A DNA stretch of 64,000 bases from Candidatus Didemnitutus sp. Lineage in GTDB: Bacteria; Verrucomicrobiota; Verrucomicrobiia; Opitutales; Opitutaceae. The first letter of the stretch is position 1; each line of letters opens with the position of its first letter. The notes beneath the pieces were generated by a model that saw only the letters and a program-made list of their open reading frames with translations, made no database searches and was not told the origin of the DNA. Location: NCBI GenBank assembly GCA_017991595.1, contig JAGOQJ010000003.1, forward strand, positions 62,001 through 126,000. Reading direction: 5' to 3'. The translations under genes and the position numbers were made by a program. Positions 1-64,000 of this stretch are shown one piece after another.

Positions 1-353
1 AGCGCGCGTTTGAGGTGATCGAGACCTTCAACCCGGAACGGCGGCAGATCCTCCGGCTCGGCCCACCAGCCGGCCAGCGTCTCGAAGACGCCGAGCGCGA
101 GGGATTGAAAGTGGGCGAGGGCGAGGGCGCGGCGCTCGAGGGCGGATTTCTCCGGGAAGCAGAGAGCGAGGTTGACCTCGGTAACGTGGCGCCGGATGCG
201 CACGAAGTGGAAGATGAACCAGCCCAGTCCGCGCGCGAGGCGGCGTTTTTCCGGCCAGCTGAGTTCATGCAGCAGGCGGAACAAGCCGAGCACGGCCCAC
301 ATCGGCCAGTGGTTCGGGGTCCAGAGTCGGGTCTGCTCGCTCGCGCGGCTCAT
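1..353 (-). CDS. Lipid A biosynthesis acyltransferase (LpxL/HtrB-like), 3' part outside window
   Basis: This open frame begins at the ATG at 353 and runs off the left edge, so only about 117 N-terminal residues are present. The start reads MSRASEQTRLWTPNHWPM and is followed by a hydrophobic stretch (WAVLGLFRLLHEL). Next come RRLARGLGWFIFHFVRIRR and VTEVNLALCFPEKS, the characteristic N-terminal pattern of LpxL/HtrB lysophospholipid acyltransferases, where each enzyme has an N-x-x-x-x-F-P-E/x segment. These inner-membrane enzymes add secondary acyl chains to lipid A. The catalytic H-x4-D box would lie beyond the edge. The ATG overlaps the stop of the DUF4254 gene by 4 bp (ATGA), so the two are probably cotranscribed. 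Confidence 0.75.
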   Translation of the reverse strand, partial: MSRASEQTRLWTPNHWPMWAVLGLFRLLHELSWPEKRRLARGLGWFIFHFVRIRRHVTEVNLALCFPEKSALERRALALAHFQSLALGVFETLAGWWAEPEDLPPFRVEGLDHLKRA

Positions 354-946
354 GCGCCGCTGGGTTTGGCCGCGTGGCGGTAGAGCTGCGGGTTCAGCGC
401 CGGGTCGTTATACATCTTGAACTGGTAATAGACCGAGAACGTGCGGCGGCGCGCGACGACGTCGGCCAGCAGCTCCTCCAGCGCGGCCGTGAGGTCGGCG
501 CGTTGCTGGCGGATGCGGGCGAGCTTCTCCGCGCATTTGCCGCGGTGCGCCTCGCTGGCGTCGGGGCGCACGGTCTCCTCGTGCATGTGGTATTCCTTCA
601 GCGCGAGGATCGAGAGGCGGTCGACGATCATGCCGGGCGTCTCGGAGTTGCGCGGGCAGCCGTCGGCGGCGGGCTGGAGGGCGGCCACGATGGTCTTGTC
701 CATCTCCTCGATGAAATTGTTGCGCTCCTGATTGTAGCGGTCGATGGCGCGCTTCGCGCGATAGACGGATTCGGCGCCGAGGTCGTCGCGGCGGGCGATG
801 TCCTCCTCGTGCCAGAGCTGGAAATTGCGCAGGTGATTCTCCGTCACAAGGCGGTCGAAGCCTTCTCCCGTGGCAGCGGGGGCGAGTTCATGCCAAGTGG
901 TGGTCAACCGGGCTTGCAGGGCGGCGATGGCGGAGGCGCGAAACAT
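350..946 (-). CDS. DUF4254 family protein
   Basis: This 198-residue protein has no signal peptide or TM segment. The N-terminal half contains the pattern ENHLRNFQLWHEEDIARR followed by a K/R-I-D-x-x-N-Q-x-R-N-x-x-I-E helix. That is the signature of the DUF4254 family, found in Gram-negative bacteria next to lipopolysaccharide genes. A second histidine-rich element, LALKEYHMHEET, lies mid-protein. The biochemical function is unknown. It overlaps the downstream LpxL-like gene by 4 bp and follows an epimerase gene on the same strand, so a role in lipid A or core assembly is a reasonable guess, but only from context. The frame is supported by the length, the coupling and the family match. Confidence 0.8.
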   Translation of the reverse strand: MFRASAIAALQARLTTTWHELAPAATGEGFDRLVTENHLRNFQLWHEEDIARRDDLGAESVYRAKRAIDRYNQERNNFIEEMDKTIVAALQPAADGCPRNSETPGMIVDRLSILALKEYHMHEETVRPDASEAHRGKCAEKLARIRQQRADLTAALEELLADVVARRRTFSVYYQFKMYNDPALNPQLYRHAAKPSGA

Positions 947-1024
947 GGTGGAATGGCCGCGCAGTGTGGGCGCATGGCGCGCGGCATGGCAAGAGTGGCT
1001 TGGCCGGTGGCGCGGACGCTTCGC

Positions 1025-1936
1025 TCACGTCGCGCTCATGGCGCCTTGGCTTCGCGCCGCACGGCGGATGCCTTCCGCGAGGCTCACGAGCGGGTGCCAA
1101 CCGGTGGCCGCGCAGAAGCGATCGTTGCTCAGGCGGCTGTCGTGCACGTCCCATGCGGGCGCCTCGGCCCGCTGCTCGGCGATGGTCCGGCCGGTCTCGC
1201 GCTGCACCAGATCGAGCACCTCGCGGATGGTGTGGGATTCACCGGCGCAGAGGTTGAACGTGCCGTCGAGCCGCCGGGCGAGCGCCAGTTCCAGCCCGGA
1301 GAGAAAGTCGGTGTAATGGAGGAAATCCTTCCGCGCCGAACCGTCGCCCCACAAGGTCAGCACGTCTCCGCTCAACGCGCAGCGCAGTGCGTGCGGGACG
1401 ATGCCCTGCATGCGAGCCGGATCGACCGGGTAGCCGTAGGGATTCGAAATGCGCAGGATCGCGCAGGGCAGACCGGTGCGGGCGGCGTGGGTGCGCACGA
1501 TCTCCTCGGCGGCGAGCTTGGCGCGCCCGTAGTGGCCGATGGGCTGACAGGCGTCGTCCTCGCGGCTCGGGCGGCCCGGGGCGTTGCCGTAAACGGCACC
1601 GCCGGTGGAAAAAAACACGAAATGAGGCCGCTCACCCGCGCGTGCGGCGCTTGTGGCGTCGAGCAGGCGTTGCAGGAGCGGGAGGTCGCGGTGCCATTCT
1701 CCGCCCGGGTCGCGCTCCGAGGTGGCGGGCAGCGTGCTCCAGCCGAGGTGCAACAGACTGTCGCCGGGCCCGAGCGTCGCGGGATTTTCCAACTCCCGCA
1801 GATCGTGCCAGCCGTCGGCGGCGGTGCGCGAGTAGAGCTGGACCTCGTGGCCGGAGGCGCGGAATCGCTCCGCCACCAGCGCCGCGAGACGGCCCCGGCC
1901 GCCGGTGAGGTGGAGACGCTGGCCCGTGGCACGCAT
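1025..1936 (-). CDS. NAD-dependent epimerase/dehydratase (extended SDR)
   Basis: About 303 residues from the ATG at 1936, chosen because the Rossmann glycine motif (LTGGRGRLAALVAERF) follows directly; an upstream in-frame start at 2029 would add an unlikely 31-residue leader. An F-F-S-T-G-G-A-V-Y-G segment supplies the SDR Ser region, and GHYGRAKLAAEEIV supplies the YxxxK dyad. Asn-Pro-Tyr-Gly (SNPYG) follows, as in nucleotide-sugar epimerases and reductases. The likely substrate is an NDP-hexose, acted on in the cytoplasm. It lies upstream of DUF4254 and the acyltransferase, and back to back with glycosyltransferases, so it probably feeds LPS or another glycan. Exact substrate not deducible. 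Confidence 0.85.
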   Translation of the reverse strand: MRATGQRLHLTGGRGRLAALVAERFRASGHEVQLYSRTAADGWHDLRELENPATLGPGDSLLHLGWSTLPATSERDPGGEWHRDLPLLQRLLDATSAARAGERPHFVFFSTGGAVYGNAPGRPSREDDACQPIGHYGRAKLAAEEIVRTHAARTGLPCAILRISNPYGYPVDPARMQGIVPHALRCALSGDVLTLWGDGSARKDFLHYTDFLSGLELALARRLDGTFNLCAGESHTIREVLDLVQRETGRTIAEQRAEAPAWDVHDSRLSNDRFCAATGWHPLVSLAEGIRRAARSQGAMSAT

Positions 1937-2037
1937 CGGCGGACGCTGGCAGGGCGGGGCGCGACTTGGCAAGCGCGGGGCGGCGAGTTGCATTTCGCTC
2001 TGTCCAAGCGCCGCGCCAGCCGCTAACACGCACCGCC

Positions 2038-2754
2038 ATGGTCAATGTCATCTGCATGAAGTGGGGCACCAAATACGGCGCCGAATACGTCAATCGGCTC
2101 CGCTCGATGCTCACGCGCCACCTTCGGCGGCCGCACCGGTTCGTGTGTTTCACGGATGACGGCACCGGCCTCGGGCCGGGCATCGAGGTGCTGCCGCTGC
2201 CACCGATGAACCTGCCGGCGGACAAGGAGCGCGGCTGGCGCAAGCTCTCGACCTTCGGCGCGCCGCTGTTCGACCTGACCGGACCGACGCTTTTCATCGA
2301 CCTCGACGTCGTGATCACGGATTCCGTCGACCCGTTCTTCGATCATCCGGGCGAGTTTTGCATCATCCACGACTGGGCGAAGCCGTGGCGCATCACGGGC
2401 AATTCCTCCGTCTATCGCTTCGAGGCCAACAAGCACCCGGAGATCCTCGATTACTTCCTGCGCAACATCGACCGCGTGAAGAGCGAGGTGCGCAATGAGC
2501 AGGAATATCTCACGCGCGAGATGCACCGCAAGGGTCTGCTGACCTACTGGCCGAAGGAGTGGTGCGTGAGCTTCAAATACGGCTGCCTGCCGAAGTTTCC
2601 CCTCAATCTCGTCAAGGCCCCCGTGTTGCCCGCGGGCGCGCGCATCGTGATCTTCCACGGCACGCCCAACCCGCCCGACGCCATCCACGGGCACCGCAAG
2701 GGTCTGCTCCGCCGCGCGCTGCCCACGGCGTGGGTCGCCGAGCACTGGCGCTGA
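2038..2754 (+). CDS. Putative GT-A-fold glycosyltransferase
   Basis: 238 residues from the ATG at 2038 (MVNVICMKWGTKYG). The order of elements matches small GT-A-like nucleotide-sugar transferases: an N-terminal beta strand, a short HRFVCFTDD segment, then the acidic box LFIDLDVVITDSVDPFFD, whose D-x-D could bind the metal and the sugar nucleotide. An IVIFHGTPNPPDAIHGH segment sits near the C terminus. There is no signal peptide. It is divergent to the epimerase gene and 67 bp upstream of a heptosyltransferase-like gene, which points to LPS core or surface glycan assembly. Donor and acceptor are unknown. Confidence 0.7.
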   Translation: MVNVICMKWGTKYGAEYVNRLRSMLTRHLRRPHRFVCFTDDGTGLGPGIEVLPLPPMNLPADKERGWRKLSTFGAPLFDLTGPTLFIDLDVVITDSVDPFFDHPGEFCIIHDWAKPWRITGNSSVYRFEANKHPEILDYFLRNIDRVKSEVRNEQEYLTREMHRKGLLTYWPKEWCVSFKYGCLPKFPLNLVKAPVLPAGARIVIFHGTPNPPDAIHGHRKGLLRRALPTAWVAEHWR

Positions 2755-2821
2755 GCGGGCGGGGCGCGCGCGACTCACGGACGGCTTGCCAACGTCGCGC
2801 GCGCAGTCGCACGATGGCGTC

Positions 2822-3784
2822 ATGCGTCAGCTCCTCGTCATCCAGCCTTCCGCCCTCGGCGACATCGCCCACGGCTTGCAGGTGGTCGGCGCGTTGCGGG
2901 CGCAGCAGCCGGACTGGCAGGTTTCCTGGATCGTGCGCGATATCTTCGCGCCGCTGGTGCGGGCCAGCGCGACAGTGGACCGCGTGTTCGTCTTCCGCCG
3001 GCACGGCGGCGTGCGCGGGTTTTTCGCGTTGATGCGCGAAGTGCGGCAGCACCGGTTCGATGCGGTGCTGGACATGCAGGGCCTGCTGCGCTCGGGGTTG
3101 ATGCTGAAATGGACCCACGCGCAGCGAAAGATCGGCCGCGCCGATGCGCGCGAGGGCGCTACACTCTTCTACGATTCCACCATCGCCGCGCCGCAGCCGC
3201 CCGTGCATCCGTTGGAGCGATTGCTCGGTTTCTGTCCGGTGCTCGGGGCCGAGCCGCGGCTGGCGGGACCGCTGGAATTTCGCCACGGCAGCAAGCTCAC
3301 ACTCTCGTTCATGGAACCGTGGCGCGGGCAGCGTCCGGTGCTGATGTTCCCCGACAGCGGCCGCGAGGAGCGCAAGTGGAACGGCTTCGGCGCGCTCGCC
3401 TCGCTGCTCGTGCGCGAGTGCGGCCGCAAGGTCGTGTGGGCCGGCACGCATTACCAGCCCTGCCGCGAGGCGTTTCCGGATGGCGCCTTCCTCAATCTCA
3501 CGGGCAACACCAGCCTCACCTCGCTCACCTCGCTGATCAGCGCGGCCGACTGGGTCATCTCCAACGACAGCGGCGCGATGCATCTCGCCGCCGCCATGGG
3601 CGCGCGGACGATCGGCCTCTTCGGGCCCACCGATCCGCAGGTGCGCGGGCCCTATCCGCTGACCGCCGCGACCAACCACGCCATCCAGGCCCCGGTGGGC
3701 GACTTGCGCCTGCTGCCGGCCAAGGAGGTCTTCGCGCGCTTCCGCCGCATCAAGGCGCAGGCGGGCGCCGCGCCGTCGCCCTGA
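2822..3784 (+). CDS. Glycosyltransferase family 9 (heptosyltransferase-like)
   Basis: 320 residues from the ATG at 2822 (MRQLLVIQPSALGDIAHGLQ), which is the typical GT9 N terminus with the conserved acceptor-side Asp in S-A-L-G-D-I. The C-terminal half has NDSGAMHLAAAMGARTIGLF followed by GPTDP, the ADP-heptose-binding signature of WaaC/WaaF/WaaQ. The family transfers L-glycero-D-manno-heptose to LPS inner core on the cytoplasmic face of the inner membrane. The protein is somewhat shorter than WaaF (about 348 aa). An upstream in-frame start at 2786 gives an implausible leader. It sits between a GT-A-like gene and serS. Confidence 0.85.
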   Translation: MRQLLVIQPSALGDIAHGLQVVGALRAQQPDWQVSWIVRDIFAPLVRASATVDRVFVFRRHGGVRGFFALMREVRQHRFDAVLDMQGLLRSGLMLKWTHAQRKIGRADAREGATLFYDSTIAAPQPPVHPLERLLGFCPVLGAEPRLAGPLEFRHGSKLTLSFMEPWRGQRPVLMFPDSGREERKWNGFGALASLLVRECGRKVVWAGTHYQPCREAFPDGAFLNLTGNTSLTSLTSLISAADWVISNDSGAMHLAAAMGARTIGLFGPTDPQVRGPYPLTAATNHAIQAPVGDLRLLPAKEVFARFRRIKAQAGAAPSP

Positions 3785-3797
3785 CGCGCCCAATTTT

Positions 3798-3822
3798 CGG
3801 TTTGGTTGCCGCCGCCAAACCG
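3798..3822 (+). other. Hairpin in the serS leader
   Basis: Perfect 8-bp inverted repeat CGGTTTGG / CCAAACCG with a 9-nt loop, 14 bp after the GT9 stop and 19 bp before the serS ATG. There is no T-run behind it, so it is a weak terminator at best. It could instead be a structured 5' leader of serS. Confidence 0.4.
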
Positions 3823-3841
3823 TCATCTACTCCCTCTCCTT

Positions 3842-5113
<1,272 letters not shown>

Positions 5114-5153
5114 GCGGCGCCTGCTGTTTCCCGTCGCGCGGCCGAGCCGTCCC

Positions 5154-6173
5154 ATGCCCCGGCCAACCCGACTCGCCGACTTGCCCGCCCGCGCGTTGCG
5201 GTTGGCCGAGCTGTTGCCGCTCGCGCGCCTGCATCCCGCCGTGCTGGCTACGGTGAGCGGCGCGCGCGCGCGCGGACCGTGGTGCGTCGCCTTCTCGGGT
5301 GGCGCCGATTCTCTCGCGTTGCTGTTGTTGCTCTGGGCGCACTGGCCGGAGCGGCGCCGCCAGTTGGTCGCGCTGCATTTCAACCATCGCCTGCGCGGAC
5401 GGGCTGCGGCGGCGGATGCGCGTTTTTGCCTTCAGGTCTGCGCCGCGCTCGGGATCCGCGGTCGGGTGGGCGAGTGGCGCGATGCGCCGAAGGCACCGAG
5501 CGAGGCCGAGGCGCGCACGGCGCGGCAGGCTTTCTTCGCCCGCGAGATGAAGCGCCGCCGCGCACGCCTGCTCTGGCTCGCGCACCAGCAGGACGATGTG
5601 GCGGAGACGTTGCTCATGCGCCTCGCGCGCGGCAGCGGCACGGCCGGGCTCGCGGCTCCGCGCCCGGTGCAGGCGCGGCCGGGCGAACTGCGGCTCCGGC
5701 CCCTGCTCATGCTGGCCAAGCGCGACCTCGTGACCGCGCTGCGCTCGGCGGGGATCTCTTGGCGCGAGGACGCAACGAACGCGACCGAGGCGTATTTCCG
5801 CAACCGGGTCCGCCAAAATGTAATGCCTGCTTGGCAGCGCGCGGCCGGTCGCGATGTGTTGGGTGGCGTGGCGTTGTCCCGCGAGCGCCTGGAGGAGGAC
5901 GATGCGGCGTTGGAGATGTGGCTCGAGGGTTTGGCGGCGTTTGACCGGCGCGGCCGCTTGCTGCTGGCCCCGTTGGTGGACAAGCCGCTCGCGCTGTGGC
6001 GCCGGGCTCTGCATCGGTGGCTGTTGCGCCACCGTCCGGACACCGATCTTTCGCGACAGGGATTCGAGCAATTTCTGGCGCTGGTCCGGCGCGGCGCCGA
6101 CACGCGCTTCAGCCTCGGGCGCAGCGCGTTTGCCGTTTTGCGCGCCGGCCGGCTCGAACTGCGGCGGGTCTGA
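5154..6173 (+). CDS. tilS: tRNA(Ile)-lysidine synthase
   Basis: 339 residues from the ATG at 5154. The PP-loop ATP-pyrophosphatase motif is AFSGGADSLALL, with SGGADS at about residues 48-53. Further TilS marks are HFNHRLRG, W-L-A-H-Q-Q-D-D-V-A-E-T-x-L-M-R-L-A-R-G-S-G and the F-R-N-R-V-R segment. The enzyme converts C34 of tRNA-Ile(CAU) to lysidine so that AUA is read as Ile. The tilS-ftsH order seen here occurs in many bacteria. It is shorter than E. coli TilS (432 aa), because the C-terminal TilS-C domain is reduced or absent. Confidence 0.93.
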   Translation: MPRPTRLADLPARALRLAELLPLARLHPAVLATVSGARARGPWCVAFSGGADSLALLLLLWAHWPERRRQLVALHFNHRLRGRAAAADARFCLQVCAALGIRGRVGEWRDAPKAPSEAEARTARQAFFAREMKRRRARLLWLAHQQDDVAETLLMRLARGSGTAGLAAPRPVQARPGELRLRPLLMLAKRDLVTALRSAGISWREDATNATEAYFRNRVRQNVMPAWQRAAGRDVLGGVALSRERLEEDDAALEMWLEGLAAFDRRGRLLLAPLVDKPLALWRRALHRWLLRHRPDTDLSRQGFEQFLALVRRGADTRFSLGRSAFAVLRAGRLELRRV

Positions 6174-6271
6174 ATCCGTTCCGATTTCCGGGCGAAATTC
6201 CTCCTGCCGGGCGTTTGACTTATCCGGGTGGAACCTCCACGTTCGCCAACCAGTCCCAAAATACCTTCCGC

Positions 6272-8278
<2,007 letters not shown>

Positions 8279-8303
8279 GCGCCGGCTTCTGCCGCACCTT
8301 TTC

Positions 8304-8330
8304 AGCCGGGCCGTGAGGCCCGGCTTTTTA
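8304..8330 (+). terminator. Rho-independent terminator after ftsH
   Basis: 9-bp perfect stem AGCCGGGCC / GGCCCGGCT with a GTGA tetraloop, followed directly by TTTT. It lies 25 bp after the ftsH stop and separates ftsH from ugd. Confidence 0.9.
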
Positions 8331-8455
8331 ATGCCCCGCGTCCGGCCTGTGCCAGCGCGCTTGCGGTCGCTTTCCGGCGTCGTTCGCGCTTAGCCTCTCC
8401 TCAAAATCGTCCTTGGATTCCGCTCTGTCGGGCGGCAACCTACACGCTCTTATCC

Positions 8456-9817
8456 ATGAAAATCTGTTGTATTGGCGCGGGTTACGTCGGCGGTCCCACG
8501 ATGGCGATGATCGCCCAGAAATGCCCGGACATCCAAGTCACGGTCGTCGACATGAACGCCGCGCGCATTGCGGCTTGGAACAGCGACCAGCTGCCAATCT
8601 ACGAGCCCGGCCTTGATGCCGTCGTGCGCGAGGCGCGCGGACGCAACCTGCATTTTTCGACCGACGTGGTCGCCGCGATCAAGACCGCGGACATGATCTT
8701 CGTGTCGGTCAACACGCCCACCAAGACCTACGGCGTCGGCGCCGGCCGCGCGGCCGATCTGCGCTACATCGAGTCGGTGGCGCGCACCATCGCCCAACAC
8801 GCGACGGGTCGGAAGATCATCGTCGAGAAGTCGACCATCCCGGTGAAGACCGCCGAGTCGATCCGCACCATCCTCGCCGCCAACAGCAACGGCCTGCACG
8901 CGCAGGTGCTCTCCAACCCTGAGTTTCTCGCCGAAGGCACTGCCGTTGCCGACCTGAACAACCCCGACCGCGTCCTCATTGGTGGCGAGCGTTCGGCGGA
9001 AGGCGACGCTGCGGTCAAGGTGCTGGCCGACATCTATGCCCGCTGGGTGCCGCGCGATCGCGTCATCACGACCAACCTCTGGTCGTCGGAACTCTCCAAG
9101 CTCGTTGCCAACGCCTTCCTCGCCCAGCGCATCTCCTCGATCAACTCCATCTCCGCGCTCTGCGAGGCGACCGGCGCCGACGTCGACGAGGTGGCCCACG
9201 CCATCGGCAAGGACAGTCGTATCGGCCCCAAATTCCTCAAGGCTTCCGTCGGTTTCGGCGGCTCCTGTTTCCAGAAGGACATCCTCAACCTGACCTACCT
9301 CTGCGAGAGCTTCGGTCTGCCCGAGGTCGCCGCCTACTGGCATCAAGTCGTGGCGATGAACGACTGGCAGAAACACCGTTTCGCCAGCCGCATCGTGCGT
9401 GAGCTCTTCAACACCGTCGCCGACAAGAAAATCGCCGTGCTCGGTTTCGCCTTCAAGAAGGACACCAACGACACGCGCGAATCCGCCGCGATCAACGTCT
9501 GCCGCGACCTGCTCGCGGAGCACGCCAAGGTGTGCGTTTACGATCCGAAGGTCCCGGCTGAGGAAATCCTGCACGACGTGCTCGGCAAGGGTGCCAACGA
9601 CCCGCGCCTCACGATCGCGCACTCCGCTTACGAGGCCTGCGCCGGGGCGCACGCCGTGGCTATCGTCACCGAGTGGGACGAGTTCAAGCAGCTCGATTAC
9701 CGGAAAATCTACGAGGCGATGCCGAAGCCGGCTTTTCTGTTCGATGGACGCAACATCGTCGACCTCGCCGCGCTGCGGCAGATCGGTTTCCGCGCCCACG
9801 GCATCGGCAAACCCTGA
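8456..9817 (+). CDS. ugd: UDP-glucose 6-dehydrogenase, eukaryotic-type
   Basis: 453 residues. The N-terminal Rossmann motif is GAGYVGGP (residues 7-14). The central dimerisation helix contains [20 protein letters not shown]. The catalytic cysteine is C271 in [14 protein letters not shown], and the C-terminal domain begins [20 protein letters not shown]. The enzyme oxidises UDP-glucose to UDP-glucuronate with two NAD+. The protein follows animal and plant UGDH almost word for word in its central and C-terminal parts and resembles them more than the shorter E. coli type. UDP-GlcA could serve the large glycan locus downstream. The gene has its own intergenic region after the ftsH terminator. Confidence 0.95.
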
Positions 9818-9899
9818 GTGGCGTGCGGATGGAGCGTGATCCCACTCCCGGTGCGCCGCGCCGCTCGCGCCGGAGCCACGGCTGACTATCTTGGGTGAC

Positions 9900-10754
9900 A
9901 TGGCTTCATCCGCAGGCGACGAATCCCGGATCGGCATCGTGCTCTCGGGCGGCGGCGTGCGCGGCGTCGCGCACATCGGCGTGTTGCGCGCGTTGCTGGA
10001 GGCCGGCGTGGAGCCGCAGTGGGTGGCCGGCACGAGCGCCGGTGCCCTCGTCGGCGCGCTGTATGCGGCGGGCCGTGCGCCGCGCGAGATCCTCGACGTG
10101 TTCCTCGAGACCGATCCGCTGCGGGTCACCAAGCTCGCCTTCGGCAAACCGGGCTTCATCGACTCGGCCAAATATGTGGAGACGTTCAGCCGTTATTTTC
10201 CGGTGGATTCCTTCGCGGCGCTCCCGCGGCGGCTCTTCGTGGTCGCCACCGACCTGTTGAGCGGCGAACCGCGCGTCTTCGACCGCGGGCCCGTGGTGCG
10301 GGCGATCGTCGCCTCCGCGAGCGTGCCGATGGTCTATGCCCCGCTCGAGATCGACGGACGCAGCTACGGCGACGGCGGCATCGTGGACAATTTCCCGGCG
10401 CGGCTGCTGCACGGACAGTGCGACTGCCTGATCGGCTCGCATGTCAGCCCGTTGCGGGAGCTGACGCCCGGCGAGCTCGGCTCCTCCCTCGCCGTGCTCG
10501 AGCGGGCCCTCGAGATCGGGATGTTCCACAAGGCCCGGGCGGACTTTGCGCTCTGCGACGTGGTGATCCAGCCGGCGGACGTGGTCGGCATCTCGATGTT
10601 CGACACGAAGCGCATGATCGAGATCGAGGCCGTCGGCTACGCCGCGGCGAAGCAACGCTTGTCCGAGGTGCTCCAAGCCGCGGAGCGGGCCAGAAGTGCA
10701 GCGGCCAAGCGATCCCGCGTTCGGCTCCCGTTGAAGGAGCGGAAGCCTGAGTAG
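9900..10754 (+). CDS. Patatin-like phospholipase (RssA-type)
   Basis: 284 residues from the ATG at 9900; a TTG three codons upstream is less likely. The oxyanion-hole box is SGGGVRGVAHIGVLRAL, the nucleophile elbow is GTSAG (Ser46), and the partner aspartate is in DGGIVDNFP (Asp158). This makes the Ser-Asp dyad of patatin lipid acyl hydrolases complete. There is no signal peptide or TM segment, so it should act in the cytoplasm, perhaps on membrane lipids. Bacterial RssA/YchK homologues are poorly characterised. It lies 82 bp after ugd on the same strand and converges with the DUF1501 gene. Confidence 0.88.
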   Translation: MASSAGDESRIGIVLSGGGVRGVAHIGVLRALLEAGVEPQWVAGTSAGALVGALYAAGRAPREILDVFLETDPLRVTKLAFGKPGFIDSAKYVETFSRYFPVDSFAALPRRLFVVATDLLSGEPRVFDRGPVVRAIVASASVPMVYAPLEIDGRSYGDGGIVDNFPARLLHGQCDCLIGSHVSPLRELTPGELGSSLAVLERALEIGMFHKARADFALCDVVIQPADVVGISMFDTKRMIEIEAVGYAAAKQRLSEVLQAAERARSAAAKRSRVRLPLKERKPE

Positions 10755-10780
10755 ATCGCTTAGCTCAACGGCTCGCGCGC

Positions 10781-12055
10781 TCAAGTTGCGCCGCGGCGGA
10801 CGAAGTCGAGGACCTTGTGCTTGGTCCCGAGCACGGCCTGCGCGTCGCAGTGGAGCCAGCGGTCGAGGACGGTGGCGTAGACGGAGCGGAAATCGGTCGA
10901 GTAGGTGAGGTCCTCGTTGTGGTCGAGGTCGAGGTTCGGCGCTGTCCCGTGGATGCCGGCCTTCACGCCCGCACCCAGCACGAAGAGCGGGGCGGCAGTG
11001 CCGTGGTCGGTGCCGCGGCTCTCGTTCTCGCTCGGGCGGCGGCCGAACTCGGAGAAGGTCATCGTCAGCACCTGGCCGTCGAGCCGCTTGCCCTCGAGGT
11101 CGCGCTGGAAGGCGGCGAGGCCCTCGCTGAGCGTTTTCAGGAGATTGGCGTGGTTGCCGGCCTGGTTCACGTGCGTGTCGAAACCGCCGAGCGAAACGTA
11201 ATAGACGCGCGTGGCGTTGCCGGCGGCGATGAGCGCGGCGACGTTGCGCAGCGAGCCCGCGAAGGCGTTGGCCGGATACTCGGCGTCGGGGCGGTAGGCG
11301 CCGAGGATGCGCTGGAATTTCTTCTCCGTGACGAGCGCGTCCATCATCGTGTGGCGGAGGTAGCCGGCGTTGGCCTCGTGCTCGTGGTCGTCGCCGTGCG
11401 CGGGCGATTGGCGGAGCATCGATTCGAGCAGGGCGAGGTTCTCGCGTCCGCCGCGTCCACCGCGCTGGTTGGGCGCGAGGCTGAACGTGGGGTGCGCGTT
11501 CTCGCTCAGGAATGCCTGCGGCACCTCGCTGCTGATGTTCACGCCGAACGGCGTGCCCTCAGGGAGGCCGGCGCAGGCGTTGTCGAAGTAGCGGCCGAGC
11601 CAGCCGGTGGGCAGGGTCTGCTCGCTCTCGCTCGCGGTCTCCCAAATCTCCATCGAGCGGAAGTGCGAGCGGTTCGGGTTCGGGTAGCCGACGTTCTGCA
11701 CGATGCCGAGTTTGCCTTCGCCGAGGAGGGCGTGCAGCGGGGCGCAGGCGCGATTGAAGGCGAGGGCGTCGTCGATCTTGAGCAACTCCTCCGCGGGCAG
11801 GCCGATGGTCGGGCGCAGCTTGCGGTAGTGCGGATTGGAGTAGGGCACGACGGTGTTGAGGCCGTCGTTGCCGCCGGCGAGCTGCACGAGGACGAGGATG
11901 GTGCGGTCCTTCTCTGCGCGCGGCGCCTCGGCGGCGATGGACTCGACGACGAAAGAGGGGGCGAAGCGGCTGAACGCGAGCAGGCCGATGCCGCGGGCGC
12001 TGAGCTGGAGGAATTCGCGGCGGGTGCTGGGGAGGAAATGCGCGGGGTTTTTCAT
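10781..12055 (-). CDS. DUF1501 family protein with Tat signal
   Basis: 424 residues. The N terminus carries a twin-arginine signal, TRREFLQLSARGIGLLAFSR, ending near A-x-A (SIAAEAPRA), so the protein is probably exported folded. The mature part has LVQLAGGNDGLNTVVPY, H-F-R-S-M-E-I-W and TMTFSEFGRRPSENESRGTDH, which are marks of the DUF1501 family in the alkaline phosphatase-like superfamily. The family is abundant in Planctomycetota and Verrucomicrobiota, and its function is not established. It is 3 bp downstream of a DUF1800 gene, its usual partner. Confidence 0.88.
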   Translation of the reverse strand: MKNPAHFLPSTRREFLQLSARGIGLLAFSRFAPSFVVESIAAEAPRAEKDRTILVLVQLAGGNDGLNTVVPYSNPHYRKLRPTIGLPAEELLKIDDALAFNRACAPLHALLGEGKLGIVQNVGYPNPNRSHFRSMEIWETASESEQTLPTGWLGRYFDNACAGLPEGTPFGVNISSEVPQAFLSENAHPTFSLAPNQRGGRGGRENLALLESMLRQSPAHGDDHEHEANAGYLRHTMMDALVTEKKFQRILGAYRPDAEYPANAFAGSLRNVAALIAAGNATRVYYVSLGGFDTHVNQAGNHANLLKTLSEGLAAFQRDLEGKRLDGQVLTMTFSEFGRRPSENESRGTDHGTAAPLFVLGAGVKAGIHGTAPNLDLDHNEDLTYSTDFRSVYATVLDRWLHCDAQAVLGTKHKVLDFVRRGAT

Positions 12056-12058
12056 CGT

Positions 12059-13549
12059 TCAGCAGAGTTGGTAATCGGGGGACTCAAGCAGGGTGGCGAG
12101 CGCGGTGCGCACGGCGGAGCGGGGGCGGGAATTGGCGGCTTCCGTCTCGATGAAGGCGGCGAGCTGGCCGGCGAGGGCGTCATCATCGCGGCGCGAGGGC
12201 AGCACGAGGGCGAGAAGCGTGCGCGCGACCTCGGGCGCGGGCAGCCGGGCCCAGGCGTCGAAGCGTTCCTGCGGGAACACGAAGCGCGCCAGGCCGCCGG
12301 CGGCGCGGAGGGCGGCGCGCTCGTCGCCGTTGAGGAGCTCCTCGTTGGTCGGGTTGAGGAGGGTGTTCACCGTCGCGCGGCGGGCGGCGAGGGTGGCGGA
12401 GTTGATCCAGGAGCGACCGCCGACCCAGCCGCGGACGTTGGGCGGGCTGTAGGGCAGCTGGCCCATCTGGCGCAGCGAACCGATGACGCGGCGGGGCAGG
12501 GGCGGGGGCGTGACCGCGAGGTCCTGCGCGAGGCCGAGATAGAATTGGAGCGGGCTCTTGATGTAGTTGCCGCGAAATTCCTCCGCGTAGAAAAGGCGGC
12601 TGCAGAAGAAGGCGGCGAGGAGCTTGCCGAACGAGTAATCCTGTTTCGCCCACCAAGCGCCGAGCGCGGCGGTGTAGGCGTCAGGCAGCGGGTCGTGCGA
12701 GAGGTAGAAGCGCGCCATCTCGCGCGGCAGGAAGGACCCGGCGGCGGGTTGGCGGAACACGAGGTCGATGACGTCGTCGCCGGTGAAGGGCCCGCTCTGG
12801 CCGAAGACGGTCTTCGTGCCGGCGTCGTGCTGGCGGCGCTGGAAGACGAACTTGCCCGCAACCTGCCGGTAGCCGGTGAAGGCGCGCGCCGCTTGCTTGA
12901 TGTCGGTCTCGGTGTAGTTGCCTTCGCCGAGCGTGAAGAGCTCGAAAAGTTCGCGCGCGAAGTTCTCGTTCGGCGCCTCGGCCTTGCTCTGCTGCAGGTC
13001 GAGGTAGGCGATCATGGCGGGGCAGCGCGACATGGCCTTGGCTAGCAGCGGGGCGTTGGAGAGGCCGACGCGGCGCAACGTGTCCTGATAATCGTAGATC
13101 AGCGCAGTGTTGCGGACCTTCTCGACGCCCACGACCCAGACGTCCTGCAGAAAGAGGAGCCATTTCTCCGTCGCGGCGTGCTCGGGCTTGGCCGCGTGCT
13201 GCAGCCACTGGATGGTCAACTCCGCGAGGGCTTCGCGGTAGCGTTCGCGGGCTTCGCGGCGCGCGGCGCGGCGAGCCATCTCGTCGCCGCGGGAATTGCG
13301 GCGAGCCATCTCGGGGCCGTCCTCCACGAGTTTGGTGACGAGCGGCGGCTTCGGGAAGGCCGGCATCTGCGCGAAGTGGCGCTTGAGCGTGGCGAGCGGA
13401 CCGTCGTCGACGGCGCGGGCCGTTTCCTCCGGGGTGGCGGACCAGCCGATGCGCTGGAGCAGGTGACGGGCGGCGGCTTCGTCCCACTCGGCGGGAGGCA
13501 GCGGTTGCCAAGCTGCCGCGGGACTGAGCTTGCTAAGGGTAATGGCCAT
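12059..13549 (-). CDS. DUF1800 family protein
   Basis: 496 residues from the ATG at 13549 (MAITLSKLSPAAAW). Family marks include the early HLLQRIGWSATPEE segment, the central NENFARELFELFTLGEGNYT and ARAFTGYR motifs, and NVRGWVGGRSWIN towards the C terminus. DUF1800 proteins are predicted helical and have no assigned activity. They travel with DUF1501 partners, as here (3-bp gap). No clear Sec or Tat signal is visible at this start, which is odd if the partner is exported. Its localisation stays open. Confidence 0.87.
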   Translation of the reverse strand: MAITLSKLSPAAAWQPLPPAEWDEAAARHLLQRIGWSATPEETARAVDDGPLATLKRHFAQMPAFPKPPLVTKLVEDGPEMARRNSRGDEMARRAARREARERYREALAELTIQWLQHAAKPEHAATEKWLLFLQDVWVVGVEKVRNTALIYDYQDTLRRVGLSNAPLLAKAMSRCPAMIAYLDLQQSKAEAPNENFARELFELFTLGEGNYTETDIKQAARAFTGYRQVAGKFVFQRRQHDAGTKTVFGQSGPFTGDDVIDLVFRQPAAGSFLPREMARFYLSHDPLPDAYTAALGAWWAKQDYSFGKLLAAFFCSRLFYAEEFRGNYIKSPLQFYLGLAQDLAVTPPPLPRRVIGSLRQMGQLPYSPPNVRGWVGGRSWINSATLAARRATVNTLLNPTNEELLNGDERAALRAAGGLARFVFPQERFDAWARLPAPEVARTLLALVLPSRRDDDALAGQLAAFIETEAANSRPRSAVRTALATLLESPDYQLC

Positions 13550-13597
13550 GCGCGTGGGGGGACGTGGGGGCAAGACGCCTGCGCAGGGGCGGCGGTT

Positions 13598-14752
13598 TCA
13601 GAGACCGAGCGGGGTTTTGTAGTGCCGCGGGACGCGCTTGGTGACCGAGCAGAGCATTTCCCACGGGATCGAGTCCGCCCAATGGCTAAATTCTGCGAGC
13701 GTGATCTCCGCGTCGCGCTGACGGCCCACCAGCACGACCGGTTCGCCGCAAGAGATCGGTTCGCGCAGATCGGTGACGTCGACGACTGTCTGGTCCATGC
13801 AGATGCGGCCGAGGATCGGGCAACGGTGTCCGCGGATGAGCACGGCGCCGCGGTTGCTGGCGGCGCGGGCGAGGCCGTCGCCGTAGCCGGCGGTGAGAAT
13901 CGCGATGCGGGAGTCGCGCTGCAGAAGATGGGTGCGGCCGTAGCTGATGCCCGTGCCGGCCGGCAACTCCTTCACAAGGCCCACGCGGGTGTGGAAACTG
14001 AAGACGGGCTCCGTGTGCACGCGCGCGAGCAGCGAGTGGGGATGGGGCAGCACGCCGAATTGCAGCAGGCCTACGCGCACGGCGTTGAACGGGCCGCCCG
14101 CGCCGGGCGTGGACTCGAGCCCCGCGCTGTTGTCGGCGTGGATGAAGAGCCGGGCGGGATCAAGGCCGGGCAACGCGTTGAGCGTGGCGACGAACAGCGC
14201 CCGCTGGCGCGCGGTGAAGGCGGCATCCTCGTCGGCGCTGGCGAAGTGGGTGAACACGCCGGCCAGGCGCACGCCGGTGGACGCGCGGATCTGTTCATAG
14301 AGCGCCGCGGTGCGTTCGTGCCACACGCCGAGGCGGCCCATGCCGGTGTCGACCTTGAGGTGGACCGCGATGGGTTTGCCCGCGGCGCGGCCGGCAGCGT
14401 CGAAGCGGCGCACCTCGTCGGCACTGGAGACGGTGGCCGCGAGATCGTAGTCTGCGAGGTAGCGGTCCTCGTCGGGCAGCGTGGCGCCGAGGAGCAGGAT
14501 CGGCCAGTCGGCGCTGAGCTCGCGGATGGTCATCGCCTCGGCGATGTTGGCGACGGCGAAGAGATCGGCGCCGGCGTGCATCAGGCGCGCAGCGACGTGC
14601 GGGAGTCCGTGGCCGTAGGCGTCGGCCTTCACGACGGCGACGTAGCGGATGGAGGCGGGCAACGAGGCGCGGATGAGCTTCAGGTTGCGCTCGAGCGCGG
14701 CGAGATCGATCTCCACCCAGCAACGCGGGGGCAGTTGGGCCGAGGCGCTCAT
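13598..14752 (-). CDS. alr: Alanine racemase
   Basis: 384 residues from the ATG at 14752 (MSASAQLPPRCWVEIDLAAL). The PLP lysine is K42 in VVKADAYGHG. The other catalytic residue, a tyrosine, lies at about position 290 in TAGYGDGLAR. Further family marks are KVDTGMGRLG, H-A-D-N-S-A-G and CMDQTVVDVT. The enzyme makes D-alanine for peptidoglycan. The upstream in-frame start at 14794 would add 14 residues overlapping tsaB. The chosen ATG instead overlaps the tsaB stop by 4 bp (ATGA), which supports translational coupling. Confidence 0.95.
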   Translation of the reverse strand: MSASAQLPPRCWVEIDLAALERNLKLIRASLPASIRYVAVVKADAYGHGLPHVAARLMHAGADLFAVANIAEAMTIRELSADWPILLLGATLPDEDRYLADYDLAATVSSADEVRRFDAAGRAAGKPIAVHLKVDTGMGRLGVWHERTAALYEQIRASTGVRLAGVFTHFASADEDAAFTARQRALFVATLNALPGLDPARLFIHADNSAGLESTPGAGGPFNAVRVGLLQFGVLPHPHSLLARVHTEPVFSFHTRVGLVKELPAGTGISYGRTHLLQRDSRIAILTAGYGDGLARAASNRGAVLIRGHRCPILGRICMDQTVVDVTDLREPISCGEPVVLVGRQRDAEITLAEFSHWADSIPWEMLCSVTKRVPRHYKTPLGL

Positions 14753-15435
14753 CGCGAGGGGGCGGTCGCGGCGCTGTGCACCTGCGCGGACCATTTTTTA
14801 TACTCAGGCGCCTCGTGTTGAAAGGCGTCGGGCGCAGGCGTCTCGGTGAACAGCGCAGCGTCGCGATGCCGGTCGAGCAGCTGCGCCACATCGTAGGTGC
14901 AGGCGGCGGCAGGGCGCGGGGCCGCGACCCACGCGCGCAACGCGGCGGGTTGCCAGAGTGGGACGGAATCGGCGGCGAGCGTGGCCGCGGGGACGCGTTG
15001 CAGCGGGCCGGGGCCGGCAGCCGCGTCGACGGCGACCGTGTGCCAGGTGTCGCGGCGGGCATCGGCGATCACGGCGAACGGGGGCGTGGTGGTGCGGGCG
15101 AGTTCGAGGGCGATCAGCGGAAGGCTGAGGTAGGAGAAAGCGGGACGGGGTTCCAGCGCCTGCCAGGTGCGCAGAGTCATGGCGACGGTGCGCACGCCCA
15201 GCATCGAGCCCGGACCCGCGCAGTAGGCGAAGGCTCGCACGTCGGCCAGCGTCACGCCGGCCTCGCGCAGGCATTGCTCGGTCAGCTTGAACACGGCCCG
15301 GCCGGACTCCTCCTCAGAGGCGTGCCACACGGCCGGCTGGTCACGCCGCCACAACCCGACGTGCACGGTGGTCGAGACGGCGTCGAGGACCAGAATACAG
15401 CCGTGATGGGCAAGCAGTTGGGCGAGCGAGAACAT
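14749..15435 (-). CDS. tsaB: tRNA threonylcarbamoyladenosine biosynthesis protein TsaB
   Basis: 228 residues from the ATG at 15435; a GTG at 15498 would add 21 residues. The ASKHA-type fold is suggested by LVLDAVSTTVHVGLW near the start and by FAYCAGPGSMLGVRTVAM, the degenerate TsaB version of GPGSFTGLR. TsaB is the inactive partner of TsaD in the t6A37 tRNA modification complex. The C terminus (PEYKKWSAQVH) is variable. It overlaps alr by 4 bp. Sequence conservation is moderate, so the call rests mainly on the GPGS-GVR box and length. Confidence 0.75.
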   Translation of the reverse strand: MFSLAQLLAHHGCILVLDAVSTTVHVGLWRRDQPAVWHASEEESGRAVFKLTEQCLREAGVTLADVRAFAYCAGPGSMLGVRTVAMTLRTWQALEPRPAFSYLSLPLIALELARTTTPPFAVIADARRDTWHTVAVDAAAGPGPLQRVPAATLAADSVPLWQPAALRAWVAAPRPAAACTYDVAQLLDRHRDAALFTETPAPDAFQHEAPEYKKWSAQVHSAATAPSR

Positions 15436-15653
15436 CGGAAAACGCAGCTTGGGCCGCGCGGGCGCAGACGCCAAGGCCGATTGCGGTGTCACGGGCACTT
15501 GACGCGGGCGGTGCGCGCAGCAGCCGTCGGGCGCGTTGGCGACTGCGCACGTAGCATTGGCGTCCGTCGGGGCGGAAACAGGCCTTGACCGTGCCCTCTG
15601 CGACGACTTACCTCGACCTCTTTTCCTTCCGAAATCCGCTCTGAATTTACGCC
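15436..15653 (+). promoter_or_regulatory. Divergent tsaB/tig intergenic region
   Basis: A 218-bp divergent spacer. TTGACC at 15585-15590 is a good -35 candidate on the plus strand, about 65 bp before the tig start. No convincing -10 lies 16-18 bp downstream (TTACCT is the nearest), so the promoter itself is only suggested. No other structure is obvious. Confidence 0.25.
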
Positions 15654-16976
15654 GTGAACGTTCAAATCAACGACCTCAACGAAACCCGCAAAGTCCTCAC
15701 CGTCACCCTCGATCAGGGCGAGGTGAACGCCGAATACCAGAAGCTGGTCGGTGAATTCGCGCAGCAAGTCCGCTTGCCGGGCTTCCGCCCCGGCAAGGCC
15801 CCGCTCGCGATGGTGGAGAAGCGTTTCGCGAAGGACCTCAAGGAGGAGTTCAAGGGCCGCATCGTCAGCCAGGCTTACCGCAAGGGCCTCGAGGACTCGA
15901 AGGTCGACGTCATTTCGATCGTCGACGTGTCCGAGGGTGAGTTCGCGCCGAACGCCGCCGCCGAGGTGAAGGTCACCGTCGACGTCCGCCCGACCTTCGA
16001 ATTGCCGGCCTACACGGGCATCGCCACGGAGCTGGCGCCCACGGAGCCGACGGCCGCTGAGATCGAGGCCGTCATTGAGGGCCTGCGGGCAGAGCGCGCC
16101 GACTTCAAGGTCGCCGAGCGTCCCGCCGCCAAGGGTGACTACGTCCGCTTCGGCTACACGGGCAGCCTCGACGGCAAGCCGTTGACCGAGGTCGTCGGCG
16201 ACAAGGGCATCTACGCCGCCGCGCCGCAGACTTGGGAAGAGGTCGAGGGCACCAACGAAGGCCTGCTCCCCGGCATGGCGCTCCAGCTCGCGGGCCTGAA
16301 GGCCGGCGACAAGAAGGACGTCACGCTGACCTTCCCGGCCGAGTTCTCCGCCGTCCCGGCGCTGGCCGGCAAGCAGGTTGTCTACGCGATCGAGGTGCAG
16401 GAGGTGCGCGAGCGCGCGCTGCCCGCGCTCGATGAGGCCTTCTTCAAGGCCAACCAAGTCGACAGCCTCGAAGCCCTTCAGGCCCAGGTGAAATCGAACC
16501 TCGCGATGCGCAAGGATTACGAGAACCGCTCCAACCAGCGCCGCCAGATCACCGATTTCCTCGTCGCACAGGCCAACTTCGCCGTGCCGGAGAGTCTCGT
16601 CTCGGGCGAGCGCGACGGCATCCTCCGCCAGTTCATCGAGGAAAACATGCGCCGCGGCGTGCCGCAGGAGGAGTTCGAGAAGAACAAGAAGGAGCTCTTC
16701 GACAGCGCGTCGAAAGCCGCCGTCGCCCGCGTGAAAGTGCAGCTCATCCTCGCCAAGATCGCCGAGGCCGAGAAGCTCAAGGTCGACGAGCAGGACATCA
16801 ATTCCTGGCTCATGCGCGAGGCGATGCGCTCCGGCCAGAAGCCCGACAAGCTCGTCAAGGAACTCGGCAAGGACCGCGAGCAGTTCCGCGCCATCCAGCA
16901 GCAGATCCTCTTCGACAAGGCCCTTGATTTCCTCGTGTCCAAGGCTAGCGTCAAGGAGGCATCCGCCACCAAATGA
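15654..16976 (+). CDS. tig: Trigger factor
   Basis: 440 residues from a GTG start at 15654 ([20 protein letters not shown]). The ribosome-binding signature is G-F-R-P-G-K-A-P ([20 protein letters not shown]). A central FKBP-like PPIase domain (around [10 protein letters not shown] to [10 protein letters not shown]) is followed by the long helical C-terminal arms. It is a ribosome-associated chaperone for nascent chains. Its stop overlaps the clpP ATG by 4 bp, giving the widely conserved tig-clpP-clpX unit. Confidence 0.96.
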
Positions 16977-17593
16977 GCTACTACGTTCCCATCGTCTTGG
17001 AAAACACCGGCCGCGGCGAGCGGTCGATGGACATCTACAGCCGCCTCCTGAAGGATCGCATCATCTTCATCGGCACACCCATCGACGATGGGGTCGCGAA
17101 CGTGGTCATCGCCCAGATGCTTTTCCTCCAGATGGAGGACCCGAAGAAGGACATCCATCTCTACATCAACTCCCCGGGCGGCATCGTCACGGGGGGCATG
17201 GCGATCTACGACACGATCAACTTCCTGCAATGTGACGTTGTCACCTATTGCATCGGCATGGCCGCCAGCATGAGCACGGTGCTCCTCGCCGCCGGCACGA
17301 AGGGCAAGCGCTTCGCGCTCCCGAACAGCCGCGTCATGATCCACCAGCCCAGCGGCGGCGCCGGCGGCCAGACGGCCGACATCGCCATCGCCGCGCGCGA
17401 GATCCTGCGCTGGCGCCAGACGCTCAACCAGACCATCGCCAAGCACACGGGCAAGACCGCCGAGCAGGTCGAGAAGGACTCCGATCGCGACTACTACATG
17501 AGCGCGGAGGAGGCCAAGGCCTACGGCATCGTCGACCACGTCGTCAGCTCCACTCGCGACGCCCAGCAGATCGCCGGGCAGAGCGCCGCCTGA
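16973..17593 (+). CDS. clpP: ATP-dependent Clp protease proteolytic subunit
   Basis: 206 residues. The Ser-His-Asp triad is S99 in [16 protein letters not shown]124 in [10 protein letters not shown], and D173 in [31 protein letters not shown] is the standard ClpP oxyanion region. It forms the tetradecameric peptidase chamber that works with ClpX and other Clp ATPases in the cytoplasm. There is no long propeptide. It overlaps tig by 4 bp, so translation is probably coupled. Confidence 0.97.
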
Positions 17594-17643
17594 TCCCCGC
17601 GGGGCGCGTCACAAGCGCGCCCCGGCGGAAATCCCCCTCGACT

Positions 17644-17660
17644 AACCGGCTTGGCCGGTT
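17644..17660 (+). other. Hairpin between clpP and clpX
   Basis: 7-bp perfect inverted repeat AACCGGC / GCCGGTT with a TTG loop, 50 bp after clpP and 12 bp before clpX. There is no immediate T-run. It may partially uncouple or stabilise the message rather than terminate. Confidence 0.35.
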
Positions 17661-17672
17661 GATACCTTTTCC

Positions 17673-18989
17673 ATGGCCAAGTCCTCGCGCATGACCCTGT
17701 GCTCCTTCTGCGGAAAATCGCAGGCGGAGGTCCGCAAAATCATCGCGGGACCGGGCGTCTACATCTGCGATTCCTGCGTCAACGTCTGCAAGACGATCAT
17801 CGACCGCGAGGTGAAGTCCTCCCCGGCGGACGCCCCCACGGCCGCGGCCAAGCCTGCCTTCCGCCTCGTCAAGCCCGCCGAGATCAAGCGCACGCTCGAT
17901 GACTTTGTCATCGGCCAGGACCACGCGAAGAAGGTGCTCTCCGTGGCTGTTTACAACCACTACAAGCGCCTCAGCTTCGACCCCGGCCAGGCCGCGCGCG
18001 ACGGCATCGAGATGCCGTCCGAGTTCAGTGACGTCGACATCGAGAAGAGCAACATCCTGCTCTGCGGTCCCACCGGCTCCGGCAAGACGCTCCTCGCCCG
18101 CACGCTCGCCAAGATCCTCGACGTGCCCTTCGCCATCTCCGACGCCACCACGCTGACCGAGGCCGGTTACGTCGGTGAGGACGTCGAGAACGTCGTCCTC
18201 CGCCTCCTCCAGTCGGCCAACTACGACGTCAAGAAAGCCGAGTGCGGCATCATTTACATCGACGAGATCGACAAGATCCGCCGCACCACGGAAAACGTCT
18301 CCATCACGCGCGACGTCTCCGGCGAAGGCGTGCAGCAGGCGCTCCTCAAGATTCTCGAAGGCACCGTGTGCAACGTCCCGCCGCAGGGCGGCCGCAAGCA
18401 CCCGAACCAGGAATACATCCAGGTCAACACCTCGAACATCCTCTTCATCTGCGGTGGCGCCTTCGTCGGCCTCGATCAGGTGATCAAGAAGCGCCTCGGC
18501 TCGCGTTCCCTCGGCTTCCACATCAACGACCGCGACCACGAACTCTCGCCCGACGAGATGATGCGCTCCGTCGCGCCCGAGGACCTCGTGCGCTTCGGCA
18601 TGATCCCCGAGTTCATCGGCCGCCTGCCGGTCGTGTCCGTGCTCGACGAACTCAAGGTCGAGGACCTCGAGCAGGTCTTGCTCCGCACCAAGAACGCGAT
18701 GGTGAAGCAGTATTCCAAGCTCTTCGCGATGGACGGTGTGCGGCTGGTCTTCACCCGCGACGCCGTGCGTGGCATCAGCCGCAAGGCCGTCGAGCTCAAG
18801 ACCGGTGCCCGCGCCCTGCGCGCCATCCTCGAGAAACTGATGCTCGAGGTGATGTATGACCTGCCCAACCGCGACGATGTCGTCGAGGTTGTGATCGACC
18901 AGGCGGTCGTCGAGGGCCGGAAGAAGCCGCAGCTCCGGAAAGCCGGTCGCCGTGGGGCCGCCACCGCGCCGAGCAAAGACGCTGCCTGA
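17673..18989 (+). CDS. clpX: ATP-dependent Clp protease ATP-binding subunit ClpX
   Basis: 438 residues. The N-terminal zinc-binding domain has C10, C13, C32 and C35 (CSFCGK...CDSC). The AAA+ core has Walker A GPTGSGKT at about 132-139 and Walker [12 protein letters not shown]. The GYVGEDVEN pore-region motif, a [10 protein letters not shown] loop and the sensor II helix with [13 protein letters not shown] follow. ClpX unfolds tagged proteins and feeds them to ClpP. It lies 79 bp after clpP on the same strand. A PEP-CTERM protease gene starts 5 bp after its stop. Confidence 0.97.
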
Positions 18990-18994
18990 GCACC

Positions 18995-19960
18995 ATGAAG
19001 GGTTGGCGGGCCGTTTTCCTCCTGCTCCTGTCGGCGGCGCTCGCGCCGCTTTCGTTGCACGCGCTCGTCGTCAATTACGGCAACGGCACCCAGAACAAGA
19101 CCGATCCCGGCTACGACCTGCCGTGGGACAACGTCGGCACCACCGCGACAGGGGCGAGCGGGGTTTATCTCGGCACGTTCGGCGGAGAATACTGGGTCGC
19201 GACCGCTTCGCATGTCGGCGCCAGCAACTTCACGCTCGGTAGCACGACTTACTCCTATGTCTCCGGCTCGGCCGTGCAGATCGCCGGCAGCGACCTCACG
19301 CTGTTCCGTATCGCGAGCAACCCGGGCTTGGACAACGTCACGCTGGCCTCCACCTCCGTCGCCGTGAACGATCTCGTCACGATGGTCGGCGTCGGCCGGG
19401 TCGAAAGCGCCTACACCAAGTGGGACATCAACACCGCCACTAATCCTGACACGTGGAACGTCACCACCGGCGTCACTTACGACAAGCACGGCTACACGAC
19501 CGTCGCCGGTGCGGGGCCGCGGTGGGGTTTCGGCTACGTGGATCTCACGCATCTGAGCTACGACGTCGGCACCGGGGCCACGCAGTCCTTTGCGATGGGA
19601 TTCGTCGACGGCATCTCCGTGGTCGCCCCTTCTGCCGCTACCTTTGGTTCCGCCACGGTGGCTCGCTCGATGGGACAGGCGGGCGATTCTGGCGGTGCAG
19701 CTTTCGTCTATAATTACGACACGTCCGAGTGGGAACTTGCAGGTATTTTGGGTGCAGTCGGACTATTTCAGGGGGCCTCGGAGATCAACGGGCAGCCGGG
19801 CAACACCGCCGTGTTCGGCAACGTCACCTACGCGATCAACCTCGCCGCCTACCGCACCGATATCCTCGCGGTGGTGCCGATCCCCGAGCCGGCGGCCTTC
19901 GCCGCACTGACGGGCGCGATTGGTTGGCTGCTCGTGCTGCGTCGCCGTCGCCGGGCATGA
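18995..19960 (+). CDS. Secreted trypsin-like serine protease with PEP-CTERM anchor
   Basis: 321 residues. A Sec signal peptide occupies about residues 1-23 (RAVFLLLLSAALAPLSLHA). A chymotrypsin-fold triad can be read: H73 in WVATASHVG, D100 in AGSDLTLFRI, and S232 in GQAGDSGGAAF. The C terminus is a PEP-CTERM sorting tripartite signal: IPEPAAFAAL, a hydrophobic helix (AIGWLLVL), and RRRRRA. Exosortase would cleave this and release or attach the protein at the cell surface. PEP-CTERM proteins are usually associated with exopolysaccharide and envelope biogenesis. The substrate is unknown. It starts 5 bp after clpX but is probably not functionally linked. Confidence 0.85.
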   Translation: MKGWRAVFLLLLSAALAPLSLHALVVNYGNGTQNKTDPGYDLPWDNVGTTATGASGVYLGTFGGEYWVATASHVGASNFTLGSTTYSYVSGSAVQIAGSDLTLFRIASNPGLDNVTLASTSVAVNDLVTMVGVGRVESAYTKWDINTATNPDTWNVTTGVTYDKHGYTTVAGAGPRWGFGYVDLTHLSYDVGTGATQSFAMGFVDGISVVAPSAATFGSATVARSMGQAGDSGGAAFVYNYDTSEWELAGILGAVGLFQGASEINGQPGNTAVFGNVTYAINLAAYRTDILAVVPIPEPAAFAALTGAIGWLLVLRRRRRA

Positions 19961-19985
19961 AAAAAGCGCGGCGGATGCCGCGCTT
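19960..19985 (-). terminator. Rho-independent terminator of the M42 peptidase gene
   Basis: 9-bp stem AAGCGCGGC / GCCGCGCTT with a 4-nt loop. On the minus strand it is followed by a run of six T. A second small hairpin (CGGCAC / GTGCCG, 19994-20011) lies between it and the gene. On the plus strand it may also end the PEP-CTERM gene message, though less efficiently. Confidence 0.8.
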
Positions 19986-20018
19986 GATGGTAACGGCACA
20001 CGAGCGTGCCGCGCCTGT

Positions 20019-21086
20019 TTACCAGTTGAAGCTCTCGCCGGCTTGCACGGACTTGGCGAACTCGATGAAGAGCTTCACACAGTTCTCCACGTCCTCGAGG
20101 TCCACGACCTCGCTCGGCGTGTGCATGTAGCGCAACGGGATCGAAACGAGGCCGCACGCCACACCTCCGCGCGCCATCTGGATCGCGCGGGCATCGGTGC
20201 CCGTGGGGCGCGGGTCGGCCTCGAGCTGATACGGGATTTTCGCCCGCTTGGCGCACTCGACGAGGCGCGTGTAGACCTTCGGGTTGATGTTCGGGCCGCG
20301 GCAGATGATCGGGCCGCCGCCGAGCTTGGTCTCGCCGAAGCGGCGGTTGTCGCAATCCGGGTGGTCGGTCGCGTGCCCGACGTCCACGGCCAGCGCGACG
20401 TGCGGGTCGACGGCGAAGGCGGAGGTCGTGGCACCGCGCACGCCGATCTCCTCCTGCGTCGTGGCGACGGAGACGACCTTGGCGCCGAGCTTGGTCTTGG
20501 CCTTTTTCAGGCGGATGAGGGCCTCGCCGACGATGTAGGCGCCGACCTTGTTGTCGAAGGCGCGGGCCGTGCCGACGGAGCCGTGGATCAGTTCGAATTC
20601 GTGGTCGTAGGTCGCCACGTCGCCGATCGCCACACGCTCGAGCGCCTCGGCCTTCGAGCCCGCGGCGATGTCGATCCAGATTTCGTGCTTCTTCGGCACC
20701 TTCTTGCGGTCCTCTTCGTCCATCAGGTGGATGGCGCGCTTGCCGGTCACGCCCTTCACCGGGCCGTTGGCCGTCTGGATGATCACGCGGCGGCCGGAGA
20801 TGATGCTGAGGTCGTGGCCGCCGATGGTGTCGAAGTAGAGGTAACCGTCCTTGTTGACGTAGGTGATGATCAGGCCGAGCTCGTCGATGTGGCCGGCGAA
20901 CATCAGGGTAGGCGCGCCCTTGGCGTTGAGCGTGCCGTAGCGGCAGCCGAGCGCGTCGTTGGCGTAGATTTCGGCGTGGGGGCGGACGAACTTGTCGTAA
21001 ACTGCCTGGGCCTGGGCCTCGGCGCCGGAGGGCGACTTGGCTTGGAGCAGTTCAGTGAGAAAAGCAGGGGCTGCGTAATTCGACAT
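20019..21086 (-). CDS. M42 family metallopeptidase (glutamyl/leucyl aminopeptidase type)
   Basis: 355 residues from the ATG at 21086 (MSNYAAPAFLTELL). Ligands and catalytic residues of the dinuclear M42 site are visible in order: H and D in FAGHIDELGL, the bridging D in RAFDNKVG, the E-E pair in TTQEEIGVRG, the D in AVDVGHATDHP, and a late H in RYMHTPSEVV. M42 enzymes are large tetrahedral cytosolic aminopeptidases that finish peptide degradation. It is 45 bp downstream of a flavin oxidoreductase gene. Confidence 0.92.
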   Translation of the reverse strand: MSNYAAPAFLTELLQAKSPSGAEAQAQAVYDKFVRPHAEIYANDALGCRYGTLNAKGAPTLMFAGHIDELGLIITYVNKDGYLYFDTIGGHDLSIISGRRVIIQTANGPVKGVTGKRAIHLMDEEDRKKVPKKHEIWIDIAAGSKAEALERVAIGDVATYDHEFELIHGSVGTARAFDNKVGAYIVGEALIRLKKAKTKLGAKVVSVATTQEEIGVRGATTSAFAVDPHVALAVDVGHATDHPDCDNRRFGETKLGGGPIICRGPNINPKVYTRLVECAKRAKIPYQLEADPRPTGTDARAIQMARGGVACGLVSIPLRYMHTPSEVVDLEDVENCVKLFIEFAKSVQAGESFNW

Positions 21087-21131
21087 GGGGAGATTTCTGC
21101 CGCGCGACGCGGGGCCGCGCAAAGGTAATTC

Positions 21132-22535
21132 TCAGCCGCGGTGGTCGCGGATTTTGTCCGCGATCTCCTCCAGCGGGTAGGTGATGATCTCCGCCAGCGT
21201 CGGGTGATACCACGGTGCACGGAGCAGATCGAAGACGGTGGCGCGCAGGGCCATCGCGGGGGAAAAACAGTGGATCAGCTCGCCCGCGTCCTTGCCGACG
21301 ATCTCCGCGCCGAGGATGCGGCCGCGTTTCGGTTCGGCGAGGACCTTCACGTAGCCGTATTTGGCCTCCATGAGGATCGATTTGCCGTGGTCGTCGAAGG
21401 GGTAGGCGGCGGCGAGATAGTCCGTGCCTTCGGCTTGGAGCTGTGACTCGAGCCGGCCGATGGTGGCGAGCTGCGGGTCGGTGAAGACGACGTTGAGGAG
21501 CAGGCCGTAGTCGACGGGCTTCACGCCCTTGACGCCGAATGCGTGGCGCACGGCGAGCTCGGCCTGTTGGATCGCCACGTGCACGATCTCGTGCGGCCCC
21601 GAGCAGTCGCCGGCGGCGTAGATGTGCGGGACGCTGGTCTGTTGCCAGCGGTTGATGACGATCTGGCCGTCGGGGCGTGTGCGCACGCCCGCTGCGGCGA
21701 GGCCGAGGCTCTGGGTGTTGGGCTCGCGACCGAGCGCGTTGAAAAGATGGGCGGCGCGGCGCGTGACGACCTTGCCGTCGTGCACGAAGCGCACGGTCGT
21801 GCCGCGCCGGTCCTGGCTGATCTGCTGGATCTGCGTGCCGGCGAAGAGCTCGATCCCTTCATCGACGAACGCGCGCTGCACTACCTCCGAGGCGGCCTCG
21901 GAGTGGTCGCGGAGGATGTGCTGGCTGCGTTGGATGAGGATCACGCGCGTGCCCATGCGCGCGAGGAACTGCGCCAGCTCGCAGGCGACGATGCCACCGC
22001 CGAGCACGATCACGCTCCGGGGGAGGAAGTCCAGGTCGAGCACGTCGTCGCTGGTCCAGAACTTGGCCGCGGCGAGGCCGGGCACTGGCGGCACGCTGAT
22101 CTTCGAGCCGGTGCCGATAAGGAAATGTTTCCCCGTGAGCCGGGTGCCGTCCGTCAGCTCCACCGTGTGCGGGTCGAGGAAGCGCGCGTGGGCGCGGTGT
22201 AGCGCAAAGCGGCCCGCGTGGAGCGCGCGGTCGCGGTAGTCGGCAAATTCGCCGATGATGCGCCGCTTGCGCGCGTGCACGGCGCGCATATCGGCCGCGG
22301 CGGCGCGCACGCGGAGGCCGAATTGGCCGGCGTGGCGGGCGTGATGGAGGATCTCCGCCGTGTAGAGCAAGGTCTTCGAGGGCATGCAGCCCTTGAGGAT
22401 GCAGAGACCGCCGAGTTCCTTGGCGCCGTCGACGATGGCGGCTTTTTTGCCCAGGTCGGCCGCGACTCGCGCGGCGTTGAATCCGGCGCTGCCGCCGCCG
22501 ATGCTGATCAGGTCGTAGGATTTGGTTCTGGCCAC
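21132..22535 (-). CDS. Dihydrolipoyl dehydrogenase-like pyridine nucleotide-disulfide oxidoreductase
   Basis: 467 residues from a GTG start. The FAD motif is ISIGGGSAGFNAARVAADLG. The redox disulfide is C-x4-C in GGLCILKGCMPSKTLLY. The NAD(P) motif is VIVLGGGIVACELAQFLARM, the second FAD motif is HIYAAGDCSG, and the C-terminal dimer domain has the catalytic HPTLAE. Canonical Lpd reads GGTCLNVGCIPSK, so this is a divergent member (Lpd, Mer-like or SthA-like). No 2-oxoacid dehydrogenase E1 or E2 genes are near, so the electron partner is unknown. It lies 55 bp below the glycan locus on the same strand. Confidence 0.85.
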   Translation of the reverse strand: MARTKSYDLISIGGGSAGFNAARVAADLGKKAAIVDGAKELGGLCILKGCMPSKTLLYTAEILHHARHAGQFGLRVRAAAADMRAVHARKRRIIGEFADYRDRALHAGRFALHRAHARFLDPHTVELTDGTRLTGKHFLIGTGSKISVPPVPGLAAAKFWTSDDVLDLDFLPRSVIVLGGGIVACELAQFLARMGTRVILIQRSQHILRDHSEAASEVVQRAFVDEGIELFAGTQIQQISQDRRGTTVRFVHDGKVVTRRAAHLFNALGREPNTQSLGLAAAGVRTRPDGQIVINRWQQTSVPHIYAAGDCSGPHEIVHVAIQQAELAVRHAFGVKGVKPVDYGLLLNVVFTDPQLATIGRLESQLQAEGTDYLAAAYPFDDHGKSILMEAKYGYVKVLAEPKRGRILGAEIVGKDAGELIHCFSPAMALRATVFDLLRAPWYHPTLAEIITYPLEEIADKIRDHRG

Positions 22536-22590
22536 AGTTTACGGGTAAGCGCTCCCGCGCGTTTTGCCAGCCGCGTGCGGCGGCGGCGCT

Positions 22591-23952
22591 TCAACGCCCT
22601 TTGCCGAAGAGCATCACGTGGATAGTCTTCAGGGTGATCGACGCATCGAGCACGAAGGAGAAGAAGCGGATGTAGTAGAGGTCGTATTCCAACTTTCGGA
22701 GCGTGTCCTCGAGGTTGGCGCCGTAGGGATAATTCACCTGCGCCCAGCCGGTGATGCCGGGCTTCACGAGATGGCGGAAGTGGTAGCAGGGGATCTGGCG
22801 CTCGTATTGCTCCACCAAACGCACCCATTCGGCGCGCGGGCCGATGATGCTCATGTCGCCGCGGAAGACGTTCCAGAGTTGCGGCACTTCGTCGAGCCGG
22901 GTCGCGCGCAGGAAGCGGCCGATCGGAGTGATGCGGTCGTCGTCGGGCCGCGTGTAGGGGTCGCCGGCGTGCTGCACGCGCATGCTGCGGAGCTTGTAGG
23001 CCTCGAAGAGCACGCGGTTGCGGCCGACACGGGTCTGATGGAAGAACACCGGTCCGCGGTCGGTCAGCCAGATGGCGGCGGCGATGAAAGGGAAGAACGG
23101 AGCGAAGAGCAGCAGGCCGACCGCGGAAAAAAGGATGTCGCTGAGCCGTTTCAGCCGCTCGAACACCGGCTCGCGTGCGATCTGGAAGCCCTCTTGGAAA
23201 AGCCAGGTTTGGTTGAGCCGGTAGAGCGGGATTTTCCGCCAATAGACTTGGTGGAAAAGCTCCAAGGTGTAGGTCGGCAGGCCGGAGAAACTGAGCTCGA
23301 CGAGCCGTTGCGCGATTGCCGGCGGCAACTCCTGCGAGGATTCGCGGAGGATGATCGCATCGATGCGGCCTTCGTATTCCTGCAGCAATTGCAGCACGTC
23401 GCCACTCGTCGGCGGGTTGCTTGTCCCGGCCGTTGCCGCAACGGGTTGGTGCGTGGCGTTCAGCACGCCTTGGTTCATGCCGTGCTTGCGGCATTCCTCG
23501 GTGAAGGCCTCGTAATTCTGCGGACTGCCGAGAAAGAGGAAGAAGTGGCGCTGCATGCGCGCCAGCTGCCGCTGGTAGAACATCCGGCGGTAGCCGAGCG
23601 AGAGCGGGATCACGGCGAGGTAGGAAACCGCGGTCACGAGACGGCTGCTTTGCAGTTGGAACCCGCCCGGGATGAAGGCGTAGGTGAGCAGCAGCGTCAC
23701 GAGCAACACGCCCGCCTGCGCGATGACGTGCAAGCTGGCGTAGGTGATCGACATCATGTCCGTGCGGCTGCTGTAGCCGTCGATCAGATAGACACCGAGC
23801 CAGTGGATGAGCACGGGCAGGAACAGCGGCGAGATGATCGGGTGACTCAGGTCGACGAGTCCGCGGGCCCACGCCACGAGGTTGAACGACGCGATCACCG
23901 CCAGCGCATCGAGCGCGATGAGGGCGAGCGTGATCTTGCGGGCGGAAGTCAT
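22591..23952 (-). CDS. Polyprenyl-phosphate hexose-1-phosphate transferase (WcaJ/EpsE-type initiating sugar transferase)
   Basis: 453 residues from the ATG at 23952. Four or five N-terminal TM helices are followed by a soluble CoA-binding-like region. The C-terminal bacterial sugar transferase domain starts RLSDILFSAVGLLLFAPFFP, with FEAYKLRSMR, FLRATRLDEVPQLWNVFRGD, MSIIGPRAEW and KPGITGWAQV. These PHPT enzymes load the first sugar phosphate onto undecaprenyl phosphate, which starts repeat-unit synthesis at the inner membrane. It is the promoter-distal end of the 28-gene glycan locus. Confidence 0.93.
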   Translation of the reverse strand: MTSARKITLALIALDALAVIASFNLVAWARGLVDLSHPIISPLFLPVLIHWLGVYLIDGYSSRTDMMSITYASLHVIAQAGVLLVTLLLTYAFIPGGFQLQSSRLVTAVSYLAVIPLSLGYRRMFYQRQLARMQRHFFLFLGSPQNYEAFTEECRKHGMNQGVLNATHQPVAATAGTSNPPTSGDVLQLLQEYEGRIDAIILRESSQELPPAIAQRLVELSFSGLPTYTLELFHQVYWRKIPLYRLNQTWLFQEGFQIAREPVFERLKRLSDILFSAVGLLLFAPFFPFIAAAIWLTDRGPVFFHQTRVGRNRVLFEAYKLRSMRVQHAGDPYTRPDDDRITPIGRFLRATRLDEVPQLWNVFRGDMSIIGPRAEWVRLVEQYERQIPCYHFRHLVKPGITGWAQVNYPYGANLEDTLRKLEYDLYYIRFFSFVLDASITLKTIHVMLFGKGR

Positions 23953-23969
23953 GAGCAGTGGGCTGGGAA

Positions 23970-25205
23970 TCAACTAAGCGCTCCGGCACTGGGGCTGGCA
24001 ATGTCGTTCCGGTCGCCGCCGCCGGCTTCGTCGAGCAGTCGTTCCCAAGCCGCCAGCACATGCGCGAAGCGGAAATGCTTCTCGTAAGCCGCACGCGCGG
24101 CCCGTGCCAGCGCGGCGTGCCGCTCCGGTTGGGCGCGCCACTCCGAGAGTGTCGCGGCGAGCGCCTGCGCCTCGCCCGGCGCGAAGACGGCGCCGCACCC
24201 TTCGGCGCGGAGGAATCCGGCGAGCGCACTCTGCGGCGGCCCGACGAAGGCGATCGGTTTGCCCGCGGCCAGTGCGCCGGCGACCTTGCTGGGGTGGACC
24301 AGCGATTCGAAACCGGGCAGCAGCGTCACCACATGGGCGTCCACGGAACCGAGCGAGGCCGCCAGTTGCGCGCGCGGGCGGGCGGGCAGCAGTTGCACAT
24401 TCGCGAGGCCGTCATGGTGCACGGCCGCGGCGACCTCGCCGTGGCGGGCGCCGGTGCCGATGAAGACGAAACGAAATTCCGGTCGGTCGCGCAGCTGGGC
24501 GGCGGCGCCGATCACAGTGGCGAATTCATGGACCCGGCCGAGATTGCCCGAGTAGGCGGCGACGAATTTCCCGTCCCACCCGCTCGCCGACCGCAGCGCC
24601 TCCACCTCCGAGCGGGACGGCAACGTCTCCATCTCGCGTGGCGCCCAGTTCGGCAGGACGCGCACGCGTTCCGGTGCGACGCCGCGCCCGCACACCAGTC
24701 CGGCCATGTCGTCGCCCACGGGCACGCAAAAAGCCGAGGCGCGCCACGCGCGGTCGCGTGCGTAGCGCAGCGGTAACAGAAAAGGTTTCCACGCCGCGCC
24801 GGCATGCTGCCAAGCGATCTCCGGATAAATGTCCTGCACCCACTGCACCACGCGAGCGCCTTGCGCGAGCGTGCGGCCGGTGAGTGCGGCGGCGAGCATG
24901 GGCGGATCGGTCTTGATCACGACGCAGTCGCCGGGACGGGCGAGCCGGCTGATGAGTCGCCGGGCGGCGCGCAGGTAACTCCAGTAACTCGCCACGCGCG
25001 ACCGCAGGCCGCGCACGGAATTGTCGCCGCCTGTGCGATGGACTGTCACACCGGCGTGTTCCGCCGGGCCGCAGCCGCCAGCGATGACGTGCACCTCCCG
25101 ACCTCGCTGCACCAGCGCCGGGGCGAGATCGCTGAGCAATTGCGCCGTGGCCGACTCGTCGGGCCAGTAGACGCGGTTGGCGAAGATGACCCTCGGTTTA
25201 TCCAC
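23970..25205 (-). CDS. Glycosyltransferase family 4, WbuB-like
   Basis: 411 residues from a GTG at 25205 (VDKPRVIFANRVYWPDESA), chosen because it begins at the first beta strand and overlaps the upstream stop by only 8 bp. The next ATG choices (25295 or 25310) give a low-complexity leader inside the upstream gene. GT-B features: an early ESATAQLLSDLAPAL helix, VVQWVQDIYPEIAW, YSGNLGRVHEF and the nucleotide-binding HPSKVAGALAAGKP. This resembles WbuB/colanic-type transferases acting on the lipid-linked second sugar, which fits next to a PHPT gene. The sugar is unknown. Confidence 0.85.
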   Translation of the reverse strand: MDKPRVIFANRVYWPDESATAQLLSDLAPALVQRGREVHVIAGGCGPAEHAGVTVHRTGGDNSVRGLRSRVASYWSYLRAARRLISRLARPGDCVVIKTDPPMLAAALTGRTLAQGARVVQWVQDIYPEIAWQHAGAAWKPFLLPLRYARDRAWRASAFCVPVGDDMAGLVCGRGVAPERVRVLPNWAPREMETLPSRSEVEALRSASGWDGKFVAAYSGNLGRVHEFATVIGAAAQLRDRPEFRFVFIGTGARHGEVAAAVHHDGLANVQLLPARPRAQLAASLGSVDAHVVTLLPGFESLVHPSKVAGALAAGKPIAFVGPPQSALAGFLRAEGCGAVFAPGEAQALAATLSEWRAQPERHAALARAARAAYEKHFRFAHVLAAWERLLDEAGGGDRNDIASPSAGALS

Positions 25206-26037
25206 GGGAACGTTGCCGGGCCTCGCGCAGCGCCTCGGCGGCGAAGCGTTCGTAGCGTGCGAGCAGGCGGCAGTAGCCCCATGCGGCTCGTCCATCGAGC
25301 GCGCCGCCACGCAGGAAATACTGATAGATGAAACGCAGCAGCGGCCGCGCGGGCAGGGCGTAGCTGAGCTGCTTCAAGGCGCGGCGCCGGCCGAGCGATC
25401 CGCCGCGCCAGAGCTGGGCGAACGGCAGTTGCGGTTGCGCGAGAAACGCCACCGCTTCCTCGCGGGCGTAGCGGCGATGCTTGGCCTCCCATTCGGCGAG
25501 GTCAGGCACCGAGATGTCGTGCAGGTAGGTGCCTTGCAGGTAACCCATGCGCATCCCCGGTGCCTCGCGTTGGCCGTGGCCGGCCTGGACAAATTCGAAT
25601 TTCCCTGCCCGCACGCAGCGCGCCTGCCACGCGGGAAAATCCGTGCAGCGCCGCAGCCAATGGCCGTGGAACATCATCCGCGGTGCCGCGTAATAGCCGT
25701 CGCAGGGCGCGTCGGCTGGCAGCGTCGCGCATTCGCGCACGAGTTCCGGCGTCATCGTCTCGTCGGCGTCGAGGTGGAACACCCACGGATGGCGGAACTG
25801 GCCCGCGGCCATGCCGAAATTGCGTTGCTGCGCGAAATCACGAAACGGATTCACCAGCACGCGGGCGCCGGCCGCGCGGGCAATCTCCACCGTGCGGTCG
25901 GTCGAGCCGGAATCGAGCACCACGATGTCGTCGCACTCCGCTACGGAGCGGAGGCAGGCAGGCAGGCGCGCCTCCTCGTTTTTCGTCAGGATCAGCACCG
26001 AGAGCGGCAGACGGGGACGGGCGGGATCGGGCATCAT
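25198..26037 (-). CDS. Glycosyltransferase family 2 (WaaE/KdtX-like)
   Basis: 279 residues from the ATG at 26037, which forms an ATGA overlap with the upstream ligase-like gene. SVLILTKNEEARLPACLRSV, DDIVVLDSGSTDRTVEIA and FHLDADETMTPEL (with the D-x-D metal site) are typical of the KdtX/WaaE branch that glycosylates LPS inner core. A conserved late block, GTYLHDISVPDLAEWEAKHRRY, also matches this branch. The enzyme is cytoplasmic with possible membrane association (FIYQYFLRGG). The substrate is not proven. Confidence 0.87.
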   Translation of the reverse strand: MMPDPARPRLPLSVLILTKNEEARLPACLRSVAECDDIVVLDSGSTDRTVEIARAAGARVLVNPFRDFAQQRNFGMAAGQFRHPWVFHLDADETMTPELVRECATLPADAPCDGYYAAPRMMFHGHWLRRCTDFPAWQARCVRAGKFEFVQAGHGQREAPGMRMGYLQGTYLHDISVPDLAEWEAKHRRYAREEAVAFLAQPQLPFAQLWRGGSLGRRRALKQLSYALPARPLLRFIYQYFLRGGALDGRAAWGYCRLLARYERFAAEALREARQRSRG

Positions 26038-27512
26038 GGTGCGGGGGCGCTGCGGCCTCGGTCGAGACGGGCGTAGGCAGCGGCGACGTAAAGGCTGGTC
26101 CAAAACAGCATCATCACCGCAGGATTCGCGAAGGGAAACTCCACCCAAGCATAGAGCAGCACAATGCCGCAGCCGAACAGGAGCTGGATCGGCAGGCGCG
26201 ATTCCGAGCGCAGACGCCAGACGCCCCACAGCGGCGCCAAGCCCAGCAGCAGCAGCGCGCCGGTGCCGGCGAAGCCGACCTCGGCCAGCGCCTGCAACCA
26301 GTCGTTGTGCGCCTCACGGTAGTGCGGGGCGCCGATCCATCGCTCGGGCACGCGTTGGGAATTGAAGATGCGGAAAACGTCGCCGTAGGTCTCGAGGCCC
26401 CAGCCGTAGACGGGTTTGCGCGCGGCCATCTCCCACGTGTCGCGGTAGAGCGTGAGGCGCGAGTTCATCGTGTCCTCGGTGCGGATGCGTTCGAGCTGGC
26501 GCGCGGTCAACTCGGTGCGCGCGATGATGACGTCGCGGCTCAGGTAACCTGCGCCGCCGAGCGTGAGAGCGAACGCCAGCACGATGCCCGCGACGGGCAG
26601 CAGCACGGATTCGTGGTGCGCCCGGCGCGAGCGCACGACGTGACCGAGGAATTGCGCCACGGCGATCGCAAGCACGAAGAGCATGAGCACCGTCGTCGAG
26701 CGCGAGCCGCTGAGCGGCGCGGTCGCCGCCATGAACGCGATGGCCACGGCGCCGAGCAGCACCGGCGAATGCCAGAAATCGCGGTGACCGCCGCGCCGCA
26801 GGGAGTGGAAGAGGAGGCCGAGGCAGATCGTGACGTTCAGCACCGTGAACGCGCCCCAGTGGTTGTGATAGACGAAGGTCGAGAAAAAGTAGGGCTGGGG
26901 CGTCTTGACCGCGCCGAGCCAGATGCCTTTCGCGCCGATCAACTTTTGGAGCGTGCCGAAGACCGCGAGCAGCAGCGCGTTGGCCGCCAGCAGCGCGAGC
27001 AGCCGACGCAGCAATCGCCGGTGCCGCAGCGCGAGGAAGGCGTTGAAGCACGAGATGACGATGACGTTGAACTGCCAGAGTTCGCGCAGCGTCAGGTCGG
27101 GTCGCGCGGAGCTCGGCAGCCAAGGCCAGCGCGGATCCGTGTGCACCACCAGTTGCTCGCCTTCATACATGACCAGTCGCGTGCTCGGATTGAAGACGGA
27201 GATGAGCACCAGCGAGTCGAAGATCAGCAGCGGCCACAGGTGCCGCCACGGTGAAGGGAAGCCTGCGCCGCTCGCGCGTTGTCGTCCCCAGATGGCGAAG
27301 AAAAGCGGGATGCCAAGCGGACCCCAGATGAGGATCGCGAGTCGTGCGCCTTCGGATTGGCCGCCGAACCACCACGAGGTGCCGACCAGCAGCGTGCCGA
27401 GGTGGAACAGCACCAGATTCGCCCAGAGCCGCATCGAGTCGTGCGGATCGCGGCGGGAGAGACCGTCGGGGCGTGGCTCGCTGCCCCGTGAGATCGGATC
27501 GGGTTCAGCCAT
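26034..27512 (-). CDS. O-antigen ligase family membrane protein (WaaL-like)
   Basis: 492 residues from the ATG at 27512 (MAEPDPISRGSEPR), with about ten TM helices. The large loop and Wzy_C block contain VYHNHWGAFTVLNVTICLG, ATAPLSGSRSTTVLMLF, PVYGWGLETYGDVFRIF and the family histidine in HYREAHNDWLQALAEVG. Ligases and polymerases of this superfamily join polyprenol-linked glycans to lipid A core or to each other in the periplasm. It overlaps its neighbours by 8 bp (upstream) and 4 bp (downstream). Whether it is a ligase or a Wzy polymerase cannot be told from sequence alone. Confidence 0.87.
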   Translation of the reverse strand: MAEPDPISRGSEPRPDGLSRRDPHDSMRLWANLVLFHLGTLLVGTSWWFGGQSEGARLAILIWGPLGIPLFFAIWGRQRASGAGFPSPWRHLWPLLIFDSLVLISVFNPSTRLVMYEGEQLVVHTDPRWPWLPSSARPDLTLRELWQFNVIVISCFNAFLALRHRRLLRRLLALLAANALLLAVFGTLQKLIGAKGIWLGAVKTPQPYFFSTFVYHNHWGAFTVLNVTICLGLLFHSLRRGGHRDFWHSPVLLGAVAIAFMAATAPLSGSRSTTVLMLFVLAIAVAQFLGHVVRSRRAHHESVLLPVAGIVLAFALTLGGAGYLSRDVIIARTELTARQLERIRTEDTMNSRLTLYRDTWEMAARKPVYGWGLETYGDVFRIFNSQRVPERWIGAPHYREAHNDWLQALAEVGFAGTGALLLLGLAPLWGVWRLRSESRLPIQLLFGCGIVLLYAWVEFPFANPAVMMLFWTSLYVAAAYARLDRGRSAPAP

Positions 27513-28626
27513 GGGGCAGGGTCCGGTAAAAATCGAGGAGCAGGCGCGCCGCGCGTTCCCAAGTGAACGCTTCCGCCACCCACTGCCGCCCACGCTCGCC
27601 CGCCGCGCGCAGCTCGGCCGGTGCGAGCGCCAGCATGCGGTCCAGCGCTGCGCTGTAGTTTTCCCACGCGACGCAATCGCCGGCGCCGCGGGTCGCGAGT
27701 TCGCGCCAAGGCGTTGTGTCCGTCACGAGAGCCGGCACGCCGGCCGCCAACGCTTCCGCGATCACGAGCCCGAAATTCTCCGAATGCGACGGCAACAGGA
27801 ACAGCGAGGCGACGGCGAAGGGCGGCAACACGCCGCGCCCGTCAAACGCGGCGGCGTGACCGGCGAGCCCGGCGCTCGCGAGCCAGCCGTTGACCTCTTC
27901 CACGCCATACTCCTCGGGCACGCCGGCGAGCAGCAGGAACCAATCGCCACGCGGGCGCGACGCCCACTGCTCGATCAACTCCCGCACGCGCTTCTTCCGG
28001 TGATAACGGGAATAGAAAAGCGCGACCGGACGCGCACCGGCAGCCGGACAGAGTCGGGCCCACGTCGCGCGGGCTTCCGCCAACGCCTCCGCGCCCGGCA
28101 ACGCGACGGCGTTGGGCGAGACGCAGATGGGCTGTTTGAAGCCGAGCCCGCGGATGTCGTCCGCCTCCTCCGCGCTGGTGGCGTGCCAGCCGGCGGCGCC
28201 GGCGAAGGCTCCCGGGTGCACGAGCAGCTGCGCGAGTCGCTTGCGGACGCGGCGATGCCGGTAAGCCCAGCCGCTCATCATGCCGCGCGGCGAGATCACG
28301 AGCGGGCGCTGGAGCCGGCGCGCAGTTTGGTGTGCGTAATGGAGCGTGCGCAGCCACAGTGCGTGATGGTGCACGCAGTCGTAGGAAGCTTGGGCGAGGT
28401 GCGCGGCGAGGCCGGCCGACGGACACAGCGCACGGGGAAATCCGCGCGGGAAAACGAGCAGCTGCGCGCGGTCGCCGCCCGTCTGCATCGCGTGTCCGGC
28501 TTCGAGCGTGGTCAGCAGATCCGTGTTGGCGCCCGCCGCCGCCATGGCGTTGGCGAGGGCGCGCACGGACTTGGAGGGCCCGCCATGACGATCCTCGAGG
28601 CTGGGCACAATGTGGCAGACGCGCAT
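27505..28626 (-). CDS. Glycosyltransferase family 4
   Basis: 373 residues from the ATG at 28626 (MRVCHIVPSLEDRHGGPSKS), a typical GT4 N terminus with the GGPSKS acceptor loop. The C-terminal Rossmann half has ALFYSRYHRKKRVRELIEQW and the E-x7-E type signature HSENFGLVIAEALAAGVPAL that binds the NDP-sugar. It is cytoplasmic, peripheral to the membrane. A longer in-frame extension to 29127 is antisense-free shadow coding and overlaps the acyltransferase gene, so it was rejected. Sugar specificity is not predictable. Confidence 0.9.
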   Translation of the reverse strand: MRVCHIVPSLEDRHGGPSKSVRALANAMAAAGANTDLLTTLEAGHAMQTGGDRAQLLVFPRGFPRALCPSAGLAAHLAQASYDCVHHHALWLRTLHYAHQTARRLQRPLVISPRGMMSGWAYRHRRVRKRLAQLLVHPGAFAGAAGWHATSAEEADDIRGLGFKQPICVSPNAVALPGAEALAEARATWARLCPAAGARPVALFYSRYHRKKRVRELIEQWASRPRGDWFLLLAGVPEEYGVEEVNGWLASAGLAGHAAAFDGRGVLPPFAVASLFLLPSHSENFGLVIAEALAAGVPALVTDTTPWRELATRGAGDCVAWENYSAALDRMLALAPAELRAAGERGRQWVAEAFTWERAARLLLDFYRTLPHG

Positions 28627-28634
28627 GGACAGGC

Positions 28635-29198
28635 TCAAACCGGCTGCGGTCGGGGCTTCAGCGGGCGACAGGGATTGCCGGCGCAGATCATGCGCGCGGG
28701 CTGGTCCTTCACCACGACGGCACGGGCGCCGATCACGGCGAGTTCGCCCACGGTCACGCCGGGGCCGACAAACACGTCGGCACCGAGCCAGGCATTGCGG
28801 CCGATGGTGATCGGACGGGTGACGAGCGGCATCGACCAGACTTGGAAATCGTGCGTGCCGGAGCAGAGGTGGCAGTGCTGGCTGACGTTGGCGCCGTATT
28901 CGAGGCGGATGGGCGCGAGGTTGTAGACGTTGACCCACGGACCGAGCATCGCGCGCGGTGCGAGCGACAGCCGCCACGGGAAGGTGATGCGCACCGTCGG
29001 GAAGATGACGACCTGGCCGGGCGCCGGGATGTCCGCGCCGAACCACCGCAGCAGCCGCGCGCGGAAGCCGTGCAGCGGCCGCGGGCTCCAGCGGAAGAGC
29101 GTCGATTGAACAATCAACCACAACCACCGTCGCAGCACTTCGACGCGCGGGTAAGGCGTCACACAGTCGCGTCCGAGGTAAGGGGCTTCCGGTGTCAT
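28635..29198 (-). CDS. Hexapeptide-repeat acyltransferase (WcaF-like)
   Basis: 187 residues from the ATG at 29198. The C-terminal two thirds form left-handed beta-helix hexads (VNVYNLAPIRLEYGANVSQH, ITIGRNAWLGADVFVGPGVT, VGELAVIGARAVVVKD). The catalytic-loop histidine is in LCSGTHDFQ. It closely follows the pattern of WcaF/putative colanic acid acetyltransferases, which O-acetylate a sugar on the lipid-linked oligosaccharide. It lies 8 bp upstream of the GT4 gene at 27505. The acyl group and the target hydroxyl are inferred only. Confidence 0.88.
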   Translation of the reverse strand: MTPEAPYLGRDCVTPYPRVEVLRRWLWLIVQSTLFRWSPRPLHGFRARLLRWFGADIPAPGQVVIFPTVRITFPWRLSLAPRAMLGPWVNVYNLAPIRLEYGANVSQHCHLCSGTHDFQVWSMPLVTRPITIGRNAWLGADVFVGPGVTVGELAVIGARAVVVKDQPARMICAGNPCRPLKPRPQPV

Positions 29199-29224
29199 TG
29201 GCGGCAGGCGAGCAAAGGAAAACG

Positions 29225-30397
29225 TCAGGACCGGGTCAACGGCGCCAGCGTGGCGAAATCCTCCAGCAGCATCTCGGCGTAGCGCGCGTAATCGAAGCGC
29301 TGCACGCTCTCGCGCGCGGCGGCGGCGAGTTGGCGGCGGTGCGCCGTCTCGCGCAAGGTCGACTCCAGCACGGCGGCGAGTCTCGCTGCGGCCTCGGGCC
29401 CTTCGTGGTCGAACACGCGGCCGTTGACGCCGTCGGTCACGAAGTCGCGGAAACAGGCGAGGTTCGACACGACGGGCACGGCGCCGGCGGCCATCGCCTC
29501 GGCGACGGCCACGCCGAAGGTCTCGCCATGCGTCGCGAGGCTCGGGTAGCAGAAGATGTCGGCGCGCTGATAGATGGCGGCGAGCACGCGGTCGTTGAAC
29601 TGCGGATCGAGCAGGTGAAACTGGTTGCTGTGCGCCGCCTCCGACAGACGATGCATGAGCTTCTGGCGGAACGAGGCGCCGGAGCCACCCCGAGCCACGT
29701 CGGACGGTCCGCACAGGATCAGCCGCCACGGCGGCAGGCCGCGCGCGTCGCGCAACAGCCGCAGCGCGTCGGCGAGCAGCATGAGTCCCTTTTCCTGGTG
29801 GATGCGGCCGACGAAGCCGAGCGTGACCTCGTCGGGCGAGGCGCGTGGCGGCAGGTAATGCGGCTGCGGTTGCGGCGTGCTGAGCTCGCGCCAGTTGATC
29901 GGGTAGCCGGTCACGCGGATGACCGGGTCGAGCGCCGGGTTCTCCTCCAACACGCGCTCGCGCACGAGCGACGAAGGGGCGAGCACGCGCGCGAGGTGGG
30001 AGTAGCGTCGGTATTGTCCCTTGGGCATGCGGCCGGTCATGACGACGACGCGTCCGGCGCCGGGCTTCCACCGGCCCAGCCACATGGGCAGCGCGAGCGT
30101 GTTGCAGATCACGATGTCCGCCGGAGGCAGCCGGCGGAAGACCCGCCAGCTCCACCGCGCGTCGCAAATGAGGTTACGCCAGAGCTGGCGCTGATGGTCG
30201 TGGCCTTTCAGTCGGATATGGCGCACGCCGTCGCTCTCCTCCTCGTCGGGCAGGCCCCGCCATTGGCGCGAGAAGCTGGTGACCGTGTGCCCGCGGGCGG
30301 CGAACTCACGGACGAGGGCATACCAGGATTTCTCCGTGGCGCCGCCGCTCAGCGGAGGCACGGGAAGGAAGAAGCCGTTGACGAGGGTGATGCGCAA
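29225..30397 (-). CDS. Glycosyltransferase family 4
   Basis: 390 residues from a TTG start at 30397 (the first codon before RITLVNGFFLPVPPLSGGAT; no ATG is suitably placed). The GT-B fold is supported by the N-terminal GGATEKSWYALVREFAARGH, the LGFVGRIHQEKGLMLLADAL strand that opens the donor domain, and HGETFGVAVAEAMAAGAVP, the E-x7-E box. It probably transfers one residue of the surface glycan repeat in the cytoplasm. It is spaced by 13 and 26 bp from its same-strand neighbours. Confidence 0.88.
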   Translation of the reverse strand: MRITLVNGFFLPVPPLSGGATEKSWYALVREFAARGHTVTSFSRQWRGLPDEEESDGVRHIRLKGHDHQRQLWRNLICDARWSWRVFRRLPPADIVICNTLALPMWLGRWKPGAGRVVVMTGRMPKGQYRRYSHLARVLAPSSLVRERVLEENPALDPVIRVTGYPINWRELSTPQPQPHYLPPRASPDEVTLGFVGRIHQEKGLMLLADALRLLRDARGLPPWRLILCGPSDVARGGSGASFRQKLMHRLSEAAHSNQFHLLDPQFNDRVLAAIYQRADIFCYPSLATHGETFGVAVAEAMAAGAVPVVSNLACFRDFVTDGVNGRVFDHEGPEAAARLAAVLESTLRETAHRRQLAAAARESVQRFDYARYAEMLLEDFATLAPLTRS

Positions 30398-30410
30398 GAC
30401 GAGGGGAGGA

Positions 30411-31856
30411 TCAGTCGTTGAACAGCGATTTCCAAGCCAGCAGGGGCACGCCGATCGCGACGCAGGCCTGATAGAACGACGAGAACCAAAGCGCGAGGGT
30501 GTTCTCGACGCTGAAGCACCAGACGATGCAGAGGATGCGCATCAGGCCGGCGGGCGAGAGCGTGGCGCAGTGTGTCGTGGCGAGCGCGAGGCGGCGGAAG
30601 AGCCAGCTCAGCACGAAGCCCAGCAGGCACACGCAGAAGTAGCCGAAGTTCGCGTAGGCCTCCGCCAGCATGCCGAAGCCGATGCTCGTGCCCTCCGTCG
30701 CCTCCTCGGATTGGATGCCGAAATGGATGGCGAGCAGACGCACGCTCGCCTGCGGGCTGGGCTTGTTCGGCCACAGCATGCGGGGCACCAGCTGGGCCGG
30801 CAGCATCGTGTAGGATTCACCGAGGAGGAAGGGGCTGCGCTCGGGCATCGTTTCCACCGCGATGCACACGATGTGGTAGAGCGAGGCGCGCTGCATCAGG
30901 CCCTGGGCGAGATTCTCGTCCTTCTCCTTTTCGTTGCCCCGCTCGTTCGCCGTGGGATTCAGGCCGAACTCGACCCACTGCGTGAAATAGGCCGGGAGCT
31001 GCGTCAGCGTGACGGTCAGGGACTTGTTGCTCCAATAGATGTAGCGCATCTCGGCCTTGCCGTTGTGGAGCACGGCGATGATGGGCACGAGCGCGAGGAA
31101 CGGGATCCACGGGAGGCGCCGCGACGTGGAGAAATAGCCGACGCCGGCGGTGATGAGGAGGCTCAGGCCGTTGATGAGCACGAGCGTGGAGAAGGTGAGC
31201 ACCGTCTGCGCGAGCAGGTTGAACCAGAACAGCACCTTGAGCGCCGTCGGCAGCGTGCCCGAGCCCCACATGCGGCCCTGGATGAACAGACTCACGATGC
31301 CCACGCCGAAGAAGATGGCGCGCAACGTGCCGGTCCACTCGGTCGGCACGAGTTGCGTGAATTGCGAGACGAACAGCCAGATCGTGTTCAACAGCGCCGT
31401 GTAGGCGGTGAAATGCATCTTGGCCTCGGGCAGGATTTCCTCGCGCCACCAATGCGCGCGGATCGTGCGTTGTGGACGGAAGCTGCTCGCGCTCGCCGCG
31501 CTGCCGCACAGGCCCGCCAGCTGGAACGCAATCACCGCCAAGGCCGCCTCGAGCACCGTCTGCTCCGAGAAATTGACCAACGCCTCGTGGCCCGTGAGCA
31601 CCGGGATTGCGTAGAAGGGCACCGTGGTGAAGAGGAAGAACTCGACGATCGGGTAGGTGTCGTCGTTGCGCCGGAGCCAGCCCAGCAATGGCAGCATGCC
31701 GAGCGCGAAGATGGTCAGCGAGGCGATGGTGATCAGCGGGTCCTCCCATTCGGATTTCAGGCCGAGATACACCATCGCCGCGAGCAAGCCGCAGTAGCCG
31801 AGGGCGACGATGCGGCGCACGTGGGGCGGCGCGACAGGAGTGGGGACGTGGCTCAT
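30411..31856 (-). CDS. Multi-TM oligosaccharide polymerase-like protein (Wzy candidate)
   Basis: 481 residues from the ATG at 31856, which shares one base with the upstream stop (TGATG). Ten or more hydrophobic segments are visible (for example VALGYCGLLAAMVYLGL, LTIFALGMLPLLGWL, FVCVCLLGFVLSWLF-like stretches). One long soluble loop includes ERSPFLLGESYTMLPAQLVP and PRMLWPNKPSPQAS. The LVPR.LWPNKP element is seen in oligosaccharide repeat-unit polymerases of the O-antigen polymerase type. It is the best candidate for a polymerase in the locus, alongside the ligase-like gene at 26034. No direct active-site evidence is visible. Confidence 0.75.
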   Translation of the reverse strand: MSHVPTPVAPPHVRRIVALGYCGLLAAMVYLGLKSEWEDPLITIASLTIFALGMLPLLGWLRRNDDTYPIVEFFLFTTVPFYAIPVLTGHEALVNFSEQTVLEAALAVIAFQLAGLCGSAASASSFRPQRTIRAHWWREEILPEAKMHFTAYTALLNTIWLFVSQFTQLVPTEWTGTLRAIFFGVGIVSLFIQGRMWGSGTLPTALKVLFWFNLLAQTVLTFSTLVLINGLSLLITAGVGYFSTSRRLPWIPFLALVPIIAVLHNGKAEMRYIYWSNKSLTVTLTQLPAYFTQWVEFGLNPTANERGNEKEKDENLAQGLMQRASLYHIVCIAVETMPERSPFLLGESYTMLPAQLVPRMLWPNKPSPQASVRLLAIHFGIQSEEATEGTSIGFGMLAEAYANFGYFCVCLLGFVLSWLFRRLALATTHCATLSPAGLMRILCIVWCFSVENTLALWFSSFYQACVAIGVPLLAWKSLFND

Positions 31857-33082
31857 CAGGAAAGCTGGGTCAGGAGGCGCAGGAGTCCGGCGCTCGTCTG
31901 CGGGTAGGTGTAGCCGGCGGCTTGTTGGCGCGCGGCCGCGCCCATGGCGCGCAGTTGCGCGGCGGGCGCGCCGAGCAGGTCGCGCAAACGCTCGGTCAAC
32001 GCGTGCTCGTCGTTGGCGGGGAAGATCCAGCCGGTGCGGCCCGGCTGCACGAGGTCCTGATGGCAACCGACGACGTCCGACACGAGGCAGGGCACGCCGA
32101 GGTGCATGGCTTCGTTGACGGCGAGGCCCCACGTCTCGAACGCGCCGCGCGAGGGCAGGGCGAAGGCGTCGGCGAGCAGGTAGCGGGAGGGCATCTCGGT
32201 CTGGTTGGCGAAGGGCAGAAAGCGCACCGTGGCCTCAGGACGGTCAGCCGCGAGCGCTTTCAACTCTCCTTCCAAGGGACCGTCGCCCACGAAGACGAGC
32301 GCGGAGTGCGGCACCGCCGCCGCGAGGAAGGCGCGCAGGAGCTCGACCGGCTGCTTGCGTGCCTGCAGCTTGCCCGCGAAGAGCAGCACGCGCCGGTCGC
32401 CGAGGCCGAGCGTCTCGCGCAAACGCGCAGCGGCGGCGCGCGCGGCTGGAGCCGCGGGGTCGAAGCGCGCGGCGTTCACCGAGTGCGGCACGAAGAACAG
32501 GCGCGAGGCAGGGATGCCGAGCGCGCGATAGTAGTCGCGGTTTGCGCCGCCAACGCAGGCGAAGGCGCTGAACTGCCTCAGCAGCGCCGCGAGCGCGAGC
32601 CGGCGCAGTCCCGTCGGTGCGTCGCGGCCGAGCAGGTGCGAGTCGCCGCGCAGGATCACGGGGATGTCGCGCCGCCGTGCCCAGAGCAGCGCACGCAGGT
32701 GCGAGCGCCAGGCGTAGCCGAAGAGCAGCACGGCGCCCGGACGCCATGCGGCCAGCCGTTCGATCAACGCCGGGTTGTTCAGCCCGTGGAAATGGTGCGT
32801 GCCGGGATCACGTGCGACGTTGGGCACGAATTCGCAGTCGTAGCCCGAGAGCAGGTCGATGTCCCACTTGATGGCCCGGCCGAATTGCGGGTCGCGCTGC
32901 GTCGTGACGCCGAAGTCCCAGAGATAGAACACGCGGAACGGCAGTGGCGTGTGCGCGGCCAGCCACTGGAACCAGGGGCTGTAATACTGGATCGGATGCG
33001 AAAGCACGATTGCCAGGCGCGGCAGCGGTCCGTCGGCGGAGACGGTCGGGCAAGCAGCGAATGAGACGGCCGGGTTCGTCAT
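31856..33082 (-). CDS. Glycosyltransferase family 4
   Basis: 408 residues. The N-terminal domain begins LAIVLSHPIQYYSPWFQWLA, typical of a GT4 subgroup with an HPIQY element. The donor domain has VLLFAGKLQARKQPVELLRA, LVFVGDGPLEGELKAL and the signature RGAFETWGLAVNEAMHLGVP. It is a cytoplasmic sugar transferase for the glycan repeat. It overlaps the next gene start by 1 bp (TGATG) and the previous stop by 4 bp (ATGA), so translation is likely coupled along this stretch. Confidence 0.9.
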   Translation of the reverse strand: MTNPAVSFAACPTVSADGPLPRLAIVLSHPIQYYSPWFQWLAAHTPLPFRVFYLWDFGVTTQRDPQFGRAIKWDIDLLSGYDCEFVPNVARDPGTHHFHGLNNPALIERLAAWRPGAVLLFGYAWRSHLRALLWARRRDIPVILRGDSHLLGRDAPTGLRRLALAALLRQFSAFACVGGANRDYYRALGIPASRLFFVPHSVNAARFDPAAPAARAAAARLRETLGLGDRRVLLFAGKLQARKQPVELLRAFLAAAVPHSALVFVGDGPLEGELKALAADRPEATVRFLPFANQTEMPSRYLLADAFALPSRGAFETWGLAVNEAMHLGVPCLVSDVVGCHQDLVQPGRTGWIFPANDEHALTERLRDLLGAPAAQLRAMGAAARQQAAGYTYPQTSAGLLRLLTQLS

Positions 33083-34404
33083 ACCAACGGTCGGGGGGAT
33101 TCGCCGGGCGTCGCGCGGGCGCGGATCACGGTGGTGAAGATTTCCAGCTGACGCTGCGCCACTGCGCGCGCGCTGTGGTGGTCGCGCAGCCGCGCGTGTT
33201 GCAACGGCTGGTCGGGTTGCCAGTCGCCGTGCTCCGCCAGTCCGGTCAGCACGTCCGCGGTGTGCGCGATGGCCGTCGCATCGGTCGCCGATTCGAACGC
33301 GATCTTGGTGACGCCGCCGAGTTGGTCGACGAGGCCTTCCAGCACGCTCCCACGCGGCATCACGGCAAGGGTCGGGCGCTCGGCGCTGAGCGTCGGGTAG
33401 GTCTTGGACGGCGAGTAGGCGACCTCGTCGGAGCCGAGCAGGAGCGCAAGGTCGGTCTCCAGCAACAGGCGCAATGCAGACAGGTAGCCGATGCGGTCGG
33501 GTTGTTCGTGCACGCGGTCGGCGATGCCGTGCTTCTCCGCCAGCGCGCGCGTGGTGCTCGAGCCTTGGCCAGCTTGGGCGTAGGAAGTGCCGAAGAAAAA
33601 CAGTTCCACCGGGCGCACTCGGGCTGAGATGCGTGCCACGGCGGCGAAAAGAATATCGAGCGCCGGCAGCATGTCCGCGCCGAGCCGGCCGGCGTAGGCG
33701 ATCTTCAAGGTGCGGCTGGCGGGCAACAGCGGGGCGCGACTGGCGTTCAACTGCCGGGCCACGGCGAAATCCTCATCGGGCGCGCCGAAGGTGACCACGG
33801 ATCCGCTGGCGGGGCCGAACCACGGGTAGCGCCGCTGCAGCGTCTCGAGATAAGCCGGCGACACGCTGATGACGTGCGCGCAACGCCGGAGCGTCCAGCC
33901 TTCGAGGAGTTGCGCGAACGCACGGGCGGTGCGGTATTTCCAGCCGCCGGGCGGAGCCACGCCCGAGCGCTCGTAGTAATCGCTCAGCCACGGGTCCTGC
34001 AGATCGATCACATACGGCACACCGGTGTCCTGCCACCAGTGGCGTCCGAGCGGCAGCACGGCGAATTGCGTGGTGGAAAAATAGACGAGGTCGAAACGCT
34101 CCGCGCGCAGCAGGCGGCGCACGGCGGCGTGCAGGAAAGGGAAGAGGCGCCACCCGAGGTTGTTCACGCCGAGGCGCGCGGTCCAACGGCGGGACAAGAC
34201 CGGCACGCGCACGACACGCACCCCGGCGGGCACGGTGTCGAGCAGTTCGGGCTCGACCGGCGCGAGCGGACGGTCGTCGTCCGCGGCGAGCACGACCACC
34301 TTCCAGCCAGCGGCGACGAAGTGCGGCAGACTCATGCGCACGCGCTGCATGTCCGGCGCATTGAGCGGCGGAAAATGCGGCGAGACGATGAGAAGCTTCG
34401 GCAT
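33079..34404 (-). CDS. Glycosyltransferase family 4-like
   Basis: 441 residues from the ATG at 34404 (MPKLLIVSPHFPPLNAPDMQ); a GTG at 34419 would overlap the upstream stop by 4 bp and is a real alternative. The GT-B architecture is suggested by the N-terminal acceptor domain with VPYVIDLQDPWLSDYYERSG, then ISVSPAYLETL, and a donor domain around LKIAYAGRLGADMLPALDIL. The classical E-x7-E box is weak (YSPSKTYPTLSAERPTLAVM), as in the Glyco_trans_4_4 type. Substrate unknown. Confidence 0.83.
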   Translation of the reverse strand: MPKLLIVSPHFPPLNAPDMQRVRMSLPHFVAAGWKVVVLAADDDRPLAPVEPELLDTVPAGVRVVRVPVLSRRWTARLGVNNLGWRLFPFLHAAVRRLLRAERFDLVYFSTTQFAVLPLGRHWWQDTGVPYVIDLQDPWLSDYYERSGVAPPGGWKYRTARAFAQLLEGWTLRRCAHVISVSPAYLETLQRRYPWFGPASGSVVTFGAPDEDFAVARQLNASRAPLLPASRTLKIAYAGRLGADMLPALDILFAAVARISARVRPVELFFFGTSYAQAGQGSSTTRALAEKHGIADRVHEQPDRIGYLSALRLLLETDLALLLGSDEVAYSPSKTYPTLSAERPTLAVMPRGSVLEGLVDQLGGVTKIAFESATDATAIAHTADVLTGLAEHGDWQPDQPLQHARLRDHHSARAVAQRQLEIFTTVIRARATPGESPRPLV

Positions 34405-34415
34405 CGGGCGGGAGA

Positions 34416-35660
34416 TCACTTCAGCAACTTCTGCACCGGACGCAGGAACGTGGTGCGCTCATGTTCCCAGTTGTAGCGGGTCTGCCCGAGTGTCCACGCC
34501 GCGGCGCGGGCGCGCGTCTGGCGCGCTGAGTCCGCGAAGTAGTCGTCCAATACCGCCGCGACCTGCGCCGGTTCTCCGAGATCGGCGAGCAACGCTGCTT
34601 CGCCCAGCTCGGCGGCGAGCGCGGTGTGCGCCTGCGTGGCGGAGAGCAACTGCGGAAGGCCGGCGAGCAAGTAGGCGAAATTTTTGTTCGGCAGACAGAG
34701 GTCGCGGTTCAGCGGCGTGCGTTCCTCGAGCGAAAGCCCGAGGTGGGCGCCGGCGACGAGACGCACGAGCTCATGCGGCGGAGCGCTGGGGAGGAAACGC
34801 GGCGGGCGCGCGAGCTGGAGTTCGCCGGCGAGCCGGATGAGCTCCGCTTGGTAGGCGGGCGAGACGTGGCCGCGCAACTGGAGCTCGACGGGGGTGCGGG
34901 CGAGCGCGAGCGCGCGCAGCACGGACTCGAGGCCGCGGCCAGGCCCGACCGTTTGCGAAAACCAAGTGAGGATGGCAGGCGCGTCGGTCGAGATCGGCGC
35001 GGGCGCGACGGGCGCGGCCGGTGCGTCGGCGAGCGGATAGACGTTGAGCACGGTGGCCGCCTTGACGCCGTAGGTCTGTTCGTATTGCCGCGCGATGAGT
35101 GGCGACGCGGCGGTCAGGTGGCTGCATTCCGGGAGAAAGGTCGCCTGGATGATCCGCGCGGACACGGAGAGCGCGGGGTCGTTCATCGCGCCGACGGTCT
35201 CAGCATCGTGGTAGTCCTCGATGTCGAACCCGAGAAACGCGTTCGCCTCGCGCGCGGCGAACGCGGCCATGGCGAGGCCGGCGAGTTGGTGACCGAGATA
35301 AAGATCGGCGCGCAGGCGGGCGGCGAGCTTCGCCTGCGCGAGCGCCCCGGCGTAGTGAGCGAGTGCGGCGAGCGCCGGCGTGGCGAACGGCGCCTTGCGC
35401 ACGAGCCGGCGTGCGGCGCGCTGCTGGAGCTTGCGGAACGCGGCGGCGGGGCCGTTGAGACTGTCGAGGCGCTCCAGGGTCCAGCGGGCGCGCGGGAGCA
35501 GGGCGGCATCGAGCTCGTCCGCCGGACGGAAGCTGCGCCCGGCCACCACGTGCACGCGATAACCCGCATCGCACAGCGCCTCGGCCTCGCGCACGAGGCG
35601 GGGCGTGGACGAGACGTGTCCGGCCGTGAGCAGGCAGACGGTCTTGGGGGCGTCGCTCAT
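34416..35660 (-). CDS. Putative GT-B glycosyltransferase
   Basis: 414 residues from the ATG at 35660 (MSDAPKTVCLLTAGHVSSTP). The acceptor domain has H-V-S-S-T-P-R-L-V-R-E-A and GFDIEDYHDAETVG. The donor domain is around ILTWFSQTVGPGRGLESVLR, with LNRDLCLPNKNFAYLLAGLP replacing the usual E-x7-E box. This pattern occurs in divergent GT4-like proteins of capsule and O-antigen loci. It follows the GT4 gene at 35665 by a 4-bp gap. Sugar unknown; the GT call is by overall pattern. Confidence 0.75.
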   Translation of the reverse strand: MSDAPKTVCLLTAGHVSSTPRLVREAEALCDAGYRVHVVAGRSFRPADELDAALLPRARWTLERLDSLNGPAAAFRKLQQRAARRLVRKAPFATPALAALAHYAGALAQAKLAARLRADLYLGHQLAGLAMAAFAAREANAFLGFDIEDYHDAETVGAMNDPALSVSARIIQATFLPECSHLTAASPLIARQYEQTYGVKAATVLNVYPLADAPAAPVAPAPISTDAPAILTWFSQTVGPGRGLESVLRALALARTPVELQLRGHVSPAYQAELIRLAGELQLARPPRFLPSAPPHELVRLVAGAHLGLSLEERTPLNRDLCLPNKNFAYLLAGLPQLLSATQAHTALAAELGEAALLADLGEPAQVAAVLDDYFADSARQTRARAAAWTLGQTRYNWEHERTTFLRPVQKLLK

Positions 35661-35664
35661 GGTT

Positions 35665-36924
35665 TCAGCCGAAAAGCCCGGCGGCGCGCAGGTGCGCCGT
35701 AAGTTCGCGGCGATAGTCGGCCCATTGCCAACCGGCGGCGGTGGCGAGCGCGGCTTCGCGCATCGCGTGCAGCGTGGCGCGATTCTCCAGACACCACTGC
35801 ACGGTGGTGTGGATCGCCTCGGCGTCGGCGGCGGCGAAGAGGCGGCCGTTGACGCCGTCGCGCACGAGATCGGCGGCGCCGGCGCGGGGCGTCGTGAGCA
35901 CGGGCGTGCCGCGCGACCACGCCTCGGTGGCCACCATGCCGAAGCCGTCGCAGAGTGAGGGGAAGAGCAGCGCCTCCGCGTCGCGCATGCGGTCGAGCAG
36001 CTCCGTCCGCGGGACGGAACCGTGGAACACGATGCCCTCGGGCAGCGGTTGCAGCACGCGCTCCGGCAGCGACACGCTGCCATAAACGTCGAGCGTGGCG
36101 TGGCGTCCGAGCTGATGCCGGCGCCAGGCTTCGAGCACGTAATGGGCACCCTTGATGATGCTGAACCCGCCGTCCCAGAGCAGTGACAGCCGGCCCGCGG
36201 GCCGCGGAGCGAGCGCGAGGTCGCGCTCCACGCACGGCGGCGCGCCGAGGTGCAGCACGCGGACCTTGGACACGTCGTGTCCGGTGGCGGCGTAGCTGGC
36301 CTTCGTCACGTGCGAGTTGGCGAACACGATATCGGCGAGCGCGAATTCAGCGCGCCGGCGCGCGTTGCGGCGCGGCGTGCGCCGGAGCACCCAGCGGCGG
36401 AACGGCGTGTCGAGCTCGGGGAATTTTTCCGTCTCGCTACGCAACAGGTCCTCGACGTAACCCGATTCGAGCGAAGGCAGGTCGTAGGCGATGCGTAGCC
36501 CCAGCGCGCGGGCGCGGCGGAAAGTATCCAGCGAGCTGTAGAGGAAACCGTGCACGCCGGTGAGGCCAGGATGCAAGCTGCGCGCGACGCGACGGTCGAA
36601 GCGCTGTTCGAGAATGTCCCAGAGTCCGTCGTGCCAGCGCAAATCGCGGCGCGTCGCCCGGGCGAAACCCACACGGAAGAGCTCCGCCCACGGGTGAGAT
36701 TCGACGACGTCGGCCGGAACTTCCGTGACGCGGCGGCGGGAGAACTCGCGCGCAAGGTCCAGCCCGGCAAAGCGGCCGAGCCGGCACAGCGCGCGTTGTG
36801 CGCGGGCGGTGGGGCGGTCGGTGATGGTCGTGACGTAGCGGTCGAGTTGACCGGCCTCGTGCAGGGCGCGCGCCACCTGTTGGATGTGCGGCGCCACCAT
36901 GGGATGAAAGAGGCGGACGCTCAT
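35665..36924 (-). CDS. Glycosyltransferase family 4
   Basis: 419 residues (MSVRLFHPMVAPHIQQVARA). The donor domain opens LSLLWDGGFSIIKGAHYVLE, where the KG pair contacts the donor phosphate in GT4 enzymes, and carries LFPSLCDGFGMVATEAWSRGTP, the E-x7-E type box. The N-terminal domain has ADIVFANSHVTKASY. It overlaps the adjacent GT2 gene by 4 bp (ATGA). Probably cytoplasmic, adding one sugar of the surface glycan. Confidence 0.88.
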   Translation of the reverse strand: MSVRLFHPMVAPHIQQVARALHEAGQLDRYVTTITDRPTARAQRALCRLGRFAGLDLAREFSRRRVTEVPADVVESHPWAELFRVGFARATRRDLRWHDGLWDILEQRFDRRVARSLHPGLTGVHGFLYSSLDTFRRARALGLRIAYDLPSLESGYVEDLLRSETEKFPELDTPFRRWVLRRTPRRNARRRAEFALADIVFANSHVTKASYAATGHDVSKVRVLHLGAPPCVERDLALAPRPAGRLSLLWDGGFSIIKGAHYVLEAWRRHQLGRHATLDVYGSVSLPERVLQPLPEGIVFHGSVPRTELLDRMRDAEALLFPSLCDGFGMVATEAWSRGTPVLTTPRAGAADLVRDGVNGRLFAAADAEAIHTTVQWCLENRATLHAMREAALATAAGWQWADYRRELTAHLRAAGLFG

Positions 36925-37895
36925 GCTTCGTCCGCCGCGGGGGCGGGAAATTTGCCGAGGCGCACCTGCCAGCGGCGGGCGGCGCGCCAGCCGATGAGCC
37001 GGCTGAGCACTTGGAAGGCTTTGCCGCCGAGCGGGCGCAGCGTGGAGCCGCCGAGCGCGGCGGCGCGCCGCAGGGCGAGTTCAACGAGGTCCGGTGCGGC
37101 CGGATAGTAGTCGTAGGCGAAACGTTGGTGCAGGTCCGCCGCGGCCCGGCGCATCGCGGCGCTGTTCTCCAAGGCGAGCATCTTGTCCGTGATGCTCGTC
37201 AGCGCGAGATAGGCGGAGTCGAGGTGCCGTCGTCGACGTTGCGCGCTGAGGCTGGTGGGGAGCGCGGAGCGATAATACGACACGGCGTCGCCACAATGCA
37301 CGACCGCGGTGGCTTGGGTGACGACGCGCGCGAAGTATTCGCCGTCGTCGTTGAGCGAGAGCCGCTCGTCCCACGGGCCAGTCTTTTCCGCGAGCGCGCG
37401 CGGTAGCAACCAGGCGGCGGGGTGCATCATGCAATCCTGCGACCCGTAGCGCAGGAGATAGTCGCGCGGCGCGAGGTCGGCGAAGAGCGGGTTGGCGTCA
37501 GGGAAGACGGTTTCCTCCACGCGGGCCGTGAAGCGGCCCCAGCGGCCGGTGAAGACGGCACCGGCCGGCGCGGATCGTGCGCGCGCGAGTTGACGCTCGA
37601 TTTTCGTGGGAGCGAGCAGGTCGTCGGCGTCGAGGTATTGGATGAACTCGCCGCGTGCGGCACGCAGGGCGGCGTTGCGCGCGGCGGAGGCGCCGCGGTT
37701 GGGCTGGGTGAAGAGACGCAGGCCGCGCGGTTCCCAGGCGCGCGCGCGGGCGACGCTGTCGTCGGTCGAGCCGTCGTCGACGAGCACGACCTCGCAGCGC
37801 GGCCAGGTTTGGGCGAACGCGGAGCCCAGCGTGGCGTCGAGAAACGCGCCCGCGTTGTGACAGGGGATGAGGATGCTGACGAGCGGATCGGGCAC
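36921..37895 (-). CDS. Glycosyltransferase family 2
   Basis: 324 residues from a GTG at 37895, one base beyond the stop of the methyltransferase gene; an ATG at 37934 would overlap that gene by 38 bp, far more than elsewhere in the locus. The GT-A core is VSILIPCHNAGAFLDATLGS, CEVVLVDDGSTDDSVARA and the D-x-D segment IQYLDADDLLAP. The acceptor side has LNDDGEYFARV. The C-terminal tail (FAYDYYPA ... LGGKAFQVLSRLIG) recurs in the GT2 gene at 39506, so the two are paralogues. Confidence 0.9.
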   Translation of the reverse strand: MPDPLVSILIPCHNAGAFLDATLGSAFAQTWPRCEVVLVDDGSTDDSVARARAWEPRGLRLFTQPNRGASAARNAALRAARGEFIQYLDADDLLAPTKIERQLARARSAPAGAVFTGRWGRFTARVEETVFPDANPLFADLAPRDYLLRYGSQDCMMHPAAWLLPRALAEKTGPWDERLSLNDDGEYFARVVTQATAVVHCGDAVSYYRSALPTSLSAQRRRRHLDSAYLALTSITDKMLALENSAAMRRAAADLHQRFAYDYYPAAPDLVELALRRAAALGGSTLRPLGGKAFQVLSRLIGWRAARRWQVRLGKFPAPAADEA

Positions 37896-37896
37896 G

Positions 37897-38544
37897 CTAG
37901 GAAGGGAAAACCGCGACGAGACCTTCGCTGACATAGAGGCACGCCGGCGGGAATCCCCGGTAGGCGGTCAGCGTGCATTTCCCTTCTGCGGCGAGCTGGC
38001 GCAGAAACGCCTTCGCGTCGGGATTGGTGTCGGAGTTGTCGAGGTAGAGCCAGCCGCCCGGCTTGAGTTTCGGCACGGCGGCTTGGGCGCAGGCGCAGCG
38101 CGGGCCGCCGTCGACGACGCAGAGATCGAGCGAGTGGTCGGGAATCTGCGAAAAATCGCTCATCTCGGTTCCGACCCAGCGGAACTGCAAATCCACGTGC
38201 GTCAGGCCGCGGGCGGCCAGCGTTCCGCGGAGATGTTCGAACCAGCCCTGGTCGGCTTCGATCGACAGCAGCCGGGCGCAGCGGCGGGAAAGCCACAGCG
38301 TCGAAAACCCGGAGCCGATCTCGAGCACGTGCGAATCCGGCGGGAGGTGCGCAGCCAGCGCGCGCGTGGCGGAGGGCGGAATCCAAGGGCGCTCCACCCG
38401 ATGGCCGAGCGTCTTGAGCAAGACCCATTGCCAGCACGCCACGGGAAACGAAATCCATTCGCGCCAAGTGAGCGCGGCGCCCTCGGCGGTGCGCCAGCGG
38501 GAACGGCGATGGAGAGGAGCGGGATGGTCGGTGTCGGCGTGCAT
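37897..38544 (-). CDS. Class I SAM-dependent methyltransferase
   Basis: 215 residues from the ATG at 38544, which shares a base with the upstream stop (TGATG). Motif I is SHVLEIGSGFSTLWLSRRCA, motif II carries the acidic residue in LLSIEADQGW, and a catalytic-face DLCVVDGGPRC and a post-motif LKPGGWLYLDNSD follow. It belongs to the Methyltransf_24-like group often found in glycan loci. It could O-methylate a sugar, for example at a chain end. A longer in-frame ORF to 38703 is shadow of the neighbour. Confidence 0.82.
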   Translation of the reverse strand: MHADTDHPAPLHRRSRWRTAEGAALTWREWISFPVACWQWVLLKTLGHRVERPWIPPSATRALAAHLPPDSHVLEIGSGFSTLWLSRRCARLLSIEADQGWFEHLRGTLAARGLTHVDLQFRWVGTEMSDFSQIPDHSLDLCVVDGGPRCACAQAAVPKLKPGGWLYLDNSDTNPDAKAFLRQLAAEGKCTLTAYRGFPPACLYVSEGLVAVFPS

Positions 38545-39509
38545 CAGGAGGAGGCGCCGGCCCGCGCCATCGCGACGCGCCAGCAGTGTTGAAAGTAGGC
38601 CCGCTTCGAGTTCGCCACGTAGTGATGCATAACGGCGCGGCAGTCGTGCGCCTCGGGCAGGCGCGGGAGCGTCACGTAGTCGCCGGCGGGCGCGACCGTG
38701 CACGAGCGACCGGCGACGAGCATCGCAATCAAGGCCTGTTCGAGATAGTAGTTCGTGCGTTCGCGCGCGATCAGCGTGCGCGTCCAGGCCTCGAGCCGTT
38801 CCCAGTCGAGCGCGCCGCCGTCGAGGCCGGTGAGGCCGACGTTGACGAGCTCAGCCACCGGGGCGCCCGCGAGTTCCTCCATGAGCGGTCGGGAGTAACC
38901 GTAGGAGGTGACGCAATCGACCGCATGCAGTGGTTGCGCGGGCCGGTCGAGCCAGTCGATCAGCAGCGTGGGACGGCGGAAGAAGAGCAGGTCGGAGTCG
39001 ATGACGAGTTTCCAACCGGTGGCGCCGAGGTGCGGCTCGGTGAGTTTGCGGATGTTGGGATAGTTGAGCCAGCGCTCGCGCAGCGTCGGGAAGCGCGTTA
39101 CGGGCAGGAACGCGTTGAGGCGTTCCTGCGTTTCCGCCTGCGGGACGAAGCGCGCAGCGGGGAACAGGCGTGCGAGCGGCGCGCGGTGATCATCGGTGAG
39201 TGTGCCGTCGTCGTAGATGACCGGGGCGAGCGGTCGTCCCGCGTGGCAGGCGAAGGTCCAGAGACAGAACGCGGTTTGATCCCAGAATTTGCGGCCGGTG
39301 AGCAGGTGGAGGGCGAGCGGTGCGCCGGAGCCTGTCGGCGGGAGCGGCAGCGTGCGGGCGGCCTCGGCCATCGCGGCATGGCCGCGTTGCGTGCGCCGGC
39401 GTTCCCACGGTCCGCCGTCGGCGATGAGATCGCGCATCCAGCCGGCCGGGCGATGCCAAGTGTGATAGAGCAGCTTGCCGAGTCCGAGTTGGCGGGGGAG
39501 GGCGGTCAT
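38544..39509 (-). CDS. Uncharacterised GT-A-like protein, paralogue A
   Basis: 321 residues from the ATG at 39509 (ATGA overlap with the upstream GT2). No standard family is recognised with confidence. It has a nucleotide-sugar transferase-like layout: LHLLTGRKFWDQTAFCLWTF, a PVIYDDGTLTDDH strand and the acidic box WKLVIDSDLLFFRRPTLLID (D-x-D). It then has VDCVTSYGYSRPL and a C-terminal LDWERLEAWTRTLIARE ... YYLEQALIAMLVAG block. The gene at 45558 matches it from end to end. A glycosyltransferase role is inferred from the D-x-D and the neighbourhood. Confidence 0.65.
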   Translation of the reverse strand: MTALPRQLGLGKLLYHTWHRPAGWMRDLIADGGPWERRRTQRGHAAMAEAARTLPLPPTGSGAPLALHLLTGRKFWDQTAFCLWTFACHAGRPLAPVIYDDGTLTDDHRAPLARLFPAARFVPQAETQERLNAFLPVTRFPTLRERWLNYPNIRKLTEPHLGATGWKLVIDSDLLFFRRPTLLIDWLDRPAQPLHAVDCVTSYGYSRPLMEELAGAPVAELVNVGLTGLDGGALDWERLEAWTRTLIARERTNYYLEQALIAMLVAGRSCTVAPAGDYVTLPRLPEAHDCRAVMHHYVANSKRAYFQHCWRVAMARAGASS

Positions 39510-40543
39510 CGAGTGGACGCGGTGGCGGCGTCGAGCAGGGCGAGTTGACGGGCGAATTCCTCCGGCCCCTGCGGCGAGCGGCAGGAGGCGTAATCGCCGC
39601 CGCGCAGGCGGCGCAGCAGGCGCCCGGCTGCGACGGGCCCGAACACGCGCGCGAGGCGCTGGAAATTCCGTCCGCCGAGCGCAGCGAGCGATCCGCGCGG
39701 GGCCGCGCGCCAGAGCTGCAGCAGGCGTTCCTGATAAACGGGAAAAAAATCGTAGGGCAGGCCGCGCCACGCGTTGAAGGCTTTCTCACCGACGAGGCGG
39801 CGCACGGCTTCGGTTTCGCGCGTCAGCGGACAGGCGCGCATGAACGCTTCGATCACGGCGAGCGATGCCACGGCCATTTTTTCCCAGCAGCTGGTGAGTC
39901 GCACGCCATCGTGCTGGCCGACGAGATTGTGGATGCCGGGCACTTTCACGATGCGCGCGGACGCGGTGGCGGCGACGTGGTAGAACCAGATCTCGGCGAC
40001 GGCGTTGTAGAGCGGCGAAGGCGGGAATAGCGGACGCTCCAGCACGGCGCGCAGCCACGCGGTGCGAAACACGGGTGCGTGCGGGGGCGGTTGTGCGCGG
40101 ATGAAGAAGACGGCGGGATCGGACGTCTCCTCGGTCGCTTCCCACTGCGGCGGCTTCCGCAATTCCGCCCACGGCACGCCGAGCGGGCCGACGATGGAAT
40201 CGCTGTAAACCACGTCGGCGCCGGTCTCGCGCAGCGCGCGGAGATGCGTGGAGAATTTTTCCGGGCCGATGCAGTCATCGGAATCGAGGAAGAGCACGTG
40301 CTCGCCGCGGGCCTCGCGGAGACCGGTCAATCGCGCCAAGAGCAGGCCTTGGTTGGATTGCCGGATGATCCGCGCGTGCGGCGGCAGCAGCGGCGCGATC
40401 GTGTCCGCCGCCGGCGGCTCGGAGCCGTCGTCGACGAGGATGATCTCGATCCGCCAGTCGCCGCGCGCCCGCTCGATGCTCGCGAGCGTGTGCCCGACGG
40501 TGTCGGCGCGGTTGAAGTAGGCGATGATGACGGAGAGATCCAT
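39506..40543 (-). CDS. Glycosyltransferase family 2
   Basis: 345 residues (MDLSVIIAYFNRADTVGHTL). The GT-A elements are SVIIAYFN, IEIILVDDGSEPPAADT and EHVLFLDSDDCIGPEKF with the D-x-D. The acceptor-side region is unusual (FFIRAQPPPHAPVFRTAWLR). The tail (LPYDFFPVYQERLLQLW ... LGGRNFQRLARVFG) resembles that of the GT2 gene at 36921, indicating a duplication within the locus. Sugar specificity is not deducible. Confidence 0.88.
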   Translation of the reverse strand: MDLSVIIAYFNRADTVGHTLASIERARGDWRIEIILVDDGSEPPAADTIAPLLPPHARIIRQSNQGLLLARLTGLREARGEHVLFLDSDDCIGPEKFSTHLRALRETGADVVYSDSIVGPLGVPWAELRKPPQWEATEETSDPAVFFIRAQPPPHAPVFRTAWLRAVLERPLFPPSPLYNAVAEIWFYHVAATASARIVKVPGIHNLVGQHDGVRLTSCWEKMAVASLAVIEAFMRACPLTRETEAVRRLVGEKAFNAWRGLPYDFFPVYQERLLQLWRAAPRGSLAALGGRNFQRLARVFGPVAAGRLLRRLRGGDYASCRSPQGPEEFARQLALLDAATASTR

Positions 40544-40585
40544 GCGGTTGACCGACGCAGAGCGCGGTGGTCGTCCGGGCCGGGC

Positions 40586-41344
40586 TCAGGACTTGCGGCG
40601 CAGGGCGGTCAGGCCGTTGCCGAACTCGGTGGCGAAGGTCATGGTCGCGAAATCGGCCCAGCGATCCCGCAGTGCGCGGCGGCACCCGTCCTGGCTGATG
40701 GTGTCGTGCAGGAGGATGAATCCGCCCGGCGCGAGGCGCGGGGCATAGGTGGCGATCTCGTCCAGCGTGGGCTGGTATTCGTGCGAGGTGTCGATGAAGA
40801 GCAGGTCGATCTCCTGCGGCAGCGTCGCGAGCACGGCGGCGTCGAGCGAGAGGCCCTGCACGAATGTCGTGGCCTCGGCGAGTTGCAGGCGAGCGAGATT
40901 GCGGCGCGCGGCGGAAAGGAAGCGCTCATCGGAGTCGAGACACCACAACCGTCCACCCGCGGCGGCGGCGCGTTGCGCGAGGGCGAAATGGGCGGAGGTC
41001 CAGCCGACGTAGCAGCCGAGCTCGACGATGGTGCGGGCGCGGGTGTGAAACGCCAGTTCGCCGAGGAACTCGCTCACGGATGGCTCGGAGTTCCACGCGT
41101 GGGTGGGGGCGAGTTCGAAGGTCGCGCCGTCACCCAGCGTGCCTGCGAAGTCGGGCGGCGGCGTGAGCGAGCCGGCGCCGGCCAGGTCGCGCGCGAAGCG
41201 CAGCGGGTGGGTGTTGGCGCGGATGTCGCGGAGCTCGAAGCCGTGTGACTTCACCAGTGCGGTGAGGTCTTTCCAGATGTAGCGCTGCGTGCAGGCGATG
41301 CGGAGGAGTTGCAGGCGCTGGCGGAGATTGGCGGTCAGGGACAT
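40586..41344 (-). CDS. Class I SAM-dependent methyltransferase (Methyltransf_24-like)
   Basis: 252 residues. Motif I is ARTIVELGCYVGWTSAHFAL, the acidic motif II is RLWCLDSDERFLSAARRNLA, and the metal or catalytic-face motif is IDLLFIDTSHEYQPTLDEIA, followed by PRLAPGGFILLHDTI. The FIDTSHEY ... LHDT pairing is typical of sugar and macrolide O-methyltransferases (CmcI/TylF-like, metal dependent). It probably methylates a sugar hydroxyl. It is separated by 42 bp from the GT2 gene and 10 bp from the GT8-like gene. Confidence 0.83.
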   Translation of the reverse strand: MSLTANLRQRLQLLRIACTQRYIWKDLTALVKSHGFELRDIRANTHPLRFARDLAGAGSLTPPPDFAGTLGDGATFELAPTHAWNSEPSVSEFLGELAFHTRARTIVELGCYVGWTSAHFALAQRAAAAGGRLWCLDSDERFLSAARRNLARLQLAEATTFVQGLSLDAAVLATLPQEIDLLFIDTSHEYQPTLDEIATYAPRLAPGGFILLHDTISQDGCRRALRDRWADFATMTFATEFGNGLTALRRKS

Positions 41345-41354
41345 GAGGATCGGA

Positions 41355-42170
41355 TTAAAGCCACCATTTGTGCGGAGCGAGGTCGGCCGCGGCGCGCGGC
41401 GGCCGCAGCAGGGTGCGGAGCATGCGGCCGAGGAGAAGCAGGAGGCTCCGGCCCCAGGCCTTGCGGCCGTGGAACGAGCGCAGGATGCCGGCGTGGGGCA
41501 CGTAGGCGCGCGGGCCGAGTTCGGCGTTCACCACCTGGGCGATGGCCGGCAGATCGCCGCGCCCGTGCAACAGGCGCACCTGCCACATCACGTAGTTGGG
41601 CACGTTGGCGAGGAAGTGGAACTCGCTGCAGAGTGGGGCGACGCGCAGGGCGGAGCCATAGAGGGCGGCGCGGAAGGCGGGCTGGTCGCTCTTCAGGTTT
41701 TGCGTGGTGCGCAGGCGGTCGTAGGCCGAGCGCCATGCGGCAAAGAAATCCCGCAGCACCGCGCTCTGGCGGAAGGCGATCACGCCGGTGTTGTATTCAG
41801 GAAAGCTCAACGGCACGCCGGGGAGCGTGTAGTCCCAGCCGCGCTGGTTCTCCTGCAACAGGGCGAGGTCGAAACGCTCCAGCAGATCGAAGATCTCGTC
41901 GATGGGCGCGCAGAGGTGCGTGTCGGTATCGAGAAAGATGACGTGTTCGTAAGGCGCCGCGAGCGCGAGCAGCTTGTCCGCGACGTTGCGCTGCACGTCG
42001 GTGCGCACGAGCACGGTGTCGAACGGCGCCAGCTCGGCGCGCGGGACGTCGGTGATGAGGCAGATGGCGGCGTCCGGCGACACGGCGCGCAGCGAGCGGG
42101 CCGAGGCTTCGGCTTCCCGGACGTAGCCTTCGCCGGTGGCGACATAGACGTATCCGCGGCTCGGTTTCAT
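41355..42170 (-). CDS. GT8-like glycosyltransferase
   Basis: 271 residues (MKPSRGYVYVATGEGYVREA). The first half reads like a retaining GT8/nucleotide-diphospho-sugar transferase: YVREAEASARSLRAV, ICLITDVPRAELAPFDTVLV, YEHVIFLDTDTHLCAPIDEI (D-x-D at the end of the strand), then SFPEYNTGVIAFRQSAVLRD (the N-T-G-V element). A later LKSDQPAFRAALY block contains the D-Q-x-x-F seen in this fold. It overlaps the gene at 42167 by 4 bp. Donor and acceptor unknown. Confidence 0.8.
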   Translation of the reverse strand: MKPSRGYVYVATGEGYVREAEASARSLRAVSPDAAICLITDVPRAELAPFDTVLVRTDVQRNVADKLLALAAPYEHVIFLDTDTHLCAPIDEIFDLLERFDLALLQENQRGWDYTLPGVPLSFPEYNTGVIAFRQSAVLRDFFAAWRSAYDRLRTTQNLKSDQPAFRAALYGSALRVAPLCSEFHFLANVPNYVMWQVRLLHGRGDLPAIAQVVNAELGPRAYVPHAGILRSFHGRKAWGRSLLLLLGRMLRTLLRPPRAAADLAPHKWWL

Positions 42171-43117
42171 GGCGAGGCCGGGCCTTTTGCCCGGACGGAA
42201 GCCTGACCTTCAAAGTGACCGCACGCGCCCTGCCAGCGGATGAACTCCACTGGGCCGGCCCAGGCGCTATAGTGGAACCACGCCTTCGCTTTCCGCAGCG
42301 GCACGGTCCACGGCGCGATGGCTCCCCACGGGCACGCAGCGTGTTGCGTGAGGACTTGAATCCAGGACTTGGCGATCCCGCGATTGAGGCGGGCGAGGTA
42401 GTCGCGTTGCACGCGGCCGGTGGGGATCAGGTGCGTGAGCGCGAGGGACGGAAAGTAACCAACGTGCCAACCCTGCGCGAGGAGCGTGAGCACGATATCG
42501 TTGTCGCCGCCGGAGGTGAGCTCGGCGCCGCGGCGGTCGGTGAGCGTGGAGCCCGGGCGCGCCAGCCAGGTCTCGACCGCCGCGCGGCGCAGCGCCATGC
42601 CGGCGCCGATGGGCGCGCAGGGCGGGTATTCGTTGCGACCGCGGGCTGCGTCCCACAGCTGCGTCGCGACGATCTCACTTTCGCCGAGATCGCGACAGGC
42701 CAGCAGGCCGTCGAATTCACGCACCCAGGGCTCGGGCGTCGCTTCGAACTCGGGCGCGCTCTTGCCGCCGGCGGCACCAAGGGGCGGATGCGCGGCAAAG
42801 AGGGCGAGCACCTGCGCGAGGTAATCGGGCGCGAGCACGTTGTCGTCGTCCACCATCACGACGAGTGCGCCGCGCGCCTCGGCGAAGCCGCGACGACGGG
42901 CGGCGGTGAGGCCGAGCGTGTCCTCGCGCACAACGCGAAGGTTGGCAGGGGAAGGATCGGTGAGAACGCCGGCCGCGAGCGCGGGAGTGGAGGCGTTGTC
43001 GACGAGGATGGTTTCCCAGCGGTCGGCGGGCAGCGTCTGCGAGCGCAGGCCGGCCAGCGTCCGGGCGAGGCGGCCGCGGTGCGGATTGTGCGTGGGAATG
43101 AAGACCGACAGCTCCAT
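42167..43117 (-). CDS. Glycosyltransferase family 2 (DDDN type), paralogue 1
   Basis: 316 residues from the ATG at 43117 (1-base overlap with the upstream stop). Elements: SVFIPTHNPHRGRLARTLAG, ETILVDNASTPALAAG, VVMVDDDNVLAPDYLAQVLA, and IGAGMALRRAAVETWL with SGGDNDIVLTLLAQGWHVGY. The D-D-D-N replaces the common D-x-D and is shared with the gene at 44588, which is clearly a paralogue. A region TGRVQRDYLARLNRGIAKSW follows. Inverting GT2 in the cytoplasm; substrate unknown. A longer ORF to 43654 is a shadow of the acyltransferase gene. Confidence 0.9.
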   Translation of the reverse strand: MELSVFIPTHNPHRGRLARTLAGLRSQTLPADRWETILVDNASTPALAAGVLTDPSPANLRVVREDTLGLTAARRRGFAEARGALVVMVDDDNVLAPDYLAQVLALFAAHPPLGAAGGKSAPEFEATPEPWVREFDGLLACRDLGESEIVATQLWDAARGRNEYPPCAPIGAGMALRRAAVETWLARPGSTLTDRRGAELTSGGDNDIVLTLLAQGWHVGYFPSLALTHLIPTGRVQRDYLARLNRGIAKSWIQVLTQHAACPWGAIAPWTVPLRKAKAWFHYSAWAGPVEFIRWQGACGHFEGQASVRAKGPASP

Positions 43118-43680
43118 CAACGGGGGGCGCCTTCGCGCCAGCCACGCACGATTGCCGGCGTGCCATAGGCGATCGCGCCCGGCGGCAGATCCTTCGTCAC
43201 GACCGACCCGGCGCCGACGATGCAACCGTCGCCGATGGTGACGCCGCCGAGCACGGTGACGCCGGCGCCGAGCCAGACGTCGCTTCCGATGCGGGTCGGC
43301 AGCAGGGTGTCGGGCTGCGAGCGAATCGGCGTGCCGAAAGGGGCGAGCGCGTGATTCGACGACAGGATGCGACAATGCATCGCGATGAGCGCGTGCTCGC
43401 CGATCGTGACGCCGCCGTGGCCGTAGATGACGACGTGCGGGCCGATGATGACGTTCGCGTCCACCCGGATCGAGCCGCCGTAGGTATCGAAGACCACGCC
43501 GTCCTCCAGCATGCAACCCGCCCCGATCGCGATCTCCCCGCGGCCCTGCCGGTTGAAGGTGCGGTGGAGGTTGACGCTTTGACCAATCTTCACGTGGTCG
43601 CCGAGCATGATGCCCGAGGCGCGGAGACGGAAGGCGCGCCAGTGTTTGAGCCAATAGCGGAAGAGGAGGGTTTGTTGCAT
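43117..43680 (-). CDS. Hexapeptide-repeat acyltransferase (LbH, WbbJ/LacA-like)
   Basis: 187 residues. Left-handed beta-helix hexads run through most of the chain: GEIAIGAGCMLEDGVVF, IRVDANVIIGPHVVIYGHGG, IGSDVWLGAGVTVLGGVTIG and CIVGAGSVVTKDLPPGAIAY. The active-site His loop is ILSSNHALAPFGTPI. It looks like a sugar O-acetyltransferase using acetyl-CoA. It sits between two GT2 genes, 4 bp after the one at 43685. It is the second such acyltransferase in the locus (the other is at 28635). Confidence 0.88.
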   Translation of the reverse strand: MQQTLLFRYWLKHWRAFRLRASGIMLGDHVKIGQSVNLHRTFNRQGRGEIAIGAGCMLEDGVVFDTYGGSIRVDANVIIGPHVVIYGHGGVTIGEHALIAMHCRILSSNHALAPFGTPIRSQPDTLLPTRIGSDVWLGAGVTVLGGVTIGDGCIVGAGSVVTKDLPPGAIAYGTPAIVRGWREGAPR

Positions 43681-43684
43681 GGCT

Positions 43685-44581
43685 TCAGTCCGAGCGCATC
43701 CGGTCCTGCAACCGGAGCGTGGTGGTGGCGGGCAAGAAGGCGGCGGCGAGTTTGAGGAACGGATTGGCGGTCACGGGCAGCGTGCGGCCCAAGCGGGCGG
43801 CGAGCGCGATGGCTTGGCGGGCGGCGGGCTTGTCGCCGTGCCGCAACAGCATGACGGCCGCGCGTTCGGCCTGCTCGGCGATGGCGCCGTGCAGCGACGC
43901 GGGCTGGCTGAGGGCGTAGCGTTCGAGGAACGCGAGACGGCAGCGGAAGCAGTAGTGTTGGTTGGCGCCGGCGCCGTGGTCGTGCCGCAGGCTCCATTCG
44001 AGCACTTCCGGCAGCCACGCGATGCGCGCGCCGCTGGCCGCGACGCGGAAATGCAGATCGCCGTCCTCGAAACAGCGATGCTCCTCGTCGAAGCCGCCGA
44101 GGCGCAGGAAAAGATCGCGCCGCAGGAAGCTGGCCATCGTCGGGAGTGGCGAACAAAGCAGGGTGCGCGCGGGATCGCGGGCGAGGCCGTCGGCGGAGAG
44201 TTGCCAGCGGATGATGGGGGCGCGGTCGGTCTCGCGGATGAAATCCACAGTGTGGAAAACCGCGTCCACCTCGGCGCTGAGGGGGCGCACGCGGGCGAGG
44301 TAATCGGGCGCGAGTTCGTCATCCACGTCGTGGAAATGGATCCACGTCGCGGTGCTGGCGTGCGCGAGGACGTTACGCGCGCCGCCGGGGCCGAGGTTGT
44401 GCGGCAGCCGCAGGATGCGGAAACCCAGCGTCTCCGCCTGCGCGGCCGTGTCGTCGCGGCTCGCGTCGTCGACGAGCAGCACCTCGTCGAACGCCGGGGC
44501 GAGCCGATCGACCTGCGCCCGTAGCCGCGGAAGAAAGCGGCTGGCGTTGTAGCAGGGGACGAGAAGGGCGGTGCGGCTCAT
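43685..44581 (-). CDS. Glycosyltransferase family 2
   Basis: 298 residues (MSRTALLVPCYNASRFLPRL). GT-A motifs: ALLVPCYNA, DEVLLVDDASRDDTAAQA, and TWIHFHDVDDELAPDYLARV with the D-x-D. The acceptor-side block is LRLGGFDEEHRCFEDGDLHF, where the E-D residues are typical catalytic-base positions. It is a cytoplasmic inverting transferase. It has gaps of 4 bp and 6 bp to its neighbours and shares no obvious C-terminal tail with the other GT2 members. Confidence 0.9.
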   Translation of the reverse strand: MSRTALLVPCYNASRFLPRLRAQVDRLAPAFDEVLLVDDASRDDTAAQAETLGFRILRLPHNLGPGGARNVLAHASTATWIHFHDVDDELAPDYLARVRPLSAEVDAVFHTVDFIRETDRAPIIRWQLSADGLARDPARTLLCSPLPTMASFLRRDLFLRLGGFDEEHRCFEDGDLHFRVAASGARIAWLPEVLEWSLRHDHGAGANQHYCFRCRLAFLERYALSQPASLHGAIAEQAERAAVMLLRHGDKPAARQAIALAARLGRTLPVTANPFLKLAAAFLPATTTLRLQDRMRSD

Positions 44582-44587
44582 GGCAGC

Positions 44588-45553
44588 TCAGCGGCTGGAC
44601 TCGGTCGGCGTGGCGTCGCGCGTGGCGTCGCGGTGCCACGCCTCCTGCGCGTCGAGGTTGCCGCAATAGTGGCGCCACCGCACGTAGGCGGCGGGACTGA
44701 AGGCAGCGCCGGTGACAAGATAGCGGCGCAGCTTGCGGAGCGGGTGGAGGCCGCGCGGCACGGGCGGCGGCTCGCCGAGGCGCGCGGCTTTGAAGAATTG
44801 CCCGGAGTAGGCCATACCGTGCAGCAGGCGACCGAGGTAGTCGCGCGTGAGGCGTTGCGGCGGGATGAGGTGCCGCATGCGCAGCGCAGGCACGTAGGCG
44901 ACTTCGAGACCCAGCGGGAAGGCCGACCACGCGAGGTCGAGATCCTCATGCGCACCGAGCGCCCGGCCGGCGCGGCCGAGGCTTGCGCGCTCGGGGGCGC
45001 GGTCGAGCGTCTCGCTCCAAACCTCGGCAACGCACCGGCGCACGACCATGCCGGCGCCATTCGGAGTGTATTCGGGACCGAAACGGTCGCCGCGTTCGTG
45101 CAGGATCTCCGGGCCGTAATCCCGGATGGCGAGGAACGAGTGGAACTCGCGCGTCCAAGCCGGAGGCGTGACCTCCCACTCTGGCTCCGTGATGCCGCCG
45201 AACGCGCCGAACGTGGGATGCGCTTCCGCGATGGCCAGTGCCTGCGCGAGGTAATCGGGCGCGAGCACGTTGTCGTCGTCCACGCAGACGATCAGCGGGG
45301 CGGATGTGGCGGCGAAGCCCGCGCGGCGGGCGTGCGCGCTGCCGCGGCGCGTCTCGAAAATTACTTGGCCCGCGGGGTGCCAGGCCGCGTCGGAGGCGGG
45401 CACGCGGTTGTCGGCCGGCGAGTGGTTGTCGACGATGCACAGCTCCCACTCGGAGCGCGGCAGGGTCTGCGCCTGCAACGCGGCGAGCGTGCGCTCCAAC
45501 CGGCCGCGGTGCGGGTTGTAGGTGGGGATGATGACGCTGACGCGGAAGGGCAC
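44588..45553 (-). CDS. Glycosyltransferase family 2 (DDDN type), paralogue 2
   Basis: 321 residues from a GTG start at 45553 (MPFRVSVIIPTYNPHRGRLE). The layout equals that of the gene at 42167: NPHRGRLERTLAALQAQTLP, ELCIVDNHSPAD, CVDDDNVLAPDYLAQALAIA, NGAGMVVRRCVAEVW and HEDLDLAWSAFPLGLEVAYV, then RLTRDYLGRLLHGMAYSG. The paired DDDN motif and NPHRGR loop make duplication certain. The two probably use related donors or acceptors. Confidence 0.9.
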   Translation of the reverse strand: MPFRVSVIIPTYNPHRGRLERTLAALQAQTLPRSEWELCIVDNHSPADNRVPASDAAWHPAGQVIFETRRGSAHARRAGFAATSAPLIVCVDDDNVLAPDYLAQALAIAEAHPTFGAFGGITEPEWEVTPPAWTREFHSFLAIRDYGPEILHERGDRFGPEYTPNGAGMVVRRCVAEVWSETLDRAPERASLGRAGRALGAHEDLDLAWSAFPLGLEVAYVPALRMRHLIPPQRLTRDYLGRLLHGMAYSGQFFKAARLGEPPPVPRGLHPLRKLRRYLVTGAAFSPAAYVRWRHYCGNLDAQEAWHRDATRDATPTESSR

Positions 45554-45557
45554 GGGA

Positions 45558-46565
45558 TCAGTTTTCCAGCAGCGGCCAACTCAGGAGCATGCGCGGGTTG
45601 TTGGCCCCATCGAGGTAGTGCAGCGCGGCGCGAGTCGGGTGGCGCGCCTCTGCTTCATCCGGGAAAACCTGGTAGGCGTCGCTCAGCTCGGCGGCGAGAT
45701 GCGCGCCGCACAACACCGCCACGAGCGCCTGCTCATGGTAAAACGAGTAACCATGGCGCGCGAGCAGGCGGGTGGAGACGGTCTCGAGATAATCCCAGTC
45801 GAGCTGCGCAGGGCGGAAGGCGAAGCAACCGGAATTCACGCGTGTGGGCACCGCGACACCCGCCAGGTCCGAGAGCTGGGCGGCGGTGACGCCGTAGGAC
45901 TCGGTGCAATCGCGGAAGTAGAACGGCCGGCCGTGGTCGAAGTGATGGAGCAACTCCGCGGGCGGACGATGCAGCAACACGTCCGTGTCGACGACGATGC
46001 GCGGACCGTCGTCGGTGAGGAAGGTGTCGGTGAGTTTGCGCAGGTGAAAATAGGCCAGCCGCAACCGCCGCAGCACCGGGTAACGGGTGGCCGGCAGCTG
46101 CGCGTCGAGGAGGCGTTCGGTGCTCGCGGCGTCTTGGATCGCGATGCGTCCGCCGCCGCGGAGCAGCCGCGTGCGTGCATCGGCGTCGAGCGAGCTGTCG
46201 TCGATCAGCGTGAAGCTCACCGGGCGCCCGACGTGGCGCCGCCAGGACTTCATCGCGTAAAGCGTCTGCACGACGTAGTCGGAGCCGGTGAGCAGCACCA
46301 CGTCGAGGGACTGTGGGTCGTTCGGCACGGCGGGCAGCGTCGCGAAGGAGAGGCGACGCTCAGCGGCGCGGAGTTCGCGCCGGCGCGTCCAACGGCGCCG
46401 CAGCGGCGAGCCCGGGACTAACCACTGGGGCCATTCGTGCCGCGCGAGATAGAGGAGGCGGCCCGGCGTGAGGGGCGGCCGGCGCGGTCCGCGCACCGGT
46501 GGCATCGCGGCAAGGGCGCGAGCGCGCTCGTCGGCGGTGGGCGGGTCGAGGCGGGGCGGCGTCAT
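45558..46565 (-). CDS. Uncharacterised GT-A-like protein, paralogue B
   Basis: 335 residues (MTPPRLDPPTADERARAL). No named family is recognised. It matches the gene at 38544 along its length: DVVLLTGSDYVVQTLYAMKS, FTLIDDSSLDADARTRLL, FHLRKLTDTFLTDDGPRIVV, then VVDTDVLLHRPPAELL (D-x-D), FRDCTESYGVTAAQL and LDWDYLETVSTRLLARHGYS with YHEQALVAVLCGA. A basic, proline-rich N-terminal leader of about 50 residues could touch the membrane. It overlaps the GT4 gene at 46562 by 4 bp. The glycosyltransferase role is inferred. Confidence 0.65.
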   Translation of the reverse strand: MTPPRLDPPTADERARALAAMPPVRGPRRPPLTPGRLLYLARHEWPQWLVPGSPLRRRWTRRRELRAAERRLSFATLPAVPNDPQSLDVVLLTGSDYVVQTLYAMKSWRRHVGRPVSFTLIDDSSLDADARTRLLRGGGRIAIQDAASTERLLDAQLPATRYPVLRRLRLAYFHLRKLTDTFLTDDGPRIVVDTDVLLHRPPAELLHHFDHGRPFYFRDCTESYGVTAAQLSDLAGVAVPTRVNSGCFAFRPAQLDWDYLETVSTRLLARHGYSFYHEQALVAVLCGAHLAAELSDAYQVFPDEAEARHPTRAALHYLDGANNPRMLLSWPLLEN

Positions 46566-47713
46566 CGGGACTGGGCCAGCGCGAGCATCCGTTCCGCGAA
46601 CACGGCGGCGGGATCGGCCGGCACGCGGGCCCGCACGGCGCGCGCCGCGGCGGCGCCCAACTCGGGCCAGCGGGTGCGCGCGGCGTAGGCGCGTTCGAGC
46701 GCGTCAGCCACGGCGTCGATGGTCGGCGCGGCGGCGAGAAAACCGGTTTCGCCTTCCGTCACGAATTCCGCGTGGCCGGCGACCGCCGTCACGATACACG
46801 GGCGGCCGCAAAGCATGGCCTCGACGATGGCGAGCGGCATGCCTTCGTAGCGCGAAGGGAGGAGCAGCGCGTGGTGGTCGCGCCAGATGCCCACGACATC
46901 CGGCACATGGCCGGCGAAGCGGACGCGTCCTTCGAGCCCGAGGCGGCGCGCGAGGAGCTGCGTGCCTTCGGTGGCGCGGCCGGTGCCGAAGAACGTGAGC
47001 GTCACGTCGCGTTCGCGCCATTCAGGGCGGGCCAACGCCTCAAGCGCGAGGTCGCAGCCCTTGGCTTCTGGATCGAGCCGGCCGACGCAGGCGAGGCGCA
47101 GCGGCTCAGCGGTGGCCGGCCACGGCGGAGCAGCGTCGTAGGGCACGCGAAAGGGATTCCACACGATCTCGGTGTGCGAGTGCGCGCAAACGAGCTGCCG
47201 CTCGACGAGGCGGCGGTTGCCGTCGCTGACGAAATACACGGCGCGCGCGGCCTCGGTCAGCGCGGCGGCGCGGCGGCGGTGTTCGTCGGCCGGCCACCAG
47301 TGCTCGGCGGCGCAGTTATAGGCGAGCGCGTAGGGCAGGCCGCGTCGCGCGAGCGGTTCGCACAGGTCGGCGTTCGGGAATCCGCCGGCCAGCGAGAAGA
47401 CCGTCAGGTCCGGCCTGAGTTCGGCGATGACGTCGCAGGCGTGCGGAGCGGGCCGGGAAAGGCCGAGGCGCCAGGACAGTCGCTGGCGCACGAGGGCAGG
47501 GACGGTGAGCGCGCGCGGGATGGGGCGGCGGTGCAGCTGCAGACCTTGCGCGACGAGCCGGCGCAGCGGCTCGGCCTCGGCGTCGCCCCAGTCGATGGTG
47601 CTGGCGTGCACCTCGTGTCCTTGCCGCAGCAGGCGCTCCGCCGTGCCGGCCCACAGATCCTCGCTGCCGCCCCAGGGCGAGCCATCCATGTTGGAGACGA
47701 AGGCGAATTTCAT
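46562..47713 (-). CDS. Glycosyltransferase family 4
   Basis: 383 residues (MKFAFVSNMDGSPWGGSEDL), with the N-terminal GGSEDLW acceptor loop. Donor domain: RLACVGRLDPEAKGCDLALE, LTFFGTGRATEGTQLLARRL, and SRYEGMPLAIVEAMLCGRPC, the E-x7-E signature. It is a cytoplasmic retaining transferase. It overlaps the adjacent gene by 4 bp and lies 28 bp after the GT2 gene at 47742. Confidence 0.9.
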   Translation of the reverse strand: MKFAFVSNMDGSPWGGSEDLWAGTAERLLRQGHEVHASTIDWGDAEAEPLRRLVAQGLQLHRRPIPRALTVPALVRQRLSWRLGLSRPAPHACDVIAELRPDLTVFSLAGGFPNADLCEPLARRGLPYALAYNCAAEHWWPADEHRRRAAALTEAARAVYFVSDGNRRLVERQLVCAHSHTEIVWNPFRVPYDAAPPWPATAEPLRLACVGRLDPEAKGCDLALEALARPEWRERDVTLTFFGTGRATEGTQLLARRLGLEGRVRFAGHVPDVVGIWRDHHALLLPSRYEGMPLAIVEAMLCGRPCIVTAVAGHAEFVTEGETGFLAAAPTIDAVADALERAYAARTRWPELGAAAARAVRARVPADPAAVFAERMLALAQSR

Positions 47714-47741
47714 CGCAGCAGGTTCAGGCTAGGATCGGGCG

Positions 47742-48746
47742 TCAATGCGCCGGGAAATCGCGCGGCAGCGTTGCGGGCACTTGGCGGGCGGCGGCGGCGG
47801 TGAATTGCCGACCGAGGCGCTGGCCCAGCAGGTGCAGGAAACCCGCGCGCCGGCCCATCATCGCCCAGAACACGCGCCGGTTGGCGACAAAGGCTTCGCG
47901 GTCCGCCGGTGCGAGGAAGCGTCCGGCCTGCTCGAAGGCCAGCAGGCCGAGTTGGCGGCGCATGCGACGCTCGTCGAGCGAGGGACGCTGCGGCAGCTCA
48001 TGCAGGAAAAGCTGGTGATAGTCCGCGAGGTTGCCGGCCTTGCGCACGAGCCGACTGGTGTCGTTGTTGCGGTGGAGCCGGTAGGCGGCCAGGACCTGCC
48101 GGGTGACCGCGCCGCCGCCGTGCTGCAGCGCACGCAGCCACATCTCCCAATCGGCCACGTGCGGGAAGCGCGGGTCGAATCCGCCGTGGCGCTCGTAGAA
48201 GTCCCGGCGCATGACGATCGTCGGGGTGACGAAGGGATTCGTGTAGAAGGTGTCGTCGCTCAGCGCGAGACGCCCGTCGTTCGGGAAGCCGGGCGACACC
48301 GTGTAAGCGACACCCTGCTCGTCCATGACGAGCGAGCGTGTTGCATAAAAAGCGCAGTCGGGCTGGGCGTCGGCGAGCCGTTCGATGGTGGGGTAGAATC
48401 CCGGCAGCACGGCATCGTCGCCGTGGAGGATATGCACGAGATGGCCGCGCGAGCGGGCGATGCAGGCGTTAAAATTGGCGATCGCGCCGACGTTGGCCGG
48501 GTGACGGTAGAACGTGACGCGCCCGTCCGGGGCCAGTTCGCGGACGACGGCGGCCGGGTCGTCGCGGGTGGAGCAGTCGTCGATGACCTCGACCTGCATC
48601 TGGTCGGCGCCGGGGTCCTGCGCCAGCACCGAGCGGAGCGTCTCGCGCAGGTAGTCCGCGCAATTGTAGGTCGGGATCATCACCGACCAGCGCGGGCGCG
48701 CGGTGGTGGCGGGGACGGGGGCGATGGCGGGTGGTTTCAGCTCCAT
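47742..48746 (-). CDS. Glycosyltransferase family 2
   Basis: 334 residues from the ATG at 48746 (MELKPPAIAPVPATTARPRW), overlapping the flavoprotein gene by 10 bp. GT-A core: WSVMIPTYNCADYLRETLRS, VEVIDDCSTRDDPAAV, and LVHILHGDDAVLPGFYPTIE (G-D-D in the D-x-D position). The acceptor side is GFDPRFPHVADWEMWLRALQ. A basic C-terminal region follows. Repeat-unit assembly is the likely role. The long ORF that extends to 49562 is a shadow. Confidence 0.9.
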   Translation of the reverse strand: MELKPPAIAPVPATTARPRWSVMIPTYNCADYLRETLRSVLAQDPGADQMQVEVIDDCSTRDDPAAVVRELAPDGRVTFYRHPANVGAIANFNACIARSRGHLVHILHGDDAVLPGFYPTIERLADAQPDCAFYATRSLVMDEQGVAYTVSPGFPNDGRLALSDDTFYTNPFVTPTIVMRRDFYERHGGFDPRFPHVADWEMWLRALQHGGGAVTRQVLAAYRLHRNNDTSRLVRKAGNLADYHQLFLHELPQRPSLDERRMRRQLGLLAFEQAGRFLAPADREAFVANRRVFWAMMGRRAGFLHLLGQRLGRQFTAAAARQVPATLPRDFPAH

Positions 48747-50146
48747 CGTTCGAAGGGCCAGGGGTGACGGCGGCTGTTGGCGTGGTTGGGGTCGCGGAGC
48801 GTGATTTCCTCGCGACCGTGGAGCAGACGCTCGACGACCTCGACGCCCTGCATGAAGGAGTGGTCTTGGTTGCTGACCTCGTATTTCCAAGCGCCGAAGC
48901 GTCCGCGCGAATAGATGTCCTGCTGTTCGAAGGCGGGCAGGATTTGCGCCAGCGCGCGGTCGCGGTGCAGGCCGGGGGTCGGATAGCCGTAGGCGGCGCG
49001 ATAGCTCCAGGTGGAGACGAGCTCGTCCCGGCTGGCGATGAGGCCGGTGGCGATCGCGCCATCGATGACCTGATTGAGCAGACGCGCGTGGTCGACAGGC
49101 TTGTCGGGCGACTCGGAAACCTCCGCCATGAGCGACCAGTGGCGCGAGGGATCGGGGACGTTCTGGGGCGAGTAGTTGCTGAAGACCGTGACGCGGTAGA
49201 ACGGGCAGTTGTCCTCGGGGAAATACATCCAGCATTTCGTCTTCAACTCCGCGCGCGGCTGGCCGCGCAGGCCGAGGCCGAAGATGTTGGAGGAGGAGTA
49301 GAGCAGGCCTTCCTCGGCGACGGCATCGAATTCGTGGCGGCCGGTGAGGCGGATGAGTTCGCGCAGCGGCAGGGTCGAGACGAGGCGGTCGTAGGCGAAG
49401 ACCTCGCCGCGCTCCGTGTGGACCTCGCGACGCGTGGGGTCGATGCGGACGATCTTCGTGCCGAGGCGTAGCCGGTCGGCGGGCAGACGGGCGGCGCAGG
49501 CGCGCCAGATGGCACCGGTGCCGCCGCGGAGCGGGAACTGGAAGGTGTTGTTCGGGCCCCACGAGAGATCGTCGCGGGCGTGGACGAGATTTTGCAGCAC
49601 GCGACCGAGGTCGGTGACGGCGACGCGTTCGCCCACCCAGACGGCGTTGAGTTTCTCGGGCGGATAGGCCCAGACCTTGAAATTATAGGGCCGCAGGAAC
49701 ACCTCGGCGATGCCCGGGCCGAAATTGGCATCGATCCACTGGCCGAAATCGGCCGGGCGCGGACGCGGGTGGCGCGTGATCTCCACCAAGCCCTGAAGAC
49801 AGCGGTCGAGGTCGGCCGGCGGCAAGCGACGGATGTTGTTCTGGAACGGGTAGGGGATGAAACGATCGCGCATCCAGACCCACGATTCGCGCTGGTGACG
49901 CAGCCAGCCGTCGGCCCCGAGGAACTCGGTCATCGCGCGATCGAAGTAGTCGTAGTGGGAGAATTGGACGTGGCCGCCGATGTCCCACGTGAAGCCGGCT
50001 TCGTCGACAAACGAGGCGGAGAGACCGCCGGCGTGCGGGGCGCCTTCGAGCAACAACCAGTCGGTTTGCCCGGTTTCCTGCAGTCGCCAAGCGGCACCGA
50101 GACCGGTGGGACCGGCCCCGAGGATGAGAAGGGGGATGCGCGTCAT
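48737..50146 (-). CDS. FAD-dependent UDP-galactopyranose mutase-like / protoporphyrinogen-oxidase-like protein
   Basis: 469 residues from the ATG at 50146 (MTRIPLLILGAGPTGLGAAW), with the dinucleotide fold at residues 8-20 and LLEGAPHAGGLSAS closing it. The segment FLRPYNFKVWAYPPEKLNAV resembles the P-Y-N-x-K-x-W element of UDP-galactopyranose mutases. F-x-F-P-L-R-G-G-T-G-A-I-W is the flavin motif of the wider amine-oxidase/Glf superfamily. It could convert a UDP-hexopyranose to the furanose form, or desaturate a sugar. It overlaps Wzt by 4 bp and GT2 by 10 bp, so it belongs to the operon. Confidence 0.75.
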   Translation of the reverse strand: MTRIPLLILGAGPTGLGAAWRLQETGQTDWLLLEGAPHAGGLSASFVDEAGFTWDIGGHVQFSHYDYFDRAMTEFLGADGWLRHQRESWVWMRDRFIPYPFQNNIRRLPPADLDRCLQGLVEITRHPRPRPADFGQWIDANFGPGIAEVFLRPYNFKVWAYPPEKLNAVWVGERVAVTDLGRVLQNLVHARDDLSWGPNNTFQFPLRGGTGAIWRACAARLPADRLRLGTKIVRIDPTRREVHTERGEVFAYDRLVSTLPLRELIRLTGRHEFDAVAEEGLLYSSSNIFGLGLRGQPRAELKTKCWMYFPEDNCPFYRVTVFSNYSPQNVPDPSRHWSLMAEVSESPDKPVDHARLLNQVIDGAIATGLIASRDELVSTWSYRAAYGYPTPGLHRDRALAQILPAFEQQDIYSRGRFGAWKYEVSNQDHSFMQGVEVVERLLHGREEITLRDPNHANSRRHPWPFERWS

Positions 50147-51411
50147 GAGAGGCGGCGTGGGTCTTGGTGATGAGCCCGCAGCAGGAAGGAGCCTTGACCG
50201 TCCTGCTGTTGGAATTGCCATCCAGCGTGATCGTTCTGCCGGGGCGTGATTTGGAAGCGCAACGCGTGCTCCAGGTAGTCGTGGAAGCGCACGCCGCTGT
50301 CCGCGAGCATCAGGTCCATGGTGTAGCGACCGGCCGCCAGCTGAGGCAGCTGCAACTCGAAGCGGAATTCATACTTTCCCGGAGCCAGCCGGTGATCGCG
50401 CCCCTCGACGAGGCCGCCGGCGTGCAGCGCGAGCGGCAAGCCATCCGGACCGCGCAGCAGACACTCGACCGCGATCCGGGTCTCGCGCTGCACCTCCGCC
50501 TTGAGGCACACGATCACCGGATCGCGGGACAGGAGTTCGTTGGTGGCATTCTCGTGGACGAGCAGGGTCGCATCGCTAATCCGCGCGTCGCCCGTGCCTT
50601 CGAGGCGCCGCGCCTGCGAGAAGCCGTGGCCTTCTGCGCCGGCCAATCCGAGGTATTCGGCGACGACGTCGGCCACTGGGCCAGTGCGCGACACGCTGCC
50701 CTGCTTGAGCAGGATCGCGCGGGAACACAGCTCGCGGACGGCGCCCATCTGGTGGCTGACAAACAGCACGGTGCGTCCCTCGTTGCGCGAGACCTCGCGC
50801 ATCTTGCCGAGGCACTTCTGCTGAAACTGCACGTCGCCCACGGCCAGCACCTCGTCGACGATGAGGATCTCGGGCTCGAGGTGCGCGGCGACGGCGAAGG
50901 CGAGCCGCACATACATGCCGCTGCTGTAGCGCTTCACCGGCGTGTCGAGGAAGCGCTCCACCTCGGCGAAGGCGACGATCTCGTCGAACTTCCGCCGGAT
51001 CTCCTCGCGGCGCATGCCGAGGATGGCGCCGTTGAGGAAGATGTTCTCGCGCCCGCTGAGCTCGGGATGGAACCCCGTGCCCACCTCGAGCAGGCTGGCG
51101 ACGCGGCCGTGGAGGGCGATGCGGCCCTGCGTGGGCTCGGTGATGCGCGAGAGGATCTTGAGCAGCGTGGACTTGCCGGCGCCGTTGCGGCCGATGATGC
51201 CCACGACCTCGCCGGGTTGCACCTCGAAGCTCACATCGCGCAGCGCCCAGAATTCCTCCTCCTCGGTCTGCTGCGCACGGAGGCGGGAGAACAGCGCACG
51301 CACGCCGCCCGTCAGGGCGTCGCGCAGCGTGTCGGGACGTTTCTCGTGGTCGATGACGTAGCGTTTCGAGACGTGGTCGACACGGATGGCGGGCAAAGCG
51401 GAAGCACTCAT
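50143..51411 (-). CDS. Polysaccharide ABC transporter ATP-binding protein (Wzt-like) with C-terminal carbohydrate-binding domain
   Basis: 422 residues from the ATG at 51411 (MSASALPAIRVDHVSKRYVI). Walker A is GRNGAGKS at about 74-81, the Q-loop region is RVASLLEVGTGFHPELSG, the signature is YSSGMYVRLAFAVA (the Wzt variant), and Walker B is ILIVDEVLAVGD. After about residue 260 an extra ~150-residue domain with beta-rich character follows, as in Wzt proteins that recognise the modified chain end before export. It pairs with the permease 10 bp upstream. It energises export of lipid-linked polysaccharide across the inner membrane. Confidence 0.93.
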   Translation of the reverse strand: MSASALPAIRVDHVSKRYVIDHEKRPDTLRDALTGGVRALFSRLRAQQTEEEEFWALRDVSFEVQPGEVVGIIGRNGAGKSTLLKILSRITEPTQGRIALHGRVASLLEVGTGFHPELSGRENIFLNGAILGMRREEIRRKFDEIVAFAEVERFLDTPVKRYSSGMYVRLAFAVAAHLEPEILIVDEVLAVGDVQFQQKCLGKMREVSRNEGRTVLFVSHQMGAVRELCSRAILLKQGSVSRTGPVADVVAEYLGLAGAEGHGFSQARRLEGTGDARISDATLLVHENATNELLSRDPVIVCLKAEVQRETRIAVECLLRGPDGLPLALHAGGLVEGRDHRLAPGKYEFRFELQLPQLAAGRYTMDLMLADSGVRFHDYLEHALRFQITPRQNDHAGWQFQQQDGQGSFLLRAHHQDPRRLS

Positions 51412-51421
51412 GGGCGCGGGG

Positions 51422-52264
51422 TCAGATGATGTCCGCAAATTTTTTCTCCGTGCGGCGGAAGAACCACACGCCGCTCCCGACAAGGAGCAGGATCGCCACC
51501 GCCGAACTGCTGACGCTCCAGGCCGAGAGCTGATGCTGGCCGCCGAGGAGGCACCAGCGGAAGCCGTCGATCACACCCGTGAGTGGGTTCAGCGACATCA
51601 GGTCGCGCCAGTTGGGGAAGAAGTCCGTGCGGAAACCCACCGGCGAGACGAAGATGCCGACCTGCAGCACGAAGGGCACGATGAAGCGGAAGTCGCGATA
51701 CTTCACCGTCAGCGCCGTCATCCACAACCCCGTGCCGAAAGCCACGCCCAGCGCCATGAGCACGAAGCCCGGGAGCAGGAGCCAGTGCCACGTCGGCCAT
51801 TGACCATACCACACGCTGAGCACCGCGAACATCGCCAGCACCACCGCGAAGTCCACCAACGCGACCGCGAGCGACGAGAGCGGCACGATCATGCGGGGAA
51901 AATACACCTTCGAGACCAGGCTCGAGTTGGAGACGATGCTGGCGCTGGAGCCGGAGAGCGCGTTGGAGAAGAGCTGCCAGGCCATCACACCCGACAGCAC
52001 CAGCAACGGGTAGGGCACGCCGCCCGCCGGCATCTTGGCCAGATTCTGGAAGATGAAGACAAAGATCGCCGTCGTGATCGCCGGTTGGATGAACGCCCAC
52101 GCCACGCCCAGCGCGGCCTGCTTGTAGCGCACCTTCACGTCGCGCCAGGCGAGGAAGCCGAGCAATTCGCGGTAGCGCCAGACGTCGCGCCAGTAGTGGC
52201 GCTCCGTGCGCCCGGCCTCGAGGATCAGGCCTGTGTCGTCGAGGGTTTGGTCCGGCGAGGGCAT
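51422..52264 (-). CDS. Polysaccharide ABC transporter permease (Wzm-like)
   Basis: 280 residues (MPSPDQTLDDTGLILEAGRT). ABC2-type membrane protein with about six TM helices, and the amphipathic coupling start YRELLGFLAWRDVKVRYKQA followed by ALGVAWAFIQPAITTAIFVF. Other family elements are SKVYFPRMIVPLSSLAVALV and LQVGIFVSPVGFRTDFFPNW. It forms the translocation channel with the Wzt partner. A clear SD site precedes it. It is the promoter-proximal gene of the 28-gene minus-strand locus. Confidence 0.93.
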   Translation of the reverse strand: MPSPDQTLDDTGLILEAGRTERHYWRDVWRYRELLGFLAWRDVKVRYKQAALGVAWAFIQPAITTAIFVFIFQNLAKMPAGGVPYPLLVLSGVMAWQLFSNALSGSSASIVSNSSLVSKVYFPRMIVPLSSLAVALVDFAVVLAMFAVLSVWYGQWPTWHWLLLPGFVLMALGVAFGTGLWMTALTVKYRDFRFIVPFVLQVGIFVSPVGFRTDFFPNWRDLMSLNPLTGVIDGFRWCLLGGQHQLSAWSVSSSAVAILLLVGSGVWFFRRTEKKFADII

Positions 52265-52273
52265 GCGGATAGG

Positions 52274-52279
52274 CTCCTT
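52274..52279 (-). promoter_or_regulatory. Strong ribosome binding site of the Wzm gene
   Basis: AAGGAG on the minus strand, 9 nt before the ATG at 52264. It is the clearest Shine-Dalgarno in the window; most other genes lack one. It sits in an AT-rich patch (52279-52295). The full intergenic region (52265-52448) probably holds the locus promoter, but no -35/-10 pair fits well. Confidence 0.65.
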
Positions 52280-52448
52280 AAATTAAACTAGGGTGAAACC
52301 ACTAAATGCTTCGCCGGGTCACTTCGGTGATGAAGCGGCAAGCGGGCGGGCATGGGTGGCTTCGACGGGGCAATCGTCAGGCCGAATCGGCTCTCGAAAA
52401 GTCCACCGCAAGGCATCGGACAAGGCAACGGCTTTTTGGCGCAAAACC

Positions 52449-52988
52449 TTACGCGCAAATGGCTTTGCTTATTTCCTCGGCTTTTGCGGGCGAGGTGAGC
52501 AAGGCCACCAGATGCAGGCCGAAGTCGAGCGCCGTGCCGGCGCCGCGCGAGGTCGTGATGCGGCCATCTGTCACAATTCGTTCGCCCAGCCTTATATCCG
52601 ACAGTTCGTCGGCCACCGAAAAATGGGCCGTATAGGCCTTGCCGGCCAGCAAACCGGCATCGGCGAGCACAGTCGGGGCGGCGCAGATGGCGGCAATCCA
52701 GCGCCCGGCTTCGGCGTGCCGGCGCAGCAGGGCGGACACGCGCGGGTCGGCGCGCAGATGCTTCACGCCCGGACCGCCGGGCACGAACACGAGGTCAAAC
52801 AGGCCGTGCTCGACCGCGCTCAGCGCCGCGTCGGCATGCGCCGTGATCTGGCTCCGACCCGTGGCGTGGCGGTTCTCGGCCAGCGAGGCGACCGTCACTT
52901 CCACGCCGGCCCGGCGCAGCAGGTCCACGGGCGTGAACGTCTCGATTTCCTCGAACCCTTCGGCCAACAGCGTGAGCACGGTGGACAT
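52449..52988 (-). CDS. DJ-1/PfpI family protein
   Basis: 179 residues from the ATG at 52988; a TTG two codons upstream is less likely. The DJ-1 fold is marked by LTLLAEGFEEIETFTPVDLL, with the conserved Glu of GFEEIE, VFVPGGPGVKHLR, and the nucleophile elbow AAICAAPTVLADAG (Cys). The reactive-cysteine family includes chaperones, deglycases (activity debated) and stress proteins such as YajL. It is a stand-alone minus-strand gene, 184 bp above the Wzm gene and divergent from the SDR gene. Confidence 0.92.
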   Translation of the reverse strand: MSTVLTLLAEGFEEIETFTPVDLLRRAGVEVTVASLAENRHATGRSQITAHADAALSAVEHGLFDLVFVPGGPGVKHLRADPRVSALLRRHAEAGRWIAAICAAPTVLADAGLLAGKAYTAHFSVADELSDIRLGERIVTDGRITTSRGAGTALDFGLHLVALLTSPAKAEEISKAICA

Positions 52989-53120
52989 GCGCAAGGAAGT
53001 AACGTGCCACCGGGGACAGTGACAAGAGTGCAGCGCGACTCACGGACGCGCACCGGTGCGCCGGCCCGTGGACGGGTTCTCCCCTTGAGCCTTGGCCGCT
53101 TGTGATTTGATACTGCTGCG

Positions 53121-54029
53121 ATGCAGACCATCGCGCCTTCCCATCTCGTCATCTTCGGCTGCGGCTACGTGGGCACGGCGTTCGCGCGCGAGGCCTTGCG
53201 CCGCGGGATGCGTGTCACGGCGTTGACGCGCAATGCGACGCGCGCTGGCGAGCTGCGGGCGCTTGGCCTCGAGGTCGTCGAAGGCGAATTGGCGGACCAC
53301 GCCTGGCATGCGCGGATCGCGCGCGGCGATTGGGTGCTCAACACCGTCAGCGCCGCCGATCCCACGCCCGAGGGCTACCGCCGTTCCTACGTCGACGGCA
53401 TGCGCTCGATCCTCGCGTGGGCGGCGGGGCTGGAGCGTCCGATCGGCACCTTTCTCTACACGAGCAGCACGGGCGTCTATCCGCAGGGCGGCGGCGCGGA
53501 GGTCGACGAGACGGCGTCCACCGCGCACGCGTCGGTCACGGGCCGTATCCTCGTCGAGACCGAGGATCTGCTGCGCGCCGCGCCGGCGACGGCGGTCGCG
53601 CGCTGGTTCATCCTGCGGCTGGCGGGCATCTACGGACCGGGCCGGCATTACTTGCTGAATGCGTTGCGCGCGGGCACGACGCAGTTCGGCGGCTCGCCCG
53701 CGTTCCGCATGAACCTCGCGCACCGCGACGACATCATCGCCGCGCTCTTCGCCTGCGCCGAGGCGCCGCCGGAGGTGGCGAACGAGATTGGCAACGTCAG
53801 CGACGGTGCGCCTGCGACGAAGCAGGAACTGCTCGCGTGGCTCGCGCACGAGATCGGCGCGCCCGCGCCAAGCTTCGACGGCGCGCCCGCCGGCAGCGCG
53901 CGCAAGGGGGGCGACCCGACGCCCGATCGCATCATTCGCAGCGACAAGCTGCGCCGCCTCGTGGGATGGCAGCCGCGGCACGCGGATTTCCGCGCCGGTT
54001 ATCGCGCCATCCTCGGGCGCGAAGTCTAG
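53121..54029 (+). CDS. Atypical extended SDR, NAD(P)-binding (YeeZ-like)
   Basis: 302 residues. The nucleotide motif is VIFGCGYVGTAFAREALRRG. The segment FLYTSSTGVYPQGGGAEVDE replaces the usual Ser region, and the position of the YxxxK dyad reads VTGRILVETEDLL, so the catalytic tyrosine and lysine are missing. ILRLAGIYGPGRH follows as in epimerases. This matches the YeeZ-like atypical SDR group, whose function is unknown. It stands alone 64 bp before ybaB. Confidence 0.8.
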   Translation: MQTIAPSHLVIFGCGYVGTAFAREALRRGMRVTALTRNATRAGELRALGLEVVEGELADHAWHARIARGDWVLNTVSAADPTPEGYRRSYVDGMRSILAWAAGLERPIGTFLYTSSTGVYPQGGGAEVDETASTAHASVTGRILVETEDLLRAAPATAVARWFILRLAGIYGPGRHYLLNALRAGTTQFGGSPAFRMNLAHRDDIIAALFACAEAPPEVANEIGNVSDGAPATKQELLAWLAHEIGAPAPSFDGAPAGSARKGGDPTPDRIIRSDKLRRLVGWQPRHADFRAGYRAILGREV

Positions 54030-54093
54030 CCTTGCCTCGACGAAAGCGGCGCGGCCCAATCGCGTTTTTCACTCTCCAACCCCCGCAAATTCC

Positions 54094-54402
54094 ATGGCCG
54101 GTGTAGGCAAACTCCTCAAACAAGCGCAGAAAATGCAGCGGCAGATCGAGGAACTGCAAAAGTCCCTCGAAGTGCGCGAGCTCGATATCTCCAGCGGCGG
54201 CGGCGCCGTGCAGGTGAAGATCAGCGGCGCAGGCAAGTTCCTCGCGCTGAAGCTCGACCCCGAGTTCCTCAAGGAGGAACCGAAGCTGATCGAAGAGACG
54301 CTGCTCGGCGCGATTCAGGAAGCCGCCACCAAGGCGAAGGAGCTGAACGATTCCGAGATGCAGAAGGTCTCGTCGGCGTTCCAGATGCCGGGGATGTTCT
54401 GA
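54094..54402 (+). CDS. ybaB: YbaB/EbfC family nucleoid-associated protein
   Basis: 102 residues from the ATG at 54094. The family pattern is LLKQAQKMQRQIEELQKSLE, then a beta strand region SGGGAVQVKISGAGKFLALK, then a helix EETLLGAIQEAATKAKELND and a short M-rich tail ending PGMF. The dimeric tweezer-shaped protein binds DNA. The ybaB-recR order is conserved in many bacteria, as here. A 93-bp spacer separates it from recR. Confidence 0.95.
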   Translation: MAGVGKLLKQAQKMQRQIEELQKSLEVRELDISSGGGAVQVKISGAGKFLALKLDPEFLKEEPKLIEETLLGAIQEAATKAKELNDSEMQKVSSAFQMPGMF

Positions 54403-54459
54403 CGTTTTTGATTTTCGGTGCTCGAGTTTCGCTGAGGTCCGGTGACCGGGCGTCGTTCT

Positions 54460-54495
54460 GAAATCGAAAGCCCGAAATCCAAAATCGAAAATTCC
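54460..54495 (+). repeat. Short degenerate GAAATC/AAAATCGAA repeat before recR
   Basis: The 36 bp just ahead of the recR ATG consist of near-repeats of the type GAAATCGAAA, CGAAATCC, AAAATCGAAAATTCC. They are unusually AT-rich for this genome. A complementary TTTTTGATTTTCGG lies at 54404-54417. There is no coding potential. It could be a low-complexity spacer or a remnant of an interspersed repeat. Confidence 0.5.
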
Positions 54496-55092
54496 ATGAC
54501 GCCCGCGCTCGAGCACCTGCAGAAGCAGCTGAAGCAGCTGCCCGGCGTCGGTTATCGCTCGGCCGAGCGCATGGCGTTGCACCTTCTCGTCGAGCAGCCG
54601 CACAAGCTCCCGGAGCTGGTGCGCGCGTTGCAGGCGGCGGCGGGCTCGGTGCGGCGTTGCGCGCGCTGCGGCAATCTCGCGGAGGAGGAGTGCTGCCCGA
54701 TCTGCGCGGACGAGCGCCGCGCCACCGGACAGCTCTGCGTCGTGGAAAACGTGCCCGACCTCGCGGCGATCGAGCGCTCCGGCGCCTACCGCGGCCGTTA
54801 TCACGTGTTGCACGGCAAGCTCTCGCCGATCCGCGGCGTCGCGCCCGAGCATCTGAATCTGCCGGCGTTGCTCGCGCGGCTCGCGAGCGGCGAGGTGGCG
54901 GAGCTCATCCTCGCACTGTCGAACGACGTCGAGGGCGAGGCCACCTGCCATTATCTCACCGACCGGCTGCCGCCGGGCGGCGCGGTCAAGATCACGCGCA
55001 TCGGCTTCGGCCTGCCCAGTGGCGGCGGCGTGCTCTATGCCGACCCCGTCACGCTGAAGAGCGCGCTCGAGGGACGGCGTTCCTATTCGTGA
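54496..55092 (+). CDS. recR: Recombination mediator protein RecR
   Basis: 198 residues from the ATG at 54496, chosen so that MTPALEHLQKQLKQLPGVGY starts the helix-hairpin-helix. An upstream frame start at 54442 would run through the AT-rich repeat. The four zinc cysteines are C55, C58, C67 and C70 (CARC...CPIC). The TOPRIM domain begins near LCVVENVPDLAAIERSGAYR, and the C-terminal Walker B-like region is GFGLPSGGGVLYAD. It loads RecA with RecF/RecO at gaps. Confidence 0.96.
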   Translation: MTPALEHLQKQLKQLPGVGYRSAERMALHLLVEQPHKLPELVRALQAAAGSVRRCARCGNLAEEECCPICADERRATGQLCVVENVPDLAAIERSGAYRGRYHVLHGKLSPIRGVAPEHLNLPALLARLASGEVAELILALSNDVEGEATCHYLTDRLPPGGAVKITRIGFGLPSGGGVLYADPVTLKSALEGRRSYS

Positions 55093-55138
55093 CTTGCCGG
55101 CCGACGGTCGGTCCGCCTAACTCGGTGCGTTCTTTGTC

Positions 55139-55213
55139 GCGGGTATAGTATATCGGCTATTATGCGGCTTTCCCAAAGCTGAGAGGAGGGTTCGACTCCC
55201 TCTACCCGCACCA
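55139..55213 (+). tRNA. tRNA-Gly (anticodon CCC), CCA encoded
   Basis: The 7-bp acceptor stem is GCGGGTA / TACCCGC, with discriminator A and an encoded CCA. The T arm is GAGGG-TTCGACT-CCCTC. The anticodon arm is CGGCT-TTCCCAA-AGCTG, with anticodon CCC at 55172-55174. The D stem is short and weak (three pairs, one G-T). It decodes GGG. It lies 46 bp after recR and 46 bp before the CC-repeat peptide. Confidence 0.93.
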
Positions 55214-55259
55214 AAGCGACGATTGGTCAGTCCACACCCCTGAACCCCAAAAATACAGA

Positions 55260-55457
55260 ATGAGAACCCTGAGACTGTGCGCCTTGCTCGCCCTTGGATT
55301 GGCATTCGGCTACACCTTCGGCGAGGCCGCCGAGGGCCAGAAGGCCAAGTGCTGCCAGAAGGCGGAGAAGGCCGGCAAGAAGTGCGACCACGCCTGCTGC
55401 GTCGAGGCCGCCAAGGATGGCAAGCAGTGCGAAAAATGCGGCGGCAAGAACAAGTAA
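55260..55457 (+). CDS. Small secreted cysteine-rich CC-repeat protein
   Basis: 65 residues. A signal peptide (RLCALLALGLAFGYTFGEA, cleavage near residue 24) is followed by a mature part of about 40 residues, rich in Lys and Cys. Mature cysteines are C31, C32, C42, C46, C47, C57 and C60. Residues 31-45 and 46-60 form a tandem 15-residue repeat of the form CC-x2-A-x-K-x-G-K-x-C-x3. Seven cysteines and H44 suggest metal binding or disulfide stapling outside the cytoplasm. I know no assigned function. A strong terminator follows. Confidence 0.75.
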   Translation: MRTLRLCALLALGLAFGYTFGEAAEGQKAKCCQKAEKAGKKCDHACCVEAAKDGKQCEKCGGKNK

Positions 55458-55495
55458 GCGCCGCCTGCTGACGGACCGATCCCAAGCAAATTTCC

Positions 55496-55527
55496 GAAGC
55501 CGCGCCTGACCCGCGCGGCTTCTTTTT
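55496..55527 (+). terminator. Rho-independent terminator after the CC-repeat gene
   Basis: 10-bp perfect stem GAAGCCGCGC / GCGCGGCTTC, 7-nt loop, followed by TTTTT. It lies 38 bp after the small gene's stop and supports that gene being transcribed. Confidence 0.92.
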
Positions 55528-55609
55528 GGCGCCGAGCAAACCGCGCGAGCGATAGGCGCGCCGCACATCCCAAGCGCATACGCTTTCCGGTAGCCGCTCG
55601 GCTGGGAGA

Positions 55610-55671
55610 GGTAGCGGCGCTCGTCCCGAGCGCCATATGCAAGATGGCCGTCAGGGACGACGGCCGCTACC
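55610..55671. repeat. REPIN-like pair of head-to-head stem-loops
   Basis: Two related units face each other. Unit 1 (55610-55634) is GGTAGCGGC, then a hairpin GGCGCTCG / CGAGCGCC around the CGTCCC core. Unit 2 (55646-55671), read on the minus strand, is GGTAGCGGC followed by a hairpin GGCCGTC / GACGGCC around the same CGTCCC core. The outer ends GGTAGCGGC / GCCGCTACC pair over 9 bp. An 11-bp spacer separates the units. This is the layout of a REPIN, a non-autonomous element mobilised by RAYT transposases. It lies between convergent genes (the CC-repeat gene and dxs). The rest of 55528-55731 has no gene. Confidence 0.7.
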
Positions 55672-55731
55672 TTGCACGACGGTCACGCTTTGATGAAGCT
55701 GCTCCAACGGGTGCCGCCCGTCGTGTGCGGC

Positions 55732-57651
55732 TCAGACTTCCGCTTCGACCTTGGCTTCACCGAGATGGCGGTAGCGCTCCTTGATGCGGCGGACGATGTC
55801 GTCGGTCGACAGGCCGTAGCTGGCGCGGAGGATCTCCACGCTGCTGCCGTGCTCCACGAATTTGTCCGGCCAGCCGATGCGCTCGACCGCGGTCTGGCAG
55901 TCGCCTTCTTGCAAAGCCTCGAGGACGGCGCTGCCGAAGCCGCCGGCCACGACGTTGTCTTCCATCGTCACGAGCAGCGGAAGGCAGGCGGCCTGACTGA
56001 GCAGGAGCGTGCGGTCGAGCGGCTTGATGAAGCGGGCGTTCACGACGCCGACGGAGATGCCTTCCTCGGCGGCGATGCGGTCGGCGACCTTGAGCGCTTC
56101 CTGCACCATGGGACCGAGCGCCCAGATCATGACGTTCGAGCCTTCGCGCAGCACCTCGGCGTGGCCGAGCGGCAGCGCGGCGGGCTGGGGCTTGAGCGCG
56201 ACGCCCGTGCCTGCGCCGCGCGGGTAGCGGATGAAGGCGGGGCCGGCGTGCTGCAGCGCGGTGTGCAGCATGTCGGTGAGTTCGTCCTCGTCCTTGGGCT
56301 GCATCACGACGGCGTTGGGCACGCAGCGCAGGTAGGAGAGATCGAACAGGCCGTGGTGCGTGGGGCCGTCGTTGGGCGAGAGGCCGGCGCGGTCCATGCA
56401 GAAAGTGACGGGCAGGTTCTGCAGGCAGACGTCATGGATGACCATGTCGTAGGCGCGTTGCAGGAAGGTGGAATAAATCGCGCAGACGGGACGGAAGCCC
56501 TTGGTGGCGAGGCCGGCGGCGAAGAGCACGGCGTGTTCCTCGGCGATGCCGACGTCGAAGAACTGGCCGGGCACTTCCTTGCTCAGGCGCGTGAGGCCGG
56601 TGCCGCTGGGCATGGCGCCGGTGATGCCGAGCACCTTGGGGTTCTGCTTCGCGAAGCGCACCAGGGCGTCGCCGAAGACATCCTGGTAGTTCGGCGGCGT
56701 GCCGGCGGCGCTCTTGACGTTCTCGCCGGTGGCGGGGTCGAAGGGGCTGGCGCCGTGGAATTTCTCGGGGTGGGCGACGGCGGCTTCGAGGCCGCGGCCC
56801 TTCTTGGTCAACACGTGCACGAGCACGGGACCGTCGCACTGCTTGGCGAATTCGAGGTTCTTCACCAGCTCGTCGAGGTTGTGCCCGTCGATCGGCCCGA
56901 CGTAGCGGAGCCCGAACTTCTCGAACAGCGACGAGTCCATGAAGAAGTCCTTCGTCTCCCGTTTCCAGCGCAGGTAGAGCTGGTTCATCTCGTGGCCGCG
57001 GGGCAGGCCAAGGAAGAACTTCTCCACGTCTTGGTGGAGCTTGTTGTAGGTGGGATTCGTCGAGAGGCGGTTGAGATACTTCGCGATGGCGCCGACGTTC
57101 TTGGCGATGGACCACTCGTTGTCGTTGAGGATGACGATGAGGCGCTTGGTGGAGGAGACGACGTTGTTGAGCGCCTCCATCGTGACGCCGCAGGTGAACG
57201 CGGCGTCGCCGCAGACGGCGACGACGTGCTCGCCGGTGCCGCGCAGGTCGCGCGCGGTGGCCATGCCGAGGGCGGCGGAGAGCGCGGTGCCGGCGTGGCC
57301 GGCGCCGAAGGCGTCGTGCGGACTCTCGCGGCGGTAGAGGAAGCCGGAGGCGCCCTCGCTCTTGCGGAGCTTGCGGAAGAAGTCGCCGCCGCGGCCGGTG
57401 AGCAGCTTGTGGACGTAGCCCTGGTGCGCGACGTCGAAGACGAACTGGTCGTCGGGGGTGTTGAAAACGCGGTGGAGCGCGACGGTGAGCTCGACGACGC
57501 CGAGGTTGGGGCCCACGTGGCCGCCGTTGCGGGCAGTGACGGCGATGATTTCGTCGCGGATTTCCTGGGCCAGTTGCGGCAGTTGGGCGGGAGCGAGGGC
57601 CTTGACGTCGGCCGGGCCGCCGATGCGGTCGAGGATGCGGGGAGAGCTCAT
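55732..57651 (-). CDS. dxs: 1-deoxy-D-xylulose-5-phosphate synthase
   Basis: 639 residues from the ATG at 57651 (MSSPRILDRIGGPADVKALA). H45 in GGHVGPNLGVVE, H112 in SPHDAFGAGHAGTALSAALG, and E371 in FFDVGIAEEHAVLFAAG match the catalytic residues of Dxs. The ThDP motif begins GDA (148-150) instead of the standard GDG and ends at the NDN of ILNDNEWSIAKN. The reaction condenses pyruvate and glyceraldehyde 3-phosphate, the first step of the MEP isoprenoid pathway. xseB is 29 bp upstream, as in many bacteria. Confidence 0.95.
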   Translation of the reverse strand: MSSPRILDRIGGPADVKALAPAQLPQLAQEIRDEIIAVTARNGGHVGPNLGVVELTVALHRVFNTPDDQFVFDVAHQGYVHKLLTGRGGDFFRKLRKSEGASGFLYRRESPHDAFGAGHAGTALSAALGMATARDLRGTGEHVVAVCGDAAFTCGVTMEALNNVVSSTKRLIVILNDNEWSIAKNVGAIAKYLNRLSTNPTYNKLHQDVEKFFLGLPRGHEMNQLYLRWKRETKDFFMDSSLFEKFGLRYVGPIDGHNLDELVKNLEFAKQCDGPVLVHVLTKKGRGLEAAVAHPEKFHGASPFDPATGENVKSAAGTPPNYQDVFGDALVRFAKQNPKVLGITGAMPSGTGLTRLSKEVPGQFFDVGIAEEHAVLFAAGLATKGFRPVCAIYSTFLQRAYDMVIHDVCLQNLPVTFCMDRAGLSPNDGPTHHGLFDLSYLRCVPNAVVMQPKDEDELTDMLHTALQHAGPAFIRYPRGAGTGVALKPQPAALPLGHAEVLREGSNVMIWALGPMVQEALKVADRIAAEEGISVGVVNARFIKPLDRTLLLSQAACLPLLVTMEDNVVAGGFGSAVLEALQEGDCQTAVERIGWPDKFVEHGSSVEILRASYGLSTDDIVRRIKERYRHLGEAKVEAEV

Positions 57652-57680
57652 TCTGGCAAGTGAGGGAAGTGGAGGAGGGA

Positions 57681-57929
57681 TCAGTCGCCGCGGGCCGATT
57701 CGAAGGCCTCGAAGGAGGCGGAGCCGTCCTTCTGTTTCTTCAGCTTCTCGATCTTGAGCTCGGCTTCCTTGAGGCGGGCTTCGCAGACCTTGAGCAGCTT
57801 CGTGCCTTCCTCGTATTGACCGAGCAACTCCGCTAGCGGCACTTCGCCTTGCTCCATGGCATCGACGAGCGCCTCGAGCCGGGCGAGTGCCGTCTCGAAA
57901 CCAAGCGGGGAGTTTTTGTCCTTTTCCAC
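57681..57929 (-). CDS. xseB: Exodeoxyribonuclease VII small subunit
   Basis: 82 residues from a GTG start. The core FETALARLEALVDAMEQGEV is followed by PLAELLGQYEEGTKLLKVCE and ARLKEAELKIEKLKK, exactly the two-helix XseB pattern. The C-terminal tail is acidic. It joins XseA to form ExoVII, a single-strand exonuclease; xseA is not in this window. The xseB-dxs neighbourhood is common in bacteria. Confidence 0.92.
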   Translation of the reverse strand: MEKDKNSPLGFETALARLEALVDAMEQGEVPLAELLGQYEEGTKLLKVCEARLKEAELKIEKLKKQKDGSASFEAFESARGD

Positions 57930-58067
57930 GGGGCCACTGTGGTTCCGGACAGGGCGATTTCAAACAATCTTTGGTGGCGCCGCGAATGTGATTGCGGCGC
58001 GGGGCGGGCGCGGGCTGGCCGCCGCTTCGGGCTGGCGCGCGCGGCGAAACGTGTTCTCTTCGGCGGC

Positions 58068-59312
58068 ATGTCTTGGTTGCCTATCGCAGTCGTCGCCCTC
58101 CTCGGGGCGCGGCTCGCCGCCCAACTCCTCCTGGAGGCCCTCAATCGCTCGGAAACCCGCCTGCACGCTGGCGTGCTACCCGCCGCCTTCAGCGGCATCA
58201 TGGACGAGGCGACCTACGCCAAATCCGCCGACTACACGCTGGCGAAGAGCCGCTTCGCCTCCCTCGAGTTGGTTTACGATGCGCTGGTGCTGGCGGGCCT
58301 GCTGTTCAGCGGCGTGCTGCCCGCGCTGTGGGCGTGGTTCGACGCGCTGGCGCCGGGCGCGGCGTGGAGCGGGGCGCTGTTCCTCGTCTGCACGGGCGTG
58401 CTGCTGAGCCTGCCCGGCCTGCCGTTGGAGTGGTGGGCGCAGTTCCGGTTGGAGGAGCGCTTCGGGTTCAATCGCAGCACCCCGGGGCTGTGGATCACCG
58501 ACCAACTCAAATCCACCGCGCTGACCGTCCTGATCGGTTTCCCGCTGGCTTGGGCGTTGCTGGCGCTCGTCTCGTGGGTCGGTGCCTCGTGGTGGATCTG
58601 GGGCTTCGCCTTGGTGTTCGGCTTCCAGCTGCTGATGCTCGTGCTCTACCCGAAGCTGATCCTGCCGCTCTTCAACAAGCTCACGCCGCTCGAAGCCGGC
58701 GAGCGCCGCGAACGTCTGCTCGCGCTGGCTGACCGCACGGGTTTCCACGCGCAGACGATCGAGGTGATGGACGGCTCCAAGCGCTCCGCGCACTCAAACG
58801 CGTTTTTCACCGGCTTCGGGCGTTTCCGCCGCATCGTGCTTTTCGACACGCTCATCGCGCAGCTCACGCAACCCGAACTGGAGGCCGTGCTGGCGCACGA
58901 GATCGGGCACTACAAGCGCGGCCACATTCCGCAACGCCTCGTCACGGGCGCGTTGCTGCAGTTTGGCGCCTTCGCACTCATCGCCTGGCTCGCGCAGCAG
59001 CCGTGGTTCAACACCGCCTTCGGCCTGCCGGCGGGCGTGCTGGCGCCGGCCTTTTTGCTCTTCGGCCTGCTCGGCGGTCTCGTGACCTTCTGGTTCTCGC
59101 CCGTCGGCAACTGGATCTCGCGGAAGCACGAATACGAGGCCGACGATTTCGCGAAGCGCGCGATGGAGTCCGCCACGCCGATGGTCGGCGCGCTGCACAA
59201 GCTCGCGCAGAAAAATCTCTCCAACCTCACGCCACACCCGCTCTACAGCGCCGTCTATTACTCGCACCCGACCGTCGTCGAACGTGAGCGCGCGCTCCTG
59301 CGCTCCCGTTGA
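58068..59312 (+). CDS. M48 family metalloprotease (CAAX prenyl protease/Ste24-like)
   Basis: 414 residues from the ATG at 58068; upstream extension to 57849 overlaps xseB and is not likely. An N-terminal multi-TM region is followed by the zinc site HEIGH at residues 277-281 and the third ligand region EYEAD at 355-359. Two more TM helices lie between them. A bacterial Ste24 homologue, it cleaves membrane or misfolded proteins at the inner membrane. It is divergent from xseB and is followed 17 bp later by an EEP gene. Confidence 0.9.
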   Translation: MSWLPIAVVALLGARLAAQLLLEALNRSETRLHAGVLPAAFSGIMDEATYAKSADYTLAKSRFASLELVYDALVLAGLLFSGVLPALWAWFDALAPGAAWSGALFLVCTGVLLSLPGLPLEWWAQFRLEERFGFNRSTPGLWITDQLKSTALTVLIGFPLAWALLALVSWVGASWWIWGFALVFGFQLLMLVLYPKLILPLFNKLTPLEAGERRERLLALADRTGFHAQTIEVMDGSKRSAHSNAFFTGFGRFRRIVLFDTLIAQLTQPELEAVLAHEIGHYKRGHIPQRLVTGALLQFGAFALIAWLAQQPWFNTAFGLPAGVLAPAFLLFGLLGGLVTFWFSPVGNWISRKHEYEADDFAKRAMESATPMVGALHKLAQKNLSNLTPHPLYSAVYYSHPTVVERERALLRSR

Positions 59313-59329
59313 GCGCGGCCCGTTTCCCC

Positions 59330-60229
59330 ATGAAATCCCTGCTGCGGGCGAGCCCGCTTCTCCTGTTCCTCAGCCTCGTCGCGATCGCGCAGGCGATCAC
59401 GGTCGGCACCTACAACGTGGCGAACTATCTCGTCACCGACCGCATGGCCGAGGGCACCTACCGCCAAGCCTACCCGAAACCCGAGTCGGAGAAGACCGCG
59501 CTGCGCCGCTCCATCGCTGGCTTCGCGCCGGACGTCCTCGCGCTGCAGGAGATGGGCAAGCCGGAATTCCTCGCCGAGCTCCAGCGCGACCTCAAGGCCG
59601 AGGGGCTCGATTACCCGCATGCGTTCGTGCTCGAAGCCGCCGACGCCGACCGCCATGTCGCGGTGCTTTCCAAGCTGCCGTTCAAGGAAGTGCACCGGCA
59701 CACGCAGGTGCCGATCGAGCTCTTCGGCAAACCCGACGTCGTGAAGCGCGGCGTGCTCGAGGTCGTGCTCGCGACCGATCAGGGTGACCTCAGCCTTTTT
59801 GTCATCCACCTCAAGAGCCGCCGCACCGAGCGCCCGGACGATCCGCAGGGCGAGACGCAGCGCACGCTCGAGGCGACCGCCGTGCGCGACCTCGTGCTCA
59901 CGCGCCATCCCGATCCGACGCAGGCGAAATTCATCGTCGCCGGCGACTGGAACGACGTGCGCACCAGCAAGCCCGTGCGCGCGCTCCAGCAGCGCGGCAA
60001 GCTCGACGTCGGCGAACTGCTTCGCGCCACCGACTCGCGCGGCGAGACGTGGACGCACGCCTATTACCGTGAGGATTCCTACAGTCGCATCGACTACCTC
60101 ATGGTGTCGCCCGGGCTGCGCCCCTTCATCGCGAACGACGCGGCGGTCATCCACGACGGCGAAGGCGTCCGCACGGCCAGCGATCACCGGCCGGTTTACG
60201 TGAAGCTCAAGCTCGAGCCGGCAAAGTAA
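59330..60229 (+). CDS. Secreted endonuclease/exonuclease/phosphatase family protein
   Basis: 299 residues from the ATG at 59330; a TTG at 59309 lies further upstream. A signal peptide (RASPLLLFLSLVAIAQA) precedes the EEP fold: TVGTYNVANY (Asn), VLALQEMGKPEFLAEL (metal Glu), VIHLKSRR (His), VAGDWNDVR (D-x-N) and TASDHRPVYVKL (Asp-His). All catalytic signatures of the DNase I-like superfamily are present, so the enzyme should be active on phosphoester bonds in the periplasm or outside. The substrate (nucleic acid, lipid or sugar phosphate) is unknown. Confidence 0.87.
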   Translation: MKSLLRASPLLLFLSLVAIAQAITVGTYNVANYLVTDRMAEGTYRQAYPKPESEKTALRRSIAGFAPDVLALQEMGKPEFLAELQRDLKAEGLDYPHAFVLEAADADRHVAVLSKLPFKEVHRHTQVPIELFGKPDVVKRGVLEVVLATDQGDLSLFVIHLKSRRTERPDDPQGETQRTLEATAVRDLVLTRHPDPTQAKFIVAGDWNDVRTSKPVRALQQRGKLDVGELLRATDSRGETWTHAYYREDSYSRIDYLMVSPGLRPFIANDAAVIHDGEGVRTASDHRPVYVKLKLEPAK

Positions 60230-60238
60230 GCCGGCTCG
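60214..60238. terminator. Hairpin at the convergent ends of the EEP gene and guaB
   Basis: 9-bp perfect inverted repeat CGAGCCGGC / GCCGGCTCG with a 7-nt loop, spanning the TAA of the EEP gene. It lies 23 bp below the guaB stop. It may act as a bidirectional end structure, but neither side has a clear T-run. Confidence 0.45.
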
Positions 60239-60261
60239 GGTCAGGCGCGCGGGCCGGTCGC

Positions 60262-61824
60262 TCAGCCCTTGCGGGTGGCGACTTCAATCACGTCGTGCGG
60301 CGCGGCTTCCTTCTGGCCGGCGGGAGTCACGCGCACGTAGCGGGCCTTGCTGCGGAGCTCGGGGAGCGTCTTCGCGCCGAGGTAACCCATGCCGGACTGC
60401 ACGCCGCCGATGAGGGCGCCGAGCACGTCGTCGACGGTGCCGGCGACTTCCTTCAGTGCCTCGATGCCTTCGGCGGCGACCTTGCGCGTCGTGTCGTTCT
60501 TGTCGTGTCCGTAACGCGCGGCGGAGCCGGCCTTCATCGCGGCGTGGCTGCCCATGCCGCGGTATTGTTTGTAGAGCTTGCCGGAGATTTCGATGATCTC
60601 GCCCGGCGCCTCGCGGCAACCGGCGAGCAGGCCGCCGAGGATGACGGCGTCGGCGAGCGTGAGGGCCTTCACGATGTCGCCGGACTTGGTGATACCGCCG
60701 TCGGCGATGAGGCGCACGCCTTTCTTCGCGGCGCCGCGGCCGGCGACGTGGAGCGCGGTGAGTTGAGGCACGCCGACGCCGGCGACGACGCGCGTGGTGC
60801 AGATGGAGCCCGGGCCCTGGCCGATCTTGATGGCGTTGGCGCCGCAGTCGGCGAGGAACTCGACGCCGCTGCCGCTGGTGACGTTGCCGGCGATGATGGG
60901 CAGGGCGGGGAAGGCGCCGCGCAGCAGGCGCACCATGTCGCCGACGCCGGCGGTGTGACCGTGCGCGGTGGAGACGGCGACGCAGTCGACGTTCTCATCC
61001 ACGAGTGCGCCGACATGGGCGATGATCTTGTCGCGGTCGAGTTCGCCGCTGGGCTTGCGCACGGGGGAGACAGCGGCGCCGACGACGAGGCGGAAATTCG
61101 CGTCGCGCGCTGGCTTGCGGTGCGCCTTGGCCTCGGAGGTGATGCGCTCGACGTCGGAGCTCGTCACGAGTCCGCGGAGCTTGTCCTGCGCGTCGACGAC
61201 GAGGATCTTGTGGATGCCGACGTGCTCGTTGAAGAACTTGTCCGCTTCCTTGATTGGGTCGGCGCCCATCGCCTGCACGGTGGCGGTGACGAGTTGCTGG
61301 CGCGGCGTCATGACGTCGGCGACGCGGCGGGCCTTGTAGCGCTCCTTGACGAGGTTGCCGGAGAGGAGACCGGCGAGCTTGCCCTGCGCGTCGACGACGG
61401 GGAAGGTGCGGAAATCGAAGCGGCGTTGCTCAATCATCTGCAGCACCTCGCCGATGGTGGCCTCGGGCGCGACGGTGATCGGGTCCTGGATGAGGCCATG
61501 CACGTGGCGTTTCACGCGGGCGACTTCCTTCAGCTGGTCCTTGGCCGGGAGATTGTAGTGGATGAGGCCGAGGCCGCCGTTGAGCGCCATGGCGATGGCC
61601 ATGCGCGACTCGGTGACGGTGTCCATGTCCGACGAGATGATCGGGATCTGCAGGCGCAGGCCCTCGGCGAGCGTGGTGGAGAGATCGGCGTCCTTCGGCA
61701 GGATCTCGCTGTAGAGCGTGGCCAGCGACACGTCGTCGTAAGTCAGCGCATTCGGCGCGTGAGCGGCGAAGAAGCGCTCGGCTGGCAGATAGAACTCGGA
61801 CTCGTCGGCAACAGACTGGCTCAT
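60262..61824 (-). CDS. guaB: Inosine-5'-monophosphate dehydrogenase
   Basis: 520 residues. The catalytic core opens [20 protein letters not shown] and holds [20 protein letters not shown]. Two CBS domains (about 112-230) are inserted, and the catalytic loop is [20 protein letters not shown] with the cysteine at about residue 342. The flap contains [11 protein letters not shown]. It oxidises IMP to XMP, the committed step of GMP synthesis. CBS domains usually give adenine or guanine nucleotide regulation. The gene converges with the EEP gene and is divergent from menC. Confidence 0.96.
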
Positions 61825-61906
61825 GTTGCCGTGAACGAGTTAGTCCCGCCCCCGCAAACCTCAACGAAAATTTGCCAACTCGTCCGAGCCCAGTAGTGCT
61901 GGTGAC

Positions 61907-62926
61907 GTGCGCTACAGTTTCGCTTACCAGCCCTACCGCCGGACGTTCCGGCACCCCGTGCGCACGGCGCATGGCGTCTGGACCGAGCGCGAGGGGATTT
62001 TCGTGCGCATCACGGATGTCGGAGGTCGGGCGGGATATGGGGAAATCGCGCCGCTGCCGGACTTTGGCACGGAAACGCTGGCTGAGGCGGCGGAATTTTG
62101 TCGTCGGTTGGGCGCTGGGATCGACGCCGACGGGCTCGCACTTGTGCCGGAACGTCTCGGTTGCGTGCGTTGCGCGCTGGGGTTTGCGCTGGCCGAGGTG
62201 GGCGACGTCACACCGATCGCGCCCACGGCTGGGGCTACGAAACGGTTGCCCGTGGCGGCCTTGCTGCCGGCGGGCCGGGCGGCGCTGCCCGTGCTGACGC
62301 AGCGGCTGGAGGCGGGTTATCTGGCTTTCAAGTGGAAGGTCGGCGTCGGCCGCGCGGAAGAGGAATTGCCCGTGCTGGACGATTTGCTGGCGCAGTTGCC
62401 CGCCTACGCGCGGCTGCGGCTCGATGCCAACGGCGCCTGGGACCGCCGCACCGCGGAGCGCTGGCTCGAGCGTTGCGCGGAGCGTCCGGTGGAATTCGTC
62501 GAGCAACCCGCCGCGCCCGCGCAGGTCGATCTGCTGCTCGGGCTGGCGCAGGATTATCCGGTGCCGCTCGCGCTCGACGAGGCGGTGGCGAACCTCGCCG
62601 CGGCCCGCGAGTGGCAGGCGCGCGGCTGGCTGGGCGTCTTCGTGCTCAAGCCGGCCATCGCCGGCGCGTGGAGCGACGTGGCGGAGTGGATCCGCACGAC
62701 GCAGGCCGACGTCGTTTTTTCGAGCGCACTCGAGACCGCGTTGGGGCGCGCGCAGATCGTGCGGCGCCTCGCGGCCGGGGACGGACTCACGCGGCGTGCG
62801 CTCGGTTTCGGTGTGGGCGAACTTTTCGGCGACCGCCGCTGGGACGGCCCGCCGATCGGCCCGTTGCTCGATGCCGCGTGGGGCGAGGCCACGGAACCCG
62901 TTGCGCTATGGAACGCCGCGAGCTAG
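61907..62926 (+). CDS. menC: o-Succinylbenzoate synthase (enolase superfamily)
   Basis: 339 residues from a GTG start at 61907 (MRYSFAYQPYRRTFRHPVRT). The enolase-superfamily ligands and acid-base residues fall at K142/K144 in FKWKVGVG, D173 in RLDANGAW, E199 in FVEQPAAP, D224 in LALDEAVANL, and K248 in VFVLKPA. The enzyme dehydrates SHCHC to o-succinylbenzoate in menaquinone synthesis. It overlaps the ligase gene by 19 bp, which makes an OSB pathway role more likely than a muconate or dipeptide one. Confidence 0.9.
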   Translation: MRYSFAYQPYRRTFRHPVRTAHGVWTEREGIFVRITDVGGRAGYGEIAPLPDFGTETLAEAAEFCRRLGAGIDADGLALVPERLGCVRCALGFALAEVGDVTPIAPTAGATKRLPVAALLPAGRAALPVLTQRLEAGYLAFKWKVGVGRAEEELPVLDDLLAQLPAYARLRLDANGAWDRRTAERWLERCAERPVEFVEQPAAPAQVDLLLGLAQDYPVPLALDEAVANLAAAREWQARGWLGVFVLKPAIAGAWSDVAEWIRTTQADVVFSSALETALGRAQIVRRLAAGDGLTRRALGFGVGELFGDRRWDGPPIGPLLDAAWGEATEPVALWNAAS

Positions 62927-64000
62927 CCCGCCTGCTCGGCGCCGGCTCCGCCGGCGATTCCGCCCCGCGCACTTTCCTCGCGGAGAACGATCCGGCGCGC
63001 TTCGCCGAGGCCTTCGCGCACGCGGCGGCGGGGCGCGGTGAGGTTTTCCTCTGCAACCCGGCTTGGGGACCGCGCGAGTGGGCGCAGGTCGAGCAGCTGC
63101 GCGCGCTGCCCCCGCGCAGCGATGATGGCGAACGCGGCTGGTTGATGATTCCGACGGGCGGCTCGTCCGGTGCGGTGAAATTCGCGCGGCACGACAGCCA
63201 CACGATCGCGGCGGCGGTGACGGGATTCGCGCAACACTTTGGCGTGCCGCGCGTCCACGCGCTCGGCACGCTGCCGTTGCACCACGTGAGCGGCCTGATG
63301 GCGTGGCTGCGCAGCGTGCTCACGGGCGGCACGCACGTTTCCGCGGCGTGGAAGGAAATCGAGTCCGGCGCACGGCCGGAGCTGCCGCCACGGCCCGAGG
63401 GCTGGCTGACTTCCGTTGTGCCCACTCAGCTGGAGCGATTGCTCCGCGATCCGGCCGCCGTGGCATGGCTGCGCGGGCTCCGCGTGATCTTTCTCGGTGG
63501 CGCTGCCGCCTCCACCGATTTGCTGGCCCGCGCTGCCGCGGCGCGCCTGCCACTGGCACCGAGCTACGGCATGACGGAAACGGCGGCGATGGTGACGGCG
63601 TTGCGCCCGGAGGAATTCCTCGCCGGCGTGCGCGGTTCGGGCGCGGCGCTGCCGCACGCGCAGCTCGAGCTGGGCGCGGAGGGCGAGGTGCGCATCCGCT
63701 CCGCGGCGAATTTCCTCGGTTATTATCCGGAGTGGCGCGAGGCGGGTGAGTGGTTCACGACGGCGGATGCCGGAGCGGTGGACGCGACGGGGCACTGGCG
63801 CATCCTCGGCCGGCGCGATGCGATCATCATCACCGGCGGTGAGAAAGTGCAGCCCGCGGAAGTGGAGGCCGTGCTGCACGCCGCGACCGGCGCGACCGAG
63901 CTGGCTGTCGTCGGCGTGCCCGATGCGGAGTGGGGCGAGCGCGTGGTGGCGGTTTTCCCCGCTGCGCAGACGCCCGATCTGGCGGCGGCCCGCGCCGCGC
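62908..64000 (+). CDS. menE: o-Succinylbenzoate-CoA ligase (AMP-binding), 3' end outside window
   Basis: About 364 residues from the ATG at 62908; the frame stays open to the window end. The adenylation P-loop is MIPTGGSSGAVKFARH, the A5 core is PSYGMTETAAMVTAL, and GRRDAIIITGGEKVQPAEVE is the hinge and C-terminal start, followed by the ELAVVGVPDAEWGERVVAVF domain. It overlaps menC by 19 bp. MenE joins o-succinylbenzoate to CoA using ATP. The preceding shortened N-terminal domain (no long acyl tunnel) agrees with MenE. The full length is not known. Confidence 0.88.
   Translation, partial: MERRELARLLGAGSAGDSAPRTFLAENDPARFAEAFAHAAAGRGEVFLCNPAWGPREWAQVEQLRALPPRSDDGERGWLMIPTGGSSGAVKFARHDSHTIAAAVTGFAQHFGVPRVHALGTLPLHHVSGLMAWLRSVLTGGTHVSAAWKEIESGARPELPPRPEGWLTSVVPTQLERLLRDPAAVAWLRGLRVIFLGGAAASTDLLARAAAARLPLAPSYGMTETAAMVTALRPEEFLAGVRGSGAALPHAQLELGAEGEVRIRSAANFLGYYPEWREAGEWFTTADAGAVDATGHWRILGRRDAIIITGGEKVQPAEVEAVLHAATGATELAVVGVPDAEWGERVVAVFPAAQTPDLAAARAA

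Follow-up and report, generated by a model that had tools for sequence, protein, structure and literature searches.

Described assembly routes closest to the locus

In the textbook schemes of polysaccharide assembly, the Wzx/Wzy route exports single units whereas the Wzm/Wzt route exports finished chains. To our knowledge, the Wzt_C transporters characterised to date export finished, end-capped chains (the O8/O9a model), and we know of no Wzy in ABC-transporter-dependent O-antigen loci of the E. coli O8/O9a type. The locus described here is a block of 28 genes (g01–g28) in the genome of an environmental bacterium of the Opitutaceae (Verrucomicrobiota), contained in a window of 64,000 nucleotides, the whole stretch of DNA analysed. 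It resembles the ABC-transporter-dependent loci in its Wzm/Wzt pair with a Wzt_C domain, its methyltransferases and its WaaL-type ligase, but differs in that a Wzy-type protein is constant in this locus family. With Wzx/Wzy-dependent O-antigen loci it shares a PHPT start, a variable Wzy-type protein and a conserved ligase; however, the block has no Wzx or Wzz match, and carries Wzm/Wzt instead.

The slg clusters of Geobacillus stearothermophilus NRS 2004/3a and Paenibacillus alvei also hold a PHPT, Wzm/Wzt and a Wzy_C transferase (WsaP/WsfP, Wzm/Wzt, WsaB/WsfB) together with glycosyltransferases in one locus, and their central genes are strain-specific, as the middle of the present block is variable; in contrast to the block, their gene list shows no Wzy-type polymerase beside the transferase (PMC2943079). 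Their glycan is passed to an S-layer protein in Gram-positive bacteria, whereas the present host is an LPS-making Gram-negative with 18 putative glycosyltransferases in the block. The statement in the preliminary description that Wzy- and ABC-dependent parts are normally encoded separately is therefore too strong if read as never together, since PHPT, Wzm/Wzt and Wzy_C form the known slg layout (PMC2943079).

In the portions of the literature searched, no combined Wzy and Wzm/Wzt locus is described. Synechococcus elongatus is reported to lack a wzx or wzy orthologue (PMC4390846), and the texts covered on cyanobacterial Wzm/Wzt (KpsMT) loci describe neither this locus nor a Wzy partner for it. 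Burkholderia cenocepacia has a 'hybrid' O-antigen locus, presented as hybrid by origin and without wzy (PMC5462993), a survey of Oxalobacteraceae reports wzm/wzt with wzy absent (PMC9834719), and the Leptospira rfb locus is described as Wzx/Wzy (PMC13111663), each as far as the sections consulted go. The combination of PHPT, Wzm/Wzt and ligase thus has precedent in the slg clusters (PMC2943079), while for a constant Wzy-type partner replacing Wzx none was found in the literature searched.

Layout and gene content of the block

The 28 minus-strand genes in a row that had been read from the sequence are recovered by a codon-based gene caller, and span exactly 22591–52264 (Table 1) with a coding fraction of 99%. 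The 27 junctions, read earlier as mostly overlaps or tiny gaps, consist of 12 overlaps, 7 gaps of 0–10 nt and 8 gaps of more than 10 nt, the largest being 70. The minus-strand run extends past the block, with two further genes on the downstream side, at 20019 and 21132, and one upstream, at 52449. The gene at 21132 encodes a pyridine-nucleotide-disulphide oxidoreductase, here named lipoamide dehydrogenase, and that at 52449 a DJ-1/PfpI protein. Promoter-like sites in two scans number 0 and 1 (0.9 and 1.2 expected) and are uninformative. Terminator-like sites number 7 at 36000–53200 (7.7 expected) and 17 at 20000–36500 (9.6 expected, sd 3.1); the latter are partly overlapping copies, mostly on the other strand, and are likewise uninformative.

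The PHPT, the WaaL-fold ligase and the Wzy-type protein lie towards one end of the block, and Wzt/Wzm at the other. Glycosyltransferase Pfam families are matched by 15 genes, counting g11, which falls below the curated cut-off. Another three (g15, g18 and g23) lack a Pfam assignment, with sub-threshold matches or none at E up to 1, and show DxD-type motifs by eye, giving the 18 putative glycosyltransferases previously estimated. The remaining content noted at that stage is all found, namely two hexapeptide acyltransferases, two methyltransferases, a flavin mutase-like enzyme (the UDP-galactopyranose mutase), the PHPT, a WaaL-like protein (Wzy_C ligase type), a Wzy-like protein and an ABC exporter (Wzm/Wzt). 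The block has a single initiator, g01. Only g01, g04, g08 and g28 are polytopic in a simple hydropathy scan, in agreement with the earlier claim that the block contains no Wzx. The Pfam matches of the 28 genes include no Wzz/PCP chain-length regulator family at E≤0.01, and no Wza family.

Table 1. Genes of the block, with window coordinates and the matches supporting each assignment
Gene	Product	Coordinates	Strand	Evidence
g28	Wzm-type ABC permease	51422..52264	-	PF01061 69.3 bits (cut-off 26.9); NF050109 (galactan-export permease Wzm/RfbD) sub-threshold, E 1.5e-16
g27	Wzt-type ATPase with C-terminal glycan-binding domain	50143..51396	-	PF00005 above cut-off; PF14524 Wzt_C 42.6 bits (cut-off 30.4); 8dku E 6e-73, residues 46-382
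g26	UDP-galactopyranose mutase, makes UDP-Galf	48737..50146	-	4dsg E 2e-152; further UGM chains E ~1e-136
g25	GT2 glycosyltransferase	47742..48746	-	PF00535
g24	GT4 glycosyltransferase	46562..47713	-	PF13692
g23	Putative GT, g15 paralogue	45558..46565	-	DxD by eye, no Pfam; second match (30-44%) of relatives' g15-type proteins
g22	GT2	44588..45553	-	PF00535
g21	GT2	43685..44581	-	PF00535
g20	Hexapeptide acyltransferase	43117..43680	-	PF00132
g19	GT2, in several distant loci	42167..43117	-	PF00535; matches in cyanobacteria and Lysobacterales MAG
g18	Putative GT	41355..42170	-	DxD by eye; no Pfam at cut-off
g17	O-methyltransferase (CmcI/rhamnosyl type)	40586..41344	-	PF13578 and PF04989 above cut-off
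g16	GT2	39506..40543	-	PF00535
g15	Putative GT, in several distant loci	38544..39509	-	DxD by eye, no Pfam; matches at 40-72%
g14	Methyltransferase	37897..38544	-	PF13578
g13	GT2, in most distant loci	36921..37895	-	PF00535
g12	GT4	35665..36924	-	PF00534
g11	Probable GT4	34416..35660	-	PF13439 23.6 bits, below curated cut-off 28.5
g10	GT4-type	33079..34419	-	PF13579 above cut-off
g09	GT4, adjoins g08 in many loci	31856..33082	-	PF00534
g08	Wzy-type polytopic protein, proposed polymerase	30411..31820	-	PF14296 E 4.6e-5, 22.7 bits, below cut-off 26.6
g07	GT4	29225..30397	-	PF00534
g06	WcaF-type acetyltransferase	28635..29162	-	PF00132; NF007797 E 8e-52, slightly below its cut-off
g05	GT4	27505..28626	-	PF00534
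g04	WaaL-fold O-antigen ligase type	26034..27434	-	PF04932 E 7.9e-19, 68.3 bits (cut-off 31.7); WaaL 7tpg E 3.3e-6
g03	GT2	25198..26037	-	PF00535
g02	GT4	23970..25205	-	PF13439 and PF00534
g01	PHPT initiating phosphoglycosyltransferase	22591..23952	-	PF02397 E 5.9e-60, 202 bits (cut-off 27); TIGR03025 310.5 (cut-off 295.55)

Conservation in Opitutaceae and in distant bacteria

A search of related genomes for the whole block, proposed in the preliminary description, shows that across Opitutaceae its ends are conserved and its middle is variable. Counting the window, 120 genomes of the family yield 57 loci with g08 (two weak second g08 matches dropped). In 50 of these a closer g04 lies on the same strand at no more than 9 kb, and in 38 wzm lies on the same strand 9–27 kb away; all 38 also have g04, and wherever wzm is present it is upstream of g08. 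The 'closer' matches were picked after viewing the tables; the choice retained 60 of the 79 genomes with a g04 match and 66 of the 103 with a g28 match. Co-occurrence of g04 and g08 is nearly complete, with g08 in 55/60 genomes that have the closer g04, and that g04 in 55/56 genomes with g08. The site of the block lies between the PfpI gene and the lipoamide-dehydrogenase-type gene, and both flanks are found in 6 of 14 relatives (G001, G002, G005, G008, G016 and G036). Sixteen of the 19 g08 loci without wzm have less than 8 kb of contig remaining on that side, and one has 14.7 kb. The other two (G019 and G134, one genus) have more than 15 kb on that side and carry wzt at the head, with wzm on another contig. 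The dependence is one-way, as the closer wzm occurs without g08 in 14 genomes. Four of these were inspected: the complete chromosome of G025 has wzm/wzt at ~52%, their locus lacking both g08 and g04, G017 has wzm at 50%, G028 has a collapsed block, and G085 offers only a 4-kb contig.

The gene order of the block is found again in cyanobacteria, in Prosthecobacter and in a Lysobacterales MAG; because the arrangement recurs in other genomes, it is not due to chance. Nodosilinea, Lyngbya, Pseudanabaena and other cyanobacteria share the order wzm/wzt to g13-g11-g10-g08-g09, and part of these Wzm/Wzt loci also contain g19 and g15. In at least 9 of 16 distant records the contig with g08 also carries both Wzm and Wzt, and a tenth record has part of Wzt at its contig end. 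In the other six no Wzt was placed on the g08 contig among the matches listed (the best-scoring Wzt matches were checked); one of these, L119, is on a contig of 145.9 kb, 67 kb from its end. When the best match per window gene is kept by rule in all nine distant records with Wzm and Wzt, the order is collinear with the window in seven (tau 0.77–0.97). The exceptions are Phormidium (tau 0.35), where wzm/wzt are on the strand opposite to g08, and a Chthoniobacteraceae locus (tau 0.27).

These data bear on the suggestion that two glycans are encoded end to end, the head genes serving a Wzm/Wzt glycan and the tail genes a Wzy-type glycan. The block does contain two sets of hallmarks for export and polymerisation, and both the opposed strands in Phormidium and the tail-less wzm/wzt of the same type in G025 would fit such a division. 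However, among the 57 g08 loci none shows a tail without the exporter where the contig extends far enough (38 have wzm and 2 have wzt; the other 17 run off the contig), the block has one initiator, and the genes from wzm to beyond g08 keep a collinear order in 7/9 distant loci. With the tail co-inherited with Wzm/Wzt at one Opitutaceae site and in joint order in other phyla, the suggestion is left unsupported and is very improbable. Because the tail travels with the Wzm/Wzt head at one site, the block is one locus, not two.

Proposed export, polymerisation and ligation of the glycan

The structure model of g04 (pLDDT 84.7) has WaaL 7tpg as its sole PDB match at E≤0.001. A Wzy_C domain and a WaaL fold are both found, and the model shows g04 to be of the WaaL-fold O-antigen ligase type. 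LpxC and a KDO-transferase domain are present in the host genome, so a lipid A-core acceptor is available and is probably the one used by g04. The block is most likely a locus for an LPS O-antigen-like chain.

The Wzm permease and Wzt ATPase occur together in the block, and Wzt matches 8dku, which we take to be the structure of a Wzm-Wzt O-antigen exporter. The motor domain of the Wzt in the block is 67–76% identical in eight relatives, and its glycan-binding C-terminal domain 15–27%. A Wzt paralogue on contig C12 of the same genome (49% in the motor domain and 16% in the C-terminal domain) is excluded from the eight.

Homologues of g08 match three Wzy-type models at E≤0.01 (PF14296 in 28/51, NF046084 in 31/51 and TIGR04370 in 27/51), and matches to other models are weak and occur in one or two of the 51. 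The confident predicted model of g08 resembles no fold among PDB and viral structures, and no sequence relative was found in the PDB. Kinship with the g04 ligase was considered and rejected, as profile comparison finds none (probability 0.4%). Since the window's protein falls below the PF14296 cut-off and has no resembling structure, its putative polymerase activity is inferred from the weak matches of its family. The two g08 subfamilies require one change on the g08 tree itself, versus six on the g04 tree and seven on the g09 tree (raw counts over 35 loci, with seven genome-duplicating loci removed by hand and a subfamily cut of 33% identity chosen by the analyst). In these sequence comparisons g08 appears to behave like an exchanged polymerase.

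Based on these observations, there is close to an even chance that the locus uses a mixed assembly route for one surface glycan, with Wzm/Wzt exporting a lipid-linked glycan, g08 joining the units and g04 ligating them. From family assignments, g01 would load a sugar-1-phosphate onto undecaprenyl phosphate, and cytoplasmic glycosyltransferases, some constant and some strain-exchanged, would assemble the glycan, supplied with Galf via g26 and with methyl and acyl groups via g14, g17, g06 and g20. Wzm/Wzt would then export the lipid-linked glycan, the fast-changing Wzt C-terminal domain reading its variable end; the domain and its divergence are observed, and the role is assigned because of known Wzt_C transporters. 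In what is the least secure step, g08 would link the exported units in the periplasm, the ABC exporter replacing Wzx. Finally, g04 would transfer the product from the lipid carrier to the acceptor. The hybrid pathway proposed at the outset thus stands as to anatomy, a Wzy-type protein with an ABC exporter and, across the 32 genomes carrying the block, no PF01943 match within it; that g08 polymerises the glycan exported by Wzm/Wzt is what we infer.

An ordinary ABC route, in which the full chain is made in the cytoplasm, exported by Wzm/Wzt and ligated by g04, is a possible if doubtful reading. Here g08 would be repurposed, for example to serve as a side-sugar transferase or a second transferase in the periplasm. 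The Wzt_C domain and the methyltransferases, the similar wzm/wzt without g08 in G025 and G017, and the weak fit of g08 to Wzy models are consistent with this, as is the slg layout, which combines PHPT, Wzm/Wzt and a Wzy_C transferase and for which the published gene list shows no Wzy (PMC2943079). GT-C enzymes are known to add to chains in the periplasm, but the systems treated in that source require both a flippase and a synthase of the lipid-phosphate sugar (PMC11127046), and the block has no spare polytopic flippase candidate. The agreement of g08 homologues with three Wzy-type models also argues against repurposing.

It is improbable that a Wzx encoded elsewhere, or one too diverged for detection, instead flips the units for g08 to polymerise, with Wzm/Wzt as an extra or older exporter. 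PF01943, a family that misses divergent Wzx proteins, has no match inside the block in 32 block-bearing genomes. In addition, G076 (98% complete) has g08, g04 and wzm together yet no PF01943 match at E≤0.001, and g08 accompanies Wzm/Wzt across phyla. Consistent with a hidden flippase, the blocks of several relatives contain proteins with multiple TM segments and no assignment (of 10 scanned, 7 lack a Pfam match); short acyltransferase–acyltransferase matches aside, these are common to at most two of the loci compared. G159 has a PF01943 match on the same contig, ~10 kb beyond wzm and on the other strand, and the host genome has a non-MurJ match on contig C7. The latter reaches 34.4 bits (above cut-off) in a six-frame search, although the called gene has no Pfam match at E≤1; it sits in another polysaccharide locus and was rejected as a nearby flippase. 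A further match on contig C8 is MurJ, and was rejected as the block flippase.

More broadly, the mixed route may tentatively be put forward as a third class of polysaccharide assembly, conserved from Opitutaceae to cyanobacteria, in which Wzm/Wzt would flip the units that a Wzy-type polymerase joins in the periplasm, and the variable Wzt domain and exchanged Wzy would jointly set serotype. The same two-route pairing is kept in distant bacteria, and the mixed route may be real. A conserved Wzm/Wzt and Wzy-type locus without detectable Wzx, present also in cultured cyanobacteria (Nodosilinea), makes the idea of an ABC exporter feeding a periplasmic polymerase directly testable, and offers a common frame for the poorly understood polysaccharide loci of cyanobacteria. 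In Opitutaceae, the block provides a family-wide marker for surface-glycan type.

Gene content of the block

The window (G000:C8:62001-126000) belongs to an assembly of 2.88 Mb that is 87% complete. Records of Opitutus and other Opitutaceae are the closest named relatives, which places the host in that family (Verrucomicrobiota). A purpose-written codon-usage gene caller places exactly 28 closely packed minus-strand genes between 22591 and 52264, numbered from g01 at the PHPT end (the tail) to g28 at the Wzm end (the head). The call and the family assignments agree with the gene counts of the preliminary description.

Genes of the glycan block and the basis of their assignment
Gene	Assignment	Position	Strand	Basis
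g01	PHPT		minus	family match
g02, g03, g05, g07, g09-g13, g16, g19, g21, g22, g24, g25	glycosyltransferase families		minus	family matches; g11 below cut-off
g15, g18, g23	putative, without family assignment		minus	DxD-type motifs by eye
g06, g20	hexapeptide acyltransferases		minus	family match
g14, g17	methyltransferases		minus	family match
g26	UDP-galactopyranose mutase (UGM)	48737-50146	minus	match to solved structures
g04	O-antigen ligase family		minus	family match
g08	Wzy-like		minus	family match below cut-off
g27	Wzt		minus	family match
g28	Wzm		minus	family match

The solved structures nearest to g26 are 4dsg (E 2e-152), which we take to be the UGM of Trypanosoma cruzi, and then further UGM chains, presumably fungal. 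A search at E<=0.01 matches no other UGM structure, and g26 has no GLF match in Pfam. Judged by its sequence, g26 looks like a bacterial representative of the eukaryote-type UGM family.

Conservation and gene associations of the locus

The preliminary description had proposed looking for conservation of the whole block in related genomes. In relatives the block keeps its site; conservation is high at its ends, and the middle differs between genomes. At its wzm end it is flanked by a PfpI gene, and at its PHPT end by one of lipoamide-dehydrogenase type. Six of the 14 relatives compared (G001, G002, G005, G008, G016 and G036) show both of these neighbours, as does G019 once two comparisons are combined; the contigs or gene calls of the remainder do not show both. 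In five congeners (G001, G002, G005, G006 and G008) identity to the window is 70-77% for PHPT, 60-71% for Wzm and 57-62% for g04, and 28-39% for g08, the proposed polymerase. A further relative, G015, carries the complete locus.

Among 120 genomes of the family, drawn from a larger group, g04 matched in 79, g28 in 103 and a g08 profile in 56. Including the window there are 57 g08 loci, and in 50 of them the closer g04 (from the better-scoring set of family-wide homologues) lies on the same strand and contig. The same holds for wzm in 38 loci, all of which also contain g04 and carry wzm upstream of g08. Among the 19 loci lacking wzm, 16 have less than 8 kb of contig remaining on the wzm side and G097 has 14.7 kb. 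The two with room (L053 and L194, in G019 and G134 of one Opitutaceae genus) keep wzt as the head gene, next to PfpI, and carry a wzm homologue on a different contig. Where that side of these loci is visible, the tail was thus not found without the exporter.

The converse fails, as 14 genomes contain the closer wzm without g08. Four of these were inspected. In G025, a complete chromosome, the wzm/wzt locus lacks both g08 and g04, G017 has wzm plus a distant g04-like gene on the opposite strand, and G085 offers just a 4-kb contig. In G028 (L165, G028:C39:34426-36312) wzm and the start of wzt are followed directly by a scrap of PHPT with the middle missing, as if the block had collapsed by natural deletion or through an assembly artefact.

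Named genomes, scanned with a g08 profile, gave at least 235 confirmed loci. The best 80 of these belong mostly to Opitutaceae or other Verrucomicrobiota, with cyanobacteria and a few Proteobacteria among the rest. Sixteen distant records were examined further. Nine, the cyanobacterium Nodosilinea nodulosa PCC 7104 among them, have Wzt and Wzm on the g08 contig, on the same strand as g08 in eight and on the opposite strand in Phormidium, and a tenth (G162) has a partial Wzt at the far end of that contig. In the other six, none of the best-scoring Wzt matches could be assigned to the contig of g08. Most of the six contigs are short or end close to g08 on the wzm side, but L119 lies well inside one of 145.9 kb. 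Gene order in the nine, compared using one best match per window gene, is collinear with the window in seven (tau 0.77 to 0.97), but not in Phormidium (tau 0.35) or Chthoniobacteraceae (tau 0.27). The shared contigs and collinear orders indicate that in these lineages the Wzy-type gene regularly goes together with the ABC exporter.

The preliminary description had suggested either two glycans encoded end to end or a hybrid pathway. The absence of exporter-free tails among the visible loci speaks against two glycans, and it is very likely that the parts of the block belong together. The block is read as one locus with mixed parts, and its route is probably hybrid; Wzm/Wzt may take the place of Wzx and feed g08 in the periplasm.

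Membrane proteins and the variable glycan

A hydropathy scan identifies g01, g04, g08 and g28 as the only polytopic proteins of the block. The flippase family PF01943, which does not detect every Wzx, has matches in 32 of 33 genomes searched. The block is documented in 32 of the 33, G154 being the one without, and none of these has a PF01943 match inside it, consistent with the earlier report of no Wzx. The nearest matches on a g08 contig are that of G159, which lies ~10 kb past wzm on the opposite strand at a distance of 24 kb from g08, and that of G072, which is below cut-off and 32 kb from g08. Some relatives carry unassigned multi-TM proteins inside the block. Ten were scanned, giving three matches to Acyl_transf_3 and seven proteins without a Pfam match. 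A comparison of 14 such proteins, taken from seven genomes, found no family common to more than two loci, short acyltransferase matches aside, so none of them is a constant flippase.

The AlphaFold2 model of g04 (33 sequences, pLDDT 84.7) matches a single PDB structure at E<=0.001, namely 7tpg (E 3.3e-6), the O-antigen ligase WaaL. The g08 model (51 sequences, pLDDT 90) has no match among PDB or viral models. At E<=0.01, g08 homologues match PF14296 (28 of 51), an exosortase-associated Wzy model (31 of 51) and an oligosaccharide repeat unit polymerase model (27 of 51); the window g08 itself falls below the PF14296 cut-off. A relationship between g08 and g04 was considered and rejected, as profile comparison shows them to be unrelated. 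There are two g08 subfamilies, which change once on the g08 tree, six times on the g04 tree and seven times on the g09 tree (35 loci; raw counts). This pattern suggests that the subfamilies were exchanged between loci, which would fit strain-specific polymerases.

Comparison of the window with eight relatives gives 67-76% identity for the motor domain of Wzt and 15-27% for its C-terminal domain. Wzt C-terminal domains bind the exported glycan, as in the O8/O9a work, and this divergence therefore links the exporter to the genes that vary within its own block. Asparagine-synthase-like genes occur near wzm in G005 and G016 (L047:1423-3252, L050:4761-6659), and G001 (L029) has a GT-FkbM methyltransferase fusion and a carbamoyltransferase; all are candidate decorating or end-capping enzymes.

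Product and relation to known systems

LpxC is present in the genome, as is a KDO-transferase N-domain (10 of 10 family genomes tested), indicating that an LPS core is available. The LpxC protein (L070, on G000:C14) has 443 residues with a C-terminal part that appears FabZ-like by eye, and the adjoining gene looks LpxA-like. According to PMC3422733, which tabulates Opitutus terrae, every tested genome of Planctomycetes and Verrucomicrobia has key LPS insertion components. The 28 block genes include no Wza or Wzc family matches. With a core available, this makes an LPS O-antigen-like glycan our first choice for the predicted product, ahead of a protein-bound or free polysaccharide. Elsewhere in the genome, contig C7 carries a separate polysaccharide locus with a PF01943 match, PHPT and Wzy_C genes. 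A second ABC glycan locus (L063-L064, G000:C12:895260-900738) has a Wzm/Wzt pair adjoining a 1095-residue protein with glycosyltransferase similarity.

The combination of PHPT, Wzm/Wzt and a Wzy_C transferase seen in this block is known from slg clusters, which a review describes as known O-antigen modules combined anew (PMC2943079). In the portions of the open-licence PMC literature covered, no constant Wzy-type partner replacing Wzx in such a locus was found. The chances that g08 polymerises ABC-exported units are about even. What appears to be new is not the PHPT, exporter and transferase set, but the Wzy-type protein as a constant partner of Wzm/Wzt.
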